NCBI RefSeq assembly: GCF_038502225.1
Contig: NC_091340.1
Location: 29,820,579 to 29,884,578 of the forward strand
Reading direction: 5' to 3'
From: Cherax quadricarinatus
Lineage: Eukaryota > Arthropoda > Malacostraca > Decapoda > Parastacidae
DNA: 64,000 nt
Positions 1-64,000 of this stretch are shown here, piece by piece. The first letter of the stretch is position 1; every line of letters starts with the position of its first letter. Under the pieces are notes generated by a model that saw only the letters and a program-made list of their open reading frames with translations, was not told the origin of the DNA and did no database searches. A program made the position numbers and the translations under genes.

Positions 1-511
<511 letters not shown>

Positions 512-857
512 TTTCACTGCTTCTCCCCTTCGTTCTCTCATTTTCTCACTCTCTTCCCACTCAAACGTGTTTTTTTCCATTTTTCCTGTTATTCCACTCT
601 TCCTAACTATTTATTACTGTCTCAAACTCTCAGTTTTACTCCATTCATTTGCCTGTTTAATACTTTTTTTTCATATTTCTCTTTCTTCTCTGTAATCCTT
701 CCATCGTTTTATCTAGCCTCATATTTTCTCTTTCCCTTGCTTCCCATGTCTACATTTTTACCTTATCTCTCTTCCTCTTATCTGTTCCAAGAAATCTGCC
801 CTAAATTTCTTCTCTTATTCTATCATGCTTCAGTCTCTTTTCTTCTTTTCTCTAGCT
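512..857. other. Pyrimidine-rich spacer, no gene
   Basis: C/T-rich sequence without recognisable coding or RNA features. Confidence 0.7.
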
Positions 858-1247
858 TTTGTTTTTATCTGGGGGTCATGGTAGCTTTTGTTTTTATCTG
901 GGGTCATGGTAGTTTTTGTTTTTATCTGGGGTCATGGTAGCTTTCGTTTTTCTGTGGGGTCATGGTAGCTTTTGTTTTTCCCTGGGGTCATGGTAGTTTT
1001 TGTTTTTCTGTGGGGTCATGGTAGCTTTTGTTTTTTCTGTGGGGTCATGGTAGTTTTTGTTTTTCTGTGGGGTCATGGTGGCTTTTGTTTTTCTGTGGGG
1101 TCATGGTAGCTTTTGTTTTTCTGTGGGGTCATGGTAGTTTTTGTTTTTCTGTGGGGTCATGGTAGTTTTTGTTTTTCTCTGGGGTCAAGGTAGCTTTTGT
1201 TTTTCCCTGGGGTCATGGTAGCTTTTGTTTTTCTCTGGGGTCATAGT
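858..1247. repeat. 28-bp minisatellite, about 14 copies
   Basis: The unit alternates TTTTTCTGTGGGGTCATGG and TAGCTTTTG, with TTATCTGGGG variants in the first copies. The stretch after it (1248-1394) holds nothing recognised. Confidence 0.93.
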
Positions 1248-1394
1248 AATTCAGTTTTTCCTTCCCATAACATCTACCCAAAATAGCAGTCAACTCCCGC
1301 ATCACTTGAATTATTTAATTGAAACCTTCGTCTGGTGAACACAATGACGTTTGTGCTGAGTGTTCCTTTTCTCGTGAGAATTGTAATGCCCTGA

Positions 1395-1500
1395 GGAGGT
1401 GGGCTAGTCTGGAGTTTTACGACTCACTTGCCGCGAGTTCAATCCCCACCCGTACCGTGGTTTGTCTGCAATCGCGTTATTACGATTTCGCGAGTCAGGT
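1395..1500 (+). mobile_element. tRNA-derived SINE fragment (SINE-1 family)
   Basis: GTCTGGAGTTTTACGACTC, GCGAGTTCAATCCCC (B-box-like) and ATTACGATTTCGCGAGTC match the better copy at 30548-30690 in order and spacing. The A-box end is eroded. The next 270 bp (1501-1769) show nothing recognisable. Confidence 0.6.
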
Positions 1501-1769
1501 GGGTGGGTATCTGACCCCAGCAATGACCATCCCAACACCAGAACTGTCTTAGCCTATTGTTCATTCCCTAAGGGTCATTCATTTTTTATCTCACTACTGT
1601 CTTGCAGGACATTCTCAAGATAACATTTAGCGATATGTCAAAAAGTTTATCTAATGCAAAGATTTCAGTGTGAAGAGCCATGTATCTAAAATTAGTGTTA
1701 TTAGTGGACCTGATTCGTAATTCGTGAAGCAAAACACAATTCTCTCGAAAATTTGAAGAGTGAAGATTG

Positions 1770-2516
1770 CTAATTGTTATTCATCATCCGTATTACGTTA
1801 TTGTTAATTGTTATTCATCACACCGTATTACGTTATTATTAATTGTTATTCATCATCCGTATTACGTTATTGTTAATTGTTATTCATCATCCGTATTACG
1901 TTATTGTTAATTGTTATTCATCATCCGTATTACGTTATTGTTAATTGTTATTCATCATCCGTATTACGTTATTGTTAATTGTTATTCATCACACCGTATT
2001 ACGTTATTGTTAATTGTTATTCATCATCCGTATTACGTTATTGTTAATTGTTATTCATCATCCGTATTACGTTATTGTTAATTGTTATTCATCACACCGT
2101 ATTACGTTATTGTTAATTGTTATTCATCATCCGTATTACGTTATTGTTAATTGTTATTCATCATCCGTATTACGTTATTGTTAATTGTTATTCATCATCC
2201 GTATTACGTTATTGTTAATTGTTATTCATCACACCGTATTACGTTATTGTTAATTGTTATTCATCACACCGTATTACGTTATTGTTAATTGTTATTCATC
2301 ACACCGTATTACGTTATTGTTAATTGTTATTCATCATCCGTATTACGTTATTGTTAATTGTTATTCATCACACCGTATTACGTTATTGTTAATTGTTATT
2401 CATCATCCGTATTACGTTATTGTTAATTGTTATTCATCATCCGTATTACGTTATTGTTAATTGTTATTCATCATCCGTATTTCGTTATTGTTAATTGTTA
2501 TTCATCACAACGTATC
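1770..2516. repeat. 34-bp minisatellite, about 21 copies
   Basis: The unit is ATTGTTAATTGTTATTCATC followed by ATCCGTATTACGTT. About a third of the units carry a 36-bp variant with CACACCG in place of ATCCG, interspersed irregularly. Confidence 0.95.
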
Positions 2517-2640
2517 ACCTGTCTATATTGTAAATACCAACTTCCTTCTTTGATAACGGAAATACAAGTCATAATACCACTGACGTCTTTTGCTTCCTTC
2601 ATTATTGGTTATCGCATTACAACCAGGTGTGAAGGCCGTA

Positions 2641-5628
2641 AAACACCTGTGTTCGTAATACACCGTCATCAATACCGCCCATAACACTGTGTTCGTAATA
2701 CATCGTCATCAATACCGCCCATAACACTGTGTTCGTAATACACCGTCATCAATACCGCCCATAACACTGTGTTCGTAATACACCGTCATCAATACTGTCC
2801 ATAACACTGTGTTCGTAATACACCGTCATCAATACTGTCCATAGCACTGTGTTCGTATTTCACCGTCATCAATACTGTCCATAACACTGTGTTCGTAATA
2901 CACCATCATCAATACTGCCCATAACACTGTGTTCGTAATACACCATCATCAATACTGCCCATAACACTGTGTTCGTAATACACCGTCATCAATACTTCCC
3001 ATAACATTGTGTTCGTAATACACCGTCATCGATACTGTCCATAACACTGTGTTCGTAATACACCGTCATCAATACTGTCCATAGCACTGTGTTCGTAATA
3101 CACCGTCATCAATACTGTCCATAACACTGTGTTCGTAATACACCATCATCAATACTGCCCATAACACTGTGTTCGTAATACACCATCATCAATACTGCCC
3201 ATAACACTGTGTTCGTAATACACCATCATCAATACCGCCCATAACACTGTGTTCGTAATACACCGTCATCAATACTGTCAATAACACTGTGTTCGTAATA
3301 CACCGTCACCAACACTTCCCATAACACTGTGTTCGTAATACACCGTCATGAATACCGTCCATAACACTGTGTTCGTAATACACCGTCATCAATACTGTCC
3401 ATAGCACTGTGTTCGTAATACACCATCATCAATACTGCCCATACCACTGTGTTCGTAATACACCATCATCAATACTGCCCATAACACTGTGTTCGTAATA
3501 CACCGTCATCAATACCGCCCATAACACTGTGTTCGTAATACACCGTCATCAATACTGTCCATAGCACTGTGTTCGTAATACACCATCATCAATACTGCCC
3601 ATAACACTGTGTTCGTAATACACCGTCATCAATACCGCCCATAACACTGTGTTCGTAATACACCGTCGTCAATACCGCCCATAACACTGTGTTCGTAATA
3701 CACCGTCATCAATACCGCCCATAACACAGTGTTCGTAATACACCGTCGTCAATACCGCCCATAACACTGTGTTCATAATACACCGTCATCAATACCGCCC
3801 ATAACACTGTGTTCGTAATACACCGTCATCAATACCGCCCATAACACTGTGTTCGCAATACACCGTCATCAATACTGCCCATAACACTGTGTTCGTAATA
3901 CACCGTCATCAATACCGCCCATAACACTGTGTTCGTAATACACCGTCATCAATACCGCCCATAGCACTGTGTTCGTAATACACCGTCATCAATACCGCCC
4001 ATAACACTGTGTTCGTAATACACCGTCATCAATACTGCCCATAACACTGTGTTCGTAATACACCGTCATCAATACTGCCCATAACACTGTGTTCGTAATA
4101 CACCGTCATCAATACCGCCCATAACACTGTGTTCGTAATACACCGTCATCAATGCCGCCCATAACACTGTGTTCGTAATTCACCGTCATCAATACTGTCC
4201 ATAACACTGTGTTCGTAATACACCGTCATCAATACTGCCCATAACACTGTGTTCGTAATACACCGTCATCAATACCGCCCATAACACTGTGTTCGTAATA
4301 CACCGTCATCAATACCGTCCATAACACTGTGTTCGTAATACACCGTCAGCAATACTGTCCATAACACTGTGTTCGTAATACACCGTCATCAATACCGCCC
4401 ATAACACTGTGTTCGTAATACACCGTCATCAATACTGCCCATAACACTGTGTTCGTAATACACCGTCATCAATACTGCCCATAACACTGTGTTCGTTATA
4501 CACCGTCATCAATACCGCCCATAACACTGTGTTCGTAATACACCGTCATCAATACCGCCCATAACACTGTGTTCGTAATACACCGTCATCAATACCGCCC
4601 ATAACACTGTGTTCGTAATACACCGTCATCAATACTGTCCATAGCACTGTGTTCGTAATACACCATCATCAATACTGCCCATAACACTGTATTCGTAATA
4701 CACCGTCATCAATACCGCCCATAACACTGTGTTCGTAATACACCGTCGTCAATACCGCCCATAACACTGTGTTCGTAATACACCGTCATCAATACCGCCC
4801 ATAACACAGTGTTCGTAATACACCGTCGTCAATACCGCCCATAACACTGTGTTCATAATACACCGTCATCAATACCGCCCATAACACTGTGTTCGTAATA
4901 CACCGTCATCAATACCGCCCATAACACTGTGTTCGCAATACACCGTCATCAATACTGCCCATAACACTGTGTTCGTAATACACCGTCATCAATACAGCCC
5001 ATAACACTGTGTTCGTAATACACCGTCATCAATACCGCCCATAGCACTGTGTTCGTAATACACCGTCATCAATACCGCCCATAACACTGTGTTCGTAATA
5101 CACCGTCATCAATACTGCCCATAACACTGTGTTCGTAATACACCGTCATCAATACTGCCCATAACACTGTGTTCGTAATACACCGTCATCAATACCGCCC
5201 ATAACACTGTGTTCGTAATACACCGTCATCAATGCCGCCCATAACACTGTGTTCGTAATTCACCGTCATCAATACTGTCCATAACACTGTGTTCGTAATA
5301 CACCGTCATCAATACTGCCCATAACACTGTGTTCGTAATACACCGTCATCAATACCGCCCATAACACTGTGTTCGTAATACACCGTCATCAATACTGTCC
5401 ATAACACTGTGTTCGTAATACACCGTCATCAATACCGCCCATAACACTGTGTTCGTAATACACCGTCATCAATACTGCCCATAACACTGTGTTCGTAATA
5501 CACCGTCATCAATACTGTCCATAACACTGTGTTCGTAATACACCGTCATCAATACTGTCCATAACACTGTGTTCGTAATACACCGTCATCAATACTGTCC
5601 ATAGCACTGTGTTCGTAATACACCGTTA
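2641..5628. repeat. 40-bp satellite, about 75 copies with a 1080-bp higher-order duplication
   Basis: The unit is GTGTTCGTAATACACCGTCA followed by TCAATACCGCCCATAACACT. Sites vary between units (CCG/CTG, CGTC/CATC, AACACT/AGCACT). The variant order of 3541-4300 recurs at 4621-5380, an offset of exactly 27 units; shared markers include CACCGTCGTC, GTTCGCAATA, ATAACACAGT and AATGCCGCCC. After about 5380 the two copies go out of register by one unit. Confidence 0.97.
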
Positions 5629-5631
5629 GTC

Positions 5632-5790
5632 TTGGTAATAATGTTAGAATTACCGACAAAATGTTAGGTAAATTGACACAGGTCCAACTAATGTGACATT
5701 TTACTGGATAAAGCTCCTGGAGAGCGAAACGTCGCCACAATAAAATGTCACATTAATTGCATCTGGGTCCATTTACCTAACGTGTTTAGT
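5632..5790 (+). mobile_element. Degraded foldback of the PLE-2 tail family
   Basis: TTAGAATTACCGACAAAATG and GACACAGGTCCAACTAATG correspond to the minus-orientation tail at 22943. TAAAGCTCCTGGAGAGC, GAAACGTCGCCACAATAAA and ATGTCACATTAATTGCATC are the plus-orientation tail. The two halves therefore face each other, as in the cleaner copy at 31723-31901. The plus half keeps stem II (GCTC/GAGC) and GAAACGTC but has lost the upstream strand of stem I. Confidence 0.75.
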
Positions 5791-6244
5791 CTCGCTGCAT
5801 GTCCTCACCATTTCCGAAAAATCAAAAGGGGGAGGGAACCCAAACATTACGAGGTGGACAATGCTTCCCTTCCATGGTTGCGTGACTGAGTAAAACACTG
5901 CAGTAAGACGAGGAGGAACCACAGAGACAAGGAGGCAGACTTGCATAAGATTGCAATTAACCAAGAGGCTAGCAGAAGCTACTTTTTGCATCTGTCTTGT
6001 GGCCACACACAACTAGTGCCCATAGCTATGCCAAACTTATTGAGACTTTTTCTCTAACTACCCCACAACTGACACTTGAGTGTATCAAATTTTCCTTAAA
6101 ATAATTTAATTATATTTTTCACTTGTAAATTATAACTTTCAATCCTCTTATCGAACTTAAATATTGTCAGCTCTGGAACATGGGTAATAGTTGTGTTAAG
6201 GCTCTGTGTTTATTAGACACAAAATTATAATCAAGTTTTCACCT
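5791..6244. other. No recognised feature
   Basis: About 450 bp of mostly AT-rich single-copy-looking sequence. The short open frame on the minus strand at 5773-6012 resembles nothing I know. Confidence 0.5.
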
Positions 6245-6420
6245 AACAAGCACCTAAAGTCGGTTCCTGACCAGCCGGGCTGTGGCTCGTACGTTGGTTT
6301 GCGTGCAGCCAGCAGCAACAGCCTGGTTGATCAGGCTCTGATCCACCAGGAGGCCTGGTCACAGACCGGGCCACGGGGGCGTTGACCCCCGAAACTCTCT
6401 CCAGGTAAACTCCAGGTCAC
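6245..6420 (-). repeat. Decapod interspersed repeat with GGGGGCGTTGACCCCC hairpin
   Basis: The block runs from CCTGACCAGCCGGGCTGTGG through CCTGGTTGATCAGGC to CTCTCCAGGTAAACTCCAGG. I associate this sequence with a common decapod repeat that is often mis-annotated as short proteins (minus-strand reading WSLPGESFGG...CDQASWWIRA). Related pieces are at 51748-51800 and 53005-53085. Class unknown. Strand is that of the usual spurious peptide. Confidence 0.6.
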
Positions 6421-7160
6421 CAGCCATAACACCACTACTAACTGCCCAACTCCAGCTGATGACCCTGACGTTGCGAAGCACAGGATGATATTTGGGTCGG
6501 ATCCCCTTTCATCCAAATATTTCTCGTCTAACCATGACTGAAACCAAAGTTGTAAACACACTTCAGTTATTTAACTGTCTTCAGGGAAGGTTTCAGGCAG
6601 CGACGCTTCCAACAAGTCAGTTATATGGTGAGAGCTACCCTCGGTAGGATCTCAACTAAACACAAACTAGCATAAAATTATTTAGTTACACCTTAGTCAT
6701 CCTAATAACTTAAAGATATGTTATCCACACAAAATACTTTTGCTAGCGAAGTACTAATTTCAAATGCTTACTTTTGAAGATTCCGTAAATTCTCCTAGTC
6801 TTGGTGCTGGAGTTTCTCCTGACTATTCCCCCAATCAAGATAACATCTCAAGAAGCAAGAAAATAGTCGACAGACTATGATATAACTTCTTACTACTACT
6901 CACAAGACATGCGAACACATTCCAGGGCTCAATACGCAATGCGTATATTACAACAGAGCAAATTCTGCACAAAACAAACATTACACGCAACACAGCATTC
7001 TATACATCAGGTTTAACCACCACCTATATATTTCCATAATAGCCATCATTAAACGTTGAATACACAATGTTATCTCTCTAAAAACCTTTATTTACCCTAG
7101 TTTTAATTAATTTTACTTACTGTGTTTAAGGAATAATGAGTAATAAATAAACTTCACTCA
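6421..7160. other. No recognised feature
   Basis: AT-rich sequence with scattered stops in all frames and no repeats that I can match elsewhere in the window. Confidence 0.5.
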
Positions 7161-7171
7161 GTGAGTGATGC

Positions 7172-7473
7172 AATGTGTCGTCACGCGAGTGAGTGCAAGA
7201 GTGAGGAGTTCTGTTGTGTGGGAGTGCAAGAGTGAGGAGTTCTGTTGTGTGGGAGTGCAAGAGTGAGGAGTTCTGTTGTGTGGGAGTGCAAGAGTGAGGT
7301 GTTCTGTTGTGTGTGAGTGCAAGAGTGAGGTGTTCTGTGGTGTGTGAGTGCATGAGTGAGGTGCTCTGTTGTGTGTGAGTGAAAGAGTGAGGTGTTCTGA
7401 TGTGTGTGAGTGCAAGAGTAAGGTGTTCTGATGTGTGTGAGTGTAAGAGTGAGGTGTTCTGTTGTGTGAGTGC
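7172..7473. repeat. 31-bp minisatellite, left part, interrupted by PLE-1
   Basis: The unit GAGTGCAAGAGTGAGG followed by TGTTCTGTTGTGTGT repeats with 31-bp period. It resumes at 9421 after the inserted element, showing that the array pre-dates the insertion. Confidence 0.95.
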
Positions 7474-7484
7474 AAGCGTAATGT
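7474..7484 (+). repeat. Target-site duplication of PLE-1, left copy
   Basis: AAGCGTAATGT here is identical to 9410-9420. Both copies sit where the 31-bp array breaks off. Confidence 0.85.
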
Positions 7485-7556
7485 ATAACAAAAAAAGGCA
7501 CAATACCGTGACTGGAACGATGCACAAATAACCCGCACATAAAAGAGAGAAGCTTA

Positions 7557-7596
7557 CGACGACGTTTCGGTCCGACTTGGACCATTTACAAAGTCA
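7557..7596 (-). ncRNA. Hammerhead-like motif, PLE-1 left inverted arm
   Basis: Minus-strand order: TGAC (stem I), TTTGTAAA core, stem II GGTCC/GGACC, GAAACGTC, then GTCG closing stem I. It is the inverted copy of the motif at 9335-9374. The core is far from canonical CTGATGA, so activity is doubtful even though both stems pair. Confidence 0.4.
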
Positions 7597-7751
7597 CACT
7601 AACCAGAAGTGGAGCAGGACGGCTATATATAGGCAGGAAGAGGTGGTGGTGGTAGTAGTAGTAGTCCAAGAATGGTATATAATGCAGACAAGATGAAATT
7701 AAGACACATGCGCAACACCCGGGCATCTCGAAGTATTCCATGTAAAGATTA

Positions 7752-8799
7752 GCAAGGACCGTTATGGTGTCACTATGGGCTCTCCTCTCTCTCCGGTCCT
7801 TGCTAATCTTTACATGGAGTACTTCGAGACTGTTCCTCTTCCTACCCTCGATGTGCAACCTTCACTCTGGCTCCGCTATGTGGATGACATCTTTGCTCTG
7901 TGGCCTCATGACTCCAGTCTCTTCCAACCTTTTCTTGAAGCTCTTAATAATCTTGCCCCTTCCATTAAGTTTAAAGTTGAATGGGAATCTAATTCCTTGC
8001 TTCCTTTCCTTGATGTCCATGTCCACCGCTCAGATACAGGTTTTTCCTTTTCCGTTTACCGAAAACCTATGCACAGTGGCATGTACATTCACTACTTTTC
8101 CTATCATGCTTCCCCTGTCAAGAAAAGTGTTCTTTTCTCCCTCTTTCTCCGTGCCCTCCGCATCTGTGATCCTCAGTTCCTTCCAGCAGAAATTTCCACT
8201 CTTCATAATTCGTTTTCCCGTCTTGGCTACCCTTCCCATTTCATAGACTCTGCCCTCTCACGTGCTAAACGTAATTTCTTCTCTCCCAAACTCTCTACTC
8301 CTGGGAACTCTTCCATCCTCTGCCTTCCCTACATTTCCGGTCTTTCTAATCTCAACAATTCTCTCCGTCCCTTAGACATCAAGCTTACCTTCCGCCAGAC
8401 TAACACTCTTCGCACTAATCTCGTTCATACCTCTCCTCCCTCTACAGATGTTCCTGGTGTCTACTCTATTTCTTGCTCCTCCTGTCCTCTTCAATACTTC
8501 GGAGAAACTGGTCGATCTCTTTCTGACAGACTTAGGGAACACAAAAATAGTGTTAGGCTTGCCGACACTAACAATGTTCTTTTCTGTCACGTCAGAGATC
8601 ATAGCCATCCTATTGACTGGTCTCTGCTAAAACTGTCTTCCCTACTTCCAACTCGAACAGTCGCCGTCTAGTTGAATCCTCTCTAATGCACAACTTTCCT
8701 TGTATGAATCTGAGCCCTGGCTTCGTCTCTGTAGATGCCTTCCTCTCCCACTACATTGTAAAATGCTCCAAACTTCAGAACACCCGTGACTTAACCTGA
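7752..8799 (+). pseudogene. Penelope-like RT C-terminal half plus GIY-YIG endonuclease, one frameshift
   Basis: The frame opens in a truncated RT: MGSPLSPVLANLYMEYFE at 7775 is RT motif B and RYVDDIFAL near 7880 is the catalytic YVDD motif C. The thumb follows (about 7930-8400). The C-terminal GIY-YIG nuclease starts near 8445 with GVYSISCSSC, then YFGETGRSLSDRLREHK and CHVRDHSH; this RT to GIY-YIG order is diagnostic of Penelope-like elements. The conventional frame stops at 8671, but the family's usual end, reading SNSRRLVESSLMHNFPCMN and stopping with TGA at 8797-8799, continues in the next frame, so a one-base change occurred near 8620-8640. The first RT motifs and start codon are missing. 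The copy is non-autonomous as it stands. Confidence 0.9.
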
Positions 8800-9058
8800 C
8801 TCCTAATTTTTTCTTTTTCTTTTTCTTCTTCTCCCTCTTCCCCTTTCCTCTTTCCTTTTTCTCCTCTGGGTTGTCTTTCTCTCTTCTGTCTCATGTTTCT
8901 GTTCCTTCTTCATTTATTTCACCACTTCCCCTTTCACGCACCTCTGTGCGCTTGCTCTCCCTCTGTGGGCACCTAGCTCCCTTGCAGTGCTCCCCTTCCT
9001 TTGTATTTGACTGTCTCGTCCTCCTTATTCCCCACTTCTACCACTACTACTACCTCTT

Positions 9059-9093
<35 letters not shown>

Positions 9094-9147
9094 GCTACTA
9101 CTGATGATGAAATTAAGACACATGTGCGGCGTCTGGGTGTCTTTGTT

Positions 9148-9195
9148 GTGGACGTTTCGCCATCCAGTGGCTGGCTGGATGGCGAAACGTCTACG
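9148..9195. ncRNA. Back-to-back pair of GAAACGTC hairpins
   Basis: GACGTTTCGCCATCC, then AGTGGCTGGCT, then GGATGGCGAAACGTC form a near-perfect palindrome. Outside it lie inverted copies of AAGACACATGTG, so two motif tails have fused head to head within 9100-9240. Neither retains an upstream stem I strand. Confidence 0.5.
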
Positions 9196-9334
9196 ATAGA
9201 GATGCCCGGGTGTTGCGCACGTGTCTTAATTTCATCTTGTCGGTATTATATACCGTTCTTGTACTACTACTACTACTACTACCACCATCTCTTCCTGCCT
9301 ATATATAGCCGCCCTGCTCCACTTCTGGTTAGTG

Positions 9335-9374
9335 TGACTTTGTAAATGGTCCAAGTCGGACCGAAACGTCGTCG
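9335..9374 (+). ncRNA. Hammerhead-like motif at PLE-1 3' end
   Basis: TGAC (9335-9338) can pair with GTCG (9371-9374) as stem I including one G-U; TTTGTAAA core; GGTCC/GGACC stem II; then GAAACGTC. The motif lies 35 bp before the end of the element. Confidence 0.45.
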
Positions 9375-9409
9375 TAAGCTTCATTCTTTTATGTGCGGGT
9401 TATTTGTGT

Positions 9410-9420
9410 AAGCGTAATGT
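9410..9420 (+). repeat. Target-site duplication of PLE-1, right copy
   Basis: AAGCGTAATGT, identical to 7474-7484. Confidence 0.85.
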
Positions 9421-9852
9421 GTTCTATTGTGTGTGAGTGCAAGAGTGAAGTGTTCTGATGTGTGTGAGTGCACGATTGAGGTGTTCTGTTGTGTGTGAGT
9501 GCAAGAGTGAAGTGTTCTGTTGTGTGTGAGTGCAAGAGTGAAGTGTTCTGTTGTGTGTGAGTGAAAGAGTGAGGTGTTCTGATGTGTGTGAGTGCACGAT
9601 TGAGGTGTTCTGTTGTGTGTGAGTGCAAGAGTGAGGTGTTCTGTTGTGTCTGAGTGCAAGAGTGAGGTGCTCTGTTTCGTGTGAGTGCACGATTGAGGTG
9701 TTCTGTTGCGTGTGAGTGCAAGAGTAAGGTGTTCTGTTGTGTGTGAGTGCAAGAGTGAGGTGTTTCGATGTGTGTGAGTGCAAGAGTAAGGTGTTATGTT
9801 TTGTGTGAGTGCAAGAGTTTGGTGTTCTGTTGTGTGTGAGTGCAAGAGTAAG
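9421..9852. repeat. 31-bp minisatellite, right part
   Basis: The same unit as 7172-7473 (GTTCTGTTGTGTGTGAGTGC, AAGAGTGAGGT), with AGTGAAGT and GCACGATTG variants enriched on this side. Confidence 0.95.
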
Positions 9853-9903
9853 GTGTTCTGACTCACGAAATCGTAACCGCGGGTTCAAATCCCGCCCGTG
9901 GTA
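9853..9903 (+). mobile_element. Short SINE-1 fragment inside the array
   Basis: GACTCACGAAATCGTAA joins directly to CCGCGGGTTCAAATCCCGCC and CGTGGTATGG, i.e. two inverted SINE-1 ends fused with the tRNA A-box part deleted. GTAAGGTGTTCTG occurs on both sides; because that phrase is part of the array unit it cannot prove a duplication alone. Confidence 0.65.
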
Positions 9904-10706
9904 TGGTAAGGTGTTCTGTTGTGTGTGAGTGCAAAAGTGAAGTGTCAAGTGTGTGTGTAGTGCAAGAGTGAAGTGTCATGTGTGTGTGAGTGCAAGAGTG
10001 AGGTGTCAAGTTGTGAGTGGAAGAGTGAGGTGTCATGTGTGTGTGAGTGCAAGAGTGAGGTGTCATGTGTGTGTGAGTGAAAGAGTGAGGTGTCATGTGT
10101 GTGTGAGTGCAAGAGTGAGGTGTCATGTGTGTGTGAGTGCAAGAGTGAGGTGTCATGTGTGTGTGAGTGCAAAAGTGAGGTGTCATGTTGTGTGTGAGTG
10201 CAAGAGTGACATGTCATGTTGTGTGTGAGTGCAAGAGTGAGGTGTCATGTTGTGTGTGAGTGCAAGAGTGAGGTGTCATGTTGTGTGTGAGTGCAAGAGT
10301 GAGGTGTCATGTGTGTGTGAGTGCAAGAGTGAGGTGTCATGTGTGTGTGAGTGCAAGAGTGAGGTGTCATGTGTGTGTGAGTGCAAGAGTGAGGTGTCAT
10401 GTGTGTGTGAGTGCAAGAGTGAGGTGTCATGTGTGTGTGAGTGCAAAAGTGAGGTGTCATGTTGTGTGTGAGTGCAAGAGTGACATATCATGTTGTGTGT
10501 GAGTGCAAGAGTGAGGTGTCATGTGTGTGTGAGTGCAAGAGTGAGGTGTCATGTGTGTGTGAGTGCAAAAGTGAGGTGTCATGTTGTGTGTGAGTGCAAG
10601 AGTGATATGTCATGTTGTGTGTGAGTGCAAGAGTGATATGTCATGTGTGTGTGAGTGCAAGAGTGAGGTGTCATGTTGTGTGTGAGTGCAAGAGTGAGGT
10701 GTCACA
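9904..10706. repeat. 30-bp minisatellite derived from the 31-bp array
   Basis: The unit TGTGTGAGTGCAAGAGTGAG plus GTGTCATGTG repeats about 26 times, with TGTTGTG and ACATGTC variants. The flank GTGAGTGCAAGAGTG is shared with the 31-bp units. Cys/Val/Ser open frames on both strands are artefacts. Confidence 0.93.
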
Positions 10707-10975
10707 CTAAATCGTAATAACACGATTTCAAATAAAACAGGGAACGTGCGGGATTTGAACCCATGGCGAGTGTGTTAGCTGCGGATTCATCTGTAAAAAC
10801 CTGCATTTGTGGTTACAGTGGTGGCCCATTCTAACCTCCCTATAGTGTATAGAAATGTACATAGTTGGATCAATCTTATTGTAGCCAGCTGTGTCAGTGG
10901 TTTGCATACTGCCCTGTGAGTTTTACGATTTAGCATGGGTTCAAACCCCAACCGTTCCTTTCGGAGAATCCGAAA
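10707..10975 (+). mobile_element. SINE-1 family composite
   Basis: AAATCGTAATAACACGATTT and GCGGGATTTGAACCC are an inverted SINE-1 end. Then GGATCAATCTTATTGTAGCC, AGCTGTGTCAGTGG (A-box-like) and GCATGGGTTCAAACCCC (B-box-like) give a plus-oriented copy. GGATNAATCTTATTGTAGCC is shared with the copy at 51905, so it belongs to the element or its usual flank. 10976-11341 contains nothing recognised. Confidence 0.55.
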
Positions 10976-11341
10976 TTTCCCTTAATGGCCTCAGTTATTT
11001 TAATGCCGTATTTTTTTAATATATAATACTGGGGGATGTAACTTTCAAGCGTCCCCATAAAACGCACAAACGCAGATAAACTTACAGTTCATCCATGTAC
11101 GCGTAACGCAACATACGCCAGCATACGCGAAACTCAATTCCATTCTGTCAGCTTACGCAAATTTCACAATCTCAGCTACAGCTTTACAAGGAAATGAAAT
11201 TTAATTTCGTTGAGGCACACAAGAAGAGAAGCTTCAATTCCCGCATTTACCGGAACCCAACATTTCATTTCGTCAATGTGCGCAAGACCCGTCCCAATAG
11301 TCCGTTCAGGTAGGAGATATTGGAGAACTGGAATTACAGAA

Positions 11342-11966
11342 GGGGGAGAGGCAGAGACGGGAGAGGGTGCAAAAGAAAACGGGGGAAGGAATGGGGAGAG
11401 GAGAGAATTGAGATGGGAGAAGGTGCAAAAGAAAACGGGGAAGAAATGGGGAGAGGAGAGAATTGAGATGGGAGAAGGTGCAAAAGAAAACGGGGGAAGA
11501 AATGGGGAGAGGAGAGAATTGAGATGGGAGAAGGTGCAGAAGAAAACGGGGAAGAAATAGGGAGAGGAGAAAATTGATATGGGAGAAGGTGCAAAAGAAA
11601 ACGGGAAGAAATGGGGAGAGGAGAGAATTGAGATGGGAGAAGGTGCAGAAGAAAACGGGAAGAAATGGGGAGAGGAGAGATTTGAGATGGGAGAAGGTGC
11701 AGAAGAAAACGGGGGAAGAAATAGGGAGAGGAGAGAATTGAGATGGGAGAAGGTGCAAAAGAAAACGGGGGAAGAAATGGGGAGAGGAGAGAATTGAGAT
11801 GGGAGAAGGTGCAGAAGAAAACGGGGAAGAAATGGGGAGAGGAGAGAATTGAGATGGGAGAAGGTGCAAAAGAAAACGGGGGAAGAAATGGGGAGAGGAG
11901 AGAATTGACATGGGAGAAGGTGCAAAAGAAAACGGGGAAGAAATAGGGAGAGGAGAGAATTGAGAT
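11342..11966. repeat. 56-bp purine-rich minisatellite, interrupted by LINE A
   Basis: About 11 copies of GAGATGGGAGAAGGTGCAAA, AGAAAACGGGGGAAGAAATG, GGGAGAGGAGAGAATT. One more unit reappears at 17813-17867 beyond LINE A, so the LINE inserted into this array. Long open frames on both strands are artefacts of the repeat. Confidence 0.95.
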
Positions 11967-12142
11967 AAGAACATAAGAACATAAGAACGAAGGAACACTG
12001 CAGAAGACCTACTGGCCCATGCGAGGCAGGTCCAAGTCCCTACCGGCTTAAGCCAATGCACCCAACCTAGTCAGGTCAGGTCACATTGACTTAAGGGAGG
12101 AACACGGCAACCGACCTGTTAGCACAAGCTATCAGGTCCAAC

Positions 12143-12978
12143 TCACACCCACCCACATCTACTCATGTATTTATCCAACCTATTTTTAAAGCTACACAAC
12201 GTTCTGGCCTCTATAACGGTACTTGGGAGTTTGTTCCACTCATCCACAACTCTATTACCAAACCAGTACTTTCCTATATCCCTCCTGAATCTGAATTTTT
12301 CCAACTTAAAACCATTGCTGCGAGTCCTGTCTAGGCTAGATATTTTCAGCACACTCTTTACATCCCCTTTATTTATTCCTGTCTTCCACTTATAAACCTC
12401 AATCATATCCCCCCTAATTCTACGTCTTTCTAGAGAGTGCAGTTTCAGGGCCCTTAGTCTATCCTCATAGGGAAGGTTTCTGATACATGGGATCATCTTT
12501 GTCATCCTCCTTTGTACATTTTCCAGAGAATTTATATCCATTCTGTAATACGGTGACCAAAACTGTGCAGCATAATCTAAATGAGGCCTAACCAAGGATG
12601 TATAGAGTTGAAGAACAACCTGAGGACTCCTATTATTTATGCTTCTTGATATGAAGCCAAGGATTCTATTAGCTTTATTGCGAACACTTATGCACTGTTG
12701 TCTTGGTTTCAGATTACTGCTAACCAGAACTCCTAAATCTTTTTCGCAATCCGTAATATTAAGATCTACATTATTTAGTTTATATGTGGCATGGTTATTG
12801 TCCTGTCCAACATTTAGAACTTTGCATTTGTCTATATTAAACTGCATCTGCCACTTCTCCGACCACTGCATCAGTCTATTCAAATCTTCCTGGAGTGCTC
12901 GAATGTCCTCGTCAGAATGAATTCGACGGCCTATTTTGGTGTCATCGGCAAACTTGCCGATGTCGCTCTTTATGCCCT
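12143..12978 (-). pseudogene. LINE A ORF2, C-terminal part (RT motif C, thumb, tail)
   Basis: The minus-strand frame begins in the duplicated target GGGC, reads IKSDIGKFADDTKIGRRIHS with the catalytic F-A-D-D at RT motif C, then the thumb and C-terminal tail (for example DLGVLVSSNLKP, YTSLVRPHLDYAAQFWSPYY, WNKLPSTVIEA) and stops at 12143-12145. Removing the insertion at 12979-14676 plus one 5-bp duplicate joins this frame to the upstream part as ...NDIDEG|IKSDIG... without a shift. The joined ORF2 is about 981 codons, within the usual range of CR1-type ORF2. It carries no RNase H domain, as expected for CR1. Confidence 0.9.
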
Positions 12979-14676
12979 TGTTGCGGCCCCTGCCAAACTA
13001 GCGGTTAAATAGTTAACCTGCCGGCCGGCAGTACCACTGGGTGCGTCATCAAACCCAATGTGGGGGCTGCTGAGCCGGCCTTAGAGCAGTAAGAGCCTGA
13101 GTGCCTCACGGTACACACCTAAGCAGTAGGTACCTGACCACCGAAGGGTACACGTCTACTGGCTTTAGTAACAGTATGTACCAGAGCGCCTCGCTGTACA
13201 CACCTAAGCAGTAGGTACCTGACCACCGAAGGGTACACGTCTACTGGCTTTAGTAACAGTATGTACCAGAGCGCCTCGCTGTACACACCTAAGCAGTAGG
13301 TACCTGACCACCGAAGGGTACACGTCTACTGGCTTTAGTAACAGTATGTACCAGAGCGCCTCGCTGTACACACCTAAGCAGTAGGTACCTGACCACCGAA
13401 GGGTACACGTCTACTGGCTTTAGTAACAGTATGTACCAGAGCGCCTCGCTGTACACACCTAAGCAGTAGGTACCTGACCACCGAAGGGTACACGTCTACT
13501 GGCTTTAGTAACAGTATGTACCAGAGCGCCTCGCTGTACACACCTAAGCAGTAGGTACCTGACCACCGAAGGGTACACGTCTACTGGCTTTAGAAATATT
13601 ATGTACCTGAGCGCCTCGCTGTACACACCTAAGCAGTAGGTACCTGACCACCGAAGGGTACACGTCTACTGGCTTTAGTAACAGTATGTACCAGAGCGCC
13701 TCGCTGTACACACCTAAGCAGTAGGTACCTGACCACCGAAGGGTACACGTCTACTGGCTTTAGTAACAGTATGTACCAGAGCGCCTCGCTGTACACACCT
13801 AAGCAGTAGGTACCTGACCACCGAAGGGTACACGTCTACTGGCTTCAACATTAAGTACCTGAACTCCTCAGGGTACACGTCTATGCAGTAGGTACCTGAC
13901 CACCGAATCGTACCTATCTACTGGCGTTAGAAGAACCGCTCACCGCAGCTCACTGAGTCTGTTGGCCTCAGTTACTTGACGGCCGCATTCAGTGAGCTTG
14001 CAGCATGGTGTTCGGCTAGCGGTGTGTCAACCGCCTTTGGAGAGGATTTACTGGACTACCGGTGATGTCTGTGGACTCACCGTCTACGTTGATCAACTGT
14101 GGGCCGGAGTCGTCAGATGCTGTTTAGTGGGACATTACATGAAGAAAAGGTTGGAGTGTTACACTGAACTGGGCCAGGACCGTAGTGTGACACTGAGGGA
14201 CGTATGATGGAGTGGAACACTGAGATATGCACAGGACCGTAGTGGAACACTGAGATGAAAAGGGTGTCGTGGGACACTGAAGATGGCCTGGTTGTAGTGT
14301 ACACTGAACAGTGTCGTGTGACTGACTTCGTGTCGTGAGAGGCAGTTGATTGTAATTTATTATTATAAAAATGTTATTTATAATTTATTGTTTTAGCATA
14401 GAGATATATATATATAGTGACAGTAGTGTCAAGAGTTGTACCCTGTGTAGGGTTATTAATTATATTTTAGTAAAATGCTGATTATAATTTATTATAGTAA
14501 CATGTACATATTATTATTATATCATAGTTCAAATACCTCTAGACCAAAGATAGTTGATTTTTATATATTAAAGATTAATTTATATTAATGTGTGTATTTA
14601 TGTATCCCGAACTCTTTATTACAAAAGGAGTAAATCTTGCTACCATCTTCTTTTAAAAATTACTTTTTTTGTAATA
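12979..14676. mobile_element. LTR-like insertion within LINE A ORF2, with 5-bp target duplication
   Basis: The insertion is flanked by GCCCT at 12974-12978 and 14677-14681. It starts TGTTGCGGCCCC and ends TTTGTAATA, close to the TGTTR...YAACA ends of a long terminal repeat with one change at the 3' end. It is GC-rich at the left, carries an 85-bp minisatellite, and is AT-rich at the right with ATATATATATA and several AATTTATTATA-like stretches. No gag, pol or second LTR is present, so a solo LTR is the simplest reading. A non-autonomous DNA element with 5-bp duplication is an alternative. Orientation cannot be fixed. Confidence 0.6.
13096..13930. repeat. 85-bp minisatellite inside the LTR-like insertion
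   Basis: About ten units of GTACCTGACCACCGAAGGGT, ACACGTCTACTGGCTTTAGT, AACAGTATGTACCAGAGCGC, CTCGCTGTACACACCTAAGC, AGTAG. Middle units are nearly identical; first and last are diverged, the usual pattern of unequal exchange. Confidence 0.95.
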
Positions 14677-16792
14677 GCCCTCATCTATGTCGTTTATGTA
14701 GATTGTGAACAGCAGGGGGCCCAACACTGACCCCTGTGGAACACCGCTCGTGACGCTTCCCCACTCTGATTTCTCCCCATTTATGCAAACTCTCTGCTGC
14801 CTATTTGTCAACCATGCCTCTATCCAGGAAAAAATTTCTCCTCCTATTCCATGTGCTTTAATTTTCCTCAATAGTCTCTGATGTGGGACCCTGTCAAAAG
14901 CCTTACTGAAGTCCATATACACAATATCATATTCATTACCATGATCTACCTCCTCAAATACCTTAGTGAAAAAAGTTAATAAATTCGTAAGGCAGGAACG
15001 CCCCTTTGTAAAACCATGCTGAGATTCGTTGATTAATTTATGCTTTTCAAGGTGGCTACGAACTGCCTCGGCAATTATTGATTCCATAAATTTTCCCACT
15101 ATGGAGGTTAGGCTTACTGGTCTATAGTTCGAAGCTAAGGACCTGTCACCTGTTTTGAAAATAGGTATCACATTTGCCATTTTCCACTTATCTGGCACCA
15201 TGCCAGTTTGTAGTGATATGTTGAAAAGATTAGCCAAAGGTGTGTTAAGCTCCTCTTTACATTCCTTTAGAACCCTTGCATACAGTTCATCAGGGCCTGG
15301 GGATTTGTTAGGTTTTAATTTATCTATTTGCCTAAGGACCATGTCACTTGTGACCCTAATAGTGCACAGTTTATTATCGTCCTGTTCTACATAATTTATC
15401 ATTACTGGAATATCGCTGGTATCCTCCTGTGTAAAAACTGAGAGGAAGTATGTGTTAAAAATTCTACACATTTCCTTATCACTGTCAGTGAGCTGACCCG
15501 AGGAACTTTTGAGTGGGCCTATCTTGTCCCTGATCTTACTTCTGTATACCTGAAAGAATCCTTTTGGGTTAGTCTTCGATTCTCTTGCAACTTTAACCTC
15601 ATAATCTCTATTTGCTTTTCTAATTCCCTTTTTTATTTCTCTCTTTAACTGAATATATCGATTTCTTAATTGCCCCTCTCCTCTTTTGATTTGCCTATAT
15701 ATGCCTCTCTTTTGACCAATCAGATATTTTAATCTATTGTTCATCCATTTAGGATCATTTTTGTTTGATCTGATTTCCCTATTTGGAACATAATTTGACT
15801 GAGCAGCTAGAACTATGCCCTGGAAAGCATCATATCGGCAACCATCACCACCTACCTGACCCCTAGTCAGGTCATTCCAGTTCAGCCCACCTAAGTAATT
15901 TTTCAGTCCTATGAAATCAGCCAAGCGAAAGTCAGGGACGGAGACTTGATTGCCATTATTAGGGGAATTCCATGATATGTTAAAACTGAGTGATTTGTGA
16001 TCACTCTCCCCAAGCTCATCATTAACCTCAAGATTATTAATTAGTGTTTCCCTACTGGCAAGAACCAAGTCAAGGAGGTTATTTCCCCTAGTTGGCTCTG
16101 TCACAAACTGTTTTAAAAAACAATCCTGGATCGTATCAAGAAAGTCACCCGACTCTAAATTTCCTGTCAAATTGCTCCAGTCAATCTGTCTATAGTTGAA
16201 ATCTCCCATTAGCACAACATTTTCGTATGTAGATGCCTTACGAATTTCGTCCCATAGAAGTTTACTGCACTCCCTATCAAGATTTGGGGCCCTGTAAATC
16301 ACACCCAAAATTAGTTTTTCTCGGCCCTCGAGAAGCTGTAACCAAACAGATTCAGTGGCTGACGCTTCTAATTTAATATCTTGTCTAACACAACAATTTA
16401 AATTGTCTCTGACATACATCGCTACTCCACCACCTTTCCTGTTGACCCTGTCAGTGTGGAATAATTTATAGCCTTGTATGTGACATTCAGAGGGCATCTC
16501 TCTATCTTTCAGATTGAGCCAGGTCTCTGTTATAGCAATAATATCTATGTTTCCTGCACTTGCAATTAATCTTAGCTCATCTATCTTATTTCTAACACTC
16601 CTGCTATTAGTATAGTAAACCTTAAGGGAGCTAGTCCCTTGCTGCCCTCTGCTGTCCCCCTTTGTTTGCTGACCTGTTCTATTGTCTTTATTTATAACTT
16701 CATGCTGAATGCCTTTTATACATTTACTGTTTCCAACCCTAGTGTTGCAACCTGCTTGTTTCCCACACACACCCATACCTCTATCTTCCATC
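14677..16792 (-). pseudogene. LINE A ORF2, N-terminal part (AP endonuclease and RT motifs to B)
   Basis: The start ATG overlaps the ORF1 stop (TGATG). An apurinic-like endonuclease occupies roughly residues 50-290: [29 protein letters not shown] with the catalytic Glu, [25 protein letters not shown] and [10 protein letters not shown] with the catalytic Asp-His pair. After a linker, RT motifs follow: [51 protein letters not shown] (motif A) and [20 protein letters not shown] (motif B). The frame then enters the insertion and ends with an unrelated YYKKSNF. Product would nick target DNA and reverse transcribe its own RNA; this copy cannot do so because motif C is displaced. Confidence 0.92.
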
Positions 16793-17717
16793 AGTTTAAA
16801 ATCATAGGCATTTCACCAATGGCCTTCTCAATCGAGTCTGCAAGTGCTACCACCCCTGCCCCAGAGAGATGAACCCCATCCCTTGCATACATATCATGTT
16901 TGCCATAAAAGTTGTTCCAGTTGTCAATGAATGGGATTGCAAGTTCCTTGCAGTATCTGTCTAGCCAGCAATTTACACCAATTGCCCTAGACAACCATTC
17001 ATTTCCTACTCCCCTTCTAGGCAAGATGCTACATATGATTGGGATCCCTCCCTTAGACTTAATGAAATCTATAGCTGACCTGTACTTATCTAGCAGCTCT
17101 TCTCTCCTACCCTTCCCAATATCATTTCCACCAGCACTGAGACAGATAATGGGCTTGTTCCCATTACCTGACATGATATTATCCAGTCTGTTGACAATGT
17201 CCCCAACACCAGCTCCAGGGAAGCACACTCTATCTCTCATCTTCTTATTCCTATTACAAAAAGCACGATCAACATATCTTACCTGAGAGTCACCAACCAC
17301 AAGAATGCGCTTACCTTCATTAGCAGGGGCAGTAGTACCCTTACCTTCACTGGCCACTGAAGTACATTCATCCTGGAGAACAGAGAAGCGATTTCCTACC
17401 TTCAGATCTGCACTCTTAACTTTCCTTACTCTGATGCGCCTCCCATTACTGTGAACAACTCGCCACTTGTAGCAGGTGCTGGGCTGCACCTCACTGCTGG
17501 TAGCCGTTGCTACCACCCCACCTACAGCCTCCTCACAGTGAGAGACAGACTGCACCTCACTGCTAGAAGCCTCATTCCCCACATCTCCAACCACCTCACA
17601 CTCTCTCCCAGGCCCATTGAGGTGGACCTTCAGCCTCCTAATCTCCTCCTGGAGAAGCAAGACCTCCTCCTTCAACTCTCCAACCTCAGCTTTTAAAACA
17701 CTGTAGAAGCAAGCCAT
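16791..17717 (-). CDS. LINE A ORF1: coiled coil plus SGNH-hydrolase-like domain
   Basis: A 308-residue open frame with no lesions. Residues about 5-35 ([20 protein letters not shown]) form a leucine-rich coiled coil suited to oligomerisation. Residues about 135-305 show SGNH/GDSL blocks: [16 protein letters not shown] (Ser nucleophile in GDS), [10 protein letters not shown] (Gly block), [12 protein letters not shown] (Asn block) and [20 protein letters not shown] (Asp-x-x-His). Such esterase-like ORF1 proteins are described for CR1 and relatives and are thought to act in RNA or membrane binding; enzyme activity here is unknown. The stop codon overlaps the ORF2 start as TGATG, which suggests re-initiation coupling as in some insect LINEs. 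No zinc knuckle is seen. I chose ATG at 17717 because it precedes the coiled coil and follows the 5' UTR repeats. Confidence 0.85.
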
Positions 17718-17812
17718 GCTTTGTAACCGTCCACGCTAATCCCCAAGCAGCTCAGGGTCTGTGACCTCACGTGACGACTGACCACTGAACACGACGACTG
17801 ACCACTGAACAC

Positions 17813-17867
17813 GAGAAGGTGCAAAAGAAAACGGGGAAGGAATGGGGAGAGGAGAGAACTGAAAACG
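17813..17867. repeat. Remnant unit of the 56-bp minisatellite right of LINE A
   Basis: GAGAAGGTGCAAAAGAAAAC, GGGGAAGGAATGGGGAGAGG, AGAGAACTG matches the array at 11342-11966. Confidence 0.9.
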
Positions 17868-18483
17868 ACGAGAGAGCAGAGAAGTGGAAAAGTCAGTTTC
17901 ACTATCAGGATGAAGTGGAGAGGAAGAAGGAAACACAAGGGAGACCACGAGAGTAAACTTGAGCACCTAAGCTGTTATAAGATAAACACGGGTAAGTGAA
18001 ACTTTGTATCTAGTTGATTTGACTGGAATGAAGGTTGAATCGCAGCTCCTGGTCCTTCGTTTTAACGCTTATCGACTGACTTCACTGATCTGTGGACTTC
18101 GAGAATCAGTTATAACTACTACTGAAGAAGTGTGTAGCGTTTACAACTGTCATCTCACTTTTGAGTATATTTCACATATTTATGTGTCTCATTTACATTT
18201 ATATTTCCCATCTGACTTATTCTTCCTCCAGCTCCTCGTATCGCAAACTGGCATCATCCATCTGATCCAAACCCCGAAGTATTTTTTAAATCACGATCAT
18301 ATCAAGGCAAGATCACATCAAGGCTAATTTCAACCATATCCCGTTTGAATACCAGCTTTCACAAGCACTTTATATAGTAATAAAACCACTAAACAAACGC
18401 ACCCAGCGCGTTTGTTTCGAAGGATGGCTAATTAAATGGTTAAGGCAATGTGTACATTGTTCTGTCTCTTGAGGCGGGTGAAT
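17868..18483. other. No recognised feature
   Basis: AT-rich sequence. The plus-strand frame at 18004-18327 resembles no family I know. Confidence 0.5.
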
Positions 18484-19394
<911 letters not shown>

Positions 19395-19478
19395 TTCTAT
19401 ATCCGACAACTTCAACCAGAATAATGGCTTCTATAACATAGCTGAACCACTTGCCAAGAAACTTCTCCATCACTATCC

Positions 19479-19615
19479 CACATAAGAACATAGGAATGGA
19501 AGAACACTGCAGAAGGTCTGCTCACAAACTTATCCAATCTCCCTGCCAAGCTACCCAAGATTTTAGACTCTATAACCCCACTCGGTACATCATCAGATGC
19601 AGCATTCTCCACCTG
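19479..19615 (-). mobile_element. LINE A-related 3' end fragment
   Basis: CATAAGAACATAGGAATGGA and AGAACACTGCAGAAGG match the LINE A tail region at 11970-12010; ACTTATCCAATCTCCCTGCC and AAGCTACCC correspond to the following region with divergence. About 135 bp remain. Confidence 0.55.
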
Positions 19616-19795
19616 ACCTGAACATTCTGAACCTGACTTTAAATACTCACGTACCTTCCACCCCAGGTAGATCTGTTTGTGACTTGAAAAAGCCCACTGT
19701 GTGGGCGAAACGTTGTCAATAAAGGATCACATTATACTGCATATGTGTTTATATTTCCATTGTGTCGGTATTTTATACCATTTATTTCCACTCTG
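19616..19795 (+). mobile_element. Hammerhead-tail element, GTGGGC family
   Basis: A 3' tail: GTAGATCTGTTTGTGACTTG, the stem-loop, CAATAAAGGATCACATTA, GCATATGTGTTTATATTTCC and GTGTCGGTATTTTATACC. A closely similar tail is at 25045-25130. Confidence 0.65.
19680..19718 (+). ncRNA. Hammerhead-like motif
   Basis: Stem I TGAC/GTCA (4 bp), core TTGAAAAA, stem II GCCCAC-TGT-GTGGGC, then GAAACGTT. Core positions that are CTGAWGA elsewhere are changed, so this copy is probably inactive even though both stems are perfect. Confidence 0.5.
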
Positions 19796-19886
19796 GTACA
19801 TCCCTAGAAGAAACCCTAGAGAGTGTCACCAGATGTGGAAGCCACCGACACTAAGAGTAATTTAGAAATCTTGCTTCCCGTTGAAC

Positions 19887-20131
19887 TTTTGTCCCATTCC
19901 CTCTTTTTAGTTGTCCCATTCCCTCTTTTTAGTTGTTCCATTCCCTCATTTTAGTTGTCCCATTCCCTCTTTTTAGTTGTTCCATTCCCTCTTTTTAGCT
20001 GTCCCATTCCCTCGTTTTAGTTGTCCCATTCCCTCATTTTAGTTGTCCCATTCCCTCTTTTTAGTTGTCCCATTCCCTCATTTTAGTTGTCCTATTCCCT
20101 CATTTTAGTTGTCCCATTCCCTCTTTTTAGG
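19887..20131. repeat. 22-bp minisatellite, about 11 copies
   Basis: The unit is TTGTCCCATTCCCTCTTTTT plus AG, with CTCATTTTAG variants. Confidence 0.93.
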
Positions 20132-21023
20132 CTATAAAGACGATAGATTAATCGCAGTGCGTGGATAAAATACAAAGTATAATCCTGATCTCGGCCAGCG
20201 TTCACGTACTGAACGAGATGTTGTGCCGAAAATGGGTAATACACTGAAATGGCTTCCAGTGATCTCAATTTTCGTTGTTTAGCGAATTGATGATCTCATC
20301 ACTGTGAGGAAATGCTATGGCCCTGGTTGCTAGCAGCTCAGAAACAACCACAACACAATTCACTACATCTCGGCAGGATCTGAAGGTGCTGTCTTATTGC
20401 ATCGCGAGTTCACTGTCAATCCGCTCGTTTGAGTTTGAGTGCACCAGCATCACAAACGCGGCTTTCAAATGGTGTTTGCCTCTTTCTTGCAGGGAAATAG
20501 ATCTCCAGGCACTTTTCCAATCAGAGAAACCTTTGTAAATTTAGACACTGGAAACCTTAGGGTAAAGGAATCACGTGAGGCAGACTGTTCTTTGATGGGG
20601 ACCAGGAAAGCCAGTCACTGAATTTCTGACTTCTATTGTGAATATGGATGTTATGAACATTGATCACGTGTACGCTATCGTTTCACCCTGCCATCCGTCC
20701 TTCTTGAGGCAAATATAATAACTGTATCCTCCTCGAGGCATCGAGAGGTTCACAGAGATGCTGGCGAGATTTTTTCTTGTCATCCTGGACCCAGTTTCCT
20801 AGAAGGTCAAACGAGATTTCTGAAAGAATGAGCATGAGATAACTGTATCTCTCTGAGCCTATTAACACAGTCTTATTTCCTCTGGTATCAGCGGGTTCAA
20901 TTTCCACGAGTTTAATTAAGTTCCATGTTCACATATTCAACTACAGCAGCGATAGAGATAACAATAGTAGCAAAATGAGTTTAAATATCAGCATCGTCAC
21001 TTAATGTGCGGCATCTTTCCTGG
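20132..21023. other. No recognised feature
   Basis: Apparently single-copy sequence. Short plus-strand frames at 20317-20538 and 20439-20621 overlap each other and resemble no protein I recognise; splice signals for a host exon could not be judged by eye. Confidence 0.45.
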
Positions 21024-21038
21024 CAGAGAATAAGCTGT
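21024..21038 (+). repeat. Target sequence CAGAGAATAAGCTGT, left copy
   Basis: This 15-mer recurs at 23826-23840, and its last ten bases recur at 22933-22942. It marks the outer borders and the inner junction of two adjacent insertions. Confidence 0.75.
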
Positions 21039-21113
21039 AATGAACATCAAAATGATATACAATACCGACAGGTTGTTAGGTAAGACACATATGCAACAGT
21101 TAGACAACTTTAT

Positions 21114-21154
21114 TCCGAAACGTTTCGCCTACACAGTAGGCTTCTTCAGTCGAA
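21114..21154 (-). ncRNA. Hammerhead-like motif, tandem unit 1
   Basis: Minus strand: TTCGA (stem I), CTGAAGA plus one extra A, stem II GCCTAC-TGT-GTAGGC, GAAACGTT, TCGGA (stem I, one G-U). The core matches the hammerhead CUGANGA...GAAA consensus; ACGT could form a two-strand stem III in dimers. Predicted cleavage is after the T before TCGGA. Confidence 0.6.
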
Positions 21155-21551
21155 TACAGAAAGTAGGCAGGAACAGTAGAGATGTGAAGACGATGTAATC
21201 AGTCCATCACCCTTAAAGTCGTAGAATTTGAGGTTGTCAGTCCCTCGGCCTGGAGAAGTTCAGTTCCATAGTCAGGAACTATCTGAAGAACAAGCGACAG
21301 TGCGGAGACTTAAATACTGTCGGAAGGAGAGGTGCAGGGTAGTAGTAGTAGTAGTAGTAGTAGTAGTGAGAGGCCACTGAGAGGTCATGTCCCTCTCAGA
21401 TCCAACACTTCTCACTTGAAAAGCTTGTCCAAGGTGTTTTCTGTATCAAGATGCCACGTGTTGCAGTGTCTGACAAGATGAACATCAAAATGGTATACAA
21501 TACCGACAGGTTGTTAGGTAAGACACATATGCAACAGTTAGACAACTTTAT

Positions 21552-21592
21552 TCCGAAACGTTTCGCCTACACAGTAGGCTTCTTCAGTCGAA
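21552..21592 (-). ncRNA. Hammerhead-like motif, tandem unit 2
   Basis: Identical to the motif at 21114-21154, 438 bp away. Confidence 0.6.
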
Positions 21593-21989
21593 TACAGAAA
21601 GTAGGCAGGAACAGTAGAGATGTGAAGACGATGTAATCAGTCCATCACCCTTAAAGTCGTAGAATTTGAGGTTGTCAGTCCCTCGGCCTGGAGAAGTTCA
21701 GTTCCATAGTCAGGAACTATCTGAAGAACAAGCGACAGTGCGGAGACTTAAATACTGTCGGAAGGAGAGGTGCAGGGTAGTAGTAGTAGTAGTAGTAGTA
21801 GTAGTGAGAGGCCACTGAGAGGTCATGTCCCTCTCAGATCCAACACTTCTCACTTGAAAAGCTTGTCCAAGGTGTTTTCTGTATCAAGATGCCACGTGTT
21901 GCAGTGTCTGACAAGATGAACATCAAAATGGTATACAATACCGACAGGTTGTTAGGTAAGACACATATGCAACAGTTAGACAACTTTAT

Positions 21990-22030
21990 TCCGAAACGTT
22001 TCGCCTACACAGTAGGCTTCTTCAGTCGAA
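21990..22030 (-). ncRNA. Hammerhead-like motif, tandem unit 3
   Basis: Identical to unit 1. Confidence 0.6.
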
Positions 22031-22424
22031 TACAGAAAGTAGGCAGGAACAGTAGAGATGTGAAGACGATGTAATCAGTCCATCACCCTTAAAGTCGTAG
22101 AATTTGAGGTTGTCAGTCCCTCGGCCTGGAGAAGTTCAGTTCCATAGTCAGGAACTATCTGAAGAACAAGCGACAGTGCGGAGACTTAAATACTGTCGGA
22201 AGGAGAGGTGCAGGGTAGTAGTAGTAGTAGTAGTAGTAGTGAGAGGCCACTGAGAGGTCATGTCCCTCTCAGATCCAACACTTCTCACTTGAAAAGCTTG
22301 TCCAAGGTGTTTTCTGTATCAAGATGCCACGTGTTGCAGTGTCTGACAAGATGAACATCAAAATGGTATACAATACCGACAGGTTGTTAGGTAAGACACA
22401 TATGCAATAGTTAGACAACTTTAT

Positions 22425-22465
22425 TCCGAAACGTTTCGCCTACACAGTAGGCTTCTTCAGTCGAA
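22425..22465 (-). ncRNA. Hammerhead-like motif, partial unit 4
   Basis: Identical to unit 1; the unit breaks off about 20 bp further on at the inversion junction. Confidence 0.6.
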
Positions 22466-22629
22466 TACAGAAAGTAGGCAGGAACAACCTGTCGGTATTG
22501 TATACCATTTTGATGTTCATCTTGTCAGACACTGCAACACGTGGCATCTTGATACAGAAAACACCTTGGACAAGCTTTTCAAGTGAGAAGTGTTGGATCT
22601 GAGAGGGACATGACCTCTCAGTGGCCTCT

Positions 22630-22668
<39 letters not shown>

Positions 22669-22852
22669 CCTGCACCTCTCCTTCCGACAGTATTTAAGTC
22701 TCCGCACTGTCGCTTGTTCTTCAGATAGTTCCTGACTATGGAACTGAACTTCTCCAGGCCGAGGGACTGACAACCTCAAATTCTACGACTTTAAGGGTGA
22801 TGGACTGATTACATCGTCTTCACATCTCTACTGTTCCTGCCTACTTTCTGTA

Positions 22853-22893
22853 TTCGACTGAAGAAGCCTACTGTGTAGGCGAAACGTTTCGGA
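22853..22893 (+). ncRNA. Hammerhead-like motif, inverted unit
   Basis: Plus-strand copy: TTCGA 22853-22857, CTGAAGAA 22858-22865, stem II 22866-22880, GAAACGTT 22881-22888, TCGGA 22889-22893. Confidence 0.6.
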
Positions 22894-22932
22894 ATAAAGT
22901 TGTCTAACTGTTGCATATGTGTCTTACCTAAC

Positions 22933-22942
22933 AATAAGCTGT
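22933..22942 (+). repeat. Target sequence AATAAGCTGT, middle copy
   Basis: It lies exactly between the tandem hammerhead units and PLE-2; see 21024-21038 and 23826-23840. Confidence 0.75.
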
Positions 22943-23014
22943 AATAAAGTTGGTAGAATTACCGACAATATGTAAAGTAAAAGGACACAAGTGCAACTAA
23001 TGTGACATTTATTG

Positions 23015-23051
23015 TGGCAACGTTTCGCTCTCCAGGAGCTTTATCAAGCCA
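23015..23051 (-). ncRNA. Hammerhead-like motif at PLE-2 3' end
   Basis: Minus strand: TGGC/GCCA stem I (4 bp perfect), core TTGATAAA, stem II GCTC/GAGC, GAAACGTT. Relative to the tandem-unit family both stems have changed sequence but still pair. Confidence 0.5.
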
Positions 23052-23138
23052 TTACAAACAATACATGGACACAGAGGGTATATAAAGGCTCAGAGTGAGG
23101 TGAATACTAGTGAGGTACCATTTCGATGTTCACTAGTG

Positions 23139-23169
<31 letters not shown>

Positions 23170-23336
23170 TGACAAAAGTAATACAATATGGTAGAGCAAT
23201 TAATTCGTACATGAGTAAAAGGATATAAAAGCTATTACTTGGGTAACATAAAAATAGGTTGGACAAATGTAAACTGGAATGAGGCAGCTTGTTTCAGTGT
23301 TCACTCTCTGTGCTTTGTGTAGTATAACAGGAGAGA

Positions 23337-23705
23337 CTATGTGATGGCAGGGTTTACTGTTTTCAGGAGGATTCTTGCTAAGACTTCGGAGATGGTGAAG
23401 CTGCCGTTGTTTTGTTTAATTGTATTCGAAACAGCGATCAGTGCTGATTCAAGGCACTTGCGTCTGCGGAAATTAGTTTCTTTGATCACTAATTGGGCGT
23501 CTCTGAATTTCATGAGATGATTGGTGGAATTTCGGTGTTGTACACAGGCGTTGTTCAGGTTATCGTTCCTACATGCGTAAATGTGTTCATTGAGGCGGGT
23601 GTCGAGGTTTCTTGCTGTTTCACCTACGTAAATCTTGTCACAGCCTCCACAGGGTATAGTGTAAACTCCTGCATTGACTGGTTCGTGGTGCTTGGATTTT
23701 GTCCT
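23337..23705 (-). pseudogene. Penelope-like GIY-YIG endonuclease, C-terminal remnant
   Basis: About 122 codons open on the minus strand, ending with TAG at 23337-23339. It reads NAGVYTIPCGGCDKIYVGET, then ARNLDTRLNEHIYACR, the GIY-YIG core with its paired cysteines and Arg/Glu-type catalytic region, followed by HRNSTNHLMKFRDAQLV and RRKCLESALIAVS, the usual tail. The RT is absent because the copy is 5'-truncated just upstream of the nuclease; there the sequence switches to the inverted 3' end. It differs enough from PLE-1 (GVYSISCSSC) to be a separate family. Confidence 0.88.
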
Positions 23706-23742
23706 GGTTTATATACCCTCTGTGTCCATGTATTGTTTGTAA

Positions 23743-23779
23743 TGGCTTGATAAAGCTCCTGGAGAGCGAAACGTTGCCA
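23743..23779 (+). ncRNA. Hammerhead-like motif, PLE-2 inverted arm
   Basis: TGGC 23743-23746, TTGATAAA, GCTCCTGGAGAGC, GAAACGTT, GCCA 23776-23779. Confidence 0.5.
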
Positions 23780-23825
23780 CAATAAATGTCACATTAGTTG
23801 CACTTGTGTCCTGTTACTTTACTTA

Positions 23826-23840
23826 CAGAGAATAAGCTGT
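23826..23840 (+). repeat. Target sequence CAGAGAATAAGCTGT, right copy
   Basis: Identical to 21024-21038. Confidence 0.75.
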
Positions 23841-24185
23841 CTATGTACTAAAATATATTGGCATGATCAGCTTCCACTCTATTCCACTTAGTCTCGTTTA
23901 TTTCTTTGAGCCTCGTGTAGACTTTTGCATAGTTTTATCATTTTTTTTCTCATGCCAAAAAAGTTCAATGCTAACAGTTATATTATGACAGAGAACAAAA
24001 CAGATTACCAAGTTTAAATAATCGGCAGAGAGCTAAAATACTTTGTAAAGAGAAAAAGATAGTTTTTTTTCTGTGTAAGTGAGCAATTAACATCGGGACC
24101 TCAGGAAAACGCTCCTTTTTTTTTCTCTCTCTTCCCCGTGTAGGTGGATTATAATCCGGCAACGTGTGGTAAATGGTCGAGGAGA
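23841..24185. other. No recognised feature
   Basis: AT-rich, with T-runs near 23940 and 24065-24125. Confidence 0.5.
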
Positions 24186-24280
24186 AACAAAATATGTGAA
24201 TGGATGGATTGAGAAGGATGTGCCTGGTATGGGCCAGCAGGCCTGCTGCAGTGTTCCTCATTTCTTATGTTCTTATGTAC
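24186..24280 (+). mobile_element. LINE A family 3' end, plus orientation
   Basis: GGGCCAGCAGGCCTGCTGCA, GTGTTCCTCATTTCTTATG and TTCTTATG correspond to the inverse of the LINE A tail region (GAACACTGCAGAAGACCTAC, CATAAGAACATAAG). Confidence 0.65.
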
Positions 24281-24329
24281 CAGGGTACAAGGGCCGGCGT
24301 GTGTATAAATGTTTAGAAAATCGACGGGA

Positions 24330-24485
24330 CGATAAATGAGACAATTGTTTAACATTTGGGTATGTTTATTCTGGAAATGTTGGCCAACCAGTGGCTTCTT
24401 CAGTCCAATACAGAGAAGAATAGTGGAAGATGAGGAGTAGTTTGAGACAATCAGTCCCTCAGCCTGGAGTCAATCAGTAGATCAG
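24330..24485 (-). mobile_element. Hammerhead-tail element, degraded
   Basis: GAGACAATTGTTTAACATTT, GTATGTTTATTCTGG, AATGTTGGCCAACCAGTGGC, TTCTTCAGTCC and AATCAGTCCCTCAGCC follow the order of the other tails. The motif (24371-24406) retains CTGAAGAA and GGA/TCC stem I but has CAACATT where others have GAAACGT. Confidence 0.65.
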
Positions 24486-24539
24486 TCTTGATAAGAAGGG
24501 TGGAACCAAGTCTAGGAAGCGCAAGATGTGGAATCACTC

Positions 24540-24613
<74 letters not shown>
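24540..24613. repeat. (GA)n microsatellite
   Basis: About 37 GA dinucleotides without interruption. The following 430 bp (24614-25044) hold nothing recognised. Confidence 0.98.
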
Positions 24614-25044
24614 CAGAGTGTAGCAGGATCAGATCGAGAGGACACACGGGAAGGAACCAAAACGATGAGATACAATTCACGGAACGGGGAAGAATTTGAG
24701 TCTTAAATCTCACAGGAGAACAATGTGAGAAACCACTATGTGGTAGACACAAGGAGTAGCACCAGAACGAGTGAACACAAAGAGTGTACCAGAGGACAAA
24801 AACAGTGGAACCAATTCGAGGAGACACGAAGATTGCAACGACAAGGACACACGAAAGAACTAACGAAAGACGAAGGGGAAAAAATGAGCCAGAAACAAAA
24901 ACAAATCATTACTACCTGGATCTGAACCGTAAAATGAAAAGAAATACTTCCTTATTCATTACATATATAATACCTCTGGTAATATTTAATCTTGACCACA
25001 GTGTACGTAGCGGTGTGAGGAACAATGGACACTCTCACAAGATC

Positions 25045-25132
25045 TGTTTGTGACTTGAAAAAGCCCAACTGTGTGGGCGAAACGTTGTCAATAAAGAATC
25101 GCAATATACTCTATTTGTGCTTATTTTTATTC
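25045..25132 (+). mobile_element. Hammerhead-tail element, GTGGGC family, short copy
   Basis: GATCTGTTTGTGACTTG, the stem-loop and CAATAAAGAATCGCAATATA parallel the copy at 19616. The motif at 25051-25090 keeps TGAC/GTCA stem I; stem II has one extra A (GCCCAACTGTGTGGGC). Confidence 0.7.
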
Positions 25133-25135
25133 CAG

Positions 25136-25644
25136 TGTGAGGAGGTCCCACTCTGGAGGTCCCACTCTGGAGGTCCCACTCTTGAGGTCCCACTCTTGAG
25201 GTCCCACTCTGGAGGTCCCACTCCAGAGCTCCTCACTCTGGAGCTCCCACTCCGGAGCTCCTCACTCCTGAGCACCCACTCCGGAACTCCCACTCCGGAG
25301 CTCCTCACTCCTGAGCACCCACTCCGGAACTCCCACTCCGGAGCTCCTCACTCCGGAGCTCCCACTCCGGAGCACCCACTCCGGAACTCCCACTCCAGAG
25401 CACCCACTCCGGAACTCCCACTCCGGAGCACCCACTCCGGAACTCCAACTCCGCAGCACCCACTCCGGAACTCCCACTCCGGAGCACCCACTCCGGAACT
25501 CCCCCTCCGGAGCACCCACTCCGGAGCTCATACTCCATAGCTCCCACTCCTGAGCTCCCACTCCAGAGTTCCCACTCCGGAGCTCCCACTCCTGAGCTCC
25601 CACTCCAGAGTTCCCACTCCGGAGCTCCCACTCCAGAGTTCCCA
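25136..25644. repeat. 14-bp minisatellite, left part
   Basis: Units such as GGAGCTCCCACTCC, GGAACTCCCACTCC, GGAGCACCCACTCC and, at the start, GGAGGTCCCACTCT. Ordered as rough 28-bp dimers in 25370-25520. Interrupted by a SINE-1 foldback and resumed at 25749. Confidence 0.93.
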
Positions 25645-25748
25645 AACCATACCCCGGCCGGGATTGAACCCGCGGTCAGAGAGTCTCAAAACTCCAGCCC
25701 GGCCGGGGTATGGTTTGTTTGCAATCGTGTCATTACGATTTCGTGAGT
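25645..25748. mobile_element. SINE-1 inverted pair inside the 14-bp array
   Basis: CCATACCCCGGCCGGG with ATTGAACCCGCGGTCAGAGA faces CCCGGCCGGGGTATGG, which continues as TTTGTTTGCAATCGTGTCAT and TACGATTTCGTGAGTC. The right side therefore continues into the SINE-1 body while the left side is a truncated inverted copy. Confidence 0.75.
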
Positions 25749-25880
25749 CCAGAGTTCTCACTTCGGAGCTCCCACTCCAGAGTTCAAACTTCGGAGCTCC
25801 CACTCCGGAGCTCCCACTCCGGAGTTCCCACTCCAGAGCTCCCACTCCGGAGCTCCCACTCCGGAGCTCCCACTCTGGAG
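25749..25880. repeat. 14-bp minisatellite, right part
   Basis: CCAGAGTTCTCACTTC, GGAGCTCCCACTCC and similar units continue the array after the SINE. Confidence 0.9.
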
Positions 25881-26251
25881 CTATGAAACTGAGCAGGTGT
25901 TGAGAAATGTCAGATAATTCAGGAATTTCCTAAGCCCCACAGAGGTCACATGGAGGTTCAGATTGCGTCATTACGCTCGTGAATACAAGACCAGCAAAAA
26001 ATTTGTTATTAATGACTTACGGCTTAATGGACAAATATGAAACAAGACAAAAAAAAAAAATAACAGTACAGTTGAGTCTGTCCTTAAAGAAAAATTATAC
26101 ACATGAGTTATTACCTGATACAATGGTAATTTTTCACAGACTTGAAGGGAAAATGGGAGGCAATCAGGTTAATCCAAGGAGAGTGAGGAGAGGGCCAATT
26201 CCTTGTTATCAAGAATCCTTTACCAGCATGAAGATACATTTTCTGAGATAA
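25881..26251. other. No recognised feature
   Basis: Unassigned sequence with an A-run at 26050-26060. GTCATTACG near 25970 could be a scrap of SINE-1. Confidence 0.45.
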
Positions 26252-27275
26252 AAGGACACAAGTGTAATTAATGAGACGTTTGCAGCAGCAGCAGCAGCAG
26301 CAGCAGTGCAGCGGGCGGGCAGCAGCAGCAGCAGTGCAGCTGCAGCAGCAGCACAGGCCAGCAGAAACAGCGCAGCAGCAGCTGCAGCAGCAGCGCAGCA
26401 GCAGCAGCAGTCCCGGGCAGCAGCAGCAGCAGCAGCAGTGGCAGCAGCAGTGCAGCAGCAGAGAAGGGTGTGCGCAGCAGCAGCAGCGCCAGCAGGGCAG
26501 CAGCAGCAGTGCAGCAGAGCAGAGCAGTGGCAGCGTGGCAGAGCAGAGCAGCAGCGGTAGCGCAGTGGCAGCTGCAGTAGCAGCAGCAGCAGGAGCAGCG
26601 TGGCAGCGGGCAGTAGCAGAGCACATGCAGAGTAGTGCCACAGCAGCCCCCTTAGCAGCAGCTGCAGCAGCAGCGCAGCAGCAGCGCAGCAGCAGTGCAG
26701 CAGCACCCGTCAAGCAGCAGCTGCAGCAGCAACTGCAGAGCAGCCGGGCAGCAGCTGCAGAGCAGCTGAAGCAGCAGTGCAGTAGAAACAGAGTAGTCAG
26801 AGCACAGCTTTTATATAGCAAGGCAGCTGTGGCAGCAGCGTAAGTGCAGCAGTGCAGCAGCCAGAGCAGCTGCGGGCAGCCAGCAGCGTAGGCAGCACCC
26901 GCAGCAGCAGAGCTGCAGAGCTGGCTGAGAGCTGTAGAGTAGAGTGAGAGGCAGTGTTGTGTAGCAGCGAGCAGAATGAAGCAGCAGAGCTGCTGTGAGT
27001 GAGCAGCAACAGTGTGAGCAGCTGTAGCTGAGAGTTGGCAGCAGTGGCGGGCTGAATAACAGGCGTAGTTGTGAGAGTAGTAGTAGTTTGGCAGTAGCAG
27101 CTGGAGCTGCAGAGCTAGCAGTAGCTAAGCAAGCCGAGCAGCTGTGTAGCAAGTGGCAGCTAGAGTAGCAGCAAGCTGTTGCAGTAGCTGAGCAAGTAGG
27201 TGTGTGCAGCAGTGCAGTGAGTTGCAGTAGCAGCTGCAGTAGGGGTTAGCGGGCTGCAGAATTGCTGTAGCAGCT
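26252..27275. repeat. Degenerate CAG-type trinucleotide tract, about 1 kb
   Basis: It begins with a piece of the PLE-2 tail (AAAAGGACACAAGTGTAATT, GAGACGTTTGC). From 26280 it is dominated by GCA/CAG triplets with GTGCAGC, GGGCAGC and GTAGCAG variants, grading into more diverged CAG/TAG motifs after 26850. The plus strand stays open for 190 codons (poly-Gln/Ser/Ala). Without a start context, splice sites or a partner domain there is no ground for a gene. Confidence 0.85.
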
Positions 27276-27852
27276 GCGAGCCTCCAGGGTGAGGGACTGA
27301 TCAACTTGTTCCAGACCATGGAGCTAAACTCTTCTCCAGGGTGAGGGACTGATCACCTTGCTCCAGACCATGGAGCTGAACTCTTCTCCAGAGTGAGGGA
27401 CTGATCACCTTGCTCCAGACCATTGAGCTGAACTCTTCTCCAGGATGAGGGACTGATCACCTTGCTCCAGACCATGGAGCTGAACTCTTCTCCAGGGTGA
27501 GGGACTGATCACCTTGCTCCAGACCATGGAGCTGAACTCTTCTCCAGAGTGAGGGACTGATCACCTTGTTCCAGACCATGGAACTGAACTCTTCTCCAGG
27601 ATGAGAGACTGATCACCTTGTTCCAGACCATGGAGCTGAACCCTTCTCCAAGGTGAGGGACTGACCACCTTGTTCCAGACCATGGAGCTGAACTCTTCTC
27701 CAGGATGAGGGACTGATCACCTTGTTCCAGACCATGGAGCTGAACTCTTCTCCAGGCTGAGAGACTGATCACCTTGTTCCAGACCATGGAGCTGAACTCT
27801 TCTCCAGGCTGAGGGACTGATCACCTTATTCCAGACCATGGAGCTGAACTGT
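27276..27852. repeat. 52-bp minisatellite, about 11 copies, derived from a hammerhead-tail element
   Basis: The unit is AGGGTGAGGGACTGATCACC, TTGCTCCAGACCATGGAGCT, GAACTCTTCTCC. The same sequence occurs once, uninterrupted, in the tandem hammerhead units (22735-22790: CTATGGAACTGAACTTCTCC, AGGCCGAGGGACTGACAACC). One and a half further units resume at 28165. Confidence 0.93.
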
Positions 27853-28164
27853 CAAATAGATTATTGGTAATGCTGCAAGCGGGGTGTGAATTATAAACAT
27901 CTTCGGAGGCTTCTTACTTTATCTGCAAAGTCGTGGTGGGTACAGAGGCTTGTGTGTTGTGCCCATGGCCCTGGAAGGGCCATCCCACGAGGAAGAGAGC
28001 TAGTAGGCCTTCTGTCTTGCTGCTAGGCCGCTGTGTGAGTGGGAGAGTGTGGGACCAGCGTCCCACAGACCTGGTCAGGCCCAGAGGGCAGCACCTTAGT
28101 GGCGCGAAATATGAACGAAGCTGGCAGACAGCATAAGCTGTCTGAGCAGACAGTACAGGCTGTC
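27853..28164. other. Unassigned insertion between 52-bp units
   Basis: Unrelated to the flanking array and containing GGCAGACAGCATAAGCTGTC, TGAGCAGACAGTACAGGCTG and TCTACAG, i.e. two near-repeats of CAGACAG..GCTGTCT. No coding similarity. Confidence 0.4.
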
Positions 28165-28380
28165 TACAGAACTCTTCTCCAGGATGAGGGACTGATCACC
28201 TTTTACCAGACCATGGAGCTGAACTCTTCTCCAGGCTGAGGGACTGACCACCTCAAATTCTGTTCCTCCAAGGTTGATTGACTGATTTCCTCTTCTGCCT
28301 CAATATTTGACTGAAGAAGCCTACTATGTAGGCAAAACGCTTCAGCAATAAATACATCCAACTGTTGTATACATAAGTTT
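28165..28380 (+). mobile_element. Hammerhead-tail element (source of the 52-bp array)
   Basis: It runs from the last array units through CTGACCACCTCAAATTCTG, GATTGACTGATTTCCTC, the motif and CAATAAATACATCCAACTG to GTTGTATACATAAG, the same order as in the unit at 22735-22934. Confidence 0.75.
28307..28345 (+). ncRNA. Hammerhead-like motif
   Basis: TTGA/TCAG stem I, CTGAAGAA core, stem II GCCTAC-TAT-GTAGGC, then AAAACGCT. Compared with TTCGA/TCGGA of the tandem units, the third stem I pair changed C-G to T-A with pairing kept. The GAAACGT block carries two changes, so this copy is likely dead. Confidence 0.5.
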
Positions 28381-30158
28381 TGATGTCCAGTGTTACAGAT
28401 GCATTGATGTACAGTGTTGCAGATGCATTGATGTACAGTGTTGCAGATGCACTAATGTACAGTGTTGCAGATGCGCTGATATACAGTGTTACAGATGCGT
28501 TGATGTACAGTGTTCCAGATGCATTGATGTACAGTGTTACATTTGCATTGATGCACAGTGTTGCAGATGCACTGATGTACAGTGTTGCAGATGCATTGAT
28601 GTAGAGTGTTGCAGATGCATTGATATACAGTATTGCAGATGCGCTGATGTACAGTGTTCCAGATGCATTGATGTAGAGTGTTCCAGATGCATTGATATAC
28701 AGTGTTTCAGATGCATTGATATACAGTGTTCCAGATGCATTGATATACAGTGTTCCAGATGCATTGATATACAGTGTTCCAGATGCATTGATGTACAGTG
28801 TTCCAGATGCATTGATATACAGTGTTGCAGATGCATTGAAGTACATTGTTCCAGATGCATTGGTGTACAGTGTTGCAGATGCACTGATGAACAGTGTTCC
28901 AGATGCATTGATGTACAGTGTTGCAGATGCACTGATGTACAGTGTTCCAGATGCATTGATATACAGTGTTCCAGATGCATTGATGTACAGTGTTGCAGAT
29001 GCACTGATGTACACTGTTCCAGATGCACTGATGTACAGTGTTCCAGATGCACTGATGTACAGTGTTCTAGATGCACTGATGTACAGTGTTCTAGATGCAT
29101 TGATGTACAGTGTTGCAGATGCACTGATGTACAGTGTTCCAGATGCACTGATGTACAGTGTTGCAGATGCACTGATGTACAGTGTTCCAGATGCACTGAT
29201 GTACAGTGTTGCAGATGCACTGATGTACAGTGTTGCAGATGCACTGATGTACAGTGTTGCAGATGCACTGATGTACAGTGTTCCAGATGCACTGATGTAC
29301 AGTGTTGCAGATGCACTGATGTACAGTGTTGCAGATGCACTGATGTACTGTGTTGCAGATGCACTGATGTACAGTGTTCCAGATGCACTGATGTACAGTG
29401 TTCCAGATGCACTGATGTACAGTGTTGCAGATGCACTGATGTACAGTGTTCCAGATGCACTGATGTACAGTGTTGCAGATGCACTGATATACAGTGTTGC
29501 AGATGCACTGATGTACAGTGTTGCAGATGCACTGATGTACAGTGTTCCAGATGCACTGATGTACAGTGTTCCAGATGCACTGATGTACAGTGTTGCAGAT
29601 GCACTGATGTACAGTGTTGCAGATGCACTGATGTACAGTGTTCCAGATGCACTGATGTACAGTGTTGCAGATGCACTGATGTACAGTGTTGCAGATGCAC
29701 TGATGTACAGTGTTGCAGATGCACTGATGTACAGTGTTCCAGATGCACTGATGTACAGTGTTGCAGATGCACTGATGTACAGTGTTGCAGATGCACTGAT
29801 GTACAGTGTTGCAGATGCACTGATGTACAGTGTTCCAGATGCACTGATGTACAGTGTTCCAGATGCACTGATGTACAGTGTTGCAGATGCACTGATGTAC
29901 AGTGTTGCAGATGCACTGATGTACAGTGTTCCAGATGCACTGATGTACAGTGTTCCAGATGCACTGATGTACAGTGTTGCAGATGCACTGATGTACAGTG
30001 TTGCAGATGCACTGATGTACAGTGTTGCAGATGCACTGATGTACAGTGTTCCAGATGCACTGATGTACAGTGTTCCAGATGCACTGATGTACAGTGTTCC
30101 AGATGCACTGATGTACAGTGTTCCAGATGCACTGATGTACAGTGTTCCAGATGCACTG
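28381..30158. repeat. 24-bp minisatellite, about 74 copies, open on both strands
   Basis: The unit is GATGTACAGTGTTGCAGATG plus CACT; the main variant has TTCCAG for TTGCAG. Because 24 is a multiple of three and the unit lacks stops in several frames, open frames of 543 (plus), 667 and 539 codons (minus) appear. The first fifteen or so units have CATT instead of CACT and more changes; those after 29000 are very uniform. Confidence 0.95.
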
Positions 30159-30547
30159 TTAAATAACATCCTGTTAAAAAGTTTTAATAACAGCCTGACT
30201 ATTGTCTCTATTACGTACCCATTATTTTTTTTAGATTCAGTTGGTTTAAATCTCAAATTCTTTCAAAAGCGAATATTCTTAATTAAAAATTATGAGTTTT
30301 TTCGTTTTATTGTTGAAGAGTAATATAATTTTTTTTATGTAGCTGTTATTAATGAGAATAATACACAAATGTCCTGTTTTTTGTTTTTTAAATATAAGAC
30401 GTCTTTCTAATTAAAAATTACGGGACTCATAATATTGCCTAGAGATAAATTGTTGGGAAATTTCCCAGGTTGGGAAATTTCCCTATTTTTCCCATCTTTC
30501 TTACGTTCTCAGATGCAACCTTTCCTTCTTCCTGGTCTCTTTAACTT
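30159..30547. other. No recognised feature, AT-rich
   Basis: AT-rich with a repeated GGGAAATTTCCC-like palindrome at 30456-30495. Confidence 0.5.
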
Positions 30548-30692
30548 GACTCACGAAATCGTAATGACACGATTGTCAACAAGACAAACCACGTGTGGGG
30601 TTTGAACCCGCTGGCCCAGTGGCTAACGCGTCGGTCTGGAGTGTTGAGACTCTCTGACCGCGGGTTCAAACCCCACCCGTGGTATGGTTTAT
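30548..30692 (+). mobile_element. SINE-1: tRNA-derived, inverted pair
   Basis: The left part (30548-30612) is an inverted end: GACTCACGAAATCGTAATGA, CACGATTGTC, GTGGGGTTTGAACCC. The right part (30613-30692) is a plus-oriented tRNA-like head: GCTGGCCCAGTGGCTAACGC (A-box), GTCGGTCTGGAG, GACTCTCTGACC and GCGGGTTCAAACCCC (B-box), then ACCCGTGGTATGGTTT. This is the best-preserved head in the window. Pol III promoter boxes are internal, as in other tRNA SINEs. Confidence 0.8.
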
Positions 30693-30833
30693 TTGCCTCT
30701 TTAATTCCCATGGTTATCTTCCATTATTCTTTCCTTCATAATTCAAGTTTCTTCCCACACTTCATCCGCCCTCCTTTAATTTTTTTCCATGTGTCAACCC
30801 TTCGTTCTCCTCCAAGTTACTATTGACCTCATT

Positions 30834-30850
30834 ATTTATTATTATTATTA

Positions 30851-30941
<91 letters not shown>

Positions 30942-30943
30942 CT
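30834..30943. repeat. (ATT)n microsatellite
   Basis: TTA/ATT repeats with single GTT and AAT interruptions. Flanks (30693-30833 and 30944-31110) are C/T-rich and without genes. Confidence 0.97.
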
Positions 30944-31110
30944 TTGCTATTACTCTGGTTCTAAATTTTACCTATCTCTCTAGCCTCTACTGTCCTTCGT
31001 ATCCTCTCTCTCACTTTCCATTTCCCCTCTCCGTCCCTCTTTTCATATTACACTTCCCCTTCCCTCTCTACCCTCATCATTCCCTGTCACTTTTATCTTT
31101 CTAAGTATTG

Positions 31111-31514
31111 CAAGTCACGGAACGGATGGAGTTTGAACCCATGTCGAGTGAGTTGTAAGTTAAGTATTGCAAAAACCTCACGATGTTCATAATTTGTCTC
31201 TGTTTGGCCTCAAAAGGCAAATTTAGCTATATTCAATTTGCTCCATATAAAAATTTACCTGCAAAAATTAATTTAGCTCCGAGGGCCGCAATGCCTAATT
31301 GCTTTTCAGATTCTCCCTTTAATTTTAGCGAAAAGTAAAAATATTCTGGACCAGGTAGGCAACACTCTCAACAGAGTAAGTCTATGTGACTTACTCTTTC
31401 TTGTGATGAGTCCCTTCTGACTTAGCCTCCTCCTCCTAGTTCTCTTCCTTTTAACCTCACTGGCTGAAAATACCCACAGAACTGTTGCTGAAAGTTCTCT
31501 ATCACACAGTTACA
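31111..31514. other. Possible SINE scrap, otherwise nothing recognised
   Basis: CAAGTCACGGAACGGATGGA and GTTTGAACCCATGTCGAG (31109-31150) resemble a SINE-1 end at 10740. The remainder matches nothing else here. Confidence 0.4.
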
Positions 31515-31722
31515 ACCAGGGAGGTACTACTATCCTCTGAGGTACTATTGTCCAGGGAGGTACTACTATCTTCTGAGGTACTATTGTCCAGGGAGGTACT
31601 ACTATCTTCTGAGGTACTATTGTTCAGGGAGGTACTACTATCTTCCAAGGTACTATCATCCAGGGAGGTACTACTATACTCTGAGGTACTATTGTACAGG
31701 GAGGTACTACTATCTTCTGAGG
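31515..31722. repeat. 36-bp minisatellite, left part
   Basis: GAGGTACTATTGTCCAGGGA plus GGTACTACTATCTTCT. Broken by the palindrome at 31723 and resumed at 31902. Confidence 0.93.
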
Positions 31723-31901
31723 TTGTAATAAAGTTGGTAGAATTACCGACAATATGTAAAGTAAAAGGACACAAGTGCAACTAATGTGACATTTATTGTG
31801 GCAACGTTTCGCTCTCCAGGAGCTTTATCAAGCTCCTGGAGAGCGAAACGTTGCCACAATAAATGTCACATTAGTTGCACTTGTGTCCTTTTACTTTACA
31901 T
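31723..31901. mobile_element. Near-perfect palindrome of the PLE-2 tail inserted in the 36-bp array
   Basis: The left half is TGTAATAAAGTTGGTAGAAT ... GTAAAGTAAAAGGACACAAG ... GGCAACGTTTCGCTCTCC; the right half is its complement from CTCCTGGAGAGCGAAACG to CCTTTTACTTTACA, with the centre at AGGAGCTTTATCAAGCTCCT. The left half is longer by the GTTGGTAGAATTACCGAC end. TCTTCTGAGGT stands on both sides (31712-31722, 31902-31912) out of phase with the 36-bp period, which indicates an 11-bp target duplication. Stem I strands were lost at the centre, so neither hammerhead-like motif is complete. Confidence 0.85.
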
Positions 31902-32396
31902 CTTCTGAGGTATTGTTATCCAAGGAGGTACTACTATCCTCTGAGGTACTATTGTCCAGGGAGGTACTACTGTCTTCTGAGGTACTATTGTCCAGGGAGG
32001 CACTACTATCTTCTGAGGTACTATCATCCAGGGAGGTACTACTATCCTCTGAGGTACTATTGTCCAAGGAGGTACTACTATCTTCTGAGGTACTATCATC
32101 CAGAGAGGTACTACTATCCTCTGAGGTACTATTGTCCAGGGAGGTACTACTATTTTCTGAGGTACTATTGTCCAGGGAGGTACTACTATCTTCTGAGGTA
32201 CTATCATCCAGAGAGGTACTACTATCCTCTGAGGTACTATTGTCCAGGGAGGTACTACTATTTTCTGAGGTACTATTGTCCAGGGAGGTACTACTATCTT
32301 CTGAGGTACTATCATCCAGAGAGGTACTACTATCCTCTGAGGTACTATCGTCCAGGGAGGTATTGTACTACCATCGTATGAGGTACTACCATACTA
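31902..32396. repeat. 36-bp minisatellite, right part
   Basis: About 13 further units. A 108-bp pattern (TATCATCCAGAGAGG unit plus two others) recurs at 32090-32340. Confidence 0.93.
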
Positions 32397-33221
32397 TTAG
32401 GCACCATCTGAGTGAATGTTGCTGCCTCTTCCATCTACTGATATACCATACAACTTTATCATCTAGTTACCGAGCAATAAATCCTTCAGCTTTCTCTTCA
32501 CAACATCAACACTCTCAATTCCTACCCTCCTTTCTCTTTGTCTGCATGCCAAACAAAACGTACATCTACTCTCTGTCTATCTGTCTGTCTCTGTCTCTGT
32601 TTCTCTCTCTCTGTCTCTGTCTCTGTCTGTCTGTCTCTGTCTCTCTCTCTCTCAACCAAATAATAATTTCTTCCTCTCCTTCCCTAACCTTCATCGTCCC
32701 TTCTTTTGGTCTTTCATTTAGCTATCCTTTCTTTTCCTCGTAAATATTAATCAGTTTCCACTATCTTTCCTTCCCTTTTCCCTATTAATAAGTAAACACC
32801 TTATTTTTTTTCCTTCATTATTACCTAATCAATCACCGTCTCTTCCTCCCCAACCTTGAGTTATCAGTCATCTACCCCTTGCATCCCCTCTAACGTACGA
32901 GACCCGAAGATTAATGATCAACAGGTCTGTGTTGTGAGGCATCCTGTGTCTCAGAGCACAAGAACTCCACCCTCAGTACATGACAATAACAATTTATCCA
33001 AAGTAACAGCCAATACACGGATTCACGGCGAGTCTTCCGGTGGACAGCAGCAAAGAGGATATTCTGAGAGTAAATACGTTTCTCGTTACAAAATAGTTAA
33101 GAATTCAATAGCTTGAGAATGCAGAAAAGATGATTGCATTTTATTATGGGAAAGAAATTATTATAACTAATACCAAGCGCTAAGTCCACCAGGGTCATAC
33201 AGTGTTGCAGGGTAGAGTGTG
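32397..33221. other. Pyrimidine-rich spacer, no gene
   Basis: Contains a (CTGT)n/(CT)n mixed microsatellite at 32571-32655. No gene recognised; the minor frame at 32856-33116 has no known relatives. Confidence 0.5.
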
Positions 33222-33805
33222 GAAGTTAAGACACATGTGCAACATCTGGATATCTTTATTGTTGACATTTCGTCATCCAGTGGCTTTATCAATACAAAGG
33301 GCAGTGACAATTGCTAATGGATGTATAATCAGAGTTTGTGTAATAGATCTTTTAATGTTAGAAAGTTGAAGAAGAAGTCTGTGTCAAAGATGGGGCAGTC
33401 AACTTGGAAAATGAAGTGACGACGTCCGAGGTAAATTCTCCGTGCTCGCTGATAGACAGGACAGTCCAGTAGATTATGGCAAACTCAGACTGGAACCTGA
33501 CAATTCTCACGGGGTGGAACTGGGCACCTTTCCATGAGATACCCATGAGTGAGACGTGTGCGCCCGATGGGAAAACGGTAAAGCCGTAGTCTCCCAACCA
33601 CGACATTGATGATAAGACCAGAATCCTAAACACGACTTGATAGAATATAATACGTATTAACTCGGACCAAAGCTGTTGCCAACGGCTGCGAAGGCGGCTA
33701 GAGATTACAACAAAACTGTCTAAGAAACATGAGGGTTACGTACCGCTGACCGCACAGTCGAGTCCGTCTGCTCGTTGTTCTGATCATCCACATGACCAAG
33801 GGCCC
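33222..33805 (-). pseudogene. LINE C: RNase H and C-terminal remnant with hammerhead-like 3' tail
   Basis: Minus strand. GHVDDQNNEQTDS near 33800 looks like a decayed RNase H block (usual G-N-E-x-A-D). WQQLWSEL (about 33662-33685), IGRTRLTHGYLMERCPVP, ENCQVPV, LLDCPVYQRARRIYLGRRHF and FNFLTLKDLLHKL follow, the C-terminal region typical of I/Jockey-like LINEs, in shifting frames with at least one internal TGA. The stop lies at 33329-33331. After about 33 nt comes a hammerhead-like motif (33260-33296), then AATAAAGATATCCAGATGTT and GCACATGTGTCTTAAC ending at 33222. The tail is thus within 110 nt of a LINE coding end. Confidence 0.7.
33260..33296 (-). ncRNA. Hammerhead-like motif in LINE C 3' UTR
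   Basis: TTGATAAA core, GCCACTGGATGAC with partial stem II, GAAATGTC, then AACA against upstream TGTA. Decayed, but in register with the better copies. Confidence 0.4.
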
Positions 33806-33863
33806 AGCAAAAAAAAAGATTTGATAAATTAGACACATGTGCAACACTTGGGTATCCTTAATG

Positions 33864-33900
33864 AGAAAACGTTTCACCACACAGTGGCTTCATCCGTCCA
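33864..33900 (-). ncRNA. Hammerhead-like motif, left arm
   Basis: Minus strand: GGA/TTC stem I, CGGATGAA core, GCCACTGTGTGGT stem II, GAAACGTT. Confidence 0.45.
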
Positions 33901-34076
33901 TACAAAGGAGAATGGTGAAGAACATGAGGGGTTTGAGGTAATCAGTCCCTCAGCCTTGAGTCAATGTAATGAGTCCATTACTCTTGAAAAGAATACAGCA
34001 TATGTGCGAAGAAGTGGCTTATATACTGTATGCAGGAGAGGTGCAGCAGTTATGTTCTTCACCATCCTCCTTTGTA

Positions 34077-34115
34077 TGGACTGATGAAGCCACTCTGTGG
34101 GGCGAAACGTTCCCT
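34077..34115 (+). ncRNA. Hammerhead-like motif, right arm
   Basis: The core is canonical CTGATGA plus extra A (34081-34088), stem II GCCAC/GTGG with two extra G, GAAACGTT, then CCC opposite GGA, so only two stem I pairs remain. Confidence 0.5.
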
Positions 34116-34165
34116 CATTAAATATACCCAAGTGTTGCACAAGTCTCTAATTTATCAACTTATCT

Positions 34166-34964
34166 GTTCTCAGAACCATTGATCTACAGAAAAAGATTTC
34201 TTTACTTTTGCTAGAAATGCGGCGCATGTGCGAGAGAGTAATATGAGAGACCTTGAGGTTTTACCGTACAAAAACAAAGTTACTGAGTGTTCCAACAGCG
34301 AGAAAATTTATACGCAAGATAATTATCTTCCGAGATAATTATCTTCCAAGATAATTATCTTCCAAGAGATGTAAACACAGTGTTGATAGTCTGTAATACT
34401 TTTGTATTCTCTAGACGGAAATATTTCTCAACGTAACCAATGTCTTTTAAATATGCAGAGAAATTTCCTTACTCAAATTTATTCCAATACACAAATTTTG
34501 GGATAGCTAAAAGGACCAGATACAGAAATATTTTTTAATATATTTTCTTGACTTTCGTTTTTGTTATAGTTCAGATTAAATGCATACTGGTTAAAAAACA
34601 TGATTTTTTGGGTAGAGGGGGGATATTTCCCCATAATTTAGCACAACTAATTAAAAATTACTGTTACTTTCGACCACTGAAAAATAAAATGCATCAAAAT
34701 TCCAGAAAATAACCAAAAAAATAACACTAAAACTTTTGCTTAAAATCAATAATTAGCAGCGTTAACAATAACACAAATTATTGCAGGATTATCATTCCTC
34801 TGTGAGATACAAAATATTCAAGTACACAGCTTTATACACAATGGCCGAAAAAGGTCATTTAATGACGAAATACTCGAGAGGCTGATCGTCCACCTGACCC
34901 TGGTGACACCTGCCACCTGAAAACTGTTCAAGTGGATGTACACAGTGGGAGACAACACTAGCCA

Positions 34965-34965
<1 letters not shown>
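34166..34965. other. AT-rich, no gene; short 17-bp tandem
   Basis: AGATAATTATCTTCC occurs three to four times at 34313-34372; otherwise nothing recognised. Confidence 0.5.

Positions 34966-35049
<84 letters not shown>
34966..35049. repeat. (AT)n microsatellite
   Basis: Pure AT run of about 84 bp. Confidence 0.97.
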
Positions 35050-35051
<2 letters not shown>

Positions 35052-35104
35052 CGTGACTACTCACATTATCGTGAGTACGAAAGTTTTATTGTGACCACGA
35101 ACGA

Positions 35105-35450
35105 GTATTTAGTCAATAACAACACTGTGACTAGCCGAGGATTCGAACCCATGTCGATTTGGCCCGCCTAAAGGTGAGCGAGAATCAGATGACGCTCTAA
35201 CACACAGGACCACACAATCCTACTAGAATCAAGCAGCCATCACAGCTAGAGTGCAACGAAATTAGCTCAAAGGCACCCACAGGAGAGTATGTCCTCGGAT
35301 CAAGGAAAAACACCTAGGTCTACTGAGTGCTTGATTCTTGAAGGATTGTGTGGTCCTGTGGGTGAGCGTCATGTGATTTTTCGCTCACCATGAGGCAGGC
35401 CAAAAGGATATGGGTTCGAATCCTCGGTTAGTCGCAGTGTTGTTATTGAT
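35105..35450. mobile_element. SINE-2 inverted pair, tRNA-like
   Basis: The left arm (35111-35237) and right arm (35326-35447) are inverted copies. Read in its tRNA-like orientation (plus for the right arm) the order is GGTCCTGTGGGTGAGCGTCA (A-box-like), GGCAGGCC, GGGTTCGAATCCTCGG (B-box), then TAGTCGCAGTGTTGTTATTG. Divergence between the arms is about 10-15 percent by eye. Family differs from SINE-1. Confidence 0.7.
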
Positions 35451-35461
35451 TAAGTTAAACA

Positions 35462-36315
35462 CTACTCACTGTCACTCAACACTGTAACGAGCACTATCAC
35501 TGTCTGCCCACTTAACACTGTAACAAGCACAGTCACTGTCAGTCACTCAACACTGTAACAAGCACTGTCACTGTCTGCCCTCTTAACACTGTAACAAGCA
35601 CAGTCACTGTCTGCACACTTAACACCGTAACAAGCACAGTCACTGTCAGTCACTCAACACTGTAACAAGCACTGTCACTGTCTGCCCTCTTAACACTGTA
35701 ACAAGCACAGTCACTGTCTGCACACTTAACACTGTAACAAGCACTGTCACTGCCTGCCCACTTAACACTGTAACAAACACAGTCACTGTCTGTCACTCAA
35801 CACTGTAACAAGCACTGTCACTGTATGCCCACTTAACACTGTAACAAGCACAATCACTGTCTGCCCACTCAACACTGTAACAAGCACAGTCACTGTCACT
35901 CAGCACTGTAACAAGCACTGTCACTGTATGCCCACTTAACACTGTAACAAGCACAATCACTGTCTGCCCACTCAACACTGTAACAAGCACAGTCACTGTC
36001 ACTCAGCACTGTTACAAGCACACACTCACTGTCTGTCACTTAGCACTGTAACAAGCACAGTCACTGTCTGCCCACTTAACACTGTAACACAGTCACTGTC
36101 TCTCACTCAACACTGTAACTAACACAGTCACTGTCTGCCCACTTAACGCTGTAACAAATAGTCACTGACTGCCCACTTAACACTGTAACTAACACAGTCA
36201 CTGTCTGCCCACTTAACACTGTAACAAACAGTCACTGTCTGCCCACTTAACACTGTAAGAAACACAGTCACTGTGTCTCACTCAACACTTTAACAAGCAC
36301 AGTCACTACACTTAC
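35462..36315. repeat. 36-bp minisatellite (CACTGTAACAAGCACAG), about 24 copies
   Basis: The unit is CACTTAACACTGTAACAAGC plus ACAGTCACTGTCTGCC, with 29- to 37-bp variants; about 100-bp multiples recur at 35500-35740. Confidence 0.92.
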
Positions 36316-36412
36316 ACTCACGGTGTATCTCACTAACCTGCCTAATAACTACACTTAAAAGTTTTACTCTCACTAACACCTCAATATCAACAACACTGAA
36401 CAAAACCCAACA

Positions 36413-38112
36413 GGGAACCATACACAGCAACACAATGAAGCAGATCATACACAGCAACACAATGAAGCAGATCATACACAGCAACACAATGAAGCAGATC
36501 ATACACAGCAACACAATGAATCAGATCATACACAGCAACACAATGAAGCAGATCATACACAGCAACACAATGAAGCAGATCATACACAGCAACACAATGA
36601 AGCAGATCATACACAGCAACACAATGAAGCAGATCATACACAGCAACACAATGAAGCAGATCATACACAGCAACACAATGAAGCAGATCATACACAGCAA
36701 CACAATGAAGCAGATCATACACAGCAACACAATGAAGCACATCATACACAGCAACACAATAAAGCAGATCATACACAGCAACACAATGAAGCAGATCATA
36801 CACAGCAACACAATGAAGCAGATCATACACAGCAACACAATGAAGCAGATCATACACAGCAACACAATGAAGCAGATCATACACAGCAACACAATGAAGC
36901 AGATCATACACAGCAACACAATGAAGCAGATCATACACAGCAACACAATGAAGCAGATCATACACAGCAACACAATGAAACAGATCATACACAGCAACAC
37001 AATGAAGCAGATCATACACAGCAACACAATGAAACAGATCATACACAGCAACACAATGAAGCAGATCATACACAGCAACACAATGAAGCAGATCATACAC
37101 AGCAACACAATGAAGCAGATCATACACAGCAACACAATGAAGCAGATCATACACAGCAACACAATGAAGCAGATCATACACAGCAACACAATGAAACAGA
37201 TCATACACAGCAACACAATGAAGCAGATCATACACAGCAACACAATGAAACAGATCATACACAGCAACACAATGAAGCAGATCATACACAGCAACACAAT
37301 GAAGCAGATCATACACAGCAACACAATAAAGCAGATCATACACAGCAACACAATGAAGCAGATCATACACAGCAACACAATGAAGCAGATCATACACAGC
37401 AACACAATAAATCAGATCATACACAGCAACACAATGAAGCAGATCATACACAGCAACACAGTGAAGCAGATCATACACAGCAACACAATAAATCAGATCA
37501 TACACAGCAACACAATGAAGCAGATCATACACAGCAACACAATGAAGCAGATCATACACAGCAACACAATAAAGCAGATCATACACAGCAACACAATAAA
37601 GCAGATCATACACAGCAACACAATAAAGCAGATCATACACAGCAACACAATGAAGCAGATCATACACAGCAACACAATAAATCAGATCATACACAGCAAC
37701 ACAATGAAGCAGATCATACACAGCAACACAATGAAGCAGATCATACACAGCAACACAATGAAGCACATCATACACAGCAACACAATAAAGCAGATCATAC
37801 ACAGCAACACAATAAAGCAGATCATACACAGCAACACAATAAAGCAGATCATACACAGCAACACAATGAAGCAGATCATACACAGCAACACAATAAATCA
37901 GATCATACACAGCAACACAATGAAGCAGATCATACACAGCAACACAATGAAGCAGATCATACACAGCAACACAATGAAGCACATCATACACAGCAACACA
38001 ATAAAGCAGATCATACACAGCAACACAATAAAGCAGATCATACACAGCAACACAATAAAGCAGATCATACACAGCAACACAATAAAGCAGATCATACACA
38101 GCAACACAATTG
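36413..38112. repeat. 27-bp minisatellite, about 63 copies, open on both strands
   Basis: The unit is CACAATGAAGCAGATCATAC plus ACAGCAA. The period is divisible by three, giving open frames of 599 codons (plus, Met-Lys-Gln-Ile-Ile-His-Ser-Asn-Thr repeats) and 570 codons (minus). A block of nine or so units with AATAAAGC, AATAAATC and AAGCACATC variants recurs at 37560-37790 and 37800-38000. Confidence 0.95.
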
Positions 38113-38195
38113 AACCAAACAAAAAACTCACCTCTAATAAGTTAACTTTTATAATTCTTGCAACACTTACCACATACAGAGTATACACAACTACT

Positions 38196-40632
38196 GTTAA
38201 ACCAGAACCAATGTTAAACCAGAACCAATGTTAAAGCAGAACCAATGTTAAACCAGAACCAATGTTAAACCAGAACCAATGTTAAACCAGAACCAATGTT
38301 AAACCAGAACCAATGTTAAACCAGAACCAATGTTAAACCAGAACCAATGTTAAACCAGAACCAATGTTAAACCAGAACCAATGTTAAACCAGAACCAATG
38401 TTAAACCAGAACCAATGTTAAAGCAGAACCAATGTTAAACCAGAACCAATGTTAAACCAGAACCAATGTTAAACCAGAACCAATGTTAAAGCAGAACCAA
38501 TGTTAAACCAGAACCAATGTTAAACCAGAACCAATGTTAAACCAGAACCAATGTTAAACCAGAACCAATGTTAAACCAGAACCAATGTTAAACCAGAACC
38601 AATGTTAAACCAGAACCAATGTTAAAGCAGAACCAATGTTAAACCAGAACCAATGTTAAACCAGAAGCAATGTTAAAGCAGAACCAATGTTAAACCAGAA
38701 CCAATGTTAAAGCAGAACCAATGTTAAACCAGAACCAATGTTAAAGCAGAACCAATGTTAAACCAGAACCAATGTTAAACCAGAAGCAATGTTAAAGCAG
38801 AACCAATGTTAAACCAGAACCAATGTTAAACCAGAAGCAATGTTAAAGCAGAACCAATGTTAAACCAGAACCAATGTTAAAGCAGAACCAATGTTAAACC
38901 AGAACCAATGTTAAACCAGAACCAATGTTAAACCAGAAGCAATGTTAAAGCAGAACCAATGTTAAACCAGAACCAATGTTAAAGCAGAACCAATGTTAAA
39001 CCAGAACCAATGTTAAACCAGAACCAATGTTAAACCAGAAGTAATGTTAAAGCAGAACCAATGTTAAACCAGAACCAATGTTAAACCAGAAGCAATGTTA
39101 AAGCAGAACCAATGTTAAACCAGAACCAATGTTAAAGCAGAACCAATGTTAAACCAGAACCAATGTTAAACCAGAAGCAATGTTAAAGCAGAACCAATGT
39201 TAAACCAGAACCAATGTTAAAGCAGAACCAATGTTAAACCAGAACCAATGTTAAAGCAGAACCAATGTTAATCCAGAACCAACGTTAAAGCAGAACCAAT
39301 GTTAAACCAGAACCAATGTTAAACCAGAACCATTGTTAAAGCAGAACCAATGTTAAACAACAACTAATGTTAAACCAAAACCAATATTAAACCACAACCA
39401 ATGTTAAGCCACAACCAATGTTAAACTACAACCAATGTTAAACCAGAACCAATGTTAAACCAGAACCAATGTTAAAGCAGAACCAATGTTAAACCAGAAC
39501 CAATGTTAAAGCAGAACCAATGTTAAACCAGAACCAATGTTAAAGCAGAACCAATGTTAATCCAGAACCAACGTTAAAGCAGAACCAATGTTAAACCAGA
39601 ACCAATGTTAAACCAGAACCATTGTTAAAGCAGAACCAATGTTAAACAACAACTAATGTTAAACCAAAACCAATATTAAACCACAACCAATGTTAAGCCA
39701 CAACCAATGTTAAACTACAACCAATGTTAAACCAGAACCAATGTTAAACCAGAACCAATGTTAAAGCAGAACCAATGTTAAACCAGAACCAATGTTAAAG
39801 CAGAACCAATGTTAAACCAGAACCAATGTTAAAGCAGAACCAATGTTAATCCAGAACCAACGTTAAAGCAGAACCAATGTTAAACCAGAACCAATGTTAA
39901 ACCAGAACCATTGTTAAAGCAGAACCAATGTTAAACAACAACTAATGTTAAACCAAAACCAATATTAAACCACAACCAATGTTAAGCCACAACCAATGTT
40001 AAACTACAACCAATGTTAAACCAGAACCAATGTTAAACCAGAACCAGTGTTAAACCAGAACCAATGTAAAACCAGAACAGTGTTAAACCAGAACCAATGT
40101 TAAACCAGAACCAATGTTAAACCAGAACCAATGTTAAACCAGAACCAGTGTAAAAGCAGAACCAATGTTAAACCAGAACCAATGTTAAATCAGAACCAAT
40201 GTTAAACAACAACCAATGTTAAACCAAAACCAATATTAAACCACAACCAATGTTAAGCCACAACCAATGTTAAACCAGAACCAATGTTAAACAATAACCA
40301 ATGTTAAACGACAACTAATGTTAAACCACAACTAATGTTAAACCACAACCAATGTTAAACCACAATCAATGTTAAACCTGAACCAATGTTAAACGAGAAC
40401 CAATGATAAACCACAACCAATGTTAAACGACAACTAATGTTAAATCACAACCAATGTTAAACCACAACCAATGTTAAACCACAATCAATGTTAAACCAGA
40501 ACCAATGTTAAACGAGAACCAATGTTAAACCACAACCAATGTTAAACGACAACTAATGTTAAACCTCAACCAATGTTAAATCACAACCAATGTTAAACCA
40601 CAACCAATGTTAAACCACAACCAATGTTAAAC
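38196..40632. repeat. 17-bp minisatellite, about 143 copies, with 289-bp higher-order repeat
   Basis: The unit is AAACCAGAACCAATGTT with AAGCAG, CACAACC and CAACTAATG variants. AATCCAGAACCAACG and the variant string after it begin near 39271, 39560 and 39849, two steps of 289 bp (17 units of 17 bp). The last 400 bp are more diverged. Confidence 0.96.
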
Positions 40633-41631
40633 AGGGTTTAGTAGGGGCAGAGCTGTATCAGGGGATTGTGGTTGGGGAGAAAAAAGGGCAGGTGGGATGG
40701 CGTGGTAGAATTCAGGGTAGATGCTTTTCGTGAAAAAGGTAAAAGGTGGGATGAGGCAGGGAGATGAGTTCGGAGAGAGTGGCGAGATTTGGGAGGGAAA
40801 AGTTGGGTACAGCGCAGGGGGCGCAAGAGAAAGTCAGGCGAGGGAGACGGGGTGGTAGAGAAGCCGGGAGAGAGCCAGGGAGAGAGGGTCGTGAAGTTCA
40901 GGAGAGAGGTCAGGAGAGAAAAGGAGATTTTGTTCAGGGAGTTTTTTGGGGTTGTGAGAGGGGGAGTGAGAGGAATGGTGGAGAGGGTCAGGGTAGATGG
41001 GGTCAGGAGATGGTCGGAGAGTTGTTTTTTAGAGAGTTCAGGGTAGATGGGTTCAGGAGATGTTGGGTCAGGGAGAGTTGTGTCAGGGAGAGAGGTTTGG
41101 AGAGATGGTTAGGAGGGGGTGAGATGGGTCAGGTGAGATGTTTCAGGAGAGAGTCGGTAGAGTAGCTTAGGTGAGATGAGTTTGTGGGGGAAAAAAGTAA
41201 TTCAGGTAGAAGTCGGGCGGTAGCTTGGGAGATGAGGGCCGAGAAAAATGTCAGGGTGGTTTTTTGGGGGTGGGGGTGGCGGAATGGTGTCAGGGATGAA
41301 AGGCGGAAAAATGAAGTCAGGGAGTGAAATGGTGGGTCGGGTAGATGTTGTCAGGTGAGAGAGGGGGTGGTGAGGTTGTTCAGGTGAGATGCAGTAGGTG
41401 AGATGGGGTCGGGAGAAGTCAGGTGATAAAAGGTCGTGAGAGTTGTTCGGGTGAGATAAAATTTTGGGTGAGATGTAGTGTGGGTAGATGTTGTTAGGAG
41501 ATTAGGGGGGAGATGAGTGTCAGGTGATAAAATCGGGGAGATGGCTGTCGGGGAGATGGGGGTTTGGAGTAGGTCAGGGAGATTTTTGGGTCAGGAGAGA
41601 AAAAGGTGGGAGTTGGGTGGGGAAGATGAAA
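40633..41631. repeat. G-rich degenerate repeat ending at the assembly gap
   Basis: Irregular repetition of GTCAGGTGAGATG, TCAGGGAGATG and TTCAGGGTAGATGG with many single-base indels and homopolymer differences, right up to the run of N. Frames in it are artefacts. Confidence 0.7.
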
Positions 41632-41731
41632 NNNNNNNNNNNNNNNNNNNNNNNNNNNNNNNNNNNNNNNNNNNNNNNNNNNNNNNNNNNNNNNNNNNNN
41701 NNNNNNNNNNNNNNNNNNNNNNNNNNNNNNN
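41632..41731. other. Assembly gap of 100 N
   Basis: Exactly 100 N, a conventional placeholder for unknown length. Confidence 0.99.
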
Positions 41732-41748
41732 ATAGAGTAAAATAATTT

Positions 41749-43293
<1,545 letters not shown>

Positions 43294-43350
43294 ATGAAAA
43301 GATGGGGTGGCAGAGGAAGTGGAATATTCAAACGGCTTCAGGAAGAAATC

Positions 43351-43543
<193 letters not shown>

Positions 43544-43599
43544 GTACATACTTTATGGACTCGTAGAAAACACCATTTAAGATAAAATCCAAAAATATA

Positions 43600-43760
43600 T
43601 GAAAATATGAAGGTTGAAGGACTGATTACCCCGTCTTTTTTAAATAGTTCTTCAGTCTTCCCATTATGTCCTTAAATTTGTATCGGTAAAGCCACTGAAT
43701 GGAGAAACATTTACAAATGAAGATACCCAGATGATGCACATGTGTCTGATTCTTTTCGGT
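43600..43760 (+). mobile_element. Hammerhead-tail element, degraded
   Basis: GAAGGACTGATTACC, TAAAGCCACTGAATGGAGAA, ACATTTACAAATGAAGATAC and CCAGATGATGCACATGTGTC keep the standard order. The motif (43681-43714) lacks a clear stem II. Confidence 0.6.
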
Positions 43761-44012
43761 AACGTATACCATTTATGTACATAAGAAAATATTGTTTAGA
43801 GTCGATTACCGGCCACCCAACAAGTCGTTAAAATGACGAGCATTGCGTCAGTCGTCAAAATAACGGGCATTGCATCCATTCCCTTAAGGCTTCCACAAGA
43901 AGGATACTAATACGTTTTCAAGTATACGATAAACTATCAAGGGAGGTGATGGCCTCGTCCTACACCCACACATTCCCGAGATTAGGTAGTGATCGCGCGC
44001 GCGAGCGTGTGT

Positions 44013-44056
<44 letters not shown>

Positions 44057-44270
44057 TCACCTACATGTGTTAGTTGCGGTCGTGTCATATCTCTAGTTTC
44101 CGACACGTTACCACTAACGATACTACTGTTTCCTGACCTTCAAATTTCCTGTCGTACCTACTTGAAACTGTGTACTATTTTTATTTCTCCAACTCCTTTC
44201 GACGTATATTGTACGTGACATTACGTGAGAAATGAAGGATTTCTTGGGCGGAAAACTATCTACAAATTCA
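43761..44270. other. No gene; (GT)n microsatellite at 44007-44054
   Basis: GCGCGCGCGAG then a GT run interrupted by GAGTG; otherwise nothing recognised. Confidence 0.6.
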
Positions 44271-44400
44271 GTATAATACTATCCTTTATTGTCAACGTCT
44301 CGCCCACACAGTGGGCTTTATCCAGTCACTTTTCCATCGTGTCGGGATTTTATCAGTAATCTCGCATCCTGGGGACAAAATTAACCTAAGTTGCCCGAAA
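44271..44400 (-). mobile_element. Hammerhead-tail element, GTGGGC family, short
   Basis: AGTATAATACTATCCTTTAT, GTCAACGTCTCGCCCACACA and GTGGGCTTTATCCAGTC are the inverse of the 19616 tail; GTGTCGGGATTTTATCAGTA follows. Motif at 44290-44328 with stem II GCCCAC/GTGGGC and GAGACGTT. Confidence 0.6.
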
Positions 44401-44559
44401 TGCTGTCCATAACCAGGGACTTTCTGTACAGTATATCATTGATGTTAGCTATGGTCTGTATAAGTTGCATCATGTACTTGTGGTAAAGTGGTAGTCACTT
44501 AGTGAGCAGCGGTAAAGTGGTAGTCAGTGTTTAAAGCGAACTGTCACCCTCCAGGATGC

Positions 44560-44835
44560 CACCCACAACAGTTGACTAACATTCAGGTACCTACTTATTA
44601 CTTGGTGAACAGGGACAGCATGTGTAAAGTGACTAACACTCAGATACCTACTTACTCCTAGGTAAACAGGGACAGCAGGTGTAAAGTGATTAACACCCAG
44701 GTACTTACTCCTAGGTATAAAGGGTCAGCAGGTGTAAGGAAATATGCCCAATGCTTACTCCCGTGCCGGGCATCGAACAACAGTCCACTCAGTATATAAC
44801 CTATGTGCGCTACCAACCGAGCCTCGGGGCACCTA
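44560..44835 (-). mobile_element. SINE-3: tRNA-derived, with internal tandem body
   Basis: Minus strand: GTGCCCCGAGGCTCGGTTGG, TAGCGC (A-box region), then TTGTTCGATGCCCGG (B-box) within about 75 bp give a tRNA-like head at 44760-44835. The body (44560-44760) has three copies of a roughly 55-bp unit: CAGGTACCTACTTACTCCTA, GGTAAACAGGGACAGCAGGT, GTAAAGTG. A comparable SINE is, as far as I recall, common in decapods. Confidence 0.7.
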
Positions 44836-45225
44836 ATTCTCTTCTTATCTTCTTAAATATAAAGTCAATACACAAACAAATCATCCTGGACACGTAATTA
44901 TTTCTTCAGAATAAATTTGTGTTATGCAGATGCTAATATCCTTATTTAATTCAGTTTTACGTAACAGTAAACTTGTTTTTCCATCTTTGGTATATTTCTG
45001 TCGGGATTTTAAATAGATAATAACCCATTGATGTCGAAAAATAAAAAGGGCTGATGAATAAATCCATTTCAACTGGCAAGTCATCAGCAGCGTCCTGTGT
45101 CATGGCGATCCATGGCAACTGCAAGTTATCATCCGGATGCTCATCATGTGTGCGTGTGTACTTAGCTATTCGTGGTTGCAGGAATCGATTCACAGCTCCT
45201 GGCCCCGCTTCTTTGCTAGCTGGTC
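44836..45225. other. No recognised feature
   Basis: AT-rich, then mixed. GCATTCACAGCTCCTGGCCC-like sequence at 45190-45225 could be an extra, degraded LINE B 3' end (GGTTGCAGGAATCGATTCAC, AGCTCCTGGCCCCGC). Confidence 0.45.
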
Positions 45226-48085
45226 GCTACTTACTCACCTAATTGTGGTTGCAGGAGTCGAGACTCAGCTCCTGGCCCCGCCTCTTCACCGACCGCTACT
45301 AGGTCCTCTCTCCCCCTGCTCCATGAGCTTTATCATACCTCGTCTTAAAACTATGTATAGTTCCTGCCTCCACTACATCGCTTGCCAGACTATTCCACTT
45401 CCTAACTACTCTATGACCGAAGAAATACTTCCTAACATCCCTTTGACTTATCTGAGTCTTCAGCTATCAATTGTGACCCCTTGTTTCTGTGTCCCATCTC
45501 TGGAACATCCTGTCTGTCCACCTTGTCTATTCCACGCAGTATTTTGCATGTCGTTATCATGTCTTCCCTGACCCTCCTGTCCTCCAGTGTTGTCAGACCG
45601 ATTTCCCTTAACCTTTCTTCATAGGACATTCCCCTTAGCTCTGGAACTAGCCTTGTTGCAAACCTTTGCAATTCCTCTAATTTCTTGACGTGTTTGACCA
45701 GGTGTGGGTTCCAAACTGGTGCTGTGTACTTCAGTATGGGCCTGACGTACACAGTGTATAAAGTCTTGAACGATTCCTTACTGAGGTACCGAAACGCTAT
45801 TCTCAGGTTTGCCAAGCGCCCATATGTCGCAGCAGTTATCTGGTTAATGTGTTTTTCTGGCGATGTACTCGGTATTATACTCACTCCTAGGTCTTTCTCC
45901 TTGAGTGAGGTTTGCAGCCTTTGGCCACCTAGCCTATACTCTGTCTGCAGTCTTCTTTGCCCTCCTCCGATCTTCATGACTTTGCATTTGGCGGGGTTAA
46001 ATTCTAGGAGCCAGTTTCTGGACCACACATCCAGCCTGTCCAGGTCTCTTTGTAGACCTGTCTGGTCTGCATCTGATTTAATTCTCCTCATTAACTTCAC
46101 GTCATCTGCAAACAGGGACACTTCTGAGTCTATCCCTTCCGTCATGTCGTTCACATATACCAAGAATAGCACTGGTCCCAGGACTGACCCCTGTGGGACC
46201 CCGCTCGTCACTGGCGCTCACTGTGATACCTCATCACGGACCATGACTCGCTGTTGCCTCCCTGTTAGGTATTCTCTGATCCATTGTAGTGCCCTTCCTG
46301 TTATATGTGCCTGTTCCTCTAGCTTCTGTACTAATCTCTTGTGAGGAACTGTGTTGAAGGCCTTCTTGCAGTCCAAGAAAATGCAGTCAACCCACCTCAC
46401 CCTCTCATTTCTTACTTCAGTTACCTTGTCGTAAAACTCAGGATTTGCCTTCCATGAATCCATGCTGGCTGTTGTTTATAATCTTGTTCCGTTCCAGGTG
46501 CTCCACCACTCTCCTCCTGATAATCTTTTCCAAGACTTTGCATACTATACATGTCAGTGACACTGGTCTATAATTTAGTGCTTCATTTCTGTCTCCCTTC
46601 GTAAAGATGGGGACTGCATTTGCCTTCTTCCATACTTCAGGTAGTTGCCCAGATTTTGGTTAGTGGCACACAGTGTTCCTGCTCCCTCTCTAAGGACCCA
46701 TGGAGAGATGTTGTCTGGTCCCACCGCCTTTGAGGTATCAAGGTCACTTAGGAGCTTCACCTCCTCCTCAGTTGTGTATAATTCATCCAACACTTGTTGG
46801 TATATCCCTTGTTGCTGTATGCCACTGTCTTGTCTCCCCATTGTCCATTCAGCCTCCAATGTAAATACTTCCTGAAATCTCATGTTGAACTCCTCACATA
46901 CCTCCTGGTCGTTTCTTGTGAGCTCCCCCCCCCCTTTCTTTCCTCAGCCTGATTACCTGGTCCTTGACTGTTGTCTACCTCTTGATGTGGCTGTAGAGTA
47001 GTTTCGGGTCAGACTTGACTTTCGATGCTCTGTCATTTTCCTACTGCTGCTCCCCCCCCCCCCCATCTAATCTGTGCATACTCGTTTCTGGTTCATCGAC
47101 TAATCTCTTTATTCTCCTGAGTCCTTTGCCTTCTGTACTTTTTCCATTCTCTAGAGCACTTAGTTTTTGCCTCCCTGCACCTTCGGGTAAACCAAGGGCT
47201 CGTTCTGTCCTTCCCATTATTTCTGTTACCCTTGGGAACAAATCTTTCCTCTGCCTCCTTGCATTTTGTTGCTACAAAGTCCATCATTTTGTTTACTGAT
47301 TTTCCTACCAACTCCTGTTCCCACTGAGCCTCCTGCAGGAAGGTCCTCATTCCTTTGTAGTCCCCCCTTTTATAGTTTAGCTTTTCCCTTTCTATTCCTG
47401 TTACCCTCTCCACTTTTAGCTCCACGATGTATTCAAAGCTCATAACTACGTGGTCACTAGCTCCAAGGGGCCTTTCATATGTGATGTGCTCAATGTCTGA
47501 GCTACTCAGGGTGAACACGAGGTCCAGTCTTGCTGGTTCATCCTCCCCTCTCTCTCTGGTAGTATCCCTAACATGTTGGTGCATGAGATTTGCCAGCACC
47601 ACATCCATCATCTTGGCTCTCCATGTTTTGGGACCCCCCCCCCATGTGGCTCCAGGTTTTCCCAATCAATCTACCTGTGATTGAAGTCGCCTATGACCAG
47701 TAACTTCGCTTTACTTGAGTGGGCCCTTCTTGCCACCTCAGCTAGTGTCCACCATTGCTCTGTTGCATTCATCATATTCCTCTCTTGGCCTCCTGCAGTT
47801 TTGTGGTGGGTTATACATAATTGCAATGACTACCTTGTGTTCCCCTGACTGAGCTGTACCTACTATGTAATCCCTTTCTCCAATCTCGTCCATACCTTCC
47901 ACTTCTTGATAACGCCACCGGTTTTTTATTAGTAGTGCAACCCCTCCTCCCCCCCCTTCTTCTATCCTTCCTCAGGATCTGATATCCGGGTGGGAAGATT
48001 GCATCCACTCCTCACATTTATTCGTTATTCCATCCGCGTTCGTGTACCAAGCCTTCAACTTCTTTTCAATAACTGTGGTCTGGGG
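45226..48085 (-). mobile_element. LINE B1: degraded CR1-like element
   Basis: Minus-oriented, parallel to LINE B2 throughout. 3' end at 45226-45330 (ACTCACCTAATTGTGGTTGC, AGCTCCTGGCCCCGCCTC), RT from 45432 to 46890, endonuclease from 47093 to about 48060 (KAWYTNADGITNK near the end). Relative to B2 it has a deletion of about 16 bp near 46450, others near 46660 and 47000, and lengthened poly-C runs at about 46927, 47053, 47632 and 47951. Confidence 0.85.
45432..48060 (-). pseudogene. LINE B1 ORF2 remnant (endonuclease and RT), multiply broken
   Basis: Open pieces on the minus strand: 47093-47665 (EN part: ARLDLVFTLSSSDIE, GASDHVVMSFEY), 46575-46883 (linker and RT start: LSDLDTSKAVGPDNISPW), 46218-46463 (FLDCKKAFNTVPHKRL, RT motif A), 45432-46211 ([20 protein letters not shown], motif B; SLFADDVKLM, motif C; thumb). 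Frame changes separate them. The product would be the LINE endonuclease/RT; this copy cannot make it. Confidence 0.85.
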
Positions 48086-48556
48086 AGAGGTGGGTTAGGG
48101 GGAGCAGGGGCCTATAGGGGGTTGGTGTGGGGGGTGGGGTCTGTGGTGTGGGGTTTGGGGGCAGAGGGCTTATGGGGGGTTTCAGTGGGGGTGGGGGTAG
48201 TGGTGAGGGGGATGGGGATAGAGGGTACAGTGTGTGAGTTGCTGTGGATTACTGTGAGTGTGGGGTTTGTGGTGAGGGGGATGGGGGGAGAGGGTACATT
48301 GTGTGGGTTACTGTGAGGGTGGGGTTTGTGGTGAGGGGGATGGGGGGAGAGGGTACATTGTGTGGGTTACTGTGGGTTTCTGTGGGGATGGGGTTTGAGT
48401 TGAGGGGGATGTACGGGTTACTGAGGGTTACTGTGAGGGTTGGGTTTATGCAGAGGGGGATTTGTGGGTTACTGTGGTTTTCTGTGAGGGTGGGGTTTGT
48501 GCTGAGGGGGATGGAGGCAGAGGGTGCAGTGAGTGGGTTTTGGGTTAGGTCGTTTA
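48086..48556. repeat. TG-rich minisatellite, about 60-bp period
   Basis: GTGAGGGGGATGGGGGGAGA, GGGTACATTGTGTGGGTTAC, TGTGAGGGTGGGGTTTGTG repeats about six times with losses. It lies 5' of LINE B1. Confidence 0.75.
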
Positions 48557-48587
48557 GGATTGCCATGGTTGTGTTCCATGGCAATCC
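48557..48587. other. Perfect 12-bp hairpin
   Basis: GGATTGCCATGG, 7-nt loop, CCATGGCAATCC. It is followed by a (GTGTGC)n-type run (48593-48662). Role unknown. Confidence 0.7.
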
Positions 48588-48662
48588 CAAGCACATGTGT
48601 GCATGTGTGTATGTGTGTGTGCATGTGTGTGTGCATGTGTGTGCATGTGTGTGTGCGCATGT

Positions 48663-51600
48663 GTGTGTACTCACCTAATTGTACTCACCTAATTGTGGTT
48701 GCAGGGGTCGATACTCAGCTCCTGGCCCCGCCTCTTCACTGATCGCTACTGGATCCTCTCTCTCTCTGCTTCCTGAGCTTTGTCATACCTCTTCTTAAAA
48801 CTATGTATGGTTCCTGCCTCCACTACTTCACTTGCTAGGCTATTCCACTTGCTGACAACTCTATGACTGAAGAAATACTTCCTAACGTCCCTGTGACTCG
48901 TCTGAGTCTTCAGCTTCCAGTTGTGACCCCTTGTCCCTGTGTCCCCTCTCTGGAACATCCTATCTCTGTCCACCTTGTCTATTCCCCGCAGTATCTTGTA
49001 TGTCGTTATCATGTCTCCCCTGACCCTTCTGTCCTCCAGTGTCGTCAGTCCGATTTCCCTTAACCTTTCCTCGTACGACATTCCCTTGAGCTCTGGGACT
49101 AGCCTTGTTGCAAACCTTTGTACTTTCTCTAACTTCTTGACGTGCTTGACCAGGTGTGGGTTCCAGACTGGTGCTGCATACTCCAGTATGGGCCTAACAT
49201 ACACAGTGTACAGTGTCTTGAACGATTCCTTATTAAAGTATCGGAACGCTATTCTCAGGTTTGCCAGGCGCCCGTATGCTGCAGCGGTTATTTGGTTGAT
49301 GTGTGCCTCCGGTGATGTGCTCGGTGTTATGGTCACCCCAAGGTCTTTCTCCCTGAGTGAGGTCTGTAGTCTTTGTCCACCTAGCCTATACTCTGTCTGC
49401 GGTCTTCTTTGCCCCTCCCCAATCTTCATGACTTTGCATTTGGCTGGATTGAATTCGAGAAGCCAGTTACTGGACCACATGTCCAGCCTCTCCAGGTCTC
49501 TTTGCAGTCCTGCCTCATCCTCGTCCGATTTAATTCTTCTCATCAACTTCACGTCATCTGCGAACAGGGACACTTCAGAGTCTATTCCTTCCATCATGTC
49601 GTTCACATATATCAAAAATAGCACTGGTCCTAGAACTGACCCCTGTGGGACCCCGCTCGTAACAGGCGCCCACTGTGATACCTCTTCACGTACCATGACT
49701 CGTTGCTGCCTCCCTGTCAGGTATTCCCTTATCCATTGCAGTGCCCTTCCTTTTACGTGTGCCTGATCCTCCAGCTTCTGCACTAATCTCTTGTGGGGAA
49801 CTGTGTCAAAGGCCTTCCTGCAGTCTAGGAAAACGCAATCTACCCAACCCTCTCTCTCGTGTCTTACTTCTGTTACCTTGTCATAAAACTCCAGGAGGTT
49901 TGTGATACAAGATTTGCCTTCCATGAACCCATGCTGGTTTTCATTTATAATCTTGTTCCTTTCCAGGTGTTCGACCACTCTCCTCCTGATAATCTTCTCC
50001 ATGACTTTGCACACGATACATGTCAGAGACACAGGTCTGTAGTTTAGTGCCTCGTTTCTGTTTCTTTTCTTAAATATGGGGACTACATTAGCTGTCTTCC
50101 ATTTCTCAGGTAGTTGCCCAGTTTCAAGGGATGTGTTGAAGATTGTGGTTAGAGGCACACACAGCATCTCTGCTCCTTCTCTAAGGACCCATGGGGAGAT
50201 GTTGTCCGGTCCCATCGCCTTTGAGGTGTCAAGGTCACTTAAGAGCTTCTTCACCTCCTCCTCAGTTGTTCGTATGTCATCCAACACTTGTTGGTATATT
50301 CCCTCTTGATGTTCCCTTCTGTTCTGTCTTCCCACAGCCCTTCCTGTCTCTACTGTAAAAACTTCCTTAAATCTCCTGTTCAGCTCCTCACATACCTCCT
50401 GATCATTTCTTGTGAGTTCTCCACCTTCTGTCCTTAATCTGATCACCTGGTCTTTGACTGTTGTCTTCCTCCTGATGTGGCTATACAACAGTTTCGGGTC
50501 AGTCTTGATTCTCGATGCTATGTCATTTTCATACTGTCGCTGGGCCTCCCTCCTTACCTGTGCGTACTCATTCCTGGCTCTGCGACTTTGTTTTTGCCTC
50601 CTTACACCGTCGGGTGAACCAGGGGCTTGTTCTGGTCTTCCCGTTGTTACTGTTGCCCTTGGGAATGAACCTTTCCACTGCCTCCTTGCATTTTGTTGCT
50701 ACATATTCCATCATTTCATTTACTGGCTTTCCTGCCAGTTCTCTGTCCCACTGGACCTCCCGCAGGAAGTTCTTCAACCCTATGTAGTCCCCTCTTTTAT
50801 AGTCAGGTTTTTCCCATTCTACTCCTGTTATTCTCTCCACTTGCAGCTCTACTATGTATTCAAAGCACAGAACCACGTGGTCGCTAGCTCCTAGGGGACT
50901 CTCATACTTGATGTCCTCAATGTCTGTGCTGCCCAGGGTGAACACAAGGTCCAATCTTGCTGGTTCATCCTCCCCTCTCACTCTGGTAGTGTCCTTAACA
51001 TGTTGGTGCATGAGGTTTTCCAGCACCACGTCCAACATCCTGGCTCTCCATGTTTCGGGACCCCCATGTGGCTCCAGGTTTTCCCAGTCAATCTCCCTGT
51101 GGTTGAAATCCCCCATAACCAGCAACTTTGCTCTGCTGGAGTGAGCTCTTCTTGCCACCTCAGCAAGTGTGTCCACCATTGCTCTGTTGCTCTCTTCATA
51201 TTCCTCTCTTGGCCTCCTGCAGTTCTGTGGTGGATTATACATCACTGCAATGACCACTTTGTGTTCCCCAGACTGAAGTGTACCTGCTATGTAGTCTCTT
51301 TCTCCCGTCTCATCTATTTCTTCCATTTTCTCGAATTTCCATCTGTTTTTTACGAGCAGAGCAACCCCACCTCCCCCCCTGCCCCTTCTATCTTTCCTCA
51401 TGCTCTGCTATCCTGGTGGGAAGATTGCATCTGTTATTGTCTCCATGAGTTTTGTTTCTGTAACTGCTATGATGTCTGGGGACTTCTCATTGATTCTTTC
51501 TTGCCATTCCTCATGTTTATTCGTTAATCCATCTGCATTTGTGTACCAAACCTTCAACTTCTGTTCTAATACTGTAACTGTGGTGCGGGGGGTGGAAACA
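48663..51600 (-). mobile_element. LINE B2: near-complete CR1-like ORF2 copy
   Basis: Minus-oriented and in the same direction as B1. The 3' end has two tandem copies of TGTACTCACCTAAT (48666-48693), then GGTTGCAGGGGTCGATACTC. Body continues to about 51600; further 5' the sequence becomes G/T-rich and no ORF1 is recognisable before the (GT)n run. Confidence 0.88.
48746..51590 (-). pseudogene. LINE B2 ORF2: AP endonuclease and reverse transcriptase, two lesions
   Basis: The N-terminus reads KVWYTNADGLTNKHEEW and PDIIAVTETKLME (catalytic Glu) near 51560-51450, then TAG in place of an expected codon after IFPPG (about 51410). The frame continues from 51401: GRGGGGVALLVKN, VVIAVMYNPPQN, LLVMGDFNHREIDWENL, LGASDHVVLCFEY (Asp-His). 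Between 50568 and 50600 a frameshift moves reading into the frame 50488-48746: VVPIFKKRNRNEALNYRPVS, NENQHGFMEGKSCITNLLEF, CVFLDCRKAFDTVPHK (motif A), [20 protein letters not shown] (B), SLFADDVKLMRR (C), DLGVTITPSTSPEAH, YVRPILEYAAPVWNPHL. About 940 codons in all, normal for CR1-type ORF2. Confidence 0.9.
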
Positions 51601-51671
51601 GAGGGATTGGTGTGTGATGGTTGGTTTGGATTGTTCAGTTGCCTTGGGGGTGTCGTGGCTGGAGTCCTTTG

Positions 51672-51677
51672 TGTGTC

Positions 51678-51730
<53 letters not shown>
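51672..51730. repeat. (GT)n microsatellite
   Basis: Pure GT apart from the edges. Confidence 0.97.
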
Positions 51731-51731
<1 letters not shown>

Positions 51732-51747
51732 GCCTGATGCTGTTCCT

Positions 51748-51800
51748 TCTGCTCCGGGGGCGTTGACCCCCGGAGCACCCTCCAGGTATACTCCAGATAT
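51748..51800 (-). repeat. Decapod GGGGGCGTTGACCCCC repeat, short copy
   Basis: CTCCGGGGGCGTTGACCCCC, GGAGCACCCTCCAGGTATAC; compare 6245-6420. Confidence 0.6.
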
Positions 51801-51904
51801 ACAGTAAGTACAGTATTTCCCATCCCCCCGACTTTCATACCTGTCAGAAACATCATCCCGTAGTTCCGTACAGCTGCCTCCTGTTGCTGTCTTCCAAATG
51901 GTGA

Positions 51905-52022
51905 GGAAATATACCTAGCTGGATGAATCTTATTGTAGCCAGCTGGCCCAGTGGCTAACGCGTCGGTCTGGAGTTTTATGACTCTCTGACCGCGAGTTCT
52001 ACCCCGCCCGTAGTATGGTTTA
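51905..52022 (+). mobile_element. SINE-1 copy, tRNA-derived head
   Basis: GGATGAATCTTATTGTAGCC, AGCTGGCCCAGTGGCTAACG (A-box), CGTCGGTCTGGAG, GACTCTCTGACCGCGAGTTC (B-box start), TACCCCGCCCGTAGTATGG. Matches 30613-30692 except for few bases. Confidence 0.78.
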
Positions 52023-52231
52023 GTCAGTACTCTACGGTTAGATAATATGGTATCGTAACTCGCTACATTTTCCTTTCTTAGAAAGAAAAGTATTTTCGGC
52101 TTTTTTATTAGACAGCACTAGACAATATAGGTACATACCTTATTTCCTTTTTAATTCTAACAGCAGTAGGAATGACTGTTTGCTGTTAGTGCCAGCTGAT
52201 TATTTAAACATATTACACACACACACACACA

Positions 52232-52382
52232 CAGCTGAGGGACTGATTACCTCATCCTTTGTAAGTAGTTCTTCTGTCTTCAAACTATGTCCTAGAATAT
52301 GCATTGATGAAGCCACTGGATAGAGAAACGTCTACAATAAAGGTACCCAGATGTGGAACATGTGTCTAAATCTTCAAAGCCA
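52232..52382 (+). mobile_element. Hammerhead-tail element after (AC)n
   Basis: GCTGAGGGACTGATTACCTC, TTCTTCTGTCTTCAAAC, the motif, AATAAAGGTACCCAGATGTG and GAACATGTGTCTAAA. Motif at 52300-52336 has a TTGATGAA core, weak stem II and GAAACGTC. The preceding 52023-52231 holds no gene. Confidence 0.65.
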
Positions 52383-52433
52383 AGGTCTGCCGTCTCACAC
52401 ATACAGTAATATATTGGGTAAGTAAACAGAAAG

Positions 52434-52680
52434 GTGGACGGGAGGTTCGAACCGTAGTCCTGAGATTAACAGGTCCAGAGCTTTACGTCTGAGCTACGAG
52501 GATAGTTTGACAGAAGTCGCTGCTGTGTCCTGTCTGCGTCAGTGGCTACTGTCTGTGACCTTACTGAGCTTTCCCCACAGACTTCTGTGAAACTTTTCTA
52601 TTAGAGAAGTTCCGTAGCTCAGCAGTAAAGGTCTGGATCTCTTACTCTTGGGACCACAGTTCGAACCTCCCTTTCATCTT
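52434..52680. mobile_element. Inverted pair of tRNA-like SINE heads (SINE-4)
   Basis: The right arm (52608-52676, plus) reads TTCCGTAGCTCAGCAGTAAA (A-box), GGTCTGGATCTCTTACTC, GGGACCACAGTTCGAACCTC (B-box). The left arm (52436-52504) is the inverse: GGGAGGTTCGAACCGTAGTC, CTGAGATTAACAGGTCCAG, CTGAGCTACGAGGA. On the minus strand the left arm shows CTGTTAA where an anticodon loop would be, reminiscent of tRNA-Asn, but the stems are not tRNA-perfect. Confidence 0.65.
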
Positions 52681-52749
52681 CTTGTTTATTCGACAGTCGT
52701 CAACTACGACTTAAATTAGATTCAATATATCAGGTGTTTATACTTAGCT

Positions 52750-53004
52750 TTGGTAAGTAAGACACATGTGCAACAATCAGGCATCTTTATTCCGAAACGT
52801 TTCGCCTACACAGTAGGCTTCTTCAGTCAAGTACAGAACAGTTGGCAGGAGTAGTAGAGATGTGAAAGCGATATAATCAGTCCATCACTCTTGAAGACGT
52901 AGTTTTAAGGTGGTCAGTCCCAAAGCCTGGAGAAGAGTTTTGTTCCATAGTCTGGAACAATGTTACCAACCTCTCGGTACTGTATACCATTCTAATATTC
53001 ATAC
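52750..53004 (-). mobile_element. Hammerhead-tail element, GTAGGC family, single unit
   Basis: TAAGACACATGTGCAAC, CCGAAACGTTTCGCCTACAC, AGTAGGCTTCTTCAGTC, AGTAGAGATGTGAAAGCGAT, GTGGTCAGTCCCAAAGCCTG and GTACTGTATACCATTCTAAT track the tandem unit of 21041-22934 over about 250 bp, lacking the middle part with (TAG)n. Confidence 0.75.
52791..52831 (-). ncRNA. Hammerhead-like motif
   Basis: Minus strand: CTTGA/TCGGA stem I with G-U pairs, canonical CTGAAGA plus A, GCCTAC-TGT-GTAGGC, GAAACGTT. Confidence 0.55.
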
Positions 53005-53085
53005 TTACCTGCCTGGAGTCTACCTGGAGGGCATTCCGGGGATGAACGCCCCCGCGGCCCGGTCCACGACCAGGCCTAGTGATAT
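53005..53085 (+). repeat. Decapod GGGGGCGTTGACCCCC repeat, diverged copy
   Basis: CCTGGAGTCTACCTGGAGGG, GGATGAACGCCCCCGCGGCC, CGGTCCACGACCAGGCC are an inverse, diverged version of 6330-6420. Confidence 0.55.
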
Positions 53086-53097
53086 CATCATTATTAA

Positions 53098-53345
53098 AGG
53101 TCTGTATGGCGAAGACCTGACTGGTAGAAAGGAACTAACCCTCTTACGAACATAAGAGAGGAGGAACACTGCACCAGGCCTGTTGGCCCATACTGGGCAA
53201 GTCCTTCACAAATATTCCGTTAGTGGGTTAGATTTGTGAAGGACGTGCCCAGTATAGGCCAACAGGCCTGCTGCAGTGTTCCTCCTTTCTTTGTTATTAA
53301 GAGGGTTAGTTCCTTCCTACCAGTCAAGTCTTTTCCATACCGACC
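53098..53345. mobile_element. Foldback of LINE A-type 3' ends
   Basis: Arms of about 118 bp (53098-53217 and 53230-53345) around a 13-bp spacer: GAGGAACACTGCACCAGGCC, TGTTGGCCCATACTGGGC faces GCCCAGTATAGGCCAACAGG, CCTGCTGCAGTGTTCCTCC; both run on into GGAACTAACCCTCTTA. The GGCCTGYTGGCCCATA block is the LINE A tail region. Confidence 0.7.
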
Positions 53346-53739
53346 TTTGGTGAGGGTAATATCACTAGATTTCACCAGGATTGGTGTGGTGTTACACTAC
53401 ATGTCCTCACCTTTGTCACCAGCCACAGAGAAATTTCACCAATTACCGAAATCTGGTGGAGTATTCCAATATATAGCCGGGGCTGCGGCTACCGTATAGT
53501 GCAGTATTTTGTTTCGTACATGAAAGGTACTGCTCCGTACCTAAAGGAAAATATCGTACCTTTATTTCGTATAGCAAATTTTAACAAAAATTCCATCGTG
53601 CCATACCGTACCGTACTGTCAGTCTTAATTGCCACCGGTTGTTGAAAAAATCAGAAAGATTCCTGGTAAGAAGGGGAGATATACAGTATATATCTTTTCT
53701 ATGTATAGAATATTGACGTTAATGGTTGAAATTCTTGTG
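53346..53739. other. No recognised feature
   Basis: TCGTACC/GGTACTG-like words recur at 53505-53640 but without clear periodicity. Confidence 0.45.
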
Positions 53740-53761
53740 CAACATATGAGAATCTTATTAA

Positions 53762-53797
53762 GGAAACGTTTCGCCACGCAGTGGCTTCATCTGTCCA
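53762..53797 (-). ncRNA. Hammerhead-like motif
   Basis: Minus strand: GGA/TCC stem I, CAGATGAA core (U4 changed to A), GCCAC-TGC-GTGGC stem II, GAAACGTT. Confidence 0.5.
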
Positions 53798-54169
53798 GTA
53801 CAAAGTAGAAATTGATAAGAAGAGGGGGAGTTTGAGGTAATCAGTCCCTCAGCCAAGAATCGATGTGTTCAGTCCATCAATCTTGTAGAAAGTGCAGCAT
53901 AGGCAAGCAAAGCAAACAAATAAGTTCAGGTAAGATCCCAATGGGATGAGCGTTGAAGACGGGATAGATGAAGAATAGCTCTGGAGAGGAGTGTTCTTAG
54001 TCTTAGAAATAGAGCTAGGGCTTAACCCAGCAGCTAAGGCGATTGTGGGACAGACTTGAGAACAGGAATAGCAGGGACTGTTGCATCGAACTTATAGTAG
54101 TTGAAGTCTTGAATCTTCAGTAGCTGGCAGCAGGCTAGGTCACATCAGAGGGTAGAACACATATGGGAA

Positions 54170-55967
54170 TTATAGGAGTAACTGAGGAGGCAGGTTAGCA
54201 TTGGAGCCATTTTCGAACTTTTTGAAGCTGCTTCTAGATAGGTGGTATAATTTAGCCTTGTTACTGAAGGTGAAACGTAGAGGCTTGATGAACTCAAGAA
54301 CTTGGGTGAGTGTGAAGTGAAGCGGTGATTCACAGACATACTTGACTGTTCCAGCACCGAGGCTTTTGTAGAGTTCAGTACAGGTCATGGTGTCAGTATT
54401 TGAAGGAGAAGTGTAGAAGGTAAGGTTTTCCCATGAGGGTTTACTGGAGTCGTAGCTATCTTCCTCTTCTGGAGTGGATTCATTGGGCGAATCTACAATG
54501 GTGGTAGCAGGTGACTGAGGGGCGACAGGAGCAGTGGTGAGATGTAATGGTTGTGTAACAGCAGGCTGGGGGACGATGGTTGAGGCAGCATGATCAACTT
54601 TGTCAGCGGTGGAAGTGGTTATAGAATTTACAGGAGCAGTTGCTTGGGCAGGAGACAGGTCTGCAGGTGCAGTAAAGTTCAGGGAGTTGGGAAGGATCTT
54701 GAGGATGTCTGCTGAAGGTGTGGAGTCCGGAAAATTGAAGGTAGGCATGTTGTTCAGACGGTTTGCTGCGTTTGCAAGGTGTGCATACACCATGCAGTAC
54801 AGCACCTTGGAGGCAGCACCGTCGGGGAATTGAGAGAGGGAGTTGCTGGGCGATGGTGGCTGTAGATCAGCGTGTAGAGTCTTGGTGGTGTCGGTTTGTG
54901 GTTTGGTTATTGAGGTGTTCTTCAGAACTTTAGTTTTCTTCAAAATTATTTCTTTCCTGAGTGGGCACTTAGCTGCAAGGGTATGATGATTACCCTTGCA
55001 GTTAAGACATGTTGGTGCTGTAGTAATGGTGCAGGATCTGAAATCGTGTCCATCATTCCCACATTTTGAACAAAACTTCTTATCCTTGATGGGACAGTCC
55101 TTGGTGGTGTGTTTATAGTAGTAGCAGGTCCTGCAGTGGGAGATGTATGTGAAACGTTCTTGTTCTATATGACTTGTGTCCTTTTACTTTACAATATGAG
55201 ATGGCCAGACCGTCAGAGAGAGTTTGGGCAGCCATGGAGATGTCTGAGAATGTAATCTTTAGCATAGATGAGGCGTTAGGGATCTTGGAGATGCTGTCTA
55301 CCGAGGCCCAGGTGTTTTGTTCCTCAATAGATGTCTTCAGTGCTTCAGTAGAGAGAGAGGTGACGATATTGTCCAGTCTTTTCACAAAGACCGAACGTTT
55401 CGACTTCAAGAATGGAGATGGGGATAGAGTGAATTGTTGTGTTTGTAGGGTCCTGATTGAAGAGTCGTCCATTAGTTTTGATGCTTCCGTGTCGTCTGTG
55501 CAGACGATAATGAAGGAGCCCTTCAGAGAGTGGATTGACGTAAATTTGACCTGCAGGCAGGTCCTAACGACGGTAGCTAAAGCTAACTTCGAGGAGTCAT
55601 TTATTACACCATTCACAGACTTGATTTTCACACGGTGCGACAGCAGTGTGAAAAGGATGTGACGTTTGTAGAATATAAATTCCCCACCCTGGCGGGGTCG
55701 AAGGGAGGCTTCTTGAGTGTAGAGCAACTGTGTAATCGGACAGAGCACGACGGACCAGGAGTGAAGAGGCCGTAGACGTGGCTTATATACTGTAGTCAGG
55801 TGAGGCGAAGCAGGAGGAGGCGGGGTCATAGTGGAACCATCCACTAGTCGAAGTAGGTCTTCGTCCGAAGATTGGACAAGTATTGAAGAATTTTTTGCAA
55901 CAGAGATTTCCATATGTTGTATAGGTGTCTCAATCTTCAAATTGTCGGTTTTCAAACCATTTATCAA
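54170..55967 (-). pseudogene. Gag-like ORF1 with three CCHC zinc knuckles, one frameshift
   Basis: Two overlapping minus-strand frames (55967-55113 and about 55165-54170) make one protein of roughly 590 residues. The first half has two RRM/PRE_C2HC-like stretches (VKIKSVNGVINDSSKLALAT, SVFVKRLDNIVTSLSTEALK). Three knuckles follow in the second frame: CRTCYYYKHTTKDC, CSKCGNDGHDFRSC and CLNCKGNHHTLAAKC. The C-terminal half is rich in Pro/Ala/Ser/Thr (residues around TAPADLSPAQATAPV) and ends QLLL. This layout is that of I/Jockey-type ORF1 nucleic-acid-binding proteins. The shift falls near 55130-55160. A 22-bp foreign insert (55172-55193) lies just upstream of the knuckles. Confidence 0.75.
55172..55193 (-). 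mobile_element. 22-bp insertion matching the PLE-2 3' terminus
   Basis: On the minus strand TGTAAAGTAAAAGGACACAA plus GT is the tail sequence near 22967 and 31756. ATATG stands on both sides (55167-55171 and 55194-55198). Confidence 0.5.
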
Positions 55968-56144
55968 ACTGACGTTAATTCTTGCCTTTGCAATTATTCG
56001 TTAAACATTTCTTGACATTAGAATCTAAGTCAGTTTAACCATTAATGACTTTCGTGAAGTTGACAAATGGGGGGATAGAGGGTAATTAGAACATTTTCGT
56101 GGCATTTGAATGCAAAGAAAATTGGATAAAGGATGAAGAACACA

Positions 56145-56340
56145 AAGGCACAATATCACGAGTGGAACAATACATAAATAACTCGCACATACCATAAAGA
56201 AGTTTAATACGACATTTTGGTCCGACTTAGACCCTTGAATAGTCCCACTGTCAATGGTGCAAGTCGGACCCAAACGTCGTCATAAGCTTCTTTCTCCTAT
56301 TTTTGGGTCATTTGTGTATTGTGTGTGTTTAAGGATGAAG
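56145..56340. mobile_element. Foldback of PLE-1-type 3' ends
   Basis: CACAAAGGCACAATATCACG, AACTCGCACATACC, TACGACATTTTGGTCCGACT (minus-oriented end) faces GCAAGTCGGACCCAAACGTC, GTCATAAGCTTCTTTCTCC, GGGTCATTTGTGTA (plus-oriented end). Both correspond to PLE-1 termini; motifs near 56210-56245 and 56252-56282 are incomplete. 55968-56144 and 56341-56456 contain nothing recognised. Confidence 0.7.
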
Positions 56341-56456
56341 GTGAGTGAAGAAATGCTGGTGCATCATATCAGAAAAATCTTTCATAAAAAAAATCTTAGT
56401 AAAAGCTGACAGAAAATTCATAATATTCAGTGACTCTCGACGTGTTTCCTACTGTC

Positions 56457-57040
56457 TTAGCAAGCAATTAATTTCTGTTTAAATGAGTGTTTTAAATTTC
56501 TCGTATTGCAGTTGTTGGGGTTAAACTCCAGTAGCCACTTGTTAGACCAGATCTGCAGCCTGTCCAGGTGCATTTGTAGCATTTCCAGGTTCATGTCTGC
56601 TTGTATTCTCCCTAGTTTCGGGTTATCCTCGAGCAGGGATACCTCTGGCTCTGTCCTTTCCATCATGTAATTTACGTATACAGGAAATAACACCGATCCT
56701 AGTACTGATCCTTGTGGAACCCCACCCGTCACATAGACCCATTCCAACACCTCTTCACGGATCATTAGTTGTTTTTTTCCTGTCAGGTATGCCTTGATCC
56801 ACTGTAGTGCTATTCCTGCCACAGCTCATCTAGCTTTTGTACCAGTCTCCCGTGTGGCACTGTGCCAGAAACCTTACAGTCCAAGAAGATGCAGTCTTCT
56901 CATCCCAGTCTCTCTTCTGCCTTACTTCTGTTACCTTGTCTTAGAACTCCAGTAGGTTCGTAACGCAGAATTTTTCCGTCCTTGAAGCCGTGCTGGTTGT
57001 CGTGTATAAAGCCATTACTTTCTAGGTTCTCCAACCCTCT
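56457..57040 (-). pseudogene. LINE B3: RT fragment of a LINE B relative
   Basis: Minus strand: [40 protein letters not shown] (RT motif B) and WSNKWLLEFNPNNC. Motif C is destroyed (LLEDNPKLGR where FADDVKLMRR is expected). Upstream, 56823-57040 continues the RT (equivalent of B2 near 49900) in broken frames. The sequence is clearly more diverged than B1 or B2. Confidence 0.8.
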
Positions 57041-57135
57041 GTGTATGTGTGTGTACTTACCTGTTTGTGGTTGCAGGGGTCGAGTCTTAGCTCCTGGGCC
57101 CGCCTCTTCGCAGATAGCTACTTGGTCCCCTCTCT
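57041..57135 (-). mobile_element. LINE B 3' end fragment
   Basis: GTACTTACCTGTTTGTGGTT, GCAGGGGTCGAGTCTTAGCT, CCTGGGCCCGCCTCTTCGCA correspond to 48680-48740. It continues into a GT-rich stretch (57136-57300). Confidence 0.75.
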
Positions 57136-57479
57136 CTCTGCTCCATGTGTGCGTGTGTGTTTTCGTGTGTGATTATGTATGCACAGGTGTATATATGAGT
57201 GTCTTGTGCGTGTGTGAGCGGGTTGATATGTGCCAGTATTAGTATGCGTGCACATGTATACACACATGAGTGTGAATGTGCCTTTACGTGTGTGTACACA
57301 AGACTTGGCATCAGTGAACACAGTAATAATTTTACCAGAATGGTTCTCATCTCATTAGCAAGAGTCACCCCACCTGGTACCACCTGTCCAGCCCACAGCA
57401 CCAGCTGCCTACCCTGTCTTGCTTGTTGTATACACTGCATTGTTCTCTCCTCTGCTTGTTCATCCTCCCTTGCTAGCTT
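57136..57479. other. GT-rich then unassigned sequence
   Basis: TGTGTGCG-like dinucleotide-rich sequence to about 57300, followed by about 180 bp that grade into the satellite. No gene. Confidence 0.5.
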
Positions 57480-60400
57480 CCTCTCCTGCTTATTCCTGCT
57501 CGTGCTTGTTGCTTCCACTGCTTGTTCCCTCCCCCACTAGTTTCCTCTCCCGCTTGTTCTCTCCCATGCTTATTCCCACCCCTGATTGTTCCCTCCAGTG
57601 CTTGTTCTCTCTCCTGCTGGTTCCCTCCCCTGTTTGTTCCCTCCCCTGCTTGTTAACTCCCCTGCTTGTTCTCTTTCCTGCTTGTTCCCTTTCCTGTTTG
57701 TTCCCTCCCTTGCTTGTTCCCTCCTCTGCTTGTTCCCTCCCCTGCTTGTTACCTCCTCTGCTTGTTCCCTTCCCTGCTTGTTCTCTCCCTTACTTGTTCC
57801 CTCCCCTGCGTGTTCCCTCCCCTGCTTGTTCCCTCCCCTACTTGTTCCCTCCCATGCTTGTTCCCTCCCCTGCTTGCTCCCTCCCCTGCGTGTTTCCTCC
57901 CCTGCTTGTTCCCTCCCCTACTTGTTCCCTCCCCTGCTTGTTCCCTCCCCTGCTTGTTCCCTCCCCTGCTTGTTCCCTCCCCTGCTTGTTCTCTCCCCTG
58001 CTTGTTCCCTCCCCTGCTTGTTCCTTCCCCTGCTTGTTCCCTCCTCTGCTTGTTCCTTTCCCTGCTTGTTCCCTCCCCTGCCTGTTCCCTCCCCTGCTTG
58101 TTCCCTCTCCTACTTGTTCCCTCCCGTGACTGTGCCCTCCCCTGCGTGTTCCCTCCCCTACTTGTTCCCTCCCCTGCCTGTTCCCGTCCCTGCTTGTTCC
58201 CTCCCCTACTTGTTCCCTCCCCTGCCTGTTCCCTTTCCTGCTTGTTCCTTCCCCTGCGTGTTCCCTCCCCTGCTTGTTCCCTCCTTTGCTTGTTCCCTCC
58301 TCTGCTTGTTCCTTTTCCTGCTTGTTCCCTCCCCTGCGTGTTCCCTCCCCTTCTTGTTCCCTCCCCTACTTGTTCCCTCCCCTGCGTGCTCCCTCCCCTG
58401 CTTGTTCCCTCCCCTAATTGTTCCCTCCCCTACCTGTTCCCTTCCATGCTTGTTCCCTCCCCTGCGTGTTCCCTCCCCTGCTTGTTCCCTCCCCTACTTG
58501 TTCCCTCCCCTGCCTCTTCCCATCCCTGCTTGTTCCCTCCCCTGCCTGTTCCCTTCCCTGCTTGTTCCCTCCCCTGCGTGTTCCCTCCCCTTCTTGTTCC
58601 CTCCCCTACTTGTTCCCTCCCCTGCCTGTTCCCTCCCCTAATTGTTCCCTCCCCTGCCTGTTCCCTTTCATGCTTGTTCCTTCCCCTGCCTGTTCCCTCC
58701 CCTGCGTGTTCCCTCCCCTATTTGTTCCCTCCCTTGCCTGTTCCCTTCCCTGCTTGTTCCCTCCCCTGCTTGTTCCCTCCTCTGCTTTTTCCCTCCCCTG
58801 CTTGTTCCCTCCCCTACTTGTTCCTTCTCTGCTTGTTCCCTCCCCTGCGTTTTCCCGCCCCTACTTGTTCTCTCCCCTGCTTGTTCCCTCCTCTGCTTGT
58901 TCCATACTCTTCTTGTTCCCTCCCCTGCTTTTTCCCTCCCCTGCGTGTTCCCTCCAGTGCTTGTTCCTTCCCCTGCGTGCTCCCTCCCCTGCGTGTTCCC
59001 TCCCCTAATTATTCCCTCCCCTGCCTGTTCCCTCCCCTGCTTGTTTCCTCCCCTGCTTGTTCCCTCCCCTACTTGTTCCCTCCCCTGCTTGTTCCCTCCC
59101 CTGCTTGTTCCCTCCCCTGCTTGTTCCCTCCCCTGCTTGTTCTCTCCCCTGCTTGTTCCCTCCCCTGCCTGTTCCCTCCCCTGCTTGTTCCCTCCTCTGC
59201 TTGTTCCTTTCCCTGCTTGTTCCCTCCCCTGCCTGTTCCCTCCCCTGCTTGTTCCCTCTCCTACTTGTTCCCTCCCGTGACTGTGCCCTCCCCTGCGTGT
59301 TCCCTCCCCTGCTTGTTCCCTCCCCTGCCTGTTCCAGTCCCTGCTTGTTCCCTCCCCTACTTGTTCCCTCCCCTGCATGTTCCCTTTCCTGCTTGTTCCT
59401 TCCCCTGCGTGTTCCCTCCCCTGCTTGTTCCCTCCTTTGCTTGTTCCCTCCTCTGCTTGTTCCTTTCCCTGCTTGTTCCCTCCCCTGCGTGTTCCCTCCC
59501 CTGCTTGTTCCCTCCCCTACTTGTTCCCTCCCCTGTGTGCTCCCTCCCCTGCGTGTTCCCTCCCCTACTTGTTCCCTCCCCTGCCTGTTCCCTTCCCTGC
59601 TTGTTCCCTCCCCTGCGTGTTCCCTCCCCTGCTTGTTCCCTCCCCTCCGTGTTCGCTCCCCTGCCTGTTCCCTTCCCTGCTTGTTCCCTCCCCTGCCTGT
59701 TCCCTTCCCTGCTTGTTCCCTCCCCTGCGTGTTCCCTCCCCTTCTTGTTCCGTCCCCTGCTTGTTCCCTCCCCTGCGTGTTCCCTCCCCTAATTGTTCCC
59801 TCCCCTGCCTGTTCCCTTCCCTGCTTGTTCCCTCCCCTGCGTGTTCTCTCCCCTGCTTGTTCCCTCCCCTACTTGTTCCCTCCTCTGCCTGTTCCCTTCC
59901 CTGCTTGCTCCTTCCCCTGCGTGTTCCCTCCCCTGCTTGTTCCCTCCCCTGGTTGTTCCCTCCCCTACTTGTTCCTTCTCTGCTTGTTCCCTCCCCTGCG
60001 TTTTCCCGCCCCTACTTGTTCCCTCCCCTGCTTGTTCCCTCCTCTGCTTGTTCCCTACTCTTCTTGTTCCCTCCCCTGCTTTTTCCCTCCCCTGCGTGTT
60101 CCCTCCAGTGCTTGTTCCTTCCCCTGCGTGCTCCCTCCCCTGCGTGTTCCCTCCCCTAATTATTCCCTCCCCTGCCTGTTCCCTGCCCCGCTTGTTCCCT
60201 CCACTGCCTGTTCCCTCCCCTGCTTATTCCCTCCCCTACTTGTTCCCTCCCCTGCTTGTTCCCCTCCATGCTTGTTCCCTCCCCTGCTTTTTCCCTCCTC
60301 TGCTTGTTCCCTCCCCTGCTTGTTCCCTCCCCTACTTGTTCCTTCCCCTGCCTGTTCCCTCCCCTGCGTGTTCCCTCCCCTACTTGTTCCCTCCCTTACT

Positions 60401-63400
60401 TGTTCCCTCCTTTGCTTGTTCCCTCCTCTGCTTGTTGCTTTCCCTGCTTGTTCCCTCCCCTGCGTGTTCCCTCCCCTTCTTGTTCCCTCCCCTACTTGTT
60501 CCCTCCCCTGCGTGTTCCCTCCCCTGCGTGTTCCCTCCCGTAATTGTTCCCTCCCCTGCCTGTTCCCTTCATTGCTTGTTCCCTCCCCTGCGTGTTCCCT
60601 CCCCTGCTTGTTTCCTCCCCTACTTGTTAGTTCCCCTGCCTCTTCCCTTCCCTGCTTGTACCCTCCCCTGCTTGTTCCCTCCTCTGCTTGTTCCCTCCCC
60701 CGTTTGTTCCCTCCCTATTTGTTCCCTCCCCTGCCTGTCCCCTCCCCTGCGTGTTCCCTCCCCTACTTGTTCCCTCCCTTGCCTGTTCCCTTCCCTGCTT
60801 GTTCCCTCCTTTGCGTGTTCCCTCCCCTGCTTGTTCCTCCCCTACTTGTTCCCTCCCCTGCGTGTTCCCTCCCCTGCGTGTTCTTTCCCCTACTTGTTCC
60901 CTCCCCTGCCTCTTCCCTTCCCTGCTTGTTCCCTCCTCTGCGTGTTCCCTCCCCTGCTTGTTCCCTTCCCTGCTTGTTCCCTCCTCTGCGTGTTCCCTCC
61001 CCTGCGTGTTCTCTCCCCTGCTTGTTCCCTCCCCTGCCTGTTCCCTTCCCTGCTTGTTCCCTCCCCTGCGTGTTCCCTCCCCTACTTGTTCCCTCCCCTG
61101 CTTGTTCCCTTTCCTGCTTATTCCCTCCCTTGCTTGTTCCCTCCTCTGCTTGTTCCCTCCCCTGCGTGTTCCCTCCCCTGCTTGTTCCCTCCCCTGCTTG
61201 TTCCCTCCCCTACTTGTTCCCTCCCCTGCCTGTTCTCTTCTCTGCTTGTTCCCTCCCCTGCTTGTTCCCTCCCCTGCTTGTTCCCTCCCTTACTTGTTCC
61301 CTCCCCTGCCTGTTCCCTCCCCTACTTGTTCCCTCCCCTGCTTGTTCCCTCCCCTACTTGTTTCCTCCCCTGCCTGTTCCCTCCCCTACTTGTTCCCTCC
61401 CCTGCTTGTTCCCTCCCCTGCTTGTTCTCTCCCCTGCTTGTTCCCTCCCCTACTTGTTCCCTCCCCTGCTTGTTCCCTCCCCTGCTTGTTCGCTCCCCTG
61501 CTTGTTCCCTGCCCTGCTTGTTCCCTCCCCTGCTTGTTCCCTCCCCTACGTGGTCCCTCCCCTGAGTGTTCCCTCCCCTGCTTGTTCCCTCCCCTGCTTG
61601 TTCCCTCCCCTGCTTGTTCCCTCCCCTGCTTGTTCCCTCCCCAGCTTGTTCCCTCCCCTACTTGTTCTCTACCCTGCTTGTTCCCTTCCCTGCTTGTTCC
61701 CTCCCATGCTTGTTCCCTCCCCTACTTGTTCCCTCCCTTACTTGTTCCCTCCCCTACTTGTTCCCACCCCTACATGTTCCCTCCTCTACTTTTTCCCTCC
61801 CCTACTTGTTCCCTCCCCTACATGTTCCCTCCCCTACTTGTTCCCTCCTGTACTTGTTCCCTCCCTACTTGTTCCCTCCCCTACTTGTTCCCTCCCCTAC
61901 TTGGTCCCTCCCCTACTTGTTCCCTCCCCTACTTGTTCCCTCCTTTACTTGTTCCCTCCTCTACTTGTTCCCTCCCCTACTTGTTCCCTCCCCTACTTGT
62001 TCCCTCACCTACTTGTTCCCTCCCCTACTTGTTCCCTCCCCTACTTGTTCCCTCCCCTAATTGTTCCCTCCCCTACTTGGTCCCTCCCCTACTTGTTCCC
62101 TCCCCTACTTGTTCCCTCCCCTACTTGTTCCCTCACCTACTTGTTCCCTGACCTACTTGTTCCCTCCCCTACTTGTTCCCTCCTCTACTTGTTCCCTCCC
62201 CTACTTGTTCCCTCCCCTACTTGTTCCCTCCCCTACTTGTTCCCTCCCCTACTTGTTCCCTCCCCTACTTGGTCCCTCCCCTACTAGTTCCCTCTCCTAC
62301 TCGGTCCCTCCCCTACTTGTTCCCTCCCCTACTTGTTCCCTCCCCTACTTGTTCCCTCCCCTACTTGTTCCCTCCCCTACTTGTTCCCTCCCCTACTTGT
62401 TCCCTCCCCTACTTGTTCCCTCCCCTACTTGTTCCCTCCCGTACTTGTTCCCTCCCCTACTTGTTCCCTCCCCTACTTGTTCCCTCCCCTACTTGTTCCC
62501 TCCCCTACTTGTTCCCTCCCCTACTTGTTCCCTTCTCTACTTGTTCCCTCCCCTACTTGTTCCCTCCCCTACTTGTTCCCTCCCCTACTTGTTCCCTCCC
62601 CTACTTGTTCCCTCCTTTACTTGTTCCCTCCTCTACTTGTTCACTCCCCTACTTGTTCCCTGCACTACTTGTTCTCTCCCCTACTTGTTCCCTCCCCTAC
62701 TTGTTCCATCCCCTACTTGTTCCCTCCCCTACTTGTTCCCTCCCCTACTTGTTCCCTCCCCTACCCCTCCTACTTGTTCCCTCCCTACTTGTTCCCTCCC
62801 CTACTTGTTCCCTCCCCTCTTGTTCCCTACTTGTTCCCTCCCCTACTTGTTCCCTCCCCTACTTGTTCCCTCCCCTACTTGTTCCCTCCCCTACTTGTTC
62901 CCTCCCTACTTGTTCCCTCCCCTACTTGTTCCCTCCCCTACTTGTTCCCTCCCCTACTTGTTCCCTCCCCTACTAGTTCCCTCCCCCCTACTTGTTCCCT
63001 CCCCTACTTGTTCCCTCCCCTACTTGTTCCCTCCCCTACTTGTTACCGCCCCTACTTGTTCCCTCCCTACTTGTTCCCTACTTGTTCCCTCCCCTACTTG
63101 TTCCCTCCCCTACTTGTTCCCTCCTCTACTAGTTCCCTCCCCTACTTGTTCCCTCCCCTACTTGTTCCCTCACCTACTTGTTCCCTCCAATACTTGTTCC
63201 CTCCCCTACTTGTTCCCTCCCCTACTTGTTCCCTCCCCTACTTGTTCCCTCCACTACTTGTTCCCTCCCCTACTTGTTCCCTCCCCTACTTGTTCCCTCC
63301 CCTACTTGTTCCCTCCCCTACTTGTTCCCTCCCCTACTTGTTCCCTCTCCTACTCGTTCCCTCCCCTACTTGTTCCCTCCCCTACTTGTTCCCTCCCCTA

Positions 63401-64000
63401 CTTGTTCCCTCCTCTACTTGTTCCCTCCCCTACTTGTTCCCTCCCCTACTTGTTCCCTCCCCTTGTTCCCCTCCCCTACTTGTTCCCTCCCCTACTTGTT
63501 CCCTCCCCTACTTGTTCCCTCCCCTACTTGTTCCCTCCCCTACTTGTTCCCTCCCCTACTTGTTCCCTCCTTTACTTGTTCCCTCCCCTACTTGTTCCCT
63601 CCCCTACTTGTTCCCTCCCCTACTTGTTCCCTCCCCTACTTGTTCCCTCCCTTCTTGTTCCCTCCCCTACTTGTTCCCTCCCCTACTTGTTCCCTTTGTT
63701 CCCTCCCCTACTTGTTCCCTCCCTTCTTGTTCCCTCCCCTACTTGTTCCCTCCCCTACCTGTTCCCTCCCCTTCTTGTTCCCTCCTTTACTTGTTCCCTC
63801 CTCTACTTGTTCCCTCCCCTACTTGTTCCCTCCCCAACTTGTTCCCTCCCCTACTTGTTCCCTCCCCTACTTGTTCCCTTCCCCCTACTTGTTCCCTCCC
63901 CTACTTGTTCCCTCCCCTACTTGTTCCCTCCCCTAATTGTTCCCTCCCCTACTTGTTCCCTCCCCTACTTGTTCCCTCCCCTACTTGTTCCCTCCCCTAC
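57480..64000. repeat. 16-bp satellite, about 400 copies, reaching the window end
   Basis: The unit is CTTGTTCCCTCCCCTG/A. The first 200 bp are poor units. From 57560 to about 61700 units end CTGCTTG, CTGCGTG or CTGCCTG in mixed order; after about 61700 almost all read CTACTTG. The order of rare variants in 57960-59050 recurs 1151 bp later (for example CCCGTGACTGTGCCC at 58123 and 59274). Because the unit has no stop in any plus-strand frame, open frames up to 1076 codons appear; they are artefacts. Confidence 0.97.

Follow-up and report, generated by a model that had tools for sequence, protein, structure and literature searches.

The 64,000-nucleotide stretch of Cherax quadricarinatus DNA analysed here (the whole of which we call the window) carries a repeated RNA motif that is real. 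With a probability of roughly 0.87, its copies are minimal, putatively self-cleaving type I hammerhead ribozymes of several families of Penelope-like elements (PLEs), located just upstream of the site where reverse transcription (RT) starts. Motifs of this kind are already known as the minimal hammerheads of PLEs, whose role a review terms a mystery. The original prediction for this DNA, a type I hammerhead in which ACGU pairs across two RNA molecules, is supported, but it missed both the nature of the copies as PLE ends and the published status of this kind of hammerhead.

The sequence GAAACGTY has 30 matches in the window when both strands are counted, several of which are mirror matches of the palindrome GAAACGTTTC; at two of the 30 (55151 and 55401) the motif is absent. 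The longer pattern CTGAWGAAGCCN{4,12}GGCGAAACGTY is observed seven times where 0.00 matches are expected, and reversed-pattern controls in the genome yield 120 matches against 163,637 and 0 against 119,202, which excludes a chance origin of the motif. A covariance model trained on 20 copies, eight of which come from the window and match by construction, finds 23 places between 5704 and 53798 (E ≤ 7.7e-4; Table 1). The model misses the GTCG-type copies 7568- and 9363+, as well as 9184+ of the pair 9158-/9184+, and all three are legible by eye. Thus, the predicted figure of about 25 copies is right, and the stem I and stem II pairs listed with it are present in the window. The predicted span, 5632 to 56290, is slightly generous at its end, since only a tail without a motif lies near 55904-55971. 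AATAAAG is indeed common after the motif without being universal, as ATTAAA, TAATAAG and CGTAAG also occur.

Table 1. Motif copies, fold-backs, arrays and coding fragments located in the window.
Position	Strand	Feature	Details
5704..5738	+	Decayed motif, GCCA-like family	Covariance model
7556..7597	-	Motif-like copy, GTCG family	Stem I GAC/GTC, stem II GGTCC/GGACC, non-consensus core TTTGTAAAT; long tail leftward
7703..8781	+	PLE coding fragment	End of RVT_1 and start of GIY-YIG, both below Pfam cut-offs; 70% identical to P0001
9101..9234	.	Nested fold-back, TACA family	Motif remnants 9158- and 9184+
9334..9375	+	Motif-like copy, GTCG family	Short tail
19679..19719	+	Motif, GTCA family	Core TTGAAAA+A (U3-A8); long tail; covariance model
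21040..22486	-	Tandem array, 438-bp unit x 3.3	Motifs 21114-21154, 21552-21592, 21990-22030, 22425-22465; no PLE coding sequence recognised
22853..22893	+	Hammerhead motif, TCGG family	Stem I TTCGA/TCGGA, core CTGAAGA+A, stem II GCCTAC/GTAGGC, GAA-ACGT-T; 49.0 bits, training row
22894..22934	+	Short tail after the preceding motif	AATAAAG ... GTTGCATATGTGTCTTACC
23014..23052	-	Motif, GCCA family	Core TTGATAA+A (U3-A8); long tail leftward; covariance model
23340..23783	-	PLE coding fragment with GIY-YIG	Inside fold-back 23026-/23768+; tblastn best E 1e-23
23742..23780	+	Motif, GCCA family	Other end of fold-back 23026-/23768+; covariance model
24371..24408	-	Decayed motif	Covariance model, 34.0 bits
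25050..25091	+	Motif, GTCA family	Covariance model
28306..28346	+	Decayed motif	Covariance model, 32.3 bits
31801..31852	.	Head-to-head pair 31810-/31845+, GCCA family	Covariance model
33259..33297	-	Decayed motif	Covariance model, 28.7 bits
33863..33901	-	Motif, TCCT-like family	End of fold-back 33875-/34104+; core CGGATGA+A; covariance model
34076..34116	+	Motif, TCCT-like family	Other end of fold-back 33875-/34104+; core CTGATGA+A; covariance model
43678..43716	+	Decayed motif	Covariance model, 23.7 bits
44289..44329	-	Decayed motif	Covariance model, 30.2 bits
52299..52337	+	Decayed motif, TACA family	GAAACGTY search and covariance model
52791..52831	-	Motif, TCGG family	Pattern search and covariance model
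53760..53798	-	Motif, TCCT family	Core CAGATGA+A; covariance model

Covariation shows that pairing in both stems is kept across families, and supports a hammerhead fold with stems I and II in the type I order. Specifically, 95 copies were chosen by the presence of TGA, A9, the extra A, the outermost G/C of stem II and GAAACGTY, with the stems otherwise unconstrained, to give 40 distinct sequences. Among these, covariation beyond every one of 2000 shuffles is seen for the core pair 3-8, for pairs 1-3 of stem I and for pairs 3-4 of stem II, but not for pairs 4-5 of stem I; pairs 1-2 of stem II are uninformative. A set of 20 sequences picked by hand, non-randomly, to span the families has a covariation score of 0.560, compared to a shuffle mean of 0.182 and a slid maximum of 0.141.

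The core itself was tabulated from 254 matches with sufficient flank. Omission of seven overlapping loci (L002-L008) and removal of 70 mirror matches from the remaining 214 left 144 copies, of which the 128 with a hairpin (all carrying GAAAC by selection) were used. TGA and A9 are both present in 96 of these, distributed as 62 copies with C3-G8, 30 with U3-A8 and four with other combinations. The exchange of C3-G8 for U3-A8 represents covariation of the pair in the hammerhead catalytic core. Genome matches to four patterns give the same picture at larger scale: 119,202 are C3G8 and 50,392 are U3A8, as against 2,380 U3G8 and 3,743 C3A8, such that the 3-8 pair is Watson-Crick in 169,594 of 175,717 matches and discordant in 6,123. 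With two core pairs that replace each other across tens of thousands of copies, the genome in effect provides a natural mutagenesis experiment on the catalytic core. The hammerhead consensus core C3 U4 G5 A6 N7 G8 A9 together with G12 A13 A14 is present in copies of the C3-G8 class; in the GTCG family none of the seven copies read has it.

A9 is joined to stem II through an unpaired base, which is A in 94 and T in two of the 96 copies with TGA and A9, as read by a parser that presumed one extra base at this place; the genome-wide patterns presuppose the extra A and do not bear on it. The extra A had been noted correctly in the original prediction, which described it as non-canonical. Type I hammerheads are expected to have no unpaired base at this place, but an unpaired A after A9 has a published precedent in the plus-strand hammerhead of chrysanthemum chlorotic mottle viroid, CChMVd (PMC3705267). 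Likewise, the U3-A8 core has precedent in other natural hammerheads (PMC3088659). In the parts of these two papers that we cite, the features come from other hammerheads and do not occur together.

Helix III is reduced in the copies. The ACGTY segment supplies A15.1, U16.1 and H17, the last being C or U through the choice of anchor, and an intramolecular stem would have at most 2 bp. Comparison with known hammerhead models, proposed earlier as a check, gave no support: the Rfam hammerhead models have no match at the gathering score or at E values up to 10, and the weak Rfam matches in that range were dismissed as mostly simple repeats or a palindrome. Pairing of ACGU between two RNAs would agree with the motif. 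Two copies fold with an energy below twice that of one copy, but long alternative duplexes account for this difference, and we therefore discarded dimer folding energy as evidence.

The published minimal hammerheads of PLEs (Cervera & de la Pena 2014; Lunse, Weinberg & Breaker 2017), as described in PMC7761336, PMC6155905 and PMC7229834, are type I motifs without helix III that possibly act as dimers. Like the copies described here, they have no tertiary loop contacts and exist both as thousands of dispersed copies and as copies in PLE pseudo-LTRs. As far as those citing papers describe them, the Cherax motifs differ in the regular extra A after A9 and in the coexistence of two core classes, C3-G8 and U3-A8, within one genome.

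The association with PLEs is most direct for the two coding pieces of the window, both of which sit between divergent motif copies and place the motif in or beside a PLE pseudo-LTR. When ten window frames and one fragment were scanned with Pfam, GIY-YIG was detected at 23394-23684 with 29.2 bits (cut-off 22.6), within the fragment inside fold-back 23026-/23768+. The longer piece is flanked by the GTCG-type copies 7568- and 9363+, and an 11-bp duplication, AAGCGTAATGT, at the latter matches the left end of the former when compared by eye. Frames resembling the piece at 7775-8668 are numerous in the genome (132 scored among 61,690 candidates), and several are arranged head to head or as tandem copies spaced by about 3.03 kb. 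A search that used relatives of one family as queries, and may therefore miss distant PLEs, recognised PLE coding sequence in the 2.5 kb upstream of only nine of 96 motif copies. For the other 87 the link to PLEs is made by tail and architecture only: the tail following the motif resembles the PLE ‘tail’, and we infer that copies without coding sequence also belong to PLEs. No PLE relatives were found in viral contigs.

Many sampled copies form head-to-head fold-back insertions. Among 100 genome places listed, 28 of 47 neighbours within 600 bp are divergent (shuffle mean 11.8, maximum 22). In 18 of 35 pairs there is a duplication of at least 10 bp and both ends are classifiable, and 17 of these 18 have one short and one long tail; the remaining 17 pairs comprise 11 without a duplication, five with unclassifiable ends and one with an 8-bp match only. 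The sole exception, 31810-/31845+, lies within an 18-bp minisatellite in which a duplication cannot be placed. A cruder tail test gives 24 mixed, six short/short and four long/long pairs among 34. A short tail opposite a long one is what one would predict if each DNA end primes reverse transcription and the two starts differ, and in well-preserved fold-backs the two ends seem to record those starts. In the window, fold-back 23026-/23768+ has a 10-bp candidate duplication, AATAAGCTGT, and an end at 23742..23780 that falls outside the length classes.

Divergent inverted ends with duplications of 10-16 bp might also be produced by a foldback or MITE-type DNA transposon whose palindromic ends resemble a hammerhead by coincidence. 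This origin is scarcely credible, given the unequal end lengths in 17 of 18 classifiable pairs, the PLE coding pieces inside two window pairs and the inclusion of the 3-8 core pair in the covariation. Tandem or inverted pseudo-LTRs, short duplications and a tail at one end are all found here, as is typical of PLE insertion. Penelope families of the rotifer Adineta vaga similarly have head-to-head inverted pseudo-LTRs, duplications of 8-10 bp and a 31-bp tail at one inverted pseudo-LTR, but few copies are described there and the inverted structures are ascribed to self-priming on an antisense template (PMC3846280). The rule of one short and one long end is a testable statement on PLE integration.

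The tandem units raise the question of whether the abundant non-coding copies constitute an independent, retrozyme-like element that multiplies as units of 380-440 bp via circular RNA and borrows the PLE machinery. Units of 438 bp in the window and spacings of 421, 420, 416 and 378 bp among the genome places listed would suit such an element, as the type I hammerhead repeats published for animals come in tandem units 150-450 bp long and coexist with PLEs in the animals analysed there (PMC7229834). We consider it very unlikely, because similar units bear a PLE-type tail and occur in fold-backs that have both a short and a long end, and because the hammerhead is minimal rather than of the canonical retrozyme kind with loop contacts. 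The metazoan retrozymes of that study have canonical hammerheads and circular RNAs.

If the copies are PLE hammerheads, the RNA is predicted to be cut after the Y of ACGTY. Because ACGU is self-complementary and too short for a stable stem III within one molecule, two motifs would have to pair, either from two RNAs or within a tandem RNA that carries two pseudo-LTRs, and the PLE protein would probably assist. Copying would start about 50 or 83 nucleotides downstream of the G of GAAACGTY, and 5′-truncated insertions reaching past this stretch would carry the motif, which would explain its high copy number. Many insertions may consist of two cDNAs joined head to head, each primed by one DNA end. 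Cleavage, dimerisation and priming at both ends are what we infer for these elements.

In the 12 rows inspected, tails without a motif show no clustering at the predicted cut: one (L047) starts within about a base of the cut and the others 7-18 nucleotides further on. There is thus little sign that cleaved RNA serves as template. A seeming accumulation of 5′ ends at position 103 of one query was dismissed because that query crosses the centre of its own fold-back.

The near lack of insertions starting at the cut site would be expected if the fold were kept for recognition rather than catalysis, as a binding signal for the PLE protein or as a means of joining template RNAs through ACGU near the RT start, with cleavage absent or incidental. 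The fixed spacing of motif and tail ends fits this proposal, as does the GTCG family, which retains both stems and GAAACGTC but lacks the consensus core; frames of the coding family that these copies flank in the window are well preserved across the genome. Furthermore, in the reported work on the Anolis Poseidon PLE, insertion in vitro is normal with a mutated hammerhead, and RNA-seq reveals no ends at the cut site (PMC11167929). We nevertheless judge a purely recognition-based role rather unlikely. A binding hairpin need not keep TGA and A9, which 96 of 128 hairpin-bearing copies do, or a core pair 3-8 that covaries and is Watson-Crick in nearly all genome matches. In addition, the Anolis motif, termed PAc, cleaves, albeit only with the PLE protein; C3G/G8C double mutants are partly rescued, and a template shortened to +20, inside the motif, is still functional (PMC11167929).

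Catalysis by a PLE hammerhead thus remains our preferred reading, and the Anolis element offers an experimental parallel. As that study describes it, the hammerhead adjoins the tail, copying proceeds from two internal sites that bound the tail, and the protein cuts and extends both strands (PMC11167929). One could imagine the hammerhead dimer as a component of the integration machinery: two templates joined by the ACGU stem III of their hammerheads would each be copied from one DNA end, near and far starts would yield the short and long sides of fold-backs, and late cleavage would release the templates. We regard this elaboration as quite unlikely. In the Anolis reactions in vitro the RT start is the same on both strands, whereas the two ends of one Cherax insertion mostly differ. 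The reading frame of the Anolis element begins inside the motif (PMC11167929); here, the ATG within the CTGATGA core of the TCCT family opens an 11-codon frame that ends in AATAAAG.

The motif runs in the order stem I, C/T-TGA-W-G/A-A, one extra A, stem II hairpin, GAA, ACGT, Y, stem I and tail, the sequence after the motif. Its GAAACGTY box has 30 matches in the window, several being mirrors, since the palindromic GAAACGTTTC is hit on each strand. A covariance model built from 20 aligned rows matches 23 places in the window, 8 of which match by construction because they are training rows. In the 3.95 Gb assembly (7,334 contigs), where copies are related and matches are hence not independent events, GAAACGTYN{1,6}AATAAAG matches 163,637 times versus 120 for the reversed pattern, and CTGAWGAAGN{6,16}CGAAACGTY 119,202 times versus 0. 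Thus, the motif is more than chance.

High copy number is no proof of ribozyme function, because the motif rides along in many 5'-truncated insertions. The better argument is covariation between families. Stem I variants include GGA/TCC, CGA/TCG, GTA/TAC, GAC/GTC and GGC/GCC, and both sides of stem II change as well. The original prediction held that families differ in both stems yet keep pairing. Among 40 distinct sequences, for which stem pairing was no selection criterion except at the outermost G and C of stem II, this stands for pairs I.1-I.3 and II.3-II.4, which together with core pair 3-8 exceed all 2000 shuffles, but not for I.4 and I.5, which do not; II.1-II.2 are uninformative.

The hammerhead core contains a C3-G8 pair (PMC3088659). 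Families with C3-G8 (TCGG, TCCT) and with U3-A8 (TACA, GCCA, GTCA) coexist in this one genome. When TGA, W at position 7, A9, the extra A and GAAACGTY are fixed, 169,594 of 175,717 genome matches carry a Watson-Crick pair at 3-8 (C3-G8 119,202; U3-A8 50,392; U3-G8 2,380; C3-A8 3,743). Because these positions switch as a pair, the sequences argue that the core is kept, not merely two stems. Many of the discordant matches listed resemble single changes inside a known family, and the switch may reflect one event or a few. Natural U3-A8 hammerheads were described in 2011, and in vitro activity of ribozymes with covarying 3-8 bases was known earlier (PMC3088659). The extra base predicted between core and stem II is indeed present, as A in 94 of 96 copies and T in 2. 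It was called non-canonical in the original prediction; an unpaired A also follows A9 in the plus-strand hammerhead of chrysanthemum chlorotic mottle viroid (PMC3705267).

Penelope-like element (PLE) remnants and tandem repeats in the window
Feature	Coordinates	Strand	Detail
PLE coding remnant, open frame	7775-8671	+	Pfam, protein homologues
PLE coding remnant	23340-23783	-	GIY-YIG domain
Tandem array	21040-22486	-	unit 438 bp
Minisatellite, very large	2642-5626		unit 40 bp
Minisatellite, very large	28381-30158		unit 24 bp
Minisatellite, very large	36419-38110		unit 27 bp
Minisatellite, very large	38195-40632		unit 17 bp
Minisatellite, very large	57435-63998		unit 16 bp

Both PLE pieces are flanked by outward-pointing motif copies (7568-/9363+ and 23026-/23768+). 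The shorter piece scores 29.2 bits for GIY-YIG against a Pfam cut-off of 22.6. The longer frame falls below the cut-offs (RVT_1 17.3 bits, GIY-YIG 18.1 bits) and has 1,340 homologues; among the 120 matches listed, all carry PF26215 and many also RVT_1 or GIY-YIG. The window PLE fragment is 63% identical to a Procambarus clarkii protein over 62% of the query and 46% identical to a Penaeus vannamei protein over 95%, in line with a probable decapod crustacean source. Genome relatives of the longer frame are abundant (61,690 candidates); the 132 matches scored include frames open up to 887 aa, tandem neighbors spaced about 3.03 kb and head-to-head pairs. Only 9 of 96 motif copies have recognizable PLE coding sequence in the 2.5 kb upstream of them on their own strand, a count from which locus ends may hide some. 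PLE hammerheads, their missing helix III and their proposed action as dimers are published (PMC6155905, PMC7229834, PMC7761336), and the crayfish motif would be a further member of these minimal hammerheads.

Motif copies form fold-backs, minus-then-plus pairs with motif and tail at both outer ends. Such divergent pairs make up 28 of 47 neighbors within 600 bp (shuffle mean 11.8, maximum 22) among 100 listed genome places, all located in the first 4.1 Mb of a single contig. Of the 35 pairs examined, 18 combine a duplication of 10 bp or more with two classifiable ends, and 17 of these 18 join a short end to a long one (11 short-left, 6 long-left). Measured from the G of GAAACGTY, the short tail of these mixed pairs ends at 42-53 nt and the long tail at 79-86 nt. 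In most cases the long tail also carries GTCGG and a hairpin with arms that vary by family yet pair (GGTAT..ATACC, GGTTT..AAACC, GGTTC..GAACC). With partners swapped, a duplication reaching 10 bp appears in 16 of 655 trials. A cruder test using GTCGG alone classes 24 of 34 pairs as mixed, 6 as short/short and 4 as long/long; unpaired copies divide into 19 short and 18 long. By eye, pair 7568-/9363+ also fits (long, short, duplication AAGCGTAATGT). Most sampled loci of contig C1 were picked because of their motif density or a listed pair, and pair frequencies there are therefore not genome-wide.

That second hairpin, lying after GTCGG between the short and long tail ends, is seen for example after the motifs at window 22437 (-) and at position 865 (+) of sampled locus L009. 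GCCA-type pairs share an identical 31-bp offset at four listed places (C1:5523-5582, 4617924-4617983, 4910545-4910604 and 7411791-7411850), which would reflect self-priming that recurred at the stem II palindrome or else amplification of one palindromic copy. Tandem motif arrays of constant spacing occur at C1:4624655-4626783 (421 bp), which turns head to head, 66719694-66720564 (420 bp) and 4100373-4101157 (378 bp).

This fold-back anatomy fits the scheme described for an Anolis PLE, whose protein cuts and extends both strands in vitro and begins copying at two adjacent internal sites of the RNA, the stretch between them being the 'tail'; its hammerhead cleaves only with the protein present (PMC11167929). 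By analogy, one cDNA would be made from each DNA end and the two joined mid-insertion. Copying would start just downstream of the motif, which would therefore be carried in many 5'-truncated insertions. Alternatively, rotifer Penelope, in which one of the inverted pseudo-LTRs bears a tail, has been proposed to self-prime on an antisense template (PMC3846280); as far as can be seen, self-priming predicts no regular difference between insertion ends. In a limited search of the PLE literature, we found no earlier count that shows the one-short, one-long rule. A weak hint of copying to the transcript 5' end comes from the 438-bp unit: 9 of 27 partial matches reaching the motif start at unit positions 283-293, 34-44 bp past a TATTTAAG box at position 249, and the other 18 are scattered.

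Several observations speak against catalysis. In the GTCG copies on either side of the longer PLE piece the core reads, for instance, TTTGTAAAT; all 7 GTCG copies read lack the consensus. Of the 12 motif-less tails inspected, a single one begins at the predicted cut site; the rest begin 7-18 nt beyond it. In the Anolis study, hammerhead mutants still inserted in vitro, and no RNA ends were found at the cut site (PMC11167929). The putative ribozyme may therefore do its work at a different step or serve chiefly as a structure.

Other repeats share the window. An endonuclease/reverse transcriptase frame adjoins a GDSL-lipase-like frame (14653-17717, -), which we take to be perhaps a LINE with an esterase-type ORF1. 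Further reverse transcriptase or endonuclease pieces lie at 45432-46211 and 50568-51401, and several long open frames fall inside the minisatellites. A palindrome at 53175-53269 weakly matches mir-1271. A GGCC-rich stretch, GGGCCAGCAGGCCTG...TTCTTATGTTCTTATG, lies near 24220-24280, with similar sequence in the flanks of sampled loci L009 and L025; these stretches possibly represent another short interspersed repeat.
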